Position numbers and translations under genes: made by a program. Below, piece after piece: positions 1-60,000 of a DNA stretch of 60,000 bases (positions are counted from its first letter, which is position 1; each line of letters starts with the position of its first letter). Origin of the DNA: Tubulanus polymorphus (lineage: Eukaryota > Nemertea > Palaeonemertea > Tubulaniformes > Tubulanidae). The stretch is from positions 5,655,600 through 5,715,599 of the forward strand of contig NC_134036.1 of NCBI RefSeq assembly GCF_964204645.1. Direction: 5' to 3'. The notes beneath the pieces were generated by a model that made no database searches, had not been told where the DNA came from, and saw nothing but the letters and a program-made list of their open reading frames with translations.

Positions 1-3000
1 GGAACTAACAGTTTTATCAGAGAACTGCGAGCGAGCTGGATTTTATATATTTGATGGTGGTAATTTCAAAGCTAGACGATACGGTCCGTACTGTCCTCGT
101 TTGAAGACATACGACCGTAACGTCGTCAGTCTGATTACATCAGGTGGATCGGTTACTGTAGTAGGATACGCTTATAACTGGGACGGTCAGTTAACAGTCG
201 ATAAGAAATCATATCTCAGATTTCGTCCTACCGACTGTGACGGGTATGTTTTAAAGGAAGGAGAACGTCGGATCCATAAGAGGTCACGCTGTCTCGTGAT
301 TACACCCGAAAACCGACGCCTTCCTATAAGGAACATCAATATATTATCAGATCAAGAATATCGAATTGATCGATGCTATCCTGGTCGGTTGCGATCGTGT
401 CCGTGGAAATTAAGACTCATTAGTAAATCACTCACTGAAAACATCGTGTTAACCACGGTGATCATGGGATTCAGTAGTTTCAGAGTTGTCCCACTTATCA
501 TAAAACTACGTCATAAATGTTTTGGATTGAACAACCCTGTTGACAAATTTTTGTATTCTGAATTCAGCAAAAATAATGTAAATTCATTTGATGATACATG
601 CGGACTGATTGAGTCACCTAACTTTCCAGCAAGGGCAGGATACTCATCGGTGTCTTTATACTATAATTTTAATAACATAATTAAACGGGTACAAAAATTT
701 CAATATTATAGATTTATCATCAAATCTGTAGAATCGATCAGTTGCACCGCAGATGACAAAACGGAAAAAAGCCCGATACTTTTCATTCAAGAGATATTTC
801 TGCAAAAAATTGGAACGTCCAGTCATCGTCTGAAAATTTGTGGAAATATGGCAACGAAAGGACTCGCATTTCATAGTTTAACGCATAATCATATATATTT
901 TGAAATAAGTAATAAAATTGCTAGATTTCAAATACAATACATTTTACGCCAGACGTTAGCGATCGAATATTCCAATGGTGATCGCTGTCAACGAGGATTT
1001 TTTGATTCGGGAATTTCGTGCGTGAAATACATCAAAGATGAACGTCTGAATTGGGAGAATGCTGAATTGTATTGTAGACAGAAGTACGCGGGACATCTAC
1101 TCAGTATCAACTCCGAACAGGAAATGATTTCTATTAAAACATTATTCGCTACAGAACTTCTGCGACAGGCATATTCAAAGCAATTACTCATAATGATGAT
1201 TGGATTAAAACAGCAGGCAAGTTTATGACTGTTTCTGTTCAAATCTACCTGATTTGTTCTACAAATATGTGCTTCTTTTTATGATTTCCAGCCTACAAAA
1301 GATGATTATTCATGGACTGATGGGAAACCATTGAGCTACACAGAGTGGTATAAACCTACAAATAACGACACGATACCAGAAGTTATTCGAGGATTGATAT
1401 CTCCTCTCAGAAAACAACCGATTAATGACGTCAATATGCCGTGTACAGCGCTGATACTGAATAATCCACGAGGATCAGCGAACTGGGTTCGATTCCCCTG
1501 CGAAATCGAACACGTTCACACGAGCTTCATTTGTGAACTACCAATAATCGGTATCAATGATGTGAATCATGTAGAAAATACAACAGTTGAAACATCGTAT
1601 CCAACAATTAATGCCACAATTACTATACGAAGAAATATGTTTCATGACGCACATATCAATGATTCGAAATGCACGATTGGTTGGGTAAGCATAGATGAAC
1701 ACTGCTTTCAAATACTGACTGCCTGGAACAAACATCGAGGTTTAGACAGAATAACCGGCAAAGAGATGTGTCATAACATACATGGTGAAATAGGTAAAAT
1801 GAAAACCAGCCACAGAGGAAACGAAACAATGAACTTGATAAACACATTTCACTATCAGCATCAGTATAGTCCTATATTAGCAATGGATTCTTATGACAAC
1901 CCCCTATTAATAACCCCAATAATCACAAGAGATGAAATTACTTATATTCAATCAGTTAAATGGACGATGAAACAGTTTGATAATAATGCGACAGATACAG
2001 CGCGTTCTGTTTTGTGTTCATACAATGTTACTGATGAAGAGTTAGCTTCTATAAGCGGTTGTAAATCGTGGCAGTTTAAATGTAACGATCAAAGATGTAT
2101 CAGTGACCATCGCGTATGTGATACCAGACACGACTGTCAACACGGTGAAGATGAACTCAATTGTACGGATATCAATTTACACAGTCAGTTTCAATGCAAT
2201 GATGGTCAAATTATATCAATAAGTGGTTTCTGTGATTTCATACAGGATTGTGTGGATGGTTCTGATGAGAACTCATGTTTTCATCCTGCGTGTTTGTCCG
2301 ATAAATTTCGCTGCCGAAGTGGTCATTGTGTCGGTAGGTCTTACAGATGTGATGGAGTCACTAACTGTAAAGACGGTTCCGATGAAAAAGGATGCACTGC
2401 TAAATTGTGCCAGGGGTTCCTGTGTAACAGTGGCGACTGTATCAGTTCTCAGTTGTATCAGGATGGTGTCGTGGATTGTAGTGGAAGCCTGGAAGAAGAT
2501 GAATTAGTAACAACTACTAATGTTACAGTGAATCCTACTGTTTATTGCAACAATGAGATCCACTGTACGACTAACTTCACTAATTTCTGCATTGAATCTG
2601 ACGAACAAAGATGTTCTTTCAATTCTCCTCATTGTTATTCAAGACGTCACAGATGTATTCTAGAAAGAATGAAAAATGGATTCCCAGTTTGTAGAAATCT
2701 CGAGCACGTATTAAGATGTGAAAAATTTGAATGTCCAGCTGGTACTGTAAAATGTCCTGCATCGTACTGTATACCGATCAGACAAGTGTGCGACGGTCAA
2801 TCAGATTGTCCGAATTCAGAAGATGAACAAAACTGCGAGACATTTTCATGTCCAGGAATGTTTAAATGTGGTCAGGAAAATCGGTGTATTCCACAATCTG
2901 AAGTTTGTGATGGTTTCGTAAATTGCAAATATACAACTGATGACGAGGCTTTCTGTAACGTCACGTGTTCTAGAGGTTGTAAGTGTCAAGGCTTTTTGAT

Positions 3001-4570
3001 CGACTGTGGAAATACTGGTTTAACAAATATTAGTGGTCTGTTCTTGCCTTCAATTCGAGTTTTAACTCTACCAAATAACCAAATACATTTCAACAAATCG
3101 ACATTTTATTTACTTAACTATCTGTACGTTCTCAACATCTCCTTCAATGAATTGTCTCATATTTTCCCAAATTCGTTCTCAAACCTACATAATCTACACG
3201 CACTGGACCTGACACACAACAACATAACATCATTATCCACAAATACATTCACTGGTCTTTACAGTTTGAAAGAGTTATTGATAACTGAAAATCCAATACG
3301 TCATTTAGAGGACGATACATTCCAAGATTTGAAATCACTTAAAGTTCTTGATCTTCATGGACTTTTCTTACTTGGGCTTGGCAAAAATGGATTTCAGGGT
3401 TTATCTAAATTACGGCTACTGAACGTCAGCAGTAACAGAATTCATCATGTTTCCAGATATGCCTTTTCAGGATTGAATGAACTTAGAATTCTCGATATAA
3501 CCAATAACTCTGTATTCATTTCCACAGAGCGAGACGTTTTCAAAAATCTGACATCTTTAGTTTTCCTAGCGTCCGATGCTTACAAATTTTGCTGCATGGC
3601 TCCGAATGTTGACACGTGCCTTCCTGAAGCTGATCAATTTTCCTCCTGTGCTGATCTGATGGGTAACACAGTCCTCAGAGCTATCATCTGGGTAATCGCT
3701 GCGTTCAGTTTCTTTCTGAACAGTTGCGTCATTTTAATTCGTATTCGTTCTAATCGACTTTCATCCTCCGAAAATCGGAACACATCTTCTGACATCCTCA
3801 TTATCAATATCGCTGCTTGTGATTTTCTCATGTCGATATATTTGTTTTTGATCGCGGGAGCAGATTACTTTTTTAAAGGAGTTTATTTCCTGAATTCTGA
3901 AACTTGGTCGGACAGTTCATTATGTAGTTTCGCTGGGGTTATGGTGACTATTTCTTGTGAAGGCTCATTGACGTTTCTGTTCATTCTAACACGCCATAGA
4001 TTTTCAAATATTGTGGATCCATTTTCTGGAAGCCCGATTACATCTCCAAGATATGTGTCCATCATTTGTTGTATTTGTTGGTTATCAATAGGTACGATTT
4101 CTATCATACCACTTTCAAAATCATCTTATTTTGGGAACAAATTCTACGGTACTACTGGGGTTTGTTTACCAATAAATTTCATTTCAATCGATGTCAACGC
4201 CTGGCAATATTCATTCGCTATTTTTGCTGTGTTTAACTCTGGCATACTGACAACCATAATGGTGACTTATATGCAAATGTACAGAATCGTATCTGGAAGC
4301 AGATCTGGTTCGGGTAGAATCGATCCTACCGAACTGGTCTTAGCGCGCAGGAGTTTGGTGATAAATCTGTGTAATTTATTTTGCTGGCTGCCGTTAATTA
4401 TCGTTCAGTTTTGCGCGGCATTACGGGTAGAAATACCGAATCAGGTGGCGGCTTGGCTGGCGGTTCTTTTCTTACCGATCAACTCGTCCCTCAATCCCCT
4501 TCTTTACACAATACTGACTATCGATATGAAATCCGTACGAGCAAAAATTAAACGCGGACACAAGAAATAG
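1..4570 (+). CDS. Receptor copy A (5' partial): CUB / C-type lectin / LDLa / LRR / 7TM, GRL101-like
   Basis: Partial gene; exon 1 and the start of exon 2 lie before the window. Visible exons are 1-1216 (exon 2, frame starting at base 2) and 1292-4570 (exon 3, stop TAG). The intron 1217-1291 begins GCAAGT and ends TTTCCAG, so it is a GC-AG intron. Exon 2 shows CUB-like modules (a CGLIESPNFPA-type start, paired cysteines) and the first half of a C-type lectin domain. Exon 3 completes the lectin domain (WTDGKPLSYTEW, then WVRFPCE). It then encodes a degenerate second lectin-like domain, six LDLa repeats (CDG..NC..GSDE..C pattern), an LRR N-cap, about seven LRRs and a hinge (FCCMAPN) resembling that of RXFP/LGR receptors. 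A rhodopsin-type 7TM with CWLP and NPLLY follows. TM3 ends in HRF rather than D/E-R-Y. Copy A carries an extra Asn codon near 1984 (FDNNATD) compared with copy C. Expected at the plasma membrane; ligand unknown. Confidence 0.9.
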
Positions 4571-5168
4571 AATACTTACATAAACAACTATCTGCGCTTC
4601 ATTTTGTTATTCAAATGACAATGAAGGTGTATTAAACTGAATCACATTGAATGATTTCCTCCGCCTCCAGTGTAGAATTGTTTAAAGATACTATTCGACT
4701 GTTCTGGATGCGAGTTTTTTTCCACTCAGCCCTTGAGTTTGCCTTTGCAGAGTTTCTAGCAAAGGACTTGTCCATGCATTGGCAATGCGCGTCGAATATT
4801 ATATCTAAAACTGTTTGACGTGATTGAATTGACATGGAGATAACAAGAAAATTAATTTTTAATAAATTTTCTAACGCCTGCGAAAAAAATGTAGAATTTT
4901 TGGGATAGGCTAACGTGGGATTGCAAATTTGAAATCGAAGTTCTAAGACATTTGGGGAATGACGAGATTTAGCGACAGGGTAGCAGGTCGACCGCCACTA
5001 GATCCTCTTGAGTCAGGGTTGAAGTACACATTGTCATTTGAAATAGCAAGGGCTTGTTTATGTTATGCTGTATGAATTACGCATATTTTTAGTATGTTGT
5101 GTTTCCTTATTTCAATTGTAACTTTATTGCATTTGGGAATCTTATATGTAATGTTCAACATAAGGATC

Positions 5169-5174
5169 AATAAA
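5169..5174 (+). terminator. Polyadenylation signal, copy A
   Basis: AATAAA in the context GGATCAATAAAGAATTG, about 600 nt after the stop and at the same relative place in copies A-E. The 3' UTR is conserved among copies and contains the small hairpin GCATTGGCAATGC near 4,777. Confidence 0.65.
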
Positions 5175-5179
5175 GAATT

Positions 5180-6824
5180 GAATAGAATTGTCACCTGAAA
5201 CACATGCCATCGGAGGACGCGGAGCCGTAGGCGTAAGGCGTCAAAAAATGACTCTTAAAGGACATAACGTTCAGCTTTTTGCAAACACTTGTCTTTACGT
5301 ACTCTACTTTATTCGACAAAGCCTTAGTCCTAATACGAAACGCAGTTCGGATGATACAGTGATTAACAAGAAATACATTATATGCGGAGTAGTACAGTTC
5401 ATACCACTCCAAGGGGTATTATATCTGTTTCAGTAGATATTGCTTTGATGTTTGAATATCGTAGTTAGTTTTTTGCTAGGTCATTTGCAGTTAAGGAAAC
5501 GCGTAAGTGTGGACTTTTCCTAATTCGAAACAAATGCAACTAGACATTTTTACCAGTCATCGTCTCTTTAAACCTAATAAATCTTCGCAGGTTTTGTATA
5601 TTTCATGTATCTCCGATGCCCAACACACTGAATCTTTTTTTTTAAATTCCGAGATCTAATGGCTAGATAAATATTTAGCACTCCCCTAACTTTGTAAGTA
5701 GGTTGTACGGAAACGTCCTGGGGACATATCTATTTAGTTAATTTTTTGAGGAACATTCAGAGTGTTGTAACTCGGAATTAACTGGTTTTCTTAGTTCGAA
5801 ACGATTTTTTAAGGTTAATTCCGACCTACAAACTTGAAATAAACTAGTTTTCGAAAAAATCTCGAAAAATCGTGAATTAAAATTAGTGAATGAAAACTAA
5901 CGCCACAACGGAGAAAAATATCTATTTCACTATCGGAACAACGAGATGCTCTGATATTCAAATTCGAACACAAACTGATGGAAATAACTGCCTTTACCTT
6001 TTGGTTCATCTTCCATTTCTGTCGATGTGAGTAGCCGTTGTCCCTGTCGAGAGAGCCCGATTACTGTACTACGTATTGCAACGGCATTGCTTCACTTTTC
6101 TTCTTTTTCGGTCGGTACCTGGATAGTAATAGCAAAAATACGATCTTAGACATTTATGTGTGCTATTTGTTACGGGGAACGTGCCAAAGCCGTAGCTTAC
6201 TAAAGCAAAGTTAAATTCTACTCTATAAAGTTGAATCATTAAACTGACTTTTTTGGGATATGGGTCAAACAGCCAGAGTTCAGCAGTTTTGAGAAAAAAG
6301 AGTCACACGGCGGAGTCTAATCATTGTAAATCCACCGTTTTTTTTTTTACTGCGACACATTTCTATCGTCAGTAGAGCTGGGTTCCAAAGCGATTTAACG
6401 TACTCAACTGAATGGTTAAAGAAATTCAATCCATTTCCAACCTATTTTTGTGAAACCGGGCCCAGGGCAGTTTTCAAAACTTCATCCGAAAGTAATAAGG
6501 TCAATTCTGAATATTAGATATTTAAAAACTTCATATCTATATGTCTCGAGGGGTGGGGGTTAGTAAAGTATTAGGTGGAGTTAGTTTCTCAAGACGTTTA
6601 AAAAAAAACGATTAAAAATAAAAATAACCGGATGCGCTCTGCTTCATTGATTGGAGGTTTGAGATTTCGTTGCTTTTGTCGAAAGTATTGGAAATAAAAT
6701 GTAACAAAATAAGCTCAATTCTAGGGTCAGACTTGGATGGAATCTGATTCTTCGGGTCGGTTTTGTGGATCGGTGTGAAATTTAGCCGGGGGGGGGGTTA
6801 ATTCAAGCGGTGTATAGTTGAGTG
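5180..6824. other. Spacer A-B (short type I), no gene seen
   Basis: AT-rich paralogous spacer, almost the same as the B-C spacer. It holds a poly-T run near 6,340 and a G-run near 6,786. Relative to the D-E spacer it lacks about 1.1 kb; the join is at AATTAGTGAATGAAAAC near 5,885. Open frames on both strands are short, and are shared among spacers only because the spacers are duplicates. Confidence 0.6.
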
Positions 6825-7373
6825 AAGCCTGACAACTCAGGCTTTTACCACATTCAGATCATTCCCTATTTGAACATTTCTAGACACATTAGCTAACGTC
6901 TAAGAACTTCTCAATCATTCGTGGACATTATGACCTAGCTATTGCCAGTGCGTTACTAGTCGAGATGATGTGTTCTATACACACACGCAATACATCGGCA
7001 AGCATATTTATATATCACACGAAGAGCTAATATTAAAAAAACAGCTTAACGTAAAGAAAATGATTGGAACATTTTAAAAATATAATTGGACATGGATATT
7101 AACGACGCGTGGTGAAATTAAACGGGCAATTCTCGCTCGGCGATGGTAATTACTGGGATTTTAAACGATTATATATCAGAGCGAAAACTACTGGAAAAGC
7201 GAATGAAAATCCATTTGAAAAAATTGGATTTCAAACGTTGCTGAGCGAAGCAAATAATTCATTTCGTGTAAGAAATCTAAAATTCTGCAACATTTATGAA
7301 TAGAATTTGAAGGCGTGTGGACAACAGGGCAGAATTTAGGTAGGGTAGGAATTTCGTTCATTCTGTTGCAGTG
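6825..7373 (+). promoter_or_regulatory. Conserved upstream block of copy B
   Basis: This 550-nt block directly before the ATG is conserved before copies B, C, D, E and F, and in parts before G. It starts with the palindrome AAGCCTGACAACTCAGGCTT. It contains GTGCGTTACTAGTCGAGATG and a TATA-like TATTTATATAT at 7005-7015, then a 64-codon stretch (7109-7303) open only from GTG. It most likely holds the promoter and 5' UTR. No ATG opens the short frame, so I do not call it a gene. Confidence 0.5.
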
Positions 7374-10300
7374 ATGTTGTTCGGTATGGAGCAGCGACTG
7401 AGAGCGCTGTTTATAGCGTCGCTGATCGTCTGTCAAGTTCGCATCGCGCGCGCTCATCGCGCAGACTCTATCGAGGAATGGTCTGTGACGGTAAATTCGT
7501 CTTGTAACAGTACGTGGTACCCGCTAGATTCTACGTCCGGTTACATCGTTTCACCGAATTACCCTTCGTTAACGCGCGGTGTTGAATGTCGTTGGATCGT
7601 CAACGGCTCTTTGCCGGGAACTTTTCACATCCAAGTTTACCACGAGATCGAGCTGTCAATATTCTGTGGTGATAACTACCTTCTCGTCCACGAGTCTGAT
7701 ATCAGGTTGTGCGGTGATGGAAAACATGAATTTCGCCGTAACGATTCGATCCCGTTGATGTTTAGAAGTAACGTCGACGGTGCGCGAGGTAGTCGGATTT
7801 ATATCATATATCGTTATGAACGAAGTCAATGTCGAATCACTCACAACTGTAGATACAACCCCGATTTAAAAAGACTACACTCCTCAACTGGTTATAAATT
7901 TTACATGGCCATTAATAATCGTTGCAAAGTGTTTGTGGAATGGATCGGAATATTACACGATTATGGGATGAATCTCACATTTAGTCAGATCATGTTCGAA
8001 TACAATCGAAGACCTCAATCAGCGACCATTGAAATCCTCGACAGATGGAGCAACAGCAGTAAGCCTATAGCTCTTATACGAGAACAAGCGGGTCATCCGC
8101 CTTCATCGTTTTATACTAAAACAAATTATGCAATCATCTTTCCGACACTAAAATACATTCCACTTAAATGTAAGCTTTTAGTACAGTTGTACAAAATATC
8201 AGATTGGAATGTCTCTAATCCGTTGATTCAGATCTCTAATAACGAGTCGGGAGTGCTCATTCCCGATGATAACAGTTTACACGTAATAACTCGATCGAAA
8301 CACTTACACTGCTGGTCTATCACAGTGCAGGTGTTACAGTACGTCGTCTTCAACTGGACACGTGACCTCGTCACATCCGGAGACGTCATCGGAGTATATA
8401 AACAAGAAGGCTTACGCGTTGTGGGAACTGATATTTTACGCGGTTACAACTACCTGGAATCACTGAGTGTTAAATCTGACGGCTTTCTCGTCATTCTGTG
8501 CGTGTTGGTGAACAGAGAACTTACGAGGTCACGAATAGAAATGAACTTTAAAGTGGGATCACTATCGATAAAAGATGTACACGTCACTTATCATTGGAAA
8601 TCGGTGAGTATAAATTCAAATGGTCGTTTGTTGGAATGAATGTTACTTGTAAATTCTAAATCTAAATATCAACTGACATCATAGATTTTATATTTACAGA
8701 TTCCAAATTTAAAATCCCGCGAGATCTTCCCGTCATCGAAGAAAACGATACCAACGTATCGCATAAATACAATAGTATTTAAAAGGAAAGTTGATATTTC
8801 TGAAGAAAATATGGAACTGACTGTTTTATCAGAGAACTGCGAGCGAGCTGGATTTTATATATTTGATGGTGGCAATTTCAAAGCTAGACGATACGGTCCG
8901 TATTGTCCTCGTTTAAAGACATACGACCGTAACGTCGTCAGTCTGATTACATCAAGTGGATCGGTTACTGTAGTAGGATACGCTTATAACTGGGATGATC
9001 AGTTAACAGTCGGTGAGAGATCATATCTCAGATTTCGTCCTACCGACTGTGACGGGGAACTTTTAAAGGAGGGAGAACGTCAGATCAATATGACGTCACA
9101 CTGTCTCGTGATTACACCCGAAAACCGACGGCTTCGCTTGAAAGTAATGTACATATTATCAGAACATGAATATCGAATTGACCGATGCTATGCTGATCAG
9201 TCGCGATCGTGTCCGTGGGGATTCAGAATAGTCAGTAAATATATCACTGACAGCATCGTGTTCACCACAGTATTCATGGGCAGTGGACGTTTGTTCCGGA
9301 CGTCTCCACTAATGGTTAAACTACGTCATAAATGTCTGGGATCGAAAAAACCTGTCGATTCATTTTTTGATTTTCAGATGGGCAAAGACCGGGCAAATTC
9401 AATTGACGATGCATGCGGACTGGTTGAATCACCGGACTACCCGGCAAGGGCACAACGTATATACTATCAACCTTCATTCTACAAATTTACAAACGTTATT
9501 GAGCGCGAACAAAAATTTTATCATTACAGATTTATAATAAAATCTATAGAATCGATCAGTTGCGAAGCAAGTCTGCTTAAAGATAACAGCCCGATACTTT
9601 TCATTCAAGAGATTGATTTTCCGGTGATAGTTATTCATCGTATCACAATATGCGGAAATATGGCAACGAATGAACTCGTATTTTATAGTTTATCTGAAAA
9701 ACATTTTTATTTTGAAATAAAATACAAAATTTCAAATACAATACGTCTTACGCCAGTCGTCAGCGATCGAGTATTCCGATGGCGTGCAATGTGATACCGG
9801 ATTTCTAGATTCGAGATTTTCATGCGTAAAATACATCAGAGATGAACGTCTGAATTGGGAGAATGCTGAATTGTACTGTAGACAGAAGTACGCGGGACAT
9901 CTACTCAGTATCAACTCAGAACAGGAAATGATTTCTATCAAAGCATTATTCGCAACAGAACTTTTACGACAGGCGTATTCACAGAAAGCGCTCATAATGA
10001 TGATTGGGTTAAAACTGCAGGTAAATAAATACAATGTATAAATGTAAATACACTTATATAACTACCGTAAATTTTTGGTTTTTTGTAATTTTGTATAAAT
10101 ATATTCATATTTTCAATCATTTCAAGCCTACAACTAGCCATTACACGTGGACTGACGGGAAACCATTGAGTTACGCAGAGTGGTATAAACCTACAAATAA
10201 CGACACGATACCAGAAGTTATTCAAGGATTGATATTTTCTATTAGAAGACAACCGATAAATGACGGGAATATGCCGTGTACGGCGATGATACTGAATAAT

Positions 10301-13300
10301 CCACGCGGATCAGCGAACTGGGTTCGATTCCCGTGTGAAGTGGTTGAAGTTCATACGGGCTTCATGTGTGAATCGAACAGAGACGATATCGATGATTTGC
10401 AGAATTCAATTGAAAATAAAACAGTTAAAACATCAGATTCATTAAACAAAGACACATATTTTATACGAAGAAATATATTGCAAGATGCGGCTTTCTACAA
10501 CTCGAGCTGTACGATTGGTTGGGTAAGCATAGATAAACAGTGCTATCAGATACTGACAGATTGGAACAAACATCGAGGTTTAGATATAAAAGCTGCAACA
10601 GAGATGTGTCATAGCATCCGTAGTGAAAAAGGCGAAATAACCGGTTACACAGAAAATGAAACAATGAACCTAATAAGAACATTTCACTATGAACATCAAT
10701 ATGGCTCTATACTGACAGTGACTAATGTCAGACTGCTCGTTATAAACCCAATAATCACTAGAGATGAAATAACTTATATTCAATCAGTTAAATGGACGAT
10801 GAAACAGTTTGATAATGCGACAGATACAGCGCATTCTGTTTTGTGTTCATACAATGTAACTGATGAAGAGTTAGCTTCTATAAGCGGTTGTAAATCGTGG
10901 CAGTTTAAATGTAACGATCAAAGATGTATCAGCGATCATCGCGTATGTGATACGAGACACGACTGTCAACACGGTGAAGATGAACTCAATTGTACGGATA
11001 TCAATTTACACAGCCAGTTTAAATGCAATGATGGTCAGATTATATCAATTAGTGGTTTCTGTGATTTCATACAGGATTGTGTGGATGGATCTGATGAGAA
11101 ATCTTGCATTCATCCCACGTGTTTGTCCGCACAATTTCGCTGTATCAGCGGGCAGTGCGTCAGTAGGACTGACAGATGTGACGGATTGACTAACTGTAAA
11201 GACGGTTCTGATGAAATGGGATGCACCACCCAACTGTGTCAGGGGTTCCTGTGTATCAATGGGGACTGTATCAGTTCTCAGTTATATCAGGATGGTGTCG
11301 TGGATTGTAGTGGAAGCCTCGAAGAAGATGAATTAGTAACAAATACTAATGTTACAGTGAATCCTACGGTTCATTGCAATGATGAAAACCACTGCACAAC
11401 TAACTTCACAAATCTCTGTACGAAATCTGATGAACAAAGATGTTCTTTTAATTCTCCTCATTGTTATTCAAGACGTCACAGATGTATTCTAGAAAGAATG
11501 TCAAATGGTTTCCCAGTTTGTAGAAATCTTGAGCACGTATTGAGATGTGAAGAATTTGAATGTCCAGCTGGTACTGTAAAATGTCCTGCATCGTACTGTA
11601 TACCGATCAGACAGGTGTGCGACGGTCAATCAGATTGTCCTAATTCGGAGGATGAACAAAATTGCGATACAATATTATGTCCCGGGATGTTTAAATGTGG
11701 TCAGGAAAATCGGTGCATTCCACAATCTGACGTTTGTGACGGTTTCAAAAATTGTAAACATACAACTGATGACGAGGCTTTCTGTAACATCACGTGTCCT
11801 ATAGGCTGTGAGTGCCAAGGTCATTTGGTCAATTGTGAAAATATTGGCTTCACAAATATTACTGGTCTTTTCTCGGCATCAACTCGAGTTTTGCTTTTGT
11901 CGAGCAACCAAATTCTTTTTAACAAGTCGACATTCCATTTACTCAACTATGTCTACGTTCTCAACATCTCCTCCAATGAATTGTTTCATATTTTACCCGA
12001 GTCGTTCTCATCCCTGCATAATTTACATACATTAGACCTTAGAAATAACAACATCCCACTCTTGTACACGGATACTTTTATCGGTTTGTATAGTTTGAAA
12101 GAGTTATTCATAACTGAAAATCCAATACGTCATTTAGCGGACGATGCATTCCAAGGATTGAACTCGCTGAATGTTCTTAATCTTCATGGATTTTCCTTAT
12201 TTTTGCTTGGTAGAAATGTATTTCGAGGTTTATCTACATTACAGTCATTGAATATCAGTAACAACGGAATCAATCATATTTCACGATATGCTTTTTCGGG
12301 ATTAAGAGAACTTAAAGTTCTCGATATGACCAAAAACTCTAAATTCATTTTCAAAGAAAGAGGCGTTTTCGACAATATGACATCATTAGTTTTCTTAGCG
12401 TCTGATGCCTACACATTTTGCTGCATGGCTCCGAATGTTGACCAATGCCTTCCCGAAGCTGATCAATTTTCCTCCTGTTCTGATCTAATGGGTAACACAG
12501 TCCTCAGAGCTATCATTTGGGTGATCGCTCCGTTCAGTTTCTTCGCAAACGGTATTGTCATTTTATTTCGTCTTCGATCAATTCGACTTTCATCCTCCGA
12601 AAAACGCAACACATCTTCTGACATCATAATTATCAATATCGCAGCTTGTGATTTTCTGATGTCGATTTATTTGTTTTTGATCGCTGGAGCTGATTACGTT
12701 TTGAAAGGAGTTTATTACCTAAATTCTGAAACTTGGACGGACAGTTCATCGTGTCGTCTGGCTGGAGTTACGGTCACTATTTCCTGTGAAGGCTCATTGA
12801 CATTTCTCTTTATTCTAACGCGTCATAGGTTCTCAAATATCGTTAATCCATTTTCTGGAAGCCCGATTACATCTCCGAGATATGTATCCATTATTTGCTG
12901 TATATGCTGGTTATCTGTTGGTACTATTTCTATAATACCACTGTCAACATTATCTTATTTCGGGAACAACTTTTACGGTACTACTGGAGTTTGTTTACCT
13001 ATGAATTTGATTTCAATCGATGTTAAAGCCTGGCAATATTCATTCGCTATTTTCGCCATGTTTAACTCAGGGATTCTTGCCGCGATAATGGCGACTTATG
13101 CGCAAATGTACAGACTCGTTTCCGGAAGCAGGTCTGGTTCGGGTAGAGTTGATCCTACCGAACTAATTTTGGCACGTCGGAGTTTGGTGATAAATCTGTG
13201 CAATCTATTTTGCTGGCTGCCGTTAATCACCGTTCAGTTTTGCGCGGTATTACGGATAGAAATACCGAATCAGGTGGCGGCTTGGCTGGCGGTTCTTTTC

Positions 13301-13405
13301 TTACCGATCAACTCGTCCCTCAATCCCCTTCTATATACAATACTGACTATCGATATGAAATCTGTACGAGCAAAAACTAAACGCGGAAATAGAATACTTA
13401 CATAA
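7374..13405 (+). pseudogene. Receptor copy B, frameshifted in exon 2
   Basis: Same three-exon gene as copy D. Exons are 7374-8603, 8700-10020 and 10127-13405, with GT-AG introns of 96 and 106 nt. Relative to D and E, an 8-nt direct-repeat deletion near 9730 (AAAATTCCAAAATTTC reduced to AAAATTTC) shifts the frame. Translation then stops at 9792-9794. The predicted product is about 774 residues: signal peptide plus CUB modules, without lectin, LDLa, LRR or 7TM. Exon 3 remains open over 3.28 kb, so the loss is recent, or is polymorphic or an assembly error. A second deletion of 7 nt near 13,387 changes the C-terminus from RGHKK to RGNRILT. The start is the ATG after GCAGTG; the same ATG is kept in every copy, whereas the second in-frame Met is lost in copy E. 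The truncated ectodomain, if made, would be secreted. Confidence 0.8.
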
Positions 13406-14008
13406 ACAACTATCTGCGCTTCATTTTGTTATTCAAATGACAATGAAGGTGTATTAAACTGAATCACATTGAATGATTTCCTCCGCCTCCAGTGTAGAAT
13501 TGTTTAAAGATACTATTCGACTGTTCTAGATGCGAGTTTTTTTCCACTCAGCCCTTGAGTTTGCCTTTGCAGAGTTTCTAGCAAAGGACTTGTCCATGCA
13601 TTGGCAATGCGCGTCGAATATTATATCTAAAACTGTCTGACGTGATTGAATTGACATGGGGATAACAAGAAAATTAATTTTTGATAAATTTTTTAACGCC
13701 TGCGAAAAAAATGTAGAATTTTTGGGATAGGCTAACGTGGGATTGCAAATTTGAAATCGAAGTTCTAAGACATTTGGGGAATGATGAGATTTGGCGGCAG
13801 GGAAGCAGGTCGACCGGGCTAAATCCCGGGGCTGCCACTAGATCCTCTTGAGTAAGGGTTGAAGTACACATTGTCATTTGAAATAGCAAGGGCTTGTTTA
13901 TGTTATGCTGTATGAAATACGCATATTTTTAGTATGTTGTGTTTCCTTATTTCAATTGTAACTTTATTGCATTTGGGAATCTTATATGTAATGTTCAACA
14001 TAAGGATC

Positions 14009-14014
14009 AATAAA
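14009..14014 (+). terminator. Polyadenylation signal, copy B
   Basis: AATAAA in GGATCAATAAAGAATTG, the counterpart of the copy A site, about 605 nt past the stop. Confidence 0.6.
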
Positions 14015-14019
14015 GAATT

Positions 14020-15681
14020 GAATTGAATTGTCAGCTGAAACACATGCCATCAGAGGACGCGGAGCCGTAGGCGTAAGGCGTCAAAAAGTGACTTTTAAAG
14101 GACATAACGTTCAGCTTTTTGCAAACACTTGTCTTTACGTACTCTACTTTATTCCACAAAGCCTTAGTACTAATACGAAACGCAATTCGGATGATACGGT
14201 GATTAACAAGAAATACATTATATGCGGAGTAGTACAGTTCATACCACTCCAAGGGGTATTATATCTGTTTCAGTAGATATTGCTTTGATGTTTGAATATC
14301 GTAGTTAGTTTTTTGCTAGGTCGTTTGCAGTTAAGGAAACGCGTAAGTGTGGACTTTTCCTAATTCGAAACGAATGCAACTAGTCATTTTTACCAGTCAA
14401 CGTCTCTTTAAAGCGAATAAATCTTCGCAGCTTTTGTATCTTTCTTGTATTTCCGATGCCCAACACACTGAATCTTTTTTTTTTAAATTCCGAGATCTAA
14501 TGGCTAGATAAATATTTAGCAACTCCCCTAACTTTGTAAATAGGTTGTACGGAAACGTCCTGGGGACATATCTATTTAGTTAATTTTTTGAGGAACATTC
14601 CGAGTGTTGTAACTCGGAATTAACTGGTTTTCTTAGTTCGAAACGATTTTTTAAGGTTAATTCCGACCTACAAACTTGAAATAAACTAGTTTTCGAAAAA
14701 ATCTCGAAAAATCGTGAATTAAAATTAGTGAATGAAAACTAACGCCACAACGGAGAAAAATATCTATTTCACTATCGGAACAACGAGATGCTCTGATATT
14801 CAAATTCGAACACAAACTGATGGAAATAACTGCCTTTACCTTTTGGTTCATCTTCCATTTCTGTCGATGTGAGTAGCCGTTGTCCCTGTCGAGAGAGCCC
14901 GATTACTGTACTACGTATTGCGACGGCATTGCTTCACTTTTCTTCTTTTTCGGTCGGTACCTGGATAGTAATAGCAAAAATACGATCTTAGACATTTATG
15001 CGTGCTATTTGTTACGGGGAACGTGCCAAAGCCGTAGCTTACTAAAGCAAAGTTAAATTCTACTCTATAAAGTTGAATCATTAAACTGACTTTTTTGGGA
15101 TATGGGTCAAACAGCCAGAGTTCAGCAGTTTTGAGAAAAAAGAGTCACACGGCGGAGTTTAATCATTGTAAATCGACCGTTTTTTTTTTTTACTGCGACA
15201 CATTTCTATCGTCAGTAGAGCTGGGTTCCAAAGCGATTTAACGTACTCAACTGAATGGTTAAAGAAATTCAATCCATTTCCAACCTATTTTTGTGAAACC
15301 GGGCCCAGGGTTTTAACGGTAATCGCAGTTTTCAAAACTTGATCCGAAATTAATAAGGTCAATTCTGAATATTAGATATTCAAAAACTTCATATCTATAT
15401 GTCTCGAGGGGTGGGGGTTAGTAAAGCATTAGGTGGAGTTAGTTTCTCAAGTCGTTTAAAAAAAACGATTAAAAATAAAAATAACCGGATGCGCTCTGCT
15501 TCATTGATTGGAGGTTTGAGATTTCGTTGCTTTTGTCGAAAGTATTGGAAATAAAATGAAACAAAATAAGCTCAATTCTAGGGTCAGACTTGGAATCTGA
15601 TTCTTCGGGTCGGTTTTGTGGATCGGTGTGAAATTTAGCCGGGGGGGGGGGTGGTTAATTCAAGCGGTGTATAGTTGAGTG
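14020..15681. other. Spacer B-C (short type I), no gene seen
   Basis: Near-identical to the A-B spacer with scattered substitutions and small indels. It has an extra TTTTAACGGTAATC near 15,310 and a longer G-run near 15,642. No protein domain or RNA gene was recognised. Confidence 0.6.
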
Positions 15682-16230
15682 AAGCCTGACAACTCAGGCT
15701 TTTACCACATTCAGATCATTCCCTAGTTGAACATTTCTAGACACATTAGCTAACGTCTAAGAACTTCTCAATCATTCGTGGACATTATGACCTAGCTATT
15801 GCCAGTGCGTTACTAGTCGAGATGATGTGTTCTATACACACACGCAGTACATCGGCAAGCATATTTATATATCACACGAAGAGCTAATATTAAAAAAACA
15901 GCTTAACGTAAAGAAAATGATTGGAACATTTTAAAAATATGATTGGACATGGATATTAACGAGGCGTGGTGAAATTAAACGGGCAATTCTCGCTCGGCGA
16001 TGGTAATTACTGGGAATTTAAACGATCATATGTCAGAGCGAAAACTACTGGAAAAGCGGATGAAAATCCATTTGAAAAAAGTGGATTTCAAATGTTGCTG
16101 AGCGAAGCAAATAATTCATTTCGTGTAAGAAATCTAGAATTCTGCAACATTTATGAATAGAATTTGACGCGTGTGGACAACAGAGCAGAATTTAGGTAGT
16201 GTAGGAATTGTGTTCATTCCGTCGCAGTTG
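15682..16230 (+). promoter_or_regulatory. Conserved upstream block of copy C
   Basis: Counterpart of the block before copy B, with the palindrome at 15682-15701, the GTTACTAGTCGAGATG element and AGCATATTTATATATCAC. The 64-codon non-ATG frame is at 15966-16160. Copy C has GCAGTTGATG at the start codon where the others have GCAGTGATG. Confidence 0.5.
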
Positions 16231-19200
16231 ATGTTGTTCGGTATGGAGCAGCGACTGAGAGCGCTGTTTGTAGCGTCGCTGATCGTCTGTCAAGTTCGCA
16301 TCGCTCGCGCTGATCGCACAGACTCTATCGAGGAATCGTCTGTGACGGTAAATTCGTCTTGTAACAGCACGTGGTACCCGCTAGATTCTACGTCCGGTTA
16401 CATCGTTTCACCGAATTACCCGTCGTTTACGCGCGGTGTTGAATGTCGTTGGTTCGTCAACGGCTCTTTGCCGGGAACTTTTCATGTCCAAGTTTACCAC
16501 GATATCGAGCTGTCAATATTCTGTAGTGATAACTACCTTCTCGTCCACGAGTCTGATAACAGATTATGCGGTGATGGAAAACATGAAATCCGCCGTGACG
16601 ATTCGATCTCGTTGATGTTAAGGAGTAACGTCGACGGTGCGCGAGGTAGTCGGGTTTATATCATATATCGTTATGAACGGAGTCAATCTCGAATCACTCA
16701 CAACTGTAGACACAACCCTGAATTAAAAAGACTACACTCCTCAACTGGTTATAAATTTTATATGGCCATATATATTCGTTGCAAAGTGTTTGTGGAATGG
16801 ATCGGAATATCACACGATTATGGGATGAATCTCACATTTAGTCAGATCATGTTCGAATACAATCGAAGACCTCAATCAGCGACCATTGAAATCCACGACG
16901 GATGGAGCAACAGCAGTAAGCCTATAGCTCTTATACGAGAACAAGCGGGACATCCGCCTTCATCGTTTTATACTAAAACAAATAATGCATTCATCTTTCC
17001 GACACTAAAATACATTCAAATCAAATGTAAGCTTTTAGTACAGTTGTACAAATTATCGGATTGGAACGTCTCTAATCCGTTGATTCAGATCTCTAATAAC
17101 GAGTCGGGAGTGCTCATTCCCGATGACAACAGTTTACACGTAATAACTCGATCAAAACACTTACACTGCTGGTCTATCACAGTGCAAGTGTTACAGTACG
17201 TCGTCTTCAACTGGACACGTGATCTCGTCACGTCCGGTGACGTCATCGGTGTATATAAACAAGAAGGGTTACGCGTTGTAGGAACTGATATTTTACTCGG
17301 ATACAACTACCTGGAATCACTGAGTGTTAAATCTGACGGCTTTCTCGTCATTCTGTGCGTGTTGGTGAACAGAGAACTTACGAGGTCACGAATAGAAATG
17401 AACTTTAAAGTGGGATCACTATCGATAAAAGATGTACACGTCACTTATCATTGGAAATCGGTGAGTATAAATTCAAATGGTCGTTTGTTGGAATGAATGT
17501 TACTTGTAAATTCTAAATCTAAATATCAACTGACATCATAGATTTTATATTTACAGATTCCAAATTTAAAATCCCGCGAGATCTTCCCGTCATCGAAGAA
17601 AACGATACCAACGTATCGCATAAATACAATAGTATCTAAAAGGAAAGTTGATATTTCTGAAGAAAATATGGAACTGACTGTTTTATCAGAGAACTGCGAG
17701 CGAGCTGGATTTTATATATTTGATGGTGGTAATTTCAAAGCTAGACGATACGGTCCGTACTGTCCTCGTTTGAAGACATACGACCGTAACGTCGTCAGTC
17801 TGATTACATCAGGTGGATCGGTTACTGTAGTAGGATACGCTTATAACTGGGACGGTCAGTTAACAGTCGATAAGAAATCATATCTCAGATTTCGTCCTAC
17901 CGACTGTGACGGGTATGTTTTAAAGGAAGGAGAACGTCGGATCCATAAGAGGTCACGCTGTCTCGTGATTACACCCGAAAACCGACGCCTTCCTATAAGG
18001 ACCATCAATATATTATCAGATCAAGAATATCGAATTGATCGATGCTATCCTGGTCGGTTGCGATCGTGTCCGTGGAAATTAAGACTCATTAGTAAATCAC
18101 TCACTGAAAACATCGTGTTAACCACGGTGATCATGGGATTCAGTAGTTTCAGAGTTGTCCCACTTATCATAAAACTACGTCATAAATGTTTTGGATTGAA
18201 CAACCCTGTTGACACATTTTTGTATTCTGAATTCAGCAAAAATAATGTAAATTCATTTGATGATACATGCGGACTGATTGAGTCACCTAACTTTCCAGCA
18301 AGGGCAGGATACTCATCGGTGTCTTCATACTATAATTTTATAAACATAATTAAACGGGTACAAAAATTTCAATATTATAGATTTATCATCAAATCTATAG
18401 AATCGATCAGTTGCACCGAAGATGACAAAACGGAAAAAAGCCCGATACTTTTCATTCAAGAGATATTTCTGCAAAAAATTGGAACGTCCAGTCATCGTCT
18501 GAAAATTTGTGGAAATATGGCAACGAAAGGACTCGCATTTCATAGTTTAACGCATAATCATATATATTTTGAAATAAGTAATAAAATTGCTAGATTTCAA
18601 ATACAATACATTTTACGCCAGACGTTAGCGATCGAATATTCCAATGGTGATCGCTGTCAACGAGGATTTTTAGATTCGGGAATTTCGTGCGTGAAATACA
18701 TCAAAGATGAACGTCTGAATTGGGAGAATGCTGAATTGTATTGTAGACAGAAGTACGCGGTACATCTACTCAGTATCAACTCCGAACAGGAAATGATTTC
18801 TATTAAAACATTATTCGCTACAGAACTTCTGCGACAGGCCTATTCAAAGCAATTACTCATAATGATGATTGGATTAAAACAGCAGGCAAGTTTATGACTG
18901 TTTCTGTTCAAATCTACCTGATTTGTTCTACAAATATGTGCTTCTTTTTATGATTTCCAGCCTACAAAAGATGATTATTCATGGACTGATGGGAAACCAT
19001 TGAGCTACACAGAGTGGTATAAACCTACAAATAACGACACGATACCAGAAGTTATTCGAGGATTGATATCTCCTCTCAGAAAACAACCGATTAATGACGT
19101 CAATATGCCGTGTACAGCGCTGATACTGAATAATCCACGAGGATCAGCGAACTGGGTTCGATTCCCCTGCGAAATCGAACACGTTCACACGAGCTTCATT

Positions 19201-22200
19201 TGTGAACTACCAATAATCGGTATCAATGATGTGAATCATGTAGAAAATACAACAGTTGAAACATCGTATCCAACAATTAATGCCACAATTACTATACGAA
19301 GAAATATGTTTCATGACGCACATATCAATGATTCGAAATGCACGATTGGTTGGGTAAGCATAGATGAACACTGCTTTCAAATACTGACTGCCTGGAACAA
19401 ACATCGAGGTTTAGACAGAATAACCGGCAAAGAGATGTGTCATAACATACATGGTGAAATAGGTAAAATGAAAACCAGCCACAGAGGAAACGAAACAATG
19501 AACTTGATAAACACATTTCACTATCAGCATCAGTATAGTCCTATATTAGCAATGGATTCTTATGACAACCCCCTATTAATAACCCCAATAATCACAAGAG
19601 ATGAAATTACTTATATTCAATCAGTTAAATGGACGATGAAACAGTTTGATAATGCGACAGATACAGCGCGTTCTGTTTTGTGTTCATACAATGTTACTGA
19701 TGAAGAGTTAGCTTCTATAAGCGGTTGTAAATCGTGGCAGTTTAAATGTAACGATCAAAGATGTATCAGTGACCATCGCGTATGTGATACCAGACACGAC
19801 TGTCAACACGGTGAAGATGAACTCAATTGTACGGATATCAATTTACACAGTCAGTTTCAATGCAATGATGGTCAAATTATATCAATAAGTGGTTTCTGTG
19901 ATTTCATACAGGATTGTGTGGATGGTTCTGATGAGAACTCATGTTTTCATCCTGCGTGTTTGTCCGATAAATTTCGCTGCCGAAGTGGTCATTGTGTCGG
20001 TAGGTCTTACAGATGTGATGGAGTCACTAACTGTAAAGACGGTTCCGATGAAAAAGGATGCACTGCTAAATTGTGCCAGGGGTTCCTGTGTAACAGTGGC
20101 GACTGTATCAGTTCTCAGTTGTATCAGGATGGTGTCGTGGATTGTAGTGGAAGCCTGGAAGAAGATGAATTAGTAACAACTACTAATGTTACAGTGAATC
20201 CTACTGTTTATTGCAACAATGAGATCCACTGTACGACTAACTTCACTAATTTCTGCATTGAATCTGACGAACAAAGATGTTCTTTCAATTCTCCTCATTG
20301 TTATTCAAGACGTCACAGATGTATTCTAGAAAGAATGAAAAATGGATTCCCAGTTTGTAGAAATCTCGAGCACGTATTAAGATGTGAAAAATTTGAATGT
20401 CCAGCTGGTACTGTAAAATGTCCTGCATCGTACTGTATACCGATCAGACAAGTGTGCGACGGTCAATCAGATTGTCCGAATTCAGAAGATGAACAAAACT
20501 GCGAGACATTTTCATGTCCAGGAATGTTTAAATGTGGTCAGGAAAATCGGTGTATTCCACAATCTGAAGTTTGTGATGGTTTCGTAAATTGCAAATATAC
20601 AACTGATGACGAGGCTTTCTGTAACGTCACGTGTTCTAGAGGTTGTAAGTGTCAAGGCTTTTTGATCGACTGTGGAAATACTGGTTTAACAAATATTAGT
20701 GGTCTGTTCTTGCCTTCAATTCGAGTTTTAACTCTACCAAATAACCAAATACATTTCAACAAATCGACATTTTATTTACTTAACTATCTGTACGTTCTCA
20801 ACATCTCCTTCAATGAAATGTCTCATATTTTCCCAAATTCGTTCTCAAACCTACATAATCTACACGCACTGGACCTGACACACAACAACATAACATCATT
20901 ATCCACAAATACATTCACTGGTCTTTACAGTTTGAAAGAGTTATTGATAACTGAAAATCCAATACGTCATTTAGAGGACGATACATTCCAAGATTTGAAA
21001 TCACTTAAAGTTCTTGATCTTCATGGACTTTTCTTACTTGGGCTTGGCAAAAATGGATTTCAGGGTTTATCTAAATTACGGCTACTGAACGTCAGCAGTA
21101 ACAGAATTCATCATGTTTCCAGATATGCCTTTTCAGGATTGAATGAACTTAGAATTCTCGATATAACCAATAACTCTGTATTCATTTCCACAGAGCGAGA
21201 CGTTTTCAAAAATCTGACATCTTTAGTTTTCCTAGCGTCCGATGCTTACAAATTTTGCTGCATGGCTCCGAATGTTGACACGTGCCTTCCTGAAGCTGAT
21301 CAATTTTCCTCCTGTGCTGATCTGATGGGTAACACCGTCCTCAGAGCTATCATCTGGGTAATCGCTGCGTTCAGTTTCTTTCTGAACAGTTGCGTCATTT
21401 TAATTCGTATTCGTTCTAATCGACTTTCATCCTCCGAAAATCGGAACACATCTTCTGACATCCTCATTATCAATATCGCTGCTTGTGATTTTCTCATGTC
21501 GATATATTTGTTTTTGATCGCGGGAGCAGATTACTTTTTTAAAGGAGTTTATTTCCTGAATTCTGAAACTTGGTCGGACAGTTCATTATGTAGTTTCGCT
21601 GGGGTTATGGTGACTATTTCTTGTGAAGGCTCATTGACGTTTCTGTTCATTCTAACACGCCATAGATTTTCAAATATTGTGGATCCATTTTCTGGAAGCC
21701 CGATTACATCTCCAAGATATGTGTCCATCATGTGTTGTATTTGTTGGTTATCAATAGGTACGATTTCTATCATACCACTTTCAAAATCATCTTATTTCGG
21801 GAACAAATTCTACGGTACTACTGGAGTTTGTTTACCAATAAATTTCATTTCAATCGATGTCAACGCCTGGCAATATTCATTCGCTATTTTTGCTGTGTTT
21901 AACTCTGGCATACTGACAACCATAATGGTGACTTATATGCAAATGTACAGAATCGTATCTGGAAGCAGGTCTGGTTCGGGTAGAATCGATCCTACCGAAC
22001 TGGTCTTAGCGCGCAGGAGTTTGGTGATAAATCTGTGTAATTTATTTTGCTGGCTGCCGTTAATTATCGTTCAGTTTTGCGCGGCATTACGGGTAGAAAT
22101 ACCGAATCAGGTGGCGGCTTGGCTAGCGGTTCTTTTCTTACCGATCAACTCGTCCCTCAATCCCCTTCTATATACAATACTGACTATCGATATGAAATCT

Positions 22201-22236
22201 GTACGAGCAAAAACTAAACGCGGATACAAGAAATAG
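16231..22236 (+). CDS. Receptor copy C, complete: CUB / C-type lectin / LDLa / LRR / 7TM
   Basis: Exons 16231-17460, 17557-18885 and 18961-22236 join in phase 0 to give about 1944 residues. Intron 1 is GT-AG (96 nt, GTGAGT). Intron 2 is GC-AG (75 nt, GCAAGT...TTTCCAG). The signal peptide is about residues 1-27 (ALFVASLIVCQVRIARA). CUB-like modules follow, then a C-type lectin domain split by intron 2, a second degenerate lectin-like domain, six LDLa repeats, LRRs, hinge and 7TM. From exon 2 onward it is almost identical to copy A, while exon 1 resembles copies B and D. Near the stop it carries the copy B version of the sequence (CTATATACAATACTG, then KTKRG), so it is a mosaic. TM4 reads IMCCICW instead of IICCICW. 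The likely role is a cell-surface receptor signalling through a heterotrimeric G protein; this is inferred from the family, not shown here. Confidence 0.9.
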
Positions 22237-22852
22237 AATACTTACATAAACAACTATCTGCGCTTCATTTTGTTATTCAAATGACAATGAAGGTGTATTA
22301 AACTGAATCACATTGAATGATTTCCTCCGCCTCCAGTGTAGAATTGTTTAAAGATACTATTCGACTGTTCTGGATGCGAGTTTTTTTCCACTCAGCCCTT
22401 GAGTTTGCCTTTGCAGAGTTTCTCGCAAAGGACTTGTCCATGCATTGCCAATGCGCGTCGAATATTATATCTAAAACTGTCTGACGTGATTGAATTGACA
22501 TGGAGATAACAAGAAAATTAATTTTTAATAAATTCTTTAACGCCTGCGAAAAAAATGTAGAATTTTTGGGATAGGCTAACGTGGGATTGCAAATTTGAAA
22601 TCGAAGTTCTAAGACATTTGGGGAATGACGAGATTTGGCGACAGGGTAGCAGGTCGACCGGGCTAAATCCCGGGGCTGCCACTAGATCCTCTTGAGTCAG
22701 GGTTGAAGTACACGTTGTCATTTGAAATAGCAAGGGCTGGTTTATGTTATGCTGTATGAAATACGCATGTGTTTAGTATGTTGTGTTTCCTTATTTCAAT
22801 TGTAACTTTATTGAATTTGGGAATCTTATATGTAATGTTCAACATAAGGATC

Positions 22853-22858
22853 AATAAA
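22853..22858 (+). terminator. Polyadenylation signal, copy C
   Basis: AATAAA in GGATCAATAAAGAATTG, about 617 nt after the stop. Confidence 0.65.
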
Positions 22859-22859
22859 G

Positions 22860-23817
22860 AATTGAATTGAATTGTCACCTGAAACACATGCCATCAGAGG
22901 ACGCGGAGCCGTAGGCGTAAGGCGTCAAAAAGTGACTTTTAAAGGACATAACGTTCAGCTTTTTGCAAACACTTGTCTTTACGTACTCTACTTTATTCGA
23001 CAAAGCCTTAGTCCTAATACGAAACGCAGTTCGGATGATACAGTGATTAACAAGAAATACATTATATGCGGAGTAGTACAGTTCATACCACTCCAAGGGG
23101 TATTATATCTGTTTCAGTAGATATTGCTTTGATGTTTGAATATCGTAGTTAGTTTTTTGCTAGGTCATTTGCAGTTAAGGAAACGCGTAAGTGTGGACTT
23201 TTCCTAATTCGAAACGAATGCAACTAGTCATTTTTACCAGTCAACGTCTCTTTAAACCTAATAAATCTTCGCAGGTTTTGTATATTTCATGTATCTCCGA
23301 TGCCCTACACACTGAATGTTTTTTTTTTGTTGTTGAAAATTCCGAGATCTAATGGCTAGATAAATATTTAGCAACTCCCCAAACCTTGTAAGTAGTTTGT
23401 ACGTAAACGTCCTGGGCACATATCTATTAAATTAATTTTTGAGGTACATTCCGAGTGTTGTAACTCTTAACTGGTTTTCTTAGTTCAAAGCGATTTTTCA
23501 AGGTTAATTCCGAGCTACAAACTCGATATAAACTAGTTTTCGAAAAAATCTCGAAAAATCACCTTGAACTGAGAAATTAGTTTATTCCGGGTTACAAACT
23601 AGGAATAAACCTCCAAAAGTCCGGTCCGGCTCTGCTTCATTGTTTGGAGGTTTGAGATTTCGTTGCTTTTGTTGAAAGTATTGGAAATGAAATGAAACAA
23701 AATAAGCTCGATTCTAGGGTCAGACTTGGAATGTGATTCTTCGGGTCGGTTTTGTGGACCGGGTGAAATTTAGCCCGGGAGGGGGGGGGGGTAACTCAAT
23801 CGGTGTATAGTTGAGTG
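22860..23817. other. Spacer C-D (short type II), no gene seen
   Basis: Shares its first and last parts with the other spacers. A large internal part of the D-E spacer is missing, with the join at GTCCGGTCCGGCTCTGC near 23,622. The E-F spacer has the same join, so C-D and E-F share one deletion event or were homogenised. Confidence 0.6.
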
Positions 23818-24375
23818 AAGCCTGACAACTCAGGCTTTTACCACATTCAAGACATTCCCTAGTTGGACATTTCTAGACATATTTGCTGACGTCTAAGAAC
23901 TTCTCAATCATTCGACTTTTGCGTGGACATTATGACCTAGCTATTGCCAGTGCGTTACTAGTCGAGATGATGTGTTCTATACGCACACGCAATACTTCGG
24001 CAAGCATATTAATATATCACACGAAGAGCTAATGTTAAAAAAACAGCTTAACGTAAGGAAAATGATTGGAACATTTTTAAAATATAATTGGCCATGGATA
24101 TTAACGACGCGTGGTGAAATTAAACGGGCAATTCTCGCTCGGCGATGGTAATTACTGGGATTTTAAACGATTATATATCAGAGCGAAAACTACTGGAAAA
24201 GCGGATGAAAATCCATTTGAAAAAAGTGGATTTCAAACGTTGCTGAGCGAAGCAAATAATTCATTTCGTGTAAGAAATCTAGAATTCTGCAAAATGTATG
24301 AATAGAATTTGAAGGCGTATGGACAACAGGGCAGAATTTAGGTAGTGTAGGAATTTCGTTCATTCTATCGCAGTG
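23818..24375 (+). promoter_or_regulatory. Conserved upstream block of copy D
   Basis: Begins with the palindrome at 23818-23837 and keeps the shared element GTTACTAGTCGAGATG. The TATA-like site reads AGCATATTAATATATCAC here. A GCGTGG insertion near 23,920 and small indels distinguish the D and F blocks from those of B and C. Confidence 0.5.
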
Positions 24376-27300
24376 ATGTTGTTCGGTATGGAACAGCGAC
24401 TGAGAGCGCTGTTTATAGCGTCGCTGATCGTCTGTCAAGTTCGCATAGCGCGCGCTGATCGCGCAGACTCTATCGAGGAATCGTCTGTGACGGTAAGTTC
24501 GTCTTGTAACAACACGTGGTACGCGCTAGATTCTACGTCCGGTTACATCGTTTCACCGAATTACCCGTCGTTTACGCGCGGTGTTGAATGTCGTTGGTTC
24601 GTCAACGGCTCTTTGCCGGGAACTTTTCACATCCAAGTTTACCACGAGATCGAGCTGTCAATATTCTGTGGTGATAACTACCTTATCGTCCACGAGTCTG
24701 ATATCAGATTGTGCGGTGATGGAAAACATGAATTTCGCCGTAACGATTCGATCCCGTTGATGTTTAGAAGTAACGTCGACGGTGCGCGAGGTAGTCGGAT
24801 TTATATCATATATCGTTATGAACGAAGTCAATGTCGAATCACTCACAACTGTAGATACAACCCCGATTTAAAAAGACTACACTCCTCAACTGGTTATAAA
24901 TTTTACATGGCCATTAATAATCGTTGCAAAGTGTTTGTGGAATGGATCGGAATATTACACGATTATGGGATGAATCTCACATTTAGTCAGATCATGTTCG
25001 AATACAATCGAAGACCTCAATCAGCGACCATTGAAATCCACGACGGATGGAGCAACAGCAGTAAGCCTATAGCTCTTATACGAGAACAAGCGGGACATCC
25101 GCCTTCATCGTTTTATACTAAAACAAATAATGCATTCATCTTTCCGACACTAAAATACATTCAAATCAAATGTAAGCTTTTAGTACAGTTGTACAAATTA
25201 TCGGATTGGAACGTCTCTAATCCGTTGATTCAGATTTCTAATAACGAGTCGGGAGTGCTCATTCCCGATGACAACAGTTTACACGTAATAACTCGATCAA
25301 AACACTTACACTGCTGGTCTATCACAGTGCAAGTGTTACAGTACGTCGTCTTCAACTGGACACGTGATCTCGTCACGTCCGGTGACGTCATCGGTGTATA
25401 TAAACAAGAAGGGTTACGCGTTGTAGGAACTGATATTTTACTCGGATACAACTACCTGGAATCACTGAGTGTTAAATCTGACGGTTTTCTCGTCATTCTG
25501 TGCGTGTTGGTGAACAGAGAACTTACGAGGTCACGAATAGAAATGAACTTTAAAGTGGGATCACTATCGATAAAAGATGTACACGTCACTTATCATTGGA
25601 AATCGGTGAGTATAAATTCAAATGGTCGTTTGTTGGAATGAATGTTACTTGTAAATTCTAAATCTAAATATCAACTGACATCATAGATTTTATATTTACA
25701 GATTCCAAATTTAAAATCCCGCGAGATCTTCCCGTCATCGAAGAAAACGATACCAACGTATCGCATGAATACAATAGTATCTAAAAGGAAAGTTGATATT
25801 TCTGAAGAAAATATGGAACTGACTGTTTTATCAGAGAACTGCGAGCGAGCTGGATTTTATATATTTGATGGTGGCAATTTCAAAGCTAGACGATACGGTC
25901 CGTATTGTCCTCGTTTAAAGACATACGACCGTAACGTCGTCAGTCTGATTACATCAGGTGGATCGGTTACTGTAGTAGGATACGCTTATAACTGGGACGG
26001 TCAGTTAACAGTCGGTAAGAAATCATATCTCAGATTTCGTCCTACCGACTGTGACGGGGAACTTTTAAAGGAGGGAGAACGTCAGATCAATATGACGTCA
26101 CACTGTCTCGTGATTACACCCGAACACCGACGGCTTCGCTTGAAAGTAATGTACATATTATCAGAACATGAATATCGAATTGACCGATGCTATGCTGATC
26201 AGTCGCGATCGTGTCCGTGGGGATTCAGAATAGTCAGTAAATATATCACTGACAGCATCGTGTTCACCACAGTATTCATGGGCAGTGGACGTTTGTTCCG
26301 GACGTCTCCACTAATGGTTAAACTACGTCATAAATGTCTCGGATCGAAAAAACCTGTCGATTCATTTTTTGATTTTCAGATGGGCAAAGACCGGGCAAAT
26401 TCAATTGACGATGCATGCGGACTGGTTGAATCACCGGACTACCCGGCAAGGGCACAACGTATATACTATCAACCTTCATTCTACAAATTTACAAACGTTA
26501 TTGAGCGCGAACAAAAATTTTATCATTACAGATTTATAATCAAATCTATAGAATCGATCAGTTGCGAAGCAAGTCTGCTTAAAGATAACAGCCCGATACT
26601 TTTCATTCAAGAGATTGATTTTCCGGTGATAGTTATTCATCGTATCGCAATATGCGGAAATATGGCAACGAATGAACTCGTATTTTATAGTTTATCTGAA
26701 AAACATTTTTATTTTGAAATAAAATACAAAATTCCAAAATTTCAAATACAATACGTCTTACGCCAGTCGTCAGCGATCGAGTATTCCGATGGCGTGCAAT
26801 GTGATACCGGATTTCTAGATTCGAGATTTTCATGCGTAAAATACATCAGAGATGAACGTCTGAATTGGGAGAATGCTGAATTGTACTGTAGACAGAAGTA
26901 CGCGGGACATCTACTCAGTATCAACTCAGAACAGGAAATGATTTCTATCAAAGCATTATTCGCAACAGAACTTTTACGACAGGCGTATTCACAGAAAGCG
27001 CTCATAATGATGATTGGGTTAAAACTGCAGGTAAATAAATACAATGTATAAATGTAAATACACTTATATAACTACCGTAAATTTTTGGTTTTTTGTAATT
27101 TTGTATAAATATATTCATATTTTCAATCATTTCAAGCCTACAACAAGCCATTACACGTGGACTGACGGGAAACCATTGAGTTACGCAGAGTGGTATAAAC
27201 CTACAAATAACGACACGATACCAGAAGTTATTCAAGGATTGATATCTTCTATTAGAAGACAACCGATAAATGACGGGAATATGCCGTGTACGGCGATGAT

Positions 27301-30300
27301 ACTGAATAATCCACGCGGATCAGCGAACTGGGTTCGATTCCCGTGTGAAGTGGTTGAAGTTCATACGGGCTTCATGTGTGAATCGAACAGAGACGATATC
27401 GATGATTTGCAGAATTCAATTGAAAATAAAACAGTTAAAACATCAGATTCATTAAACAAAGACACATATTTTATACGAAGAAATATATTGCAAGATGCGG
27501 CTTTCTACAACTCGAGCTGTACGATTGGTTGGGTAAGCATAGATAAACAGTGCTATCAGATACTGACAGATTGGAACAAACATCGAGGTTTAGATATAAA
27601 AGCTGCAACAGAGATGTGTCATAGCATCCGTAGTGAAAAAGGCGAAATAACCGGTTACACAGAAAATGAAACAATGAACCTAATAAGAACATTTCACTAT
27701 GAACATCAATATGGCTCTATACTGACAGTGACTAATGTCAGACTGCTCGTTATAAACCCAATAATCACTAGAGATGAAATAACTTATATTCAATCAGTTA
27801 AATGGACGATGAAACAGTTTGATAATGCGACAGATACAGCGCATTCTGTTTTGTGTTCATACAATGTAACTGATGAAGAGTTAGCTTCTATAAGCGGTTG
27901 TAAATCGTGGCAGTTTAAATGTAACGATCGAAGATGTATCAGCGACCATCGCGTATGTGATACCAGACACGACTGTCAACACGGTGAAGATGAACTCAAT
28001 TGTACGGATATCAATTTACACAGCCAGTTTAAATGCAATGATGGTCAGATTATATCAATTAGTGGTTTCTGTGATTTCATACAGGATTGTGTGGATGGAT
28101 CTGATGAGAAATCTTGCATTCATCCCACGTGTTTGTCCGCACAATTTCGCTGTATCAGCGGGCAGTGCGTCAGTAGGACTGACAGATGTGACGGATTGAC
28201 TAACTGTAAAGACGGTTCTGATGAAATGGGATGCACCACCCAACTGTGTCAGGGGTTCCTGTGTATCAATGGGGACTGTATCAGTTCTCAGTTATATCAG
28301 GATGGTGTCGTGGATTGTAGTGGAAGCCTCGAAGAAGATGAATTAGTAACAAATACTAATGTTACAGTGAATCCTACGGTTCATTGCAATGATGAAAACC
28401 ACTGCACAACTAACTTCACAAATCTCTGTACGAAATCTTATGAACAAAGATGTTCTTTTAATTCTCCTCATTGTTATTCAAGACGTCACAGATGTATTCT
28501 AGAAAGAATGTCAAATGGTTTCCCAGTTTGTAGAAATCTTGAGCACGTATTGAGATGTGAAGAATTTGAATGTCCAGCTGGTACAGTAAAATGTCCTGCA
28601 TCGTACTGTATACCGATCAGACAGGTGTGCGACGGTCAATCAGATTGTCCTAATTCGGAGGATGAACAAAATTGCGATACAATATTATGTCCCGGGATGT
28701 TTAAATGTGGTCAGGAAAATCGGTGCATTCCACAATCTGACGTTTGTGACGGTTTCAAAAATTGTAAACATACAACTGATGACGAGGCTTTCTGTAACAT
28801 CACGTGTCCTATAGGCTGTGGGTGCCAAGGTCATTTGGTCAATTGTGAAAATATTGGCTTCACAAATATTACTGGTCTTTTCTCGGCATCAACTCGAGTT
28901 TTGCTTTTGTCGAGCAACCAAATTCTTTTTAACAAGTCGACATTCCATTTACTCAACTATGTCTACGTTCTCAACATCTCCTCCAATGAATTGTTTCATA
29001 TTTTACCCGAGTCGTTCTCATCCCTGCATAATTTACATACATTAGACCTTAGAAATAACAACATCCCACTCTTGTACACGGATACTTTTATCGGTTTGTA
29101 TAGTTTGAAAGAGTTATTCATAACTGAAAATCCAATACGTCATTTAGCGGACGATGCATTCCAAGGATTGAACTCGCTGAATGTTCTTAATCTTCATGGA
29201 TTTTCCTTATTTTTGCTTGGTAAAAATGTATTTCGAGGTTTATCTACATTACAGTCATTGAATATCAGCAACAACGGAATCAATCATATTTCACGATATG
29301 CTTTTTCGGGATTAAGAGAACTTAAAGTTCTCGATATGACCAAAAACTCTAAATTCATTTTCAAAGAAAGAGGCGTTTTCGACGATATGACATCATTAGT
29401 CTTCTTAGCGTCTGATGCCTACACATTTTGCTGCATGGCTCCGAATGTTGACCAATGCCTTCCCGAAGCTGATCAATTTTCCTCCTGTTCTGATCTAATG
29501 GGTAACACAGTCCTCAGAGCTATCATTTGGGTGATCGTTGCGTTCAGTTTCTTCGCAAACAGTATTGTCATTTTATTTCGTCTTCGATCAATTCGACTTT
29601 CATCCTCCGAAAAACGCAACACATCTTCTGACATCATAATTATCAATATCGCAGCTTGTGATTTTCTGATGTCGATTTATTTGTTTTTGATCGCTGGAGC
29701 TGATTACGTTTTGAAAGGAGTTTATTACCTAAATTCTGAAACTTGGACGGACAGTTCATTGTGTCGTCTGGCTGGAGTTACGGTCACTATTTCCTGTGAA
29801 GGCTCATTGACATTTCTCTTTATTCTAACGCGTCATAGGTTCTCAAATATCGTTAATCCATTTTCTGGAAGCCCGATTACATCTCCGAGATATGTATCCA
29901 TTATTTGCTGTATATGCTGGTTATCTGTTGGTACTATTTCTATAATACCACTGTCAACATTATCTTATTTCGGGAACAACTTTTACGGTACTACTGGAGT
30001 TTGTTTACCTATGAATTTGATTTCAATCGATGTTAAAGCCTGGCAATATTCATTCGCTATTTTCGCCATGTTTAACTCAGGGATTCTTGCCGCGATAATG
30101 GCGACTTATGCGCAAATGTACATACTCGTTTCCGGAAGCAGGTCTGGTTCGGGTAGAGTTGATCCTACCGAACTAATTTTGGCACGTCGGAGTTTGGTGA
30201 TAAATCTGTGCAATCTATTTTGCTGGCTGCCGTTAATCACCGTTCAGTTTTGCGCGGTATTACGGATAGAAATACCGAATCAGGTGGCGGCTTGGCTGGC

Positions 30301-30409
30301 GGTTCTTTTCTTACCGATCAACTCGTCCCTCAATCCCCTTCTTTATACAATACTGACAATCGATATGAAATCCGTACGAGCAAAAATTAAACGCGGACAC
30401 AAGAAATAG
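24376..30409 (+). CDS. Receptor copy D, complete: reference copy for domain positions
   Basis: Exons 24376-25605, 25702-27030 and 27137-30409 give 1943 residues; both introns are GT-AG (96 and 106 nt). Approximate layout: signal peptide 1-27; CUB 44-150; further CUB-like modules to about 775, one of them split by intron 1; C-type lectin 777-935; degenerate lectin-like 981-1108. LDLa repeats lie at 1108-1142, 1151-1180, 1185-1219, 1224-1250, 1332-1366 and 1371-1406, with a separate Cys-rich stretch at 1270-1327. The LRR N-cap is 1410-1423, LRRs 1440-1605, hinge 1617-1637 and seven TM segments 1643-1925. HRF is at 1753-1755, CWLP at 1882-1885 and NPLLY at 1919-1923. The tail is only about 18 residues. 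The lectin domain lacks an EPN/QPD motif, so calcium-dependent sugar binding is doubtful. LDLa 3 and 5 keep the acidic calcium-binding residues. The layout extends that of Lymnaea GRL101 by CUB and lectin modules. Confidence 0.92.
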
Positions 30410-31006
30410 AATACTTACATAAACAACTATCTGCGCTTCATTTTGTTATTCAAATGACAATGAAGGTGTATTAAACTGAATCACATTGAATGATTTCCTC
30501 CGCCTCCAGTGTAGAATTGTTTAAAGATACTATTCGACTGTTCTGGATGCGAGTTTTTTCCACTCAGCCCTTGAGTTTGCCTTTGCAGAGTTTCTAGCAA
30601 AGGACTTGTCCATGCATTGGCAATGCGCGTCGAATATTATATCTAAAACTGTTTGATGTGATTGAATTGACATGGAGATAACAAGAAAATTAATTTTTAA
30701 TAAATTTTCTAACGCCTGCGAAAAAAATGTAGAATTGTTGGGATAAGCTAACGTGGGATTGCAAATTGGAAATCGAAGTTCTAAGACATTTGGGGAAAGA
30801 CGAGATTTAGCGACAGGGTAGCAGGTCGACCGCCACTAGATCCTCTTGAGTCAGGGTTGAAGTACACATTGTCATTTGAAATAGCAAGGGCTTGTTTATG
30901 TTATGCTGTATGAATTACGCATATTTTTAGTATGTTGTGTTTCCTTATTTCAATTGTAACTTTATTGCATTTGGGAATCTTATATGTAATGTCCAACATA
31001 AGGTTC

Positions 31007-31012
31007 AATAAA
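31007..31012 (+). terminator. Polyadenylation signal, copy D
   Basis: AATAAA in GGTTCAATAAAGAATTG, about 600 nt after the stop. The GGTTC variant is shared with copy E. Confidence 0.65.
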
Positions 31013-31014
31013 GA

Positions 31015-33668
31015 ATTGAATTGAATTGTCACCTGAAACACATGCCATCTGAGGACGCGGAGCCGTAGGCGTTAGGCGTCAAAAAGTGACTTTTTAAGGA
31101 CATAACGTTCAGCTTTTTGCAAACACTTGTCTTTACGTACTCTACTTTATTCGACAAAGCCTTAGTCCTAATACGAAACGCAATTCGGATGATACGGTGA
31201 ATAACAAGAAATACATTATATGCGGAGTAGTACAGTTCATACCACTCCAAGGGGTATTATATCTGTTTCAGTAGATATTGCTTTGATGTTTGAATATCGT
31301 AGTTAGTTTTTTTGCCAGGTCATTTGCAGTTAAGGCAACGCGTAAGTGTAGACTTTTCCTAATTCGAAACAAATGAAACTAGACGTTTTTACCAGTCATC
31401 GTCTCTTTAAACCTAATAAATCTTCGCAGGTTTTGTATATTTCATGTATCTCCGATGCCCAACACAGTGAATGTTTTTTTTTGTTGTTGAAAATTCCGAG
31501 ATCTAATGGCTAGATAAATATTTAGCAACTCCCCAAACCTTGTAAGTAGTTTGTACGTAAACGTCCTGGGCACATATCTATTAAATTAATTTTTTGAGGT
31601 ACATTCCGAGTGTTGTAACTCTTAACTGGTTTTCTTAGTTCAAAGCGAATTTTCAAGGACAATTCCGAGCTACAAACTCGAAATAAACTATTTTTCGAAA
31701 AAATCTTGAAAAATCACCTTTAACTGAGAAATTAGTTTATTCCGGTTTAAAAACTAGGAATAAACATCCAAAAGTCCGGCCCGGCGTTTTAAAATTCCCT
31801 CCGTGGTCAAACTCGAAGATGGCCGAATCCGATTAGATATTTGAAGAGAAAACGTCCAGGATGCGAGTTCAATCGTGAATCAAGACGAGGTAAAACTTCG
31901 CTACGCGTCGCACCAGAAGAGTAAACATGTAAATCCCGCATTAAAAGAGCCGAAAAGCACAAAATATCGCCAGGTTGAGATCTATCAAAAATCCGAATCA
32001 ATCATTGCTGACGATTGATTTTAGCGGAACCGAAAATGCGGATATTCAATAAATTTTAACTTCACGATATTGAAAAGCTTTTCGGCTTTGTGATTGTGTG
32101 ATCTCCATTTTTAATTATGAATCATGATCCGCTTCGTCGTACTTGGTTAAGATTCCATTGGGTTTTATTAAAAATAATATATCGAAAATGAAATGGAATA
32201 ATTTTTGAGTATAAGACTCACGCGATGAAAGGGAATGTACTTCTTCGGCCAATTTTTTTTTATCGGCATCACATTTGACCCAGGGGGTAATTCGCCTAAT
32301 AAATGTATAGTTAAGTGAACCGTATTCACCCCGGAATAATTCCAATTCAAGTCAACGACAACTTAGATTTAGCAATTTCAGAAAAGCATTCTTAAGGGTG
32401 TATCCGACGAATAAGGAAAATACAGTTAATTTCCCTGTTTTCGGCTTAAATTTGAAGTAGACGAAAACTTGTTTTCTTTGAATTGAAGCCACGGGAATCA
32501 CTTTACCTGATTTTCAAGCAGGCTTAGAATTTGTGTATCAATCTACTTTGGAACTTTTCTTTTAATCCACATTTGCAGACATTATGAACGAACTACTTAC
32601 TGCTGGTGCGTTACTAGTCAGAATTTAGTGCGAGGATTTTACGATATCTCGCGTAAGAATGATATCCGGAAATGCCTGAACATATAAGAAATTAATTCTA
32701 GCCTGTTTGAAATATAATTGCCATAGATATTACCAACCCGCGGACAGATTTTAATGAACAATTTTGTTTTTTGCTCGGAGATGGTCATTAATGGGAGATT
32801 AATCGTTTTTTAGTCAGAATGAAAACTAACGACACAACGGAGAAAAATATCTATTTCACTATCGGAACAACGAGATGCTCTGATATTCAAATTCGAACAC
32901 AAACTGATGGAAATAACTGCCTTTACCTTTAGGTTCATCTTCCATTTCTGTCGATGTGAGTAGCAGTTGTACCTGTCGAGAGAGCCCGATTACTGTACTA
33001 CGTATTGCGACGGCATTGCTTCACTTTTCTTCTTTTCGGTCAGTACCTGGATAGAAATAGCAAAAAAACACGATCTTAGACATTAATGTGTGGTAGTTGT
33101 TAAGGGGAACATGACAAAGTCGTAGCTTACTAAAGCAAAGTTAAATTCTACTCTATAAAGTTGAATCATTAAACTGACTTTTTAGGATATGGGTCAAACA
33201 GCCAGAGTTCAGCAGTTTTGAGAAAAAAAGAGTCACACGGCGGAGTCTAATCATTGTAAATCGACCGTTTTTTTTTACTGCGACACATTTCTATCGTCAG
33301 TAGAGCTGGGTTCCAAAGCGATTTAACGTACTCAACTGAATGGTTGAAGAAATTCAATCCATTTCCAACCGATTTTTGAGAAACCGGGCCCAGGGCAGTT
33401 TTCAAAACTTCATCCGAAATTAATAAGGTCAATTCTGAATATTAGATAACTAAAAACTTCATATCTATATGTCTCGGGGTGGGGGTTAGTAATGTATTAG
33501 GTGGAGTTAGTTTCTCAAGATGTTTGAAAAAAATAATTGAAAATAAAAATAACCGGATGCGCTCTGCTTCATTGTTTGGAGGTTTGAGATTTCGTTGCTT
33601 TTGTCGAAAGTATTGGAAATGAAATGAAACAAAATAAGCTCGATTCTAGGGTTAGACTTGGAATGTGA
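31015..33668. other. Spacer D-E (long type III), probable ancestral form
   Basis: The longest spacer. Its left end matches type II, its right part (about 32,822-33,640) matches type I, and about 1 kb between them is found nowhere else in the window. The short spacers can each be derived from it by one deletion, so it is probably the ancestral layout. It contains a decayed receptor upstream region, listed separately. No convincing gene was found in 31,790-32,570. Confidence 0.6.
32584..32828 (+). pseudogene. Decayed copy of a receptor upstream region
   Basis: This stretch aligns with the upstream block of the live genes. Shared landmarks in order are GTGCGTTACTAGTC, TTGAAATATAATTG, a degenerate GATATTAACGACGCG counterpart, GCTCGG.GATGGT.ATTA.TGGGA and TAGTCAGAATGAAAACT. 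It is much more diverged than the live blocks and no receptor exon follows it. It looks like the remnant of a lost gene copy. Confidence 0.55.
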
Positions 33669-34211
33669 TTCTTGACAACTGAGGCTTTTACCACATTCAG
33701 ATCATTCCCTAGTAGAACATTTCTCGACATATTTGCTGACGTCTAAGAACTTCTCAATCATTCGACTTTTGTGGACATTATGACCTTGCTATTGCCAGTG
33801 CGTTACTAGTCGAGATGATGTGTTCTATACACACACGCAGTACATCGGCAAGCATGTTAATATATCACATGAAGAGCTAATATTAAAAAAACAGCTTAAC
33901 GTAAAGAAAATGATTGGAACATTTTTGAAATATAATTGGACATGGATATTAACGACGCGTGGTGAAATTAAACGGGCAATTCTCGCTCGGCGATTGTAAT
34001 TACTGGGAATTTAAACGATTTTAAATCAGAGCGAAAACTACTGGAAAAGCGGATGAAAATCCATTTGAAAAAATGGATTTCTAATGTTGCTGAGCGAAGC
34101 AAATAATTCATTTCGTGTAAGAAATCTAGAATTCTGCAACATTTATGAATAGAATTTGAAGGCGTGTGGACAACAGAGCAGAATTTAGGTAGCGTTCATT
34201 CTACCGCAGTG
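33669..34211 (+). promoter_or_regulatory. Conserved upstream block of copy E
   Basis: Homologous to the other upstream blocks. The left half of the leading palindrome is missing (CTTGACAACTGAGGCTT), the TATA-like site is changed to AGCATGTTAATATATCAC, and the 64-codon frame is broken near 34,070. This argues that the short frame is not under coding constraint. Confidence 0.45.
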
Positions 34212-37200
34212 ATGTTGTTCGGTATAGAGCAGCGACTGAGAGCGCTGTTTATAGCGTCGCTGATCGTCTGTCAAGTTCGCATCGCGCGCGCTGATCGCGC
34301 AGACTCTATCGAGGAATGGTCTGTGACGGTAAATTCGTCTTGTAACAGTACGTGGTACCCGCTAGATTCTACGTCCGGTTACATCGTTTCACCGAATTAC
34401 CCTTCGTTAACGCGCGGTGTTGAATGTCGTTGGATCGTCAACGGCTCTTTGCCGGGAACTTTTCACATCCAAGTTTACCACGAGATCGAGCTGTCAATAT
34501 TCTGTGGTGATAACTACCTTCTCGTCCACGAGTCTGATATCAGGTTGTGCGGTGATGGAAAACATGAATTTCGCCGTAACGATTCGATCCCGTTGATGTT
34601 TAGAAGTAACGTCGACGGTGCGCGAGGTAGTCGGATTTATATCATATATCGTTATGAACGAAGTCAATGTCGAATCACTCACAACTGTAGATACAACCCC
34701 GATTTAAAAAGACTACACTCCTCAACTGGTTATAAATTTTACATGGCCATTAATAATCGTTGCAAAGTGTTTGTGGAATGGATCGGAATATTACACGATT
34801 ATGGGATGAATCTCACATTTAGTCAGATCATGTTCGAATACAATCGAAGACCTCAATCAGCGACCATTGAAATCCTCGACAGATGGAGCAACAGCAGTAA
34901 GCCTATAGCTCTTATACGAGAACAAGCGGGTCATCCGCCTTCATCGTTTTATACTAAAACAAATAATGCAATCATCTTTCCGACACTAAAATACATTCCA
35001 CTTAAATGTAAGCTTTTAGTACAGTTGTACAAAATATCAGATTGGAATGTCTCTAATCCGTTGATTCAGATCTCTAATAACGAGTCGGGAGTGCTCATTC
35101 CCGATGATAACAGTTTACACGTAATAACTCGATCGAAACACTTACACTGCTGGTCTATCACAGTGCAGGTGTTACAGTACGTCGTCTTCAACTGGTCACG
35201 AATAGAAATGAACTTTAAAGTGGGATCACTATCGATAAAAGATGTACACGTCACTTATCATTGGAAATCGGTGAGTATAAATTCAAATGGTCGTTTGTTG
35301 GAATGAATGTTACTTGTAAATTCTAAATCTAAATATCAACTGACATCATAGATTTTATATTTACAGATTCCAAATTTAAAATCCCGCGAGATCTTCCCGT
35401 CATCGAAGAAAACGATACCAACGTATCGCATAAATATAATAGTATTTAAAAGGAAAGTTGATATTTCTGAAGAAAATATGGAACTGACTGTTTTATCAGA
35501 GAACTGCGAGCGAGCTGGATTTTATATATTTGATGGTGGCAATTTCAAAGCTAGACGATACGGTCCGTATTGTCCTCGTTTAAAGACATACGACCGTAAC
35601 GTCGTCAGTCTGATTACATCAGGTGGATCGGTTACTGTAGTAGGATACGCTTATAACTGGGACGGTCAGTTAACAGTCGGTAAGAAATCATATCTCAGAT
35701 TTCGTCCTACCGACTGTGACGGGGAACTTTTAAAGGAGGGAGAACGTCAGATCAATATGACGTCACACTGTCTCGTGATTACACCCGAAAACCGACGGCT
35801 TCGCTTGAAAGTAATGTACATATTATCAGAACATGAATATCGAATTGACCGATGCTATGCTGATCAGTCGCGATCGTGTCCGTGGGGATTCAGAATAGTC
35901 AGTAAATATATCACTGACAGCATCGTGTTCACCACAGTATTCATGGGCAGTGGACGTTTGTTCCGGACGTCTCCACTAATGGTTAAACTACGTCATAAAT
36001 GTCTCGGATCGAAAAAACCTGTCGATTCATTTTTTGATTTTCAGATGGGCAAAGACCGGGCAAATTCAATTGACGATGCATGCGGACTGGTTGAATCACC
36101 GGACTACCCGGCAAGGGCACAACGTATATACTATCAACCTTCATTCTACAAATTTACAAACGTTATTGAGCGCGAACAAAAATTTTATCATTACAGATTT
36201 ATAATCAAATCTATAGAATCGATCAGTTGCGAAGCAAGTCTGCTTAAAGATAACAGCCCGATACTTTTCATTCAAGAGATTGATTTTCCGGTGATAGTTA
36301 TTCATCGTATCACAATATGCGGAAATATGGCAACGAATGAACTCGTATTTTATAGTTTATCTGAAAAACATTTTTATTTTGAAATAAAATACAAAATTCC
36401 AAAATTTCAAATACAATACGTCTTACGCCAGTCGTCAGCGATCGAGTATTCCGATGGCGTGCAATGTGATACCGGATTTCTAGATTCGAGATTTTCATGC
36501 GTAAAATACATCAGAGATGAACGTCTGAATTGGGAGAATGCTGAATTGTACTGTAGACAGAAGTACGCGGGACATCTACTCAGTATCAACTCAGAACAGG
36601 AAATGATTTCTGTCAAAGCATTATTCGCAACAGAACTTTTACGACAGGCGTATTCACAGAAAGCGCTCATAATGATGATTGGGTTAAAACTGCAGGTAAA
36701 TAAATACAATGTATAAATGTAAATACACTTATATAACTACCGTAAATTTTTGGTTTTTTGTAATTTTGTATAAATATATTCATATTTTCAATCATTTCAA
36801 GCCTACAACTAGCCATTACACGTGGACTGACGGGAAACCATTGAGTTACGCAGAGTGGTATAAACCTACAAATAACGACACGATACCAGAAGTTATTCAA
36901 GGATTGATATCTTCTATTAGAAGACAACCGATAAATGACGGGAATATGCCGTGTACGGCGATGATACTGAATAATCCTCGTGGATCAGCGAACTGGGTTC
37001 GATTCCCGTGTGAAGTGGTTGAAGTTCATACGGGCTTCATGTGTGAATCGAACAGAGACGATATCGATGATTTGCAGAATTCAATTGAAAATAAAACAGT
37101 TAAAACATCAGATTCATTAAACAAAGACACATATTTTATACGAAGAAATATATTGCAAGATGCGGCTTTCTACAACTCGAGCTGTACGATTGGTTGGGTA

Positions 37201-40074
37201 AGCATAGATAAACAGTGCTATCAGATACTGACAGATTGGAACAAACATCGAGGTTTAGATATAAAAGCTGCAACAGAGATGTGTCATAGCATCCGTAGTG
37301 AAAAAGGCGAAATAACCGGTTACACAGAAAATGAAACAATGAACCTAATAAGAACATTTCACTATGAACATCAATATGGCTCTATACTGACAGTGACTAA
37401 TGTCAGACTGCTCGTTATAAACCCAATAATCACTAGAGATGAAATAACTTATATTCAATCAGTTAAATGGACGATGAAACAGTTTGATAATGCGACAGAT
37501 ACAGCGCATTCTGTTTTGTGTTCATACAATGTAACTGATGAAGAGTTAGCTTCTATAAGCGGTTGTAAATCGTGGCAGTTTAAATGTAACGATCAAAGAT
37601 GTATCAGCGACCATCGCGTATGTGATACCAGACACGACTGTCAACACGGTGAAGATGAACTCAATTGTACGGATATCAATTTACACAGCCAGTTTAAATG
37701 CAATGATGGTCAGATTATATCAATTAGTGGTTTCTGTGATTTCATACAGGATTGTGTGGATGGATCTGATGAGAAATCTTGCATTCATCCCACGTGTTTG
37801 TCCGCACAATTTCGCTGTATCAGCGGGCAGTGCGTCAGTAGGACTGACAGATGTGACGGATTGACTAACTGTAAAGACGGTTCTGATGAAATGGGATGCA
37901 CCACCCAACTGTGTCAGGGGTTCCTGTGTATCAATGGGGACTGTATCAGTTCTCAGTTATATCAGGATGGTGTCGTGGATTGTAGTGGAAGCCTCGAAGA
38001 AGATGAATTAGTAACAAATACTAATGTTACAGTGAATCCTACGGTTCATTGCAATGATGAAAACCACTGCACAACTAACTTCACAAATCTCTGTACGAAA
38101 TCTTATGAACAAAGATGTTCTTTTAATTCTCCTAATTGTTATTCAAGACGTCACAGATGTATTCTAGAAAGAATGTCAAATGGTTTCCCAGTTTGTAGAA
38201 ATCTTGAGCACGTATTGAGATGTGAAGAATTTGAATGTCCAGCTGGTACTGTAAAATGTCCTGCATCGTACTGTATACCGATCAGACAGGTGTGCGACGG
38301 TCAATCAGATTGTCCTAATTCGGAGGATGAACAAAATTGCGATACAATATTATGTCCCGGGATGTTTAAATGTGGTCAGGAAAATCGGTGCATTCCACAA
38401 TCTGACGTTTGTGACGGTTTCAAAAATTGTAAACATACAACTGATGACGAGGCTTTCTGTAACATCACGTGTCCTATAGGCTGTGGGTGCCAAGGTCATT
38501 TGGTCAATTGTGAAAATATTGGCTTCACAAATATTACTGGTCTTTTCTCGGCATCAACTCGAGTTTTGCTTTTGTCGAGCAACCAAATTCTTTTTAACAA
38601 GTCGACATTCCATTTACTCAACTATGTCTACGTTCTCAACATCTCCTCCAATGAATTGTTTCATATTTTACCCGAGTCGTTCTCATCCCTGCATAATTTA
38701 CATACATTAGACCTTAGAAATAACAACATCCCACTCTTGTACACGGATACTTTTATCGGTTTGTATAGTTTGAAAGAGTTATTCATAACTGAAAATCCAA
38801 TACGTCATTTAGCGGACGATGCATTCCAAGGATTGAACTCGCTGAATGTTCTTAATCTTCATGGATTTTCCTTATTTTTGCTTGGTAAAAATGTATTTCG
38901 AGGTTTATCTACATTACAGTCATTGAATATCAGCAACAACGGAATCAATCATATTTCACGATATGCTTTTTCGGGATTAAGAGAACTTAAAGTTCTCGAT
39001 ATGACCAAAAACTCTAAATTCATTTTCAAAGAAAGAGGCGTTTTCGACAATATGACATCATTAGTCTTCTTAGCGTCTGATGCCTACACATTTTGCTGCA
39101 TGGCTCCGAATGTTGACCAATGCCTTCCCGAAGCTGATCAATTTTCCTCCTGTTCTGATCTGATGGGTAACACAGTCCTCAGAGCTATCATTTGGGTGAT
39201 CGCTGCGTTCAGTTTCTTCGCAAACAGTATTGTCATTTTATTTCGTCTTCGATCAATTCGACTTTCATCCTCCGAAAAACGCAACACATCCTCTGACATC
39301 ATAATTATCAATATCGCAGCTTGTGATTTTCTGATGTCGATTTATTTGTTTTTGATCGCTGGAGCTGATTACGTTTTTACAGGAGTTTATTACCTAAATT
39401 CTGAAACTTGGACGGACAGTTCATTGTGTCGTCTGGCTGGAGTTACGGTCACTTTTTCCTGTGAAGGCTCATTGACATTTCTCTTTATTCTAACGCGTCA
39501 TAGGTTCTCAAATATCGTTAATCCATTTTCTGGAAGCCCGATTACATCTCCGAGATATGTATCCATTATTTGCTGTATATGCTGGTTATCTGTTGGTACT
39601 ATTTCTATAATACCACTGTCAACATTATCTTATTTCGGGAACAACTTTTACGGTACTACTGGAGTTTGTTTACCTATGAATTTGATTTCAATCGATGTTA
39701 AAGCCTGGCAATATTCATTCGCTATTTTCGCCATGTTTAACTCAGGGATTCTTGCTGCGATAATGGCGACTTATGCGCAAATGTACAGACTCGTTTCCGG
39801 AAGCAGGTCTGGTTCGGGTAGAGTTGATCCTACCGAACTAATTTTGGCACGTCGGAGTTTGGTGATAAATCTTTGCAATCTATTTTGCTGGCTGCCGTTG
39901 ATCATCGTTCAGTTTTGCGCGGTATTACGGGTAGAAATACCGAATCAGGTGGCGGCTTGGCTGGCGGTTCTTTTCTTACCGATCAACTCGTCCCTCAATC
40001 CCCTTCTTTACACAATACTGACCATTGATATGAAATCCGTACGAGCACAAATTAAACGCGGACACAAGAAATAG
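34212..40074 (+). CDS. Receptor copy E, complete but with an internal deletion in exon 1
   Basis: Exons 34212-35270, 35367-36695 and 36802-40074 give about 1886 residues with GT-AG introns. Compared with copies B, C and D, 171 nt (57 codons) are missing after the codons for FNW near 35195. The deletion lies between two GG dinucleotides and keeps the frame. It removes a segment beginning TRDLVTSGDVIG, part of the CUB-like module that spans intron 1. The remaining exons match D almost base for base. Codon 5 is ATA (Ile) instead of ATG, which supports the upstream ATG as the true start of this family. TM2-TM3 differs slightly (ADYVFTGVYY, VTFSCEGS). The gene is open and could be expressed, but the module may not fold normally. 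Confidence 0.88.
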
Positions 40075-40689
40075 AACACTTACATAATCAACTATCTGCG
40101 CTTCATTTTGTTATTCAAATGACAATGAAGGTGTATTAAACTGAATCACATTGAATGATTTCCTCCGCCTCCAGTGTAGAATTGTTTAAAGATACTATTC
40201 GACTGTTCTGGATGCGAGTTTTTTCCACTCAGCCCTTGAGTTTGCCTTTGCAGAGTTTCTAGCAAAGGACTTGTCCATGCATTGGCAATGCGCGTCGAAT
40301 ATTATATCTAAAACTGTTTGATGTGATTGAATTGACATGGAGATAACAAGAAAAATAATTTTTAATAAATTTTCTAACGCCTGCGAAAAAAATGTAGAAT
40401 TGTTGGGATAAGCTAACGTGGGATTGCAAATTGGAAATCGAAGTTCTTAGACATTTGGGGAATGACGAGATTTGGCGACAGGGTAGCAGGTCGACCGGGC
40501 TAAATCCCGGGGCTGCCACTAGATCCTCTTGAGTCAGGGTTGAAGTACACATTGTCATTTGAAATAGCAAGGGCTTGTTTATGTTATGCTGTATGAATTA
40601 CGCATATGTCTAGTATGTTGTGTTTCCTTATTTCAATTGTAACTTTATTGAATTTGGGAATCTTATATGTAATGTCCAACATAAGGTTC

Positions 40690-40695
40690 AATAAA
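40690..40695 (+). terminator. Polyadenylation signal, copy E
   Basis: AATAAA in GGTTCAATAAAGAATTG, about 617 nt after the stop. Confidence 0.65.
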
Positions 40696-40699
40696 GAAT

Positions 40700-41661
40700 T
40701 GAATTGAATTGTCACCTGAAACACATGCCATCAGAGGACGCGGAGCCGTAGGCGTAAGGCGTCAAAAAGTGACTTTTAAAGGACATAACGTTCAGCTTTT
40801 TGCAAACACTTGTCTTTACGTACTCTACTTTATTCGACAAAGCCTTAGTGCTAATAGGAAATACGAAACCACAATTCGGATGATACGGTGAATAACAAGA
40901 AATACATTATATGCGAAGTAGTACAGTTCATACCACTCCAAGGGGTATTATATCTGTTTCAGTAGATATTGCTTTGATGTTTGAATATCGTAGTTAGTTT
41001 TTTGCTAGGTTATTTGCAGTTAAGGAAACGCGTAAGTGTGGACTTTTCCTAATTCGAAACAAATGCAACTAGACATTTTTACCAGTCATCGTCTCTTTAA
41101 ACCTAATAAATCTTCGCAGGTTTTGTATATTTCATGTATCTCCGATGCCCAACACACTGAATGTTTTTTTTTGTTGTTGAAAATTCCGAGATCTAATGGC
41201 TAGATAAATATTTAGCGACTCCCCTAACCTTGTAAGTAGTTTGTACGGAAACGTCCTGGGGACATATCTATTTGATTAATTTTTCGAGGTACATTCCGGG
41301 TGTTGTAACTCGGAATTAACTGGTTTTCTTAGTTCAAACTGATTTTTTAAGGTTAAATCCGAGCTACAAACTCGATATAAACTAGTTTTCGAAAAAATCT
41401 TGAAAAATCACCTTGAACTGAGAAATTAGTTTATTCCGGGTTACAAACTAGGAATAAACCTCCAAAAGTCCGGTCCGGCTCTGCTTCATTGGAGGTTTGA
41501 GATTTCGTTGCTTTTGTTGAAAGTATTGGAAATGAAATGAAACAAAATAAGCTCGATTCTAGGGTCAGACTTGGAATGTGATTCTTCGGGTCGGTTTTGT
41601 GGACCGGGTGAAATTTAGCCCGGGAGGGGGGGGGGTAACTCAATCGGTGTATAGTTGAGTG
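40700..41661. other. Spacer E-F (short type II), no gene seen
   Basis: Same layout and same deletion join as the C-D spacer (near 41,473), with a G-run near 41,624. An insertion (AAATACGAAACCAC near 40,858) breaks the short frames found in the equivalent place in other spacers, so those frames are not conserved genes. Confidence 0.6.
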
Positions 41662-42217
41662 AAGCCTGACAACTCAGGCTTTTACCACATTCAAGACATT
41701 CCCTAGTTGGACATTTCTAGACATATTTGCTGACGTCTAAGAACTTCTCAATCATTCGACTTTTGCGTGGACATTATGACCTAGCTATTGCCAGTGCGTT
41801 ACTAGTCGAGATGATGTGTTCTATACGCACACGCAATACTTCGGCAAGCATATTAATATATCACACGAAGAGCTAATGTTAAAAAACAGCTTAACGTAAG
41901 GAAAATGATTGGAACATTTTTAAAATATAATTGGACATGGATATTAACGACGCGTGGTGAAATTAAACGGGCAATTCTCGCTCGGCGATGGAAATTACTG
42001 GGAATTTAAACGATTATATATCAGAGCGAAAACTACTGGAAAAGCGGATGAAAATCCATTTGAAAAAAGTGGATTTCAAACGTTGCTGAGCGAAGCAAAT
42101 AATTCATTTCGTGTAAGAAATCTAGAATTCTGCAACATGTATGAATAGAATTTGAAGCGTGTGGACAACAGAGCAGAATTTAGGTAGGGTAGGAATTGCG
42201 TTCATTCTGTCGCAGTG
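41662..42217 (+). promoter_or_regulatory. Conserved upstream block of copy F
   Basis: Palindrome at 41662-41681, shared GTTACTAGTCGAGATG element, TATA-like AGCATATTAATATATCAC, and the non-ATG frame at 41954-42148. The block is much closer to those of D and C than the F coding region is to theirs, which suggests homogenisation of the flank. Confidence 0.5.
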
Positions 42218-45200
42218 ATGTTGTTCGGTATGGAGCAGCGACTGAGAGCGCTGTTTATAGCGTCGCTGATCGTCTGTCAAGTTCGCATCGCGCGCGCTGA
42301 TGGCGCAGACTCTATCGAGGGATCGTCTGTGACGGTAAGTTCGTCTTGTAACAACACGTGGTACCCGCTAGATTCTACGTCCGGTTACATCGTTTCACCG
42401 AATTACCCGTCGTTAACGCGCGGTGTTGAATGTCGTTGGTTCGTCAACGGCTCTTTACCGGGAACTTTTCGCGTCCAAGTTCACTACGATATTGAGTTAT
42501 CAATATTCTGTAGTGATAACTACTTTCTCATCCGCGATTCTGATAACAGATTCTGTGGCGATGGAAAACATGAAATCCGCCGTAACAGCTCGATCTCGTT
42601 GATGTTTAGGAGTAACGTCGACGGTGCGCGAGGTAGTCGGGTTTATGTCACATATCGTTATGAACTTAGCCGATTGAGAATCACTCACAACTGCGGTAAA
42701 AAAAAATTGATGCTAATCAAACTACACACTTCGACTGGTTATAAATTCTTCACTAGAGCAGAACCTGATTGTCAGATGTTCATCAAATGGGTCGGAATTT
42801 CGCGTGGTTATGCGTTGAATCTCACATTTATTCAGATGATTTTTAAATCAAGACGCAATCCCCCAAAACCTATTCAAATCAATGAAGGTTGGAACAGAAA
42901 CAATGAACCGATAGCTGTTATACGAGAACAATCCGGACATCCAGCTTTATCGTTTTATACCAAAACAAACAAAGCCGTCATCTCTTTGCTAAATCCGTTA
43001 TTTACACTTCAATTCATGCTTTTAGTCCAGACGTACAAAATATCAGATTGGAACGTCTCTAATCCGTTGATTCAGATCTCTAATAACGAGTCGGGAGTGC
43101 TCATTCCCGATGACAACAGTTTACACGTAATAACTCGATCAAAACACTTACACTGCTGGTCTATCACAGTGCAGGTGTTACAGTACGTCGTCTTCAACTG
43201 GACACGTGATCTCGCCATATCCGGTGACGTCATTGGTATATATAAACAAGAAGGGTTACGCGTTGTAGGAACTGATATTCTACTCGGTTACAACTACCTG
43301 GAATCGCTGAGTGTCAAATCTGAAGGTTTTCTTGTCATACTGTGCGTCTTAATAAACAGGGAACTAACAGAATCACCGATAGATATGCACTTCAATGTGA
43401 GATCACTATCTGCAAAAGATGTATACGTCGCTTATCATTGGAATCTGGTGAGTAGGAAGTCAAATCGTTTTTTCAAATCCATCAGTAATAATCCTGAATT
43501 ATAATTTGACATGTAGACAATATATTTACAGGAAAAATTTCAACACTCCTGGATCGTATCTCCGGGATTGATTTTCCCACCATCGAAGACAGGGATATTC
43601 AGGTACAGTGTGAATACAATAATATTCGAACAGAAAGTTGATATTTATGAAGATAATATGGAACTAACAGTTTTATCAGAGAACTGCGAGCGAGCTGGAT
43701 TTTACATATTTGACGGTGGTAATTTCACGGCTAGACGATACGGTCCGTACTGTCCTCGCATGAAGACCCCATACGACCGTAACGTCGTCGGTCTGATTGC
43801 ATCAGGTGGATCGGTTACTGTTGTAGGATACGCTTATAACTGGAATCGCAAGTCAGTATTCAATGGTGGACTTTTAAGGTTTCGCCCTACGGACTGTGAC
43901 GGGTATGTTTTAAAGGAAGGAGAACGTCAGATCAATGTGACGTCTCACTGTCTGGTGATTACACCCGAAAACCGACGCCTTCCTTCGAGAAACGTTTATA
44001 TATTATCAGAACACGAATATCGAATTGACCGATGTTTTTTCGATGCGCCAACAACTTGCTTCAAAAAGTTGAAAATGAGCACTAAAGTTCTCAGTCAGGG
44101 CGTCGTGTTAAACACGGTATTTGTAATTAAAGGGAAGCCGTTTCGCACGTCACCGCTTATTGTAAGACTGCGTCATAAATGTCTAGCATCGAAAAGACCT
44201 GTCGAAACATTACAACCAAAAAGGGGCAAAGATCGTAATCTATCAGTAGATGAATGCGGATTGGTTCAATCACCCAACTACCCAGCATGGACAGAAAAAA
44301 CCAAAGTCACTTTATACTATACATTTAAAAACATGCGGAGACCAGGAAAGGAATTCGAATATTACAGATTCATCATCAAATTCATTGAATATGTTAGTTG
44401 CACAAAAAGCCTAGCTCATCAAAAAGATTCAGTAATTTTTATTCAACGAATGCTTTCCACAGGCATTTTGATTCGACGCGAAATATGCGGAAATATGGCA
44501 ACGATAGGACTTGTATTTCATAGTGTACACAATAATGATATGTATTTTGAAATAAAAAATTATGTTGCTATATTTCGAATTCAATACATTTTACGCCAGT
44601 CGTTCTCGATGGAGTATTCCAAGGGTGCTCACTGTCATCGAGGATTTCTATATTCGGGTATTTCATGCGTAATATACATCAGAGATCAACGTCTGAATTG
44701 GGAGAATGCTGAATTGTATTGTAGACAGAAGTACGCGGGACATCTACTCAGTATCAACTCAGAACAGGAGATGATTTCAATAAAAACATTATTCGCTACT
44801 AAACTTCGTAAACAAGCATATTCACAGAAGGAGCACATAACAATTATTGGGTTGAAATTGCAGGCAAGTTCATAACACTATTTTCAAGTTTCCAAAATTG
44901 ATATGGCATATTTTTCTTTTTCAATTTGTTTTATTTCCAGATCACAACAGGTCATTATATGTGGACAGATGGGAAACCATTGAGCTACACAGAGTGGTAT
45001 AAACCTACAAACAACGACACGATACCAGAAGTTATTCAAGGATTGATATCTCCTCTCAGAAAACAACCGATAAATGACGTCAATATGCCGTGTACGGCGA
45101 TGATACTGAATAATCCACGAGGATCAGCGAACTGGGTTCGATTCCCCTGCGAAATCGAAGAGGCTCACACGAGTTTCATGTGTGAAACTGAAAGAATCGA

Positions 45201-48200
45201 CATCGTGCATTGGCAGAATGCGATTGGAAATACATCAGTCGAAACATCCAATATAACAAACAACGAATCAGTTTTGCTTCACCAAAACGCATTTCAAAAG
45301 TTTGTTTCTAGCGAATCGAACTGTACGATTGGTTGGATAAGCATAGATAAACAATGCTATCAAATACTGACAGACTGGAACAACTATCGAGGTTTAGATA
45401 TAAAAACAGCGACAGAGATGTGTCGTAGCATCCGTGGGGAAATAACAAGAAGCAATTATACAAAAAATCAAATAATGAACCTATTAAATATATTTCACTA
45501 TCAACATCAATATAGCTCTATACTGACGTTGACATCCGATGACAAACTGCAAGTAATAAACCCAATTATCACTAGAGATGAAATTACTGATATTCAATCA
45601 GTTAAATGGATGATGAAACAGTTTGATAATGCAACCGATACAGCGCATTCTGTTTTGTGTTCGTACAATGTAACTGATGAAGAGATAGCTTCTATAAGCG
45701 GTTGTAAATCGTGGCAGTTTAAATGTGACGATCAAAGATGCATCAGTGACCATCGCGTATGTGATACCACACACGACTGTCAGCACGGTGAAGATGAACT
45801 CAACTGTACGGATATCAATTTACACAGTCAGTTTCAATGCAATGATGGTCAGGCCATATCAATAAGTGGTTTCTGTGATTTCATACGGGATTGTGTGGAT
45901 GGTTCAGATGAGAACTCGTGTTTTCATCCCCCGTGTTTGTCCGAACAATTTCGCTGCCAAAGTGGTCAATGTATCAGTAGCGCTAACAGATGTAATGGAG
46001 TCACTAATTGTGAAGACGGCTCTGATGAAGTGGGATGTACTGCTCAATTGTGTCAAGGGTTCCAGTGTAACAGTGGAGACTGTATCAGTTCTCAGTTGTA
46101 TCAGGATGGTGTCGTGGATTGTAGTGGAAGCCTCGAAGAAGATGAATCAGCAACAACTGCTAATATTAACCCTATTGAACTTTGCAATAAGGAGAACCAC
46201 TGTACTAGTAACTTCACAAACCTCTGCACGGTACCGGATGAACAGAGATGTTCTTTCAATTCTCCTCATTGTTATTCAAGACGTCACAGATGTATTCTAG
46301 AAAGAAAGAAAAGTGGTTTCCCAGTCTGTAGAAATCTTGAGCACGTATTGAGATGTGAAGAATTTGAATGTCCAGCTGGTACTGTAAAATGCCCAGCATC
46401 GTACTGTATACCGATCAGACAGGTGTGCGATGGTCAATCAGATTGCCCAAATTCAGAGGATGAACAAAGCTGCGAAAAATTGTCATGCCCAGGAATGTTT
46501 AAATGTGGTCTGGAGAGTAGATGTATTCCACAATCTAGGGTTTGTGACGGTGTCGTTAATTGTAAACATACAACTGATGACGAGGTTTTTTGTGACGTCA
46601 AGTGTCCCAGGCGTTGTAAATGTCAAGGTAGTTTGGTCGATTGTGGAAAAACGGGTGCAAAAAATATAACCGGTCTTTTCTCGACATCAACTCGAGTTTT
46701 GATTTTGCCGAATAACCAAATTCATGTCCATACATCAACATTTCGTTCACTAAATTATCTCTACGTTCTCAACATCTCCTCCAATAGATTGTCTTATATT
46801 TTACCGAAGTCCTTTTCAAACCTGCATAATTTATGTATATTAGACCTTACACATAACAACATTACATCCTTATCGACAAATACATTCTCCGGTTTGTATA
46901 GTTTGAAACAGTTATTCATAACTGAAAATCCAATACGTCATTTCGAAGACGATACCTTTCAAGATTTGAAATCACTAAAAGTTCTCGATCTTCACGGGCT
47001 TCTCTTATTGGTGCTAGGTAGAAATATATTTCGAGGTTTATCTACATTGCGGTTGTTGAATATCAGCAGTAACAGGATGCGTCATATTTCACGTTATGCT
47101 TTTTCGGGATTGAGAGAGCTTAGAATTCTTGATATAACCAAAAACTCCAAAATGATTTCGACAGAAAGAGACGTTTTCGAAAATCTGACATCTTTAGTCT
47201 TCTTAGCGTCTGATGCTTACAAATTTTGCTGCATTGCTCCGAATGTTGACCGATGCCTTCCCGAAGCTGATCAATTTTCCTCCTGTTTTGATCTGATGGG
47301 TAACACAGTCCTCAGAGCTATCATCTGGGTCATCGCTTCATTCAGTAGTTTTGTGAACGGTGGCGTCATCTTATTTCGTCTTCGATCTATTCGACTTACA
47401 TCCTCCAAAAACCGAAACACATCCGCTGATATCATCATTATCAATATCGCAGCTTGTGATTTCCTTATGTCAATTTATTTGTTTTTGATCGCAGTAGCAG
47501 ATTACGTTTATAAAGGAGTTTATTTCCTGAATTCTGAAACTTGGACGGAAAGTTCTTTGTGTAGTTTCGCTGGGGTTTTGGTGACTATTTCAAGCGAAGG
47601 CTCATTGACGTTTCTTTGTATCCTAACCCGTTATAGATTTTCAAATATAGTTGATCCATTTTCTGAAAGCCGGATTACATCTCCGATGCATGTGGCGGTT
47701 TTTTGCTGCTCATGTTGGTTAACTGTAGGTATGTTTTCTATAATACCGCTGTCACGGTTATCTTATTTCGGTAATAATTTCTACGGTTCCACTGGTGTTT
47801 GTTTACCTATGAATTTAATTTCTATTGATGTCAACGCCTGGCAATATTCTTTCGCTATTTTTGCCCTCCTCAACTCTGGCATACTAGCTACGATAATGGC
47901 AACTTACGTGCAAATATACAAACTCGTATCAGGAAGCAGGACGGGTTCGGGCAGAATCGACCCTACCGAACTGGTTTTAGCGCGCAGGAGTTTGGTGATA
48001 AATCTTTGTAATCTATTTTGCTGGTTGCCGTTAATTATCGTTCAGTTTTGCGCGGTATTACGGGTAGAAATACCGAATCAGGTGGCGGCTTGGCTGGCGG
48101 TTCTTTTCCTTCCGATCAACTCGTCCCTCAATCCCCTTCTTTACACAATACTGACTATCGATATGAAATCCATACGAGCAAAAACTAAACGCAGACAACA

Positions 48201-48204
48201 ATAA
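42218..48204 (+). CDS. Receptor copy F, complete, diverged paralogue
   Basis: Exons 42218-43447, 43532-44863 and 44941-48204 give about 1941 residues. Intron 1 is GT-AG (84 nt) and intron 2 is GC-AG (77 nt, GCAAGT...TTTCCAG). Domain order is the same as copy D. F differs most in the second CUB-like module (about 42,640-43,040), in the exon 2 CUB modules and in TM3-TM5. It is nearly identical to the others in the block starting DWNVSNPLIQISNNESG, in the LDLa 4 to LDLa 5 stretch and in TM6-TM7. TM3 ends YRF rather than HRF or D/E-R-Y. The tail ends KTKRRQQ. An AATAAA lies about 300 nt after the stop. F is the last member of the uninterrupted array. Confidence 0.92.
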
Positions 48205-48499
48205 GATAAAACAATATTCTTCGATGTTGTCGATGGATTATTTGCCGCCTTTGAAGCTGGAAGTATTGGGTCTAATTAGGGTCGATAGATTAATTTTGTT
48301 ATAAATTCATTTCCGCACTTCTAATTTGATATTCGTAACATGTGTATATTTTAATACGAAGATAGAAATGAAATGAGAAACTACAACACAAATAACGTCG
48401 TCGTCATCATTACGCAACCGAGCCTGGTGACTGCTGTTTTGAAACTGGCATAGCGTTAGCTCTTCGACAAGGGTCTCAATGCCATATAAAGATTGAATC

Positions 48500-48505
48500 A
48501 ATAAA
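48500..48505 (+). terminator. Polyadenylation signal, copy F
   Basis: AATAAA in TTGAATCAATAAAGTTGTAG, about 300 nt after the F stop. The F 3' UTR is not recognisably homologous to those of A-E. Confidence 0.6.
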
Positions 48506-49639
48506 GTTGTAGCATTTAACTCATAATCAGCTTACTAATAACCATCAAACACAAACTGATAACTAACCGACTTCTGAAAAATCCTTCAGTTTATATAATA
48601 CGTAGAAGAATGAACGAGGCTCATTCGTGTTGTAAGATACAATTTATCGTGAACAAATCAATGACGGATTTGATTCGAGCTAATTTCAGGTTGTGAGAAA
48701 AATATTTACATAATTAAAAGTCGTCCAAAAATGAAATTTCATCTTGCACATACCCTATATAGTTTTGTATATAGACGCGGTTGAAGTTTAGCCTCAGGGA
48801 CGAAACAGGGGGGTTTAATTTGAAATCTGTCGAATGAGGTTATTTCACTTTTCATCAAAATCGAAGCACTTGATTGAAAATTTCGCTCGAAAGGTTTCAG
48901 AACGCCTGAGAAGTGTGGCATTTATAAAACGTGGAATGAATGACGGTTCATTTTTTTTCCACGGTACGTTTTAAGGTCACCAGAATATAAGGTCACCTGG
49001 AGTTAATGGAGCTAGTTGATATAGATGGCGCTCTGTGGTTTGTTGCATTAATCAACCATTACTGGTTTTATAGTTCCTCAGTTTCCTAGCCACACATTGT
49101 GCCAACGACGCTATCTGAAAATGTTTACAGATTAAAGGTACGATTTCTTGGTTTAATACTTCGTCATTAATTAAAGGTTAGAAAGATTCCGATATCCTGA
49201 GTCGTATTAGCGCGCTATGGTCTACGTTATCGGCAATACCCTAAGATTATTCGGGATAATGGTCGAATAAACGCTCGTTAAAGCAATAATTCAAAAAATG
49301 GGAAAAAAGAAAGACGCTTTAGCGATGAAATGGTGTTTTTAAACTATTGACTAAACTCAATGTCCGCACGTTGTTAAGATTATATCAAATGCATAGTTAT
49401 TATAGGTAGAACTATTTATAATCAGTTCCATGAACCTCGATCGGTCAGGCCGAAAAAAAGGAATACTTATTATTGAAGAACAACATATATTCTCTAATGC
49501 AACGCCACTCGAGTGTTATGGTCAAACCGTCTTTGGTTTACGAAAATAGACGATCGTTTGATAAACGTTTTTGATAAATCCGGTGACCGCGGGTCGATTT
49601 CTGTAACGCGCCCTCGGGGCAGGTTTGACCCGGGCGCGT
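48506..49639. other. Region between copy F and the Kunitz-like gene, no gene seen
   Basis: AT-rich and without recognisable coding sequence. It contains two AGGTCA hexamers in direct orientation (48974-48979 and 48990-48995) and an ATAGATGGCGCT site at 49021-49032. Overlapping frames on both strands at 49,494-49,740 fall in the GC-rich promoter region and resemble no protein I know. Confidence 0.5.
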
Positions 49640-49766
49640 GCCAAGTCGCGGCGGCGGCGGCGCGTGACGTTAAAGTTCCCGGCTTATTTATAAGCGGTCG
49701 AAATCGACTAACGCCTATAATTGTCAAACGGTCGGCCTAAGTGAAATAGACGACAGACGATCGAAA
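49640..49766 (+). promoter_or_regulatory. Candidate promoter and 5' UTR of the Kunitz-like gene
   Basis: A GC-rich stretch with (GCG)n at 49648-49662 and a TGACGT (CRE half-site) at 49665-49670 precedes a TATA-like TATTTATAA at 49685-49693. This lies about 75-80 nt before the ATG at 49767, so initiation near 49,715-49,725 would give a short 5' UTR. The spacing and composition are seen; promoter function is inferred. Confidence 0.5.
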
Positions 49767-52700
49767 ATGAAATTCACGCGAATGTTCATCGCGGTAAGTA
49801 CGATTCGATTATTTGTATCGAGATCTATCGTTAGATCAGTTTGAGCGAACGCTCGAGGGACAACAAACAGCATGTTCACTGGCCTTCTGGCTAAAGCTAT
49901 CTGGTATGATAAGCACTTGGGTCGATACTGTTAAGAATCTAATTTAGATTATTCATCATTAGAAACATTATTTCAAATTGGGAATTGATTGTATGTCGGA
50001 TTTATCAATTTGGATCGATGAAATATTGATACAAGCGCAGCAAGTTACGATAAGGACATCTTGCGTTCAAAGCTTCACCCGAGACAATCTTAATGAAAAA
50101 AGAATGCGGGTCAACTGAACGAAAATAGTTAGGTAACACAAATTCCGTCGAACAAAAACCATATTTTCAAGCAATCACTCAATGGCTTTGTAGCACCTGA
50201 GTTTGTGTAGCCCGTACATAACGCGATAGCAAAAGCGTAATAATCGAATCTACTGAGCTGGATAAGAAAACAAACTGCGCAAGACTTGTTCATGTTTTCC
50301 CAACTCTTTTAAGTGAGTCCTAGTTGCGAATTTTATTCGTTTATCCCAGACTGAGATCGGAATAGGAAACACGGTTTTTTAGAAAAAAAATCTCTGACTA
50401 AGACATTCATGAAATTCGATTGATATCGATGAAACACTATATCCGTGTCGTGGAGAAAATTAAAAGAGAGAATGTCACAATGATAAAATAAATTCCGAAG
50501 AGAAATTGTTTCCTAGAGCAAGTTATTCGACGTTTCGACGACATTCTAATGAATTTATGTATAAATCACCCGGCTGAAAACCCCAACGAGGCAAAAATCC
50601 CCCAGTAAGAATCCCCCTTGTATTTTAGGAAATTGACCACTGCTAGTGGTCACTTTCATTGTGACCTGGTCGCTTACAATACAATCCCACCGGGAGATAT
50701 GACTATCGGTACGCTTTCGAAAACGGTCCACAATTCGTATGCGTTCAGAAACTTCACCTGAGACATTTTTAACGGTAGCTCAACAACAAACACCGGACAT
50801 ATAACATTCTCACAGCGCGTGTATTTACAGAACGCTGTTCAACGCATACGGTCACCTGCCAAAACGTATTAAGGTTATTTACTAGAACGACTGTTTATTT
50901 TCTCACGGTTTCGCAGCCGGGACCGCGCATTGACTTCGAGACGTGAATTCCTATTTTCGCGTCGAGAGGTTCACGCACTGTGCCCCGATAAAAAGGAAAG
51001 AGGGCGTTTTCGCCGTATTGAAATTGAAGTCAGTATTGACGCGCTACGAAAGCGCTGAATAAACAGAAAATGATAATCGAGCGAAGTGTTTATAACACCT
51101 GACCTTATCAGTGTTTCATAAAAACGCCAATACATTCGTAAAGACTGGTCTTTACGAATTACCGATAATCGAATTTACTTGAGATAGAAAAAATCTTTCG
51201 ATGGCTCCCGGCATAGATGTGAAGCCCTAAATTTTGCTCGATATCTCGCGTCACGCGTAACTGACCTAATTTTCCACTAGATGGCGCACTAGTCGAAACT
51301 GGCTCCTCAAACTGAACAAGCGTGCTCGGGAGCTGTCTCACAGTCGTTTAAATACCCAAACACTGATAGGTGGCGGCAGTGTCGGTAATTTTTAAGATGA
51401 AAAATTGACGTAAAAACTGGATGTTAAACTGTAAAAAGATTATTTTCCACATGCCGTAAACGTGGTAATCCCGAACGAAAGCGTTTTTAAAGATTTCTAG
51501 AGATTGAGATTGGTTTCGATAATCATAATATGAATTATGGTGATTATAATACTATTATGAAGTTGAAATTACACATTTTTGCCCACAGGTGGCGCTGATA
51601 GCGGTCATCGCCGCGGCGAAGATAGGATCAGACGATGGCGGTAAAGCCAAGCGCGGTGCAACGCGTCTTCACGGCTTCATTAAACGGTTAGTTGATAAGG
51701 CACATACTACCAAATCGCGAAACAGCGAAATCTAACGAGTAAAAACCTTCTGAAATCGCTATTCTTTTATTTATTTTTATTTTCTTCATCATGTTTTGCT
51801 TTATTTGCTCAAAACCTTTCGTCTGCATTGCATGATTTCAGTAAATGCGAGTCTGCTAAATTCGAAGGTACCGCCGACTCGTGCGCGAAACCAAAACCCG
51901 GGGATAGATATTACTTCGACTCGGCTACTGGCGAATGCGAGCTGTTCCAGTACAAAGGATGCGGCAAACCGGAACGAAACGACAACGTTTTCCCCAGTTT
52001 AGGAGTGTGCAAGTCTTTCTGTATCGAGTAAGTAGAGTCGTTGGCTCGAGTAAGGTCGGGTTCATTCTGCGCACTGGGGCCATACAAGTGGGTTTTTATG
52101 CGGTTGCGGGTCTCGAGATGCAAGCAGGTTCGAATCCTTGCGAAGGAGAGACGTGGCAGAGTTTCACGATGCCATCAGGTTCAGAGCCCTGTGAGGGAGG
52201 AACGTGGCAGAGTCTCGCGCCAGCTATGCTGAGCTTAAATCCCCGTCTTTATTGCACGGTAAAGGGCCGGTTTTTTCTAAGCGTGCGTATCAACATCTTG
52301 CAGATTGCCGAAGAAGGTCGAAGCTTGCCGAATCGAAATGCCGGATGACACCGAAGATGACGTGGAAGCGGGAAACGATGACGTCACAGTTGGATCATGT
52401 GAGTATCGAAAGTACTGACGACCCCGCAAGAAATTGACTCGCCAGTGATTTCCAACCAATGTATAAAAAAACTTCCCCTATTCCGGGCCAATTTTTGGCG
52501 CTTTCTCCCGAGAAGGAAGATAAGCCATGAGCGTTCTTCCAAAATTATAACAGAAACAACAGGAGCTCGAGCTCAAATTCAAGATCAAGATTTTTTCTCA
52601 GAGGTGTTTTTTTTTCGCCGTACGTTGATGCGTCTATTTTTCGACAGGCGACCAGATGAGGGCCGCTTTGAAGGCACATCGCGACAAGGTTCGAGCCGAA

Positions 52701-55700
52701 CGCCTCGGACGTATGCACGGATTCATCAAAGCGTATGTATCGGTGGTTTTCTAGGGGATTCGAACTTAAGTTTGTGTTTTAAGATTTGTAAGGCAAATTC
52801 ATCGGCGGATCAATTTTTGCAGTATATTTCGCGTATTTCGCACATCGTATATTTTCAGGGCCGACCTTAAGAGTAGTATAGGCCTACGCTGGCCTGTATG
52901 AAGGAATCGGACTTTAGGCTATTATCAAAATCGAATTAGGCCTCTCTTATAACGACCTGCTCGTCGATATATTTCAGGAGATGTCAGTCGGTTAAATACG
53001 AAGGTCCCGACTCGTGCGCCAAACCGAAACCGGGCGACCGATTCTACTTCGACTCGGCTACCGGTCAGTGTTCATCGTTCCAGTACAACGGATGCGGCAA
53101 ACCGAAACGACGCGATAATATCTTCCACAGTTTAGAATTGTGCCAGTCATTCTGTATCGAGTAAGTGGAGTCTTTTTCGAAGCCTCGAGTGAAGAAGTGT
53201 AAGATTCTTAGTTAATACGAGGTTATATGCTCAGAGAAAGTGTCACACCACGGCTAACGCGGAAGAGCCTTGGAACCTATAGCGTGTATTACGTCATCAG
53301 TTTTTGCGTAGTAATTATTGACCCTTTTGGGCTAGGTAACGGTCGTTATACACACGATGGTGGCCGTCTTGCAACAGTTTTTCAAAGGCGTCTAATATCT
53401 TCTTGATTCATACCATCTTGTTTCGCGTACTATTAAAACATGCCTTTGTCATATTTAAAGATTTTAAAAAATGCATTTTTTTATTTTATTTCGCGTGCCC
53501 TGAGAGCATTGTCATATCGAAACAAAAATAGCGGGGAAAAATCAACTTATATCCTATCAAAAAATTTATTTCGGGTATTCCTTAAGGAATTCCCTAACAT
53601 AATTAGTTCCCTCGAAATCCAATGACGTGATACCAAACAGATCGACTGGACAAAAACAATCGTCCGATTATTTAAGCATGTAATGAAATGAGAAGCTAAA
53701 TGTTAATTTCCATTCATCTAAGTTTGCCGGCGAAGATCGGAGCTTGTAAAATCGAACTGGAAGACGACCCCGAAGACGACGTCGAGGTGGACGGCGATAA
53801 TGACGTCACCGTCGGATCGTGTAAGTAGTGACATGACGCAATCGGTTCCGTTACAATATTGGTTCCATATATTGAATGAGATACAGTGAATTCGGGAAAA
53901 AATCGAAACGAAATATATTTATAACGAAATAAGCGCCGATATTCACAACTGTTATCGTTGTTTTTACACGTCACTATTTTTTGACGGAAAATTCCATCGG
54001 AATATCGTACGATTTGAAAACCTATCTTACGATCTTTACAAGACAATTATTGTTTTGTATCTATAATGCTCATTTCTAGGTGAACAGATGAAGCAAAGCT
54101 TGAAGGAACACAGGAAAAAAGTCGCCGAAATGCGTCGAACTAACCGTCTGAAACGCATGCACGGATTCATCAAAACGTATGTGTTAGCTTTTTTTAATAC
54201 ACATTATCTATGAACCCTCTCTCCACGAACGAGAGAACCCCTCTCCTCACAGCTGTAGCGGGAGAGCAGCGAGTAGAACAGTCACAATAGGTTCTCGGTG
54301 AACCCTCTCTCCTCACAGCTGTAGCGGGAGAGCAGCGAGTGGAACAAACGCAATAGGTTCTCGGTGAACCTCTCTCCTCACAGCTGTGGCGGGAGAGCAG
54401 CGAGTACAACAGCCGCAATAAGTTCCCGATGAACCCCCTCTCCGTACAGCTGTAGCTAGAGAACAGCGAGTAGAACAGACGCAATAGGTTGTCGGTGAAC
54501 CCCTCTCCTCACAGCTGTAGCGGGAGAGCAGCGAGTAGAACAGGCACAATATGTTCTCAATGAAGCTCTCCACACAGCTGTAGCGAAAGAACGGCGAGTA
54601 GAACAGACGCAATAGGTTCTCGGAGAACCCCTCTCTTCACAGCTGTAGCGGGAGAGCAGCGAGAAGAACAGACCCAAAAGGTTCTCGGTGAACCGCCTCT
54701 TATCACAGCTGTAGCGGGCGAGCAGCGAGCACAACAGGGGACACAATCAGTTCCCATGTTCGTGCAAATTACGCCAAGGTTAAAACCTATTTTCTTTTTG
54801 TTTCTATCAGGAGATGCGAGGCTGATAAATTCGAAGGTACCGCCGACTCGTGCGCGAAACCGAAACCCGGCGACCGATTCCACTTCGACTCGGCTACCGG
54901 TCAGTGTTCTTCGTTCCAGTACAAAGGATGCGGCAAACCGAAACGAAACGACAACATTTTCCCTGATATGGAATTATGCAAATCTTTCTGTATCGAGTAA
55001 GTCCTTTCTCATAAGGCCATTTTACGTAGACTCAATTCATTCGCTATAAACAATGATTCCTAGATTCCAGCTGCGATTATTTCGTCACCACTAATTATTT
55101 TCTAAAGGTTGCCGGAGAAGATCGAAGCTTGCCACCTCGAATTAACCGACGATCCCGAAAACGACGTCGATGATGGCGACAATGACGTCACCGTCGGATC
55201 GTGTAAGTACATCAACGACATCTACAAAACCTTTTTTATGAACTTTGCAAAGTGGATCGAAGGATATTTTGAATATCAAGATTTGCCAAAAGAGTGTTCA
55301 TTCAAAATGTTTACTTGACTATCATCCACTTAGAAAAAAATGTCTTCCTATCAATGATAGGACATTTGTTAAACTACTGGTTAAGAGCTCTAGAGCGTGC
55401 TTGTGCAGTTTGTACAGCCACCGTCGACTAGTTCGCCATCTATCGGAAAATTAGGTCATAAGGTCAGTCATCTGAGAGTTGACCAAGACGTAACCTATCG
55501 GCTTTCTTCGTCACACCCACGTGACAAATATGGTGAAATCAACACAAATGGCAAATCTTCTCACAACCGCAAAACTAGACCGTATATTTATGTTCGTTTT
55601 ATCTAGATAAATTTCGTATTTATGTTTTCTTACTTCTATTTTGAAGGCGACGAAATGCGCAAAAGCTTGCAGGAACACTACAAGAAACTGCGGGAAAGAC

Positions 55701-55807
55701 GGCGCGCTAACCGACGAAACGGCAAACGCGGAGCGAACGTCGGCAAATCTGACGACGAACGTCGCGGAAAAGGAAAAGGCAAAGGCAATGGCAAACGCAG
55801 GGAATAG
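49767..55807 (+). CDS. Secreted modular protein with three Kunitz-like domains and acidic/basic linkers (11 exons)
   Basis: Assembled from splice sites; the 1311-nt CDS stays in frame across 11 exons: 49767-49793, 51589-51686, 51842-52027, 52304-52398, 52648-52732, 52978-53160, 53723-53820, 54080-54176, 54811-54996, 55108-55202 and 55647-55807. The product is 436 residues. Residues 1-19 (MKFTRMFIAVALIAVIAAA) form a signal peptide. Three modules follow, each made of a Kunitz-like domain (44-102, 166-223, 292-350 approx.; FQY.GCGKP and NxF core kept), an acidic segment (LP.K.EAC...DDVTVGS) and a basic segment (C[DE][QE]M, Arg/Lys rich). Each Kunitz domain has longer loops than BPTI and Ala at the P1 position after the second Cys, so trypsin inhibition is unlikely. 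Each module has two extra Cys. The last basic segment ends in a GKGKGKGNGKRRE tail. Intron phases repeat 2,2,1, so the module is a duplicated three-exon cassette. The role is unknown; matrix protein, defence protein or inhibitor are all possible. Confidence 0.85.
51262..51334 (-). repeat. Dispersed intronic repeat, copy 1 (minus orientation)
   Basis: The reverse complement aligns without gaps over 73 bases to 55386-55458, with roughly four in five bases the same. It lies in intron 1 of the Kunitz-like gene. It includes CCACTAGATGGCGC (51274-51287), which fits the CTCF core consensus. Confidence 0.6.
51274..51287 (+). promoter_or_regulatory. CTCF-core-like site
   Basis: CCACTAGATGGCGC matches all 14 positions of the core CCASYAGRKGGCRS known for vertebrate CTCF. 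It lies in intron 1 of the Kunitz-like gene, inside a dispersed repeat. Binding is inferred only. Confidence 0.35.
54212..54755. repeat. Minisatellite, eight units of about 65 bp, in intron 8 of the Kunitz-like gene
   Basis: The core CACAGCTGTAGCGGGAGAG recurs with its AGCTGT at 54251, 54317, 54382, 54448, 54513, 54576, 54641 and 54707. Units are 63-66 bp and differ by point changes and small indels. Each unit ends near GCAATAGGTTCTCGGTGAAC. Long minus-strand frames across it arise from the repeat and are not genes. Confidence 0.9.
55386..55458 (+). repeat. Dispersed intronic repeat, copy 2 (plus orientation)
   Basis: Partner of the repeat in intron 1, here in intron 10. Shared landmarks are GCTTGT.CAGTTTG, TCGACTAGT.CGCCATCTA and GGAAAATTAGGTCA. 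The opposite orientations and the two separate introns suggest a short mobile or dispersed element rather than cassette duplication. Confidence 0.6.
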
Positions 55808-58014
55808 AGCGATGAACGTTTTTTTTTTCAAATATCTTTAGGGTTAAGATGATAATACCACCTTTTGACGCGATTACTTTCTCAACGATAGATCATCCGA
55901 ATACTTTGAAAATCTACGTGGAGTTTTACACCGTAGAATAGCCTCGACAAATAATGGCTAATTATACGCACATGTTATCGCTTAATCTTCTTAAATTGTG
56001 TCCAAAAGCGCGCGTAATGTTTTAGTCCAAAACTAACAGACCCAATATCTGTTACATATGCTCTACGTAATTTCGCACGCACATTATCAGGTTCTTAAGA
56101 TAAAAACCCACTATCTACAGATAAAAAGAATTTAAAAACCAGAATTTATTTATTCGATCTAGAATATATAGAATACACGACGTTTCGATCTTACCCTAGA
56201 GATCATCGTCGTTCTGTTTTTTAAATTATTTTTATCTGTAGATAGTGGGTTTTTATCTTATCATCCGTTCACCACGTTTGAGTGTGGTTATCGTTCTATC
56301 GGCTTCTTCCTTACGTATCTATTTGTTTCGCAAGGTTTTGCATTTTACATATAAACAGCGATTTTTCCTAAAATAGTTATTCCTTTACATTCGGCGATAG
56401 TTTTTACTCGTTATACGCACGCGAATGGTAAAACGAAACACAATACGCGGCGCCACATTACGGGCCGGAAAAAAATTGATAAACAGCTTTTCAGCATTAC
56501 GAGATCGTATATGCTATGTTTACCTTCGGCGATAGACGAAAACGTAAACAGGTTTAATTGCCAATTCATGATTTAAAAATGTTTATGAATTTAAATTCCT
56601 CACTGAACAAAATGATGCATAATGAAGGTAGATATATTCATTATTACCGAATTAACGGGTCAAAACGTCGCACGGAGAGCATGTGTGTGTGTGTGACACT
56701 AATAGGGTCCAATGACGCATCTAGGGAGATTATTGAAACCCGTTCAAGTCCATCCAATTAATTGAGGAGTGCCTTTTTTATTTTGAAACTAGCTAAAATT
56801 GGTCTATTTCAGCGCTCCCTACATCTATCGTTGAGTAGAAAATACGCCAAATTACTGGATCACTTCTTATAAAACAACCGAAATTCAAACTTTACGTAGA
56901 AACAATATAGTAATTCTTATTTATTCCAAGCGCCAGTGACGAACTTATACGAATTCGTTCATCGAATTTAACGTTTTATCTCCTGAACTTACCTGTAATC
57001 TTTCGGTTTCGTCCCGATAAGAGGCACGAATTCTATCGGGCATCCATTTTGAATTATCGCCATCTGCAATGTAAAAAAAATTACGTAAAATTAAAGTTGT
57101 CTGATTTAGAGCTTAGATACCCATTTTAACCCTCGAGTGCTTCACCCCTGGAAATGTAAAACACATTTTATTTGTCTACGTCTATAGCTGTATACAGCGC
57201 TGATTCAGTATCAATTTCGAATGATTTGATTTGAGAAAAAAAAAATATATGTGTACATCAGGTTATAGATGATTGGTTAAAATGCTCAATTTATGGCCAC
57301 ATATACCTGTCGCCATCTATCATGAAAACTATGTGCTAAGTGTCAACCTATGTGGACATTCGAAAACCCCTGATAATTTTGTCACAAAACTGTCACAATT
57401 CTATACGGCCACGTCGCAAAAATATGAAAACATCTCACAAATGGTGATGAATAAACGGGTTGACGGATTGATAAACCTTGAGATAACGGTGTTGTCTATT
57501 CTAGAGAAAAAATCTAGGAAGTGCGTTACATGTTTGTACATTGTTTCAAGGGCTATCCTAGTATCACGGAAATAAGTAATTTTCTTATTTTTGTTCCACT
57601 ATTTCAAGGATCTGATTTACCAATTTCTTGTCCACTATGAATTTTGGCGTTAAACCACAATTGTATTAACGACATGTTTAAAGTTCATTACGGTATCGAC
57701 ACGGAAGTCACGGGCAGAGCATGACTTTCAAAATGCAGTACGAAACAAGTTCTTCGTGTACAAAGGCGTAGACTGTAATAAATATGCACAAATCAATTAC
57801 CGCTGTTGTGTCTTTTATGAATTGAGTTCAGGTTATGGGTTGCCGCTGTCATATGACCAGGGTGCCTCCGATGTCAGACAGCCCCCTACCTCACCCCCCC
57901 CCCTCCTCCGACTATAGATAGATAAAGTAGAGAGTCGTTAAGTGGTTGCTGACTCTACTCCTAACTTACAAGGTCTTCCGCTGTACGTACATCGGTTGGG
58001 TGCCTCTGCCTTAA
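55808..58014. other. 3' flank of the Kunitz-like gene, no gene seen
   Basis: Apart from the foldback element, this holds a short GT run near 56,683, two minus-strand AGATGGCG octamers (57058-57065 and 57311-57318) and a C-rich tract near 57,892-57,905. A plus frame at 57,273-57,575 has no ATG and no recognisable domain. No AATAAA was spotted soon after the Kunitz stop. Confidence 0.5.
56096..56260. repeat. Foldback element: 49-bp inverted repeat
   Basis: The left arm 56096-56144 and right arm 56212-56260 are reverse complements with 47 of 49 positions matching (GATAAAAACCCACTATCTAC core). They flank a 67-nt centre containing ACGACGTTTCGATC and GATCATCGTCG, which can itself pair. The layout fits a non-autonomous foldback or MITE-like insertion. 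No clear target-site duplication was identified. Confidence 0.75.
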
Positions 58015-58335
58015 TTAGGCGTGTAATGAATGATCACGAGCCCCCAGACCTCTATCTCTGACCCGAACCCTGAGAACGATTTGTTTCATTGTCGTCGGTT
58101 GAGAAGTTGAAGAGCTCCCGACATCTTCGATTTCGGGGACGTCGTTGCCTATACGCAATACGTGCTGAACGCAGACTGTTATCCGTTTGTCGTCTAGAGG
58201 AATCAGCTTCTCAACAGAACTGAGATTTGTGCTATATTTTTCGAAGATAACAAGTTTGCCATCGGCTATACCATGATGAAAAGCATAAGCCCGGAAAACA
58301 AAATCTTTTGCCACGTACCACATTTTCGAAGTACC
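58015..58335 (-). CDS. Possible minus-strand exon, unrecognised
   Basis: A minus-strand frame of about 106 codons runs down from a fair splice acceptor (TTACTTGCAG just above 58335). It reads KMWYVAKDFVFRAYAFHHG and later GSSSTSQPTT. Its composition is more protein-like than nearby random frames. I recognise no domain, see no second exon, and cannot rule out chance. Confidence 0.25.
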   Translation of the reverse strand, partial: GTSKMWYVAKDFVFRAYAFHHGIADGKLVIFEKYSTNLSSVEKLIPLDDKRITVCVQHVLRIGNDVPEIEDVGSSSTSQPTTMKQIVLRVRVRDRGLGARDHSLHA

Positions 58336-58659
58336 CTGCAAGTAAGTCGGGATGCATTTATGTGGGTCAAAAGGTGACGATCTTAGCGGCCCATCTCCTC
58401 AAAACTTTGAAAGCGCTGTGATTTTACTACAAAAGAACTTGAACTTATCATCCGTGAAAACCCCATAGTTCGGAATTAAAAACATATGAGCATTCTGTAT
58501 GATAAACATAAGCACGAAGGAGGATTTCCCAGGAAATTCCCAGGATTTCTGAGGCGAAATATACACCGGAATTCCTCGGTGCTAACGGGTCAAGAATACT
58601 AGCTGACCTGCTTCGTGTTCATGAGATACATTTTCTAATCTTTCTACATTTCTACAGAC

Positions 58660-59053
58660 GTTTTGAATTATTATATTATGGCTCGTGCGTTACTAGCCGG
58701 AACGACGTGTTCTATGTAAGCGCGGTACATTAGCAAAATGATAAAAAACATCATATGATATGTGATATCAGGCGAACTCGAACGTTGCGAATTAATTTGA
58801 ACATTTTTAAAACATAATTGGACGTGGATATTTTCGACCGTTGGAAACATAAAACTGAAAATTCCAGCACAGATCCACGTTCGAGACAGAGCGAACACTC
58901 ATTAGAGCTAGAAAAAATAGTTGCATTCTAAAACTGATGAGTGAAGCAAACAATAAACTTCATGAGTAAGATATGTATTATTTATTTGAACTCGCGTATA
59001 GCAGTCTAAGATCTGTGGCCAACAGAACGAATGTCATTCCTCGCATCGTGTTG
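58660..59053 (+). promoter_or_regulatory. Diverged upstream block of copy G
   Basis: Short matches to the array's upstream block persist: GTGCGTTACTAG at about 58,685, GACGTGTTCTATG, and AACATTTTTAAAACATAATTGGACGTGGATATT at about 58,799 (cited as a landmark; the aligned core is TAATTGGACGTGGATATT). Because G is diverged, these survivors are the best candidates for functional promoter elements. Confidence 0.4.
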
Positions 59054-60000
59054 ATGTTGTTCGGTATGGAACAGCGACTGAGAGCGATGTTTATAGCGTC
59101 GCTGATCGTCTGTCAAGTTCGCATCGCGCGCGCTGATCGCGCAGACTCTATCGAGGAATCGTCTGTGACGGTAAGTTCGTCTTGTAACAACACGTGGTAC
59201 CCGCTAGATTCTACGTCCGGTTACATCGTTTCACCGAATTACCCTTCGTTAACGCGCGGTGTTGAATGTCGTTGGTTCCTCAACAGCTCTTTACCGGGAA
59301 CTTTTCACGTTCGAATTTACCACGACATCGAGCTTTCAATATTCTGTACGGACAGCTACATTCTCATCGACGAGTCTGATAACCGATTGTGCGGCGATGG
59401 AAAACATGAAATCCGCCGTAACGATTCGATCCCGTTGATTTTTAGGAGTAACGTCGATGGTGCGCGAGGTAGTCGGGTTTATGTCGTATATCGCCACGAA
59501 CGAAGCCGATTGAGAATCAGCCACGACTGTTCACGAAATCTTCGATTGAATAAACTCTACTCGTCAAACGGATATAAATTCCAAATAACAATATTACGTA
59601 ATTGCGGGCTTTTTTTCGAATGGACAGGATTATCACATAATTATGGGATGAATCTCACATTTATTCAGCTGATTTTACAATCATACCCTGCATATCAACC
59701 TGCGACCATTGTAATCCATGGCGGATGGAACAGCAGCAGTGAACCTATAGCTCTTATACGGGAACAAACCGGACATCCACCATCGTCATTTTATACTTAT
59801 ACAAATAAAGCCATTATCTCCTCGCTCCATCGCTCAATGGGCTTTCGATCACAACTTCTAATTCAAACGTACAAAATATCAGATTGGAACGTCTCTAATC
59901 CGTTGATTCAGATCTCTAATAACGAGTCGGGAGTGCTCATTCCCGATGACAACAGTTTACACGTAATAACTCGATCGAAACACTTACACTGCTGGTCTAT
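59054..60000 (+). CDS. Receptor copy G (3' partial), exon 1 only
   Basis: An open frame from ATG 59054 to the window edge (315 codons) begins MLFGMEQRLRAMFIASLIVC, the family signal peptide. A CUB module with NYPSLTRGVECRW and the CGDGKHEIRRNDS stretch follows, then a diverged second CUB-like module (about 59,520-59,870). The shared block DWNVSNPLIQISNNESG comes next and continues into HLHCWS at the edge. Like F, it is a diverged paralogue flanked by blocks matching the other copies. It is separated from F by about 10.8 kb holding the Kunitz gene. The rest of the gene must lie beyond the window. Confidence 0.9.
   Translation, partial: MLFGMEQRLRAMFIASLIVCQVRIARADRADSIEESSVTVSSSCNNTWYPLDSTSGYIVSPNYPSLTRGVECRWFLNSSLPGTFHVRIYHDIELSIFCTDSYILIDESDNRLCGDGKHEIRRNDSIPLIFRSNVDGARGSRVYVVYRHERSRLRISHDCSRNLRLNKLYSSNGYKFQITILRNCGLFFEWTGLSHNYGMNLTFIQLILQSYPAYQPATIVIHGGWNSSSEPIALIREQTGHPPSSFYTYTNKAIISSLHRSMGFRSQLLIQTYKISDWNVSNPLIQISNNESGVLIPDDNSLHVITRSKHLHCWS

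Follow-up and report, generated by a model that had tools for sequence, protein, structure and literature searches.

Head-to-tail GRL101-type receptor genes encoding a CUB and C-type lectin-like head

Seven genes, A to G, lie head to tail on the plus strand of the 60,000-nt stretch of DNA analysed here (the window). Their sequence places them among the GRL101-type (type C) LGRs. The order of domains along the chain is a signal-like peptide, one clear CUB module, weakly CUB-like or unassigned modules, a clear C-type lectin domain, a degenerate second lectin-like module, six LDLa modules, leucine-rich repeats (LRRs), a type-C hinge and a class-A 7TM domain. These proteins are probably single-chain receptors in which an adhesive head of CUB and lectin fold captures a surface ligand, with signalling via a G protein. 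Surface recognition and G-protein signalling combined in one chain would, if true, make an unusual sensor for innate recognition.

Layout of the array and gene structure

Four genes are complete and intact, each with three exons and coding for 1886 to 1944 residues: gene C (16231..22236; exons 16231-17460, 17557-18885 and 18961-22236; 1944 aa), gene D (24376..30409; exons 24376-25605, 25702-27030 and 27137-30409; 1943 aa), gene E (34212..40074; exons 34212-35270, 35367-36695 and 36802-40074; 1886 aa), which keeps its frame despite an in-frame deletion of 171 bp in exon 1, and gene F (42218..48204; exons 42218-43447, 43532-44863 and 44941-48204; 1941 aa), the most diverged among the complete copies. 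Gene A (2..4570), whose 5' end is outside the window, displays part of exon 2 (2-1216), a GC-AG intron (1217-1291) and exon 3 (1292-4570), that is, 1497 visible residues free of internal stops. Gene B (7374..13405; exons 7374-8603, 8700-10020 and 10127-13405) is broken by an 8-bp coding deletion in exon 2, between 9724 and 9725; it is likely a pseudogene, or else the result of a sequence error. Gene G (59054..60000) starts about 10.8 kb past gene F and runs off the window after the start of exon 1 (315 aa translated). The first-pass annotation had proposed six genes and a partial seventh within positions 1 to 48204. The head-to-tail series of seven stands, with the provisos that A is truncated, that B and E carry deletions, and that the seventh gene begins well past that interval. 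The longest reading frame of the plus strand reaches 1126 codons, as compared with 105-163 codons for the longest stop-free run in 20 mononucleotide shuffles of the window, and the spliced models of C, D, E and F, as well as the visible part of A, yield uninterrupted protein. Rfam and tRNA scans gave no match.

Exons 1 and 2 might have made a secreted CUB-lectin protein and exon 3 a GPCR, as separate genes, an outcome that the first-pass annotation had singled out as fatal to its reading. This is contradicted by the gene structure. Intron 2 (GC-AG in A, C and F) measures 75, 77 or 106 bp among the copies, lengths that are not equal modulo 3, and exons 2 and 3 share one frame in every copy only once spliced, which makes separate genes very unlikely; the splice models are in frame in all four complete unbroken copies (C, D, E and F). 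Furthermore, intron 2 interrupts the C-type lectin domain, which requires both of its flanks, so that exon 3 opens in the middle of a domain. With a profile built without rows from the window, the two halves of this domain in gene D score 30.4 and 45.4 bits and cover complementary profile positions (1-73 and 80-146), reaching 75.5 bits when joined. Finally, a lectin domain is fused to a GPCR in gene models of Lingula, Mytilus and others.

Another concern is that the assembly may have inflated the copy number, blocks A-B (1-14713) and C-D (17670-31715) being two haplotypes placed in tandem. In line with this, the blocks are 98.4% and 97.2% identical over 5.9 and 8.1 kb, and intron 1 is identical among B, C, D and E. 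Yet a third copy, E, resembles D just as closely (98.3%) as B does (97.2%), and F and G have clearly diverged from the other copies. We find this explanation quite improbable; since F and G are so distinct, the true array would count at least four genes even if haplotypes had been duplicated.

The CUB-like and lectin-like head

In gene D, a start resembling a signal peptide (by eye) precedes a clear CUB module at about residues 41-150 (24496..24825, plus strand). This module matches cubilin at 1.1e-8 and scores 19-24 bits, with shuffles at 5.6 bits or less; in Pfam its 20.2 bits fall slightly below the cut-off of 21.4. When exon 1 is compared by profile with the CUBs of relatives, the aligned part (55.2%, E 1.2e-4, residues 54-135) is this same module, the only one matched by a CUB domain profile. 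The multiple CUB-like modules announced at first sight thus hold in part: beyond the clear one, module 156-278 outscores the shuffles in C and D, though not in F, and module 646-768 does so slightly in C, D and F, whereas the other three stay at shuffle level, except for module 4 of C. Compared with the CUBs of relatives, the final module before the lectin domain reached 14.7% (E 0.0018, 14 columns) and exon 2 3.5%, and we do not claim a CUB in exon 2. Whole-protein Pfam scans of D and F reported neither CUB nor Lectin_C. In a protein search with residues 1-1090 of D, none of the 1987 candidates reached E 1e-3. Another, with a mixed alignment, scored only the 7988 candidates with most words in common and gave 11 proteins, none of the family. 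AlphaFold gave a mean pLDDT of 34.0 for exon 1 (5 rows) and 27.5 for exon 2 (3 rows), with every residue below 50, models too poor to be of use in a fold search.

The clear lectin domain of gene D (residues 777-935; 26800..27382, plus strand, split by the intron at 27031-27136) matches Pfam Lectin_C in D (3.8e-8, 34.5 bits), C (1.5e-7, 32.6 bits) and F (1.4e-7, 32.6 bits), above the cut-off of 22.6 bits, these matches being obtained with cut-outs of the domain only, not with whole proteins. Its cysteines (777, 788, 806, 904, 923 and 934 in D) follow the long-form C-type lectin pattern, and the single clear lectin domain first noticed is confirmed. The companion described as degenerate (D residues 981-1093; 27518..27856, plus strand; limits set by cysteines) is a more delicate case. 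It resembles the corresponding module of relatives when profiles are compared (90.2%, 1.5e-6, 38 columns), but Pfam finds no lectin there, and the lectin profile meets it only weakly in D (E 0.27), E and F (0.27-0.46 across the three) and not at all in A and C.

The usual sugar-site motifs of C-type lectins are QPD or EPN, and WND. They are not present in the window's lectin domain, which displays QPI and WVR instead, so that classical Ca-dependent sugar binding appears unlikely. The lectin domain of Lingula reads QPV and WAK; QPD and WHD are present in relatives P0012, P0013, P0017 and P0018.

The receptor core and its family

Behind the head, gene D codes for six LDLa modules with a cysteine-rich insert (residues 1108-1406; 27899..28795), two of them with fewer cysteines by eye, then LRRs (about residues 1410-1610; 28805..29407; outer limits by eye) and a class-A 7TM domain (residues 1676-1923; 29603..30346), all on the plus strand. 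Pfam recovers six LDLa stretches at E 5 in both D and F, and four at E 0.001 in exon 3 of gene E. LRR_8 and 7tm_1 matches are strong (7tm_1 at 2.8e-18 and 6e-19 in the scans of D and F), while GPS/GAIN and 7tm_2, which mark adhesion GPCRs, are absent from the Pfam matches of these two proteins up to E 5. The cysteine-rich hinge, FCC...C.P..D.FSSC.DLM, aligns with that of GRL101-like relatives. Against solved structures, relaxin receptor 1 (RXFP1) is the top LGR for exon 3 (7.9e-72; LHCGR 9.7e-30), scores that take in LRRs and 7TM jointly. In sequence the window proteins come nearest to Tubulanus and to GRL101-like proteins, and the DNA is probably nemertean. In a quick LRR-hinge-7TM tree (58 rows under LG+G4, with many of the deeper forks left without resolution) they group with Tubulanus (100) and a Lingula GRL101-like protein (82). 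The first-pass picture of a head fused to a GRL101/type-C core, with six LDLa repeats, LRRs, an RXFP-like hinge and 7TM, is supported.

Class-A GPCRs are recognized by the motifs D/E-R-Y, CWxP and NPxxY. The window proteins keep CWLP, NPLLY and the arginine of DRY; the acid of the latter motif is replaced by H in A, C, D and E (HRF) and by Y in F (YRF), with Q in the Tubulanus model, so that coupling to G proteins could be unusual.

What the receptors may do

We infer the following sequence of events. Behind its signal-peptide-like start, the LGR ectodomain would be lengthened by the adhesive head, whose CUB and lectin-fold modules would bind a ligand, protein or glycoprotein, presented by another cell, a microbe, a parasite or a body surface. 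The stalk of LDLa, linker and LRRs might then press activating elements onto the 7TM, in the manner of the LDLa module of relaxin receptors, and the 7TM would signal via a G protein. In the accessible text of two studies, that module is required for RXFP activation (PMC3822782; PMC4837482). Tandem duplication and sequence exchange may have kept the signalling half alike while parts of the head came to differ between copies.

The rates of change were obtained by NG86 pairwise counting in three copies (three pairs), with low power. Omega is 0.15-0.22 in the 7TM, 0.17-0.23 in LDLa, 0.26-0.36 in the lectin domain, which is among the more conserved modules, and 0.45-0.62 in modules 531-768; among the modules, only the linker 938-975 (1.45, 0.74 and 1.08) has pairs that are not below 1. 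Omega also exceeds 1 in a few 40-codon windows, for example in parts of 908-987; with this method and number of copies, no whole domain displays the dN/dS above 1 that diversifying selection would leave, a mark that a pattern-recognition receptor need not strictly bear.

A role in recognition is plausible by analogy, and service in non-self recognition in particular may be given somewhat less than an even chance. The idea of a recognition or defence family, put forward from the first reading, has a precedent in the accessible text on the Biomphalaria cluster (PMC12297450), a set of lectin-GRL101 genes at a locus linked to resistance against schistosomes; a simple version of it, with glycans or microbes as ligands, is weakened by the missing sugar motifs, by the omega of the lectin domain and by the frequency of lectin heads among relatives. 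A different proposal, somewhat unlikely in our view, is that we deal with receptors for an endogenous insulin/IGF/relaxin-like peptide, bound by LRRs and LDLa, the head being a co-receptor or an extracellular-matrix anchor and the copies ordinary duplicates. The grouping of the core with type C LGRs and the strong constraint on LDLa and 7TM suit this proposal, as does the suggestion, in the part of PMC8286064 available, of IGF as GRL101 ligand; but a demonstrated GRL101 ligand did not emerge from the literature as far as accessible, and neither the lectin head of many relatives nor the dense snail cluster of lectin-bearing members, as its available text describes it, would be explained. Alternatively, the family might be chemosensory or reproductive, recognizing prey, mates or gamete surfaces rather than serving immunity. 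Tandem expansion fits sensory families as well, and in the crown-of-thorns starfish the sensory tentacles have more of a GRL101-like transcript than the tube feet do (PMC6267866, accessible part). This support is expression only, from a distant phylum, and that receptor has six LDLa motifs, with no mention of lectin or CUB in the same text; we regard such a role as unlikely.

Relatives and known systems

The lectin head is not confined to this array. Of 55 relatives having LDLa and 7TM, 26 show a lectin domain or part of one, among them one nemertean, one brachiopod and several molluscs. These gene models do not support the view of the lectin head as a local invention; they would allow comparative study and tests of a candidate class of parasite-resistance receptors in more animals. 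CUB is present too in four of the 26 (models from Haliotis, Mytilus edulis, Littorina and P0017), with the order CUB, lectin, LDLa, LRR and 7TM. The same order in other animals, which the first-pass annotation had proposed looking for, is thus seen in those four, the rest of the 26 having a lectin domain or piece but no CUB. In profile comparison with the heads of four relatives the lectin domain alone aligns (99.2%), and therefore we do not claim homology of the heads as wholes. Only tentatively might one go further and see in receptors of the CUB-lectin-LDLa-LRR-7TM kind an ancient spiralian recognition system that ties a lectin-fold head straight to a G protein, the array being homologous to the snail cluster and the exon boundary inside the lectin domain inherited.

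As for published systems, GRL101 of Lymnaea stagnalis and the type C2 LGRs share with the window genes the LDLa array, LRRs, type-C-like hinge and class-A 7TM; according to the accessible text of PMC8286064, GRL101 has twelve LDLa modules instead of six, and CUB and lectin, which the window genes have, are not among the parts named. Among the open-licence papers listed by our literature searches we recognized no description of a receptor uniting CUB, lectin, LDLa, LRR and 7TM, though its elements were already known from the sources available: the lectin-GRL101 cluster in Biomphalaria and CUB-bearing type C LGRs in Nematostella and Trichoplax (published in 2022). The latter have an LDL module and N-terminal CUB domains like the window genes, with Fibronectin type II modules and, in the text at hand, no mention of the lectin that the window genes carry. 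At the SudRes2 locus of Biomphalaria sudanica, 12 GRL101-like genes are densely clustered, 10 of them with LRR, LDL and C-type lectin (PMC12297450, 2025); the authors separate the lectin-bearing ones from Lymnaea GRL101. The window array is likewise a cluster of genes with lectin, LDL, LRR and 7TM; it differs in animal, in copy number and in having CUB, a word absent from the accessible text on SudRes2, and the resistance association is known from that text for SudRes2 only.

Closest in sequence (about 57%) and by tree is Tubulanus polymorphus LOC141911221 (P0001), a model that is a 689-aa fragment. The Lingula anatina GRL101-like protein (P0010), also near in sequence and by tree, has two lectin-like modules ahead of LDLa (the second by eye) and no CUB found, whereas the window genes have a clear one. 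To the eye, P0012 and P0018 have cytoplasmic tails resembling kinases; Pfam gave no match there. Past NPxxY, 154-240 residues follow in P0012, P0017 and P0018, as against 19-20 in the window genes. CUB then lectin, with LDLa, occurs in P0012 (Haliotis cracherodii), P0018 (Mytilus edulis), P0035 (M. coruscus), P0033 (Littorina saxatilis) and P0017, all with stronger CUBs than the window genes; P0017 and P0018 have a complete lectin domain, P0012 and P0033 a partial one and P0035 one in two pieces, while F5/8C is added in P0018 and P0035, the latter also with ApeC and a 7TM cut off. Judged from these models, the CUB-lectin-LDLa-LRR-7TM architecture is not unique to the window.

A single chain across the exon joins

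Intron 2 of these genes lies inside the C-type lectin domain, and splicing rejoins the frames on either side, which upholds the proposal of the first-pass annotation that a CUB/lectin head and an LDLa-LRR-7TM core belong to one chain. With Pfam Lectin_C, the exon-2 half of the domain alone scores 20.4 bits, under the cut-off of 22.6, and the exon-3 half alone gives no lectin match; the joined halves reach 34.5 bits in gene D and 32.6 in both C and F. Against a profile of six relatives, free of window rows, D gives 30.4 bits for one half (positions 1-73), 45.4 bits for the other (80-146) and 75.5 when they are joined. Intron 2 is 106 bp long in B, D and E, 77 bp in F and 75 bp in A and C; the flanking exons are therefore offset differently in frame from copy to copy, and a single frame is restored only by splicing. 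Its donor is GT in B, D and E, and GC in A (1217-1291), C (18886-18960) and F (44864-44940), all on the + strand. The join of exons 1 and 2 is drawn from canonical splice sites, from frames that stay open in each of the four complete copies, and from exon 2 showing, by eye, no signal peptide. Five relatives (P0002, P0007, P0008, P0016, P0032) start just before the W.DG-type lectin site where exon 3 starts here, which suggests, from protein models alone, that the boundary inside the lectin domain may be conserved. As far as sequence can show, the receptor and its CUB/lectin-GPCR fusion are real.

Domains of the head and stalk

In whole proteins D and F, Pfam recovers the six LDLa stretches, LRR and 7tm_1 initially described, and reports neither CUB nor Lectin_C, both of which emerge on exon or domain cut-outs. 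The claim of multiple CUB-like modules stands for the first, CUB1 (about residues 41-150 of D), which scores 20.2 bits with Pfam CUB, slightly below the 21.4 cut-off, and, with a five-copy profile as the query, matches cubilin at 1.1e-8. A CUB profile built from 29 domains of fetched proteins was also run on six modules in each of C, D and F, the control being 30 shuffles per module (23-30 of them reported by the program), a lenient one. In C, D and F respectively, CUB1 gave 22.3, 19.2 and 24.2 against shuffle maxima of 3.5, 5.6 and 5.3; module 2 gave 13.6, 12.2 and 4.5 (maxima 2.4, 4.4, 8.4), exceeding its shuffles in C and D; and the module preceding the lectin gave 8.4, 5.0 and 5.6 (maxima 3.2, 2.3, 4.3). 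Modules 3, 4 and 5 stayed at shuffle level in all three copies, save C module 4 (2.6 vs 1.3). One clear and one degenerate lectin domain had likewise been announced. Pfam cut-outs support the clear one; the second is recognized only by its match to the same module in six relatives (profile comparison: 90.2%, 1.5e-6 over 38 columns), five of which were scanned as cut-outs, with sub-threshold Lectin_C in two. Scored with the lectin profile, the window module gets no better than E 0.27-0.46 in D, E and F, and goes unreported in A and C. The sugar-site residues usual in such domains are missing from the clear lectin domain, which favours protein or atypical ligands.

The array and its copies

Seven units, all on the + strand, run in one direction; the head-to-tail row of six genes and a partial seventh is thus confirmed, with the qualification that B carries a coding deletion and A is cut by the window edge. 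When the copies are spliced at their conserved junctions, the products read through without a stop: 1944 aa in C, 1943 in D, 1886 in E and 1941 in F, with a further 1497 aa from the portion of A that falls inside the window. By copy comparison, exon 2 of B has lost 8 bp at 9724-9725, the C-terminal end of B is changed, and exon 1 of E lacks, in frame, the 171 bp corresponding to 25358-25528 of D; G starts at 59054 and is only begun. Identity is 98.4% between A and C (over 5.9 kb), 97.2% between B and D, and 97.9% between B and E. Over the main gene matches, F shares 80-83% identity with A, B, C and E, and 86.7% with E over a stretch holding most of exon 1; for G the figure against the other copies is about 83%. 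Given the near-identity of A with C and of B with D, blocks A-B and C-D look like the outcome of a recent duplication of a gene pair, or else like two haplotypes placed in tandem. The F-G interval holds, within a stretch of higher GC, three copies of a dispersed repeat of ~200 bp (51835-52042, 52971-53175, 54807-55002; 79-85% identical) and a tandem array of a 65-bp repeat (54235-54737).

Rates and possible sequence exchange

Pairwise dN/dS (NG86) was taken among C, D and F, three copies with little power; exon 2 of B was excluded, and exon 1 of A falls outside the window. Values were 0.15-0.22 for the 7TM, 0.17-0.23 for LDLa, 0.26-0.36 for the lectin, 0.45-0.62 for residues 531-768 and, at low divergence, 0.58-0.87 for CUB1: the head is under looser constraint. 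The linker at 938-975 gave 1.45, 0.74 and 1.08 for the three pairs, and a few 40-codon windows exceed 1, for example from 510 and 928 (C-D), 908 (C-F) and 948 (D-F). With so few copies, no domain in these pairs has demonstrated positive selection. For the C-D pair, dS rises from 0.049 in exon 1 to 0.41 in exon 3, with a sharp shift from about 0.04 to about 0.4 near residues 510-535 (about 17850-17930 in C), as would be expected of sequence exchange or unequal crossing-over between copies.

Family and relatives

The receptor is a GRL101-type protein in lengthened form. Searching 4805 candidates at E 1e-10 with the exon 3 product of E (residues 260-1090) gave 247 proteins, the best 120 of which were examined. 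Nearest among the matches listed is a protein of the nemertean Tubulanus polymorphus, 56.7-57.9% identical to A, C, D, E and F over a long match, gaps counted. A quick tree was built from 54 fetched proteins together with A, C, D and F, 58 rows in all and without B, E and G; in it the window joins this protein (100) and then a Lingula GRL101-like one (82), many deeper forks being without resolution. The source of the window is probably a nemertean. Relaxin receptor 1 is the top-scoring LGR among solved structures, where LRP2 chains outscore it through LDLa. The 7TM keeps the R of DRY, CWLP and NPLLY. In A, C, D, E and F the acid before that R (TM3) is H or Y, and the Asp preceding CWxP (TM6) in many relatives is Asn (NLFCWLP); the Tubulanus protein has Q and Asn. 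These changes may alter basal activity. After NPxxY there remain 19-20 residues in the window copies, against 154-240 in P0012, P0017, P0018, P0009 and P0014; two such long tails look kinase-like by eye, with no Pfam match in them.

Fifty-five proteins with both LDLa and 7tm_1 were hand-picked from the best 120 of the 247. At E 1e-3, among matches listed, 26/55 bear a lectin domain or piece, some weak or partial (P0026 at 5.2e-4, P0055 at 1.3e-4), under a second-round profile that took in window rows; 29 have neither lectin nor CUB. All four with CUB (P0012 Haliotis, P0017, P0018 Mytilus, P0033 Littorina) also bear a lectin. Since isoforms and truncated models occur within the 55, these counts are not independent and absence is unreliable. 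P0035 of Mytilus coruscus, which lies outside the 55 and has its 7TM cut off, bears both. When five relatives were scanned whole with Pfam, CUB turned up in four (P0012, P0017, P0018, P0035) and Lectin_C in P0010 and P0035 alone, followed by LDLa and LRR in all five and 7TM in four. The GRL101-like model P0035, its 7TM incomplete, also shows ApeC (apextrin C-terminal) and F5/8C beside CUB and lectin.

Comparison with known systems

Parts of this architecture have precedents. Type C LGRs of Nematostella and Trichoplax carry CUB and fibronectin II modules (PMC9545775), and lectin, CUB and LDLa domains occur in Adhesion GPCRs of amphioxus (PMC2246102). Type C2 naming of LGRs is found in PMC4079206, and GRL101 figures in PMC11521371 as a tree label. 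IGF has been proposed as the GRL101 ligand (PMC8286064), and a GRL101-like receptor shows sensory expression in starfish (PMC6267866). As for defence, SudRes2 of Biomphalaria sudanica, associated with schistosome resistance, holds 12 GRL101-like genes, 10 of which combine a C-type lectin with LRR and LDL; outside the locus, GRL101, lectin and LDL annotations are attached to another six genes, and the authors consider the lectin fold unique to the B. sudanica genes relative to Lymnaea GRL101 (PMC12297450). Because the validated and top variants sit in a neighbouring Zn-RING-IAP gene, the receptors there are linked with resistance rather than proven causal. The word 'cub' appears nowhere in the text of that paper. 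With such a precedent, a defence role for the window receptors is a good hypothesis.
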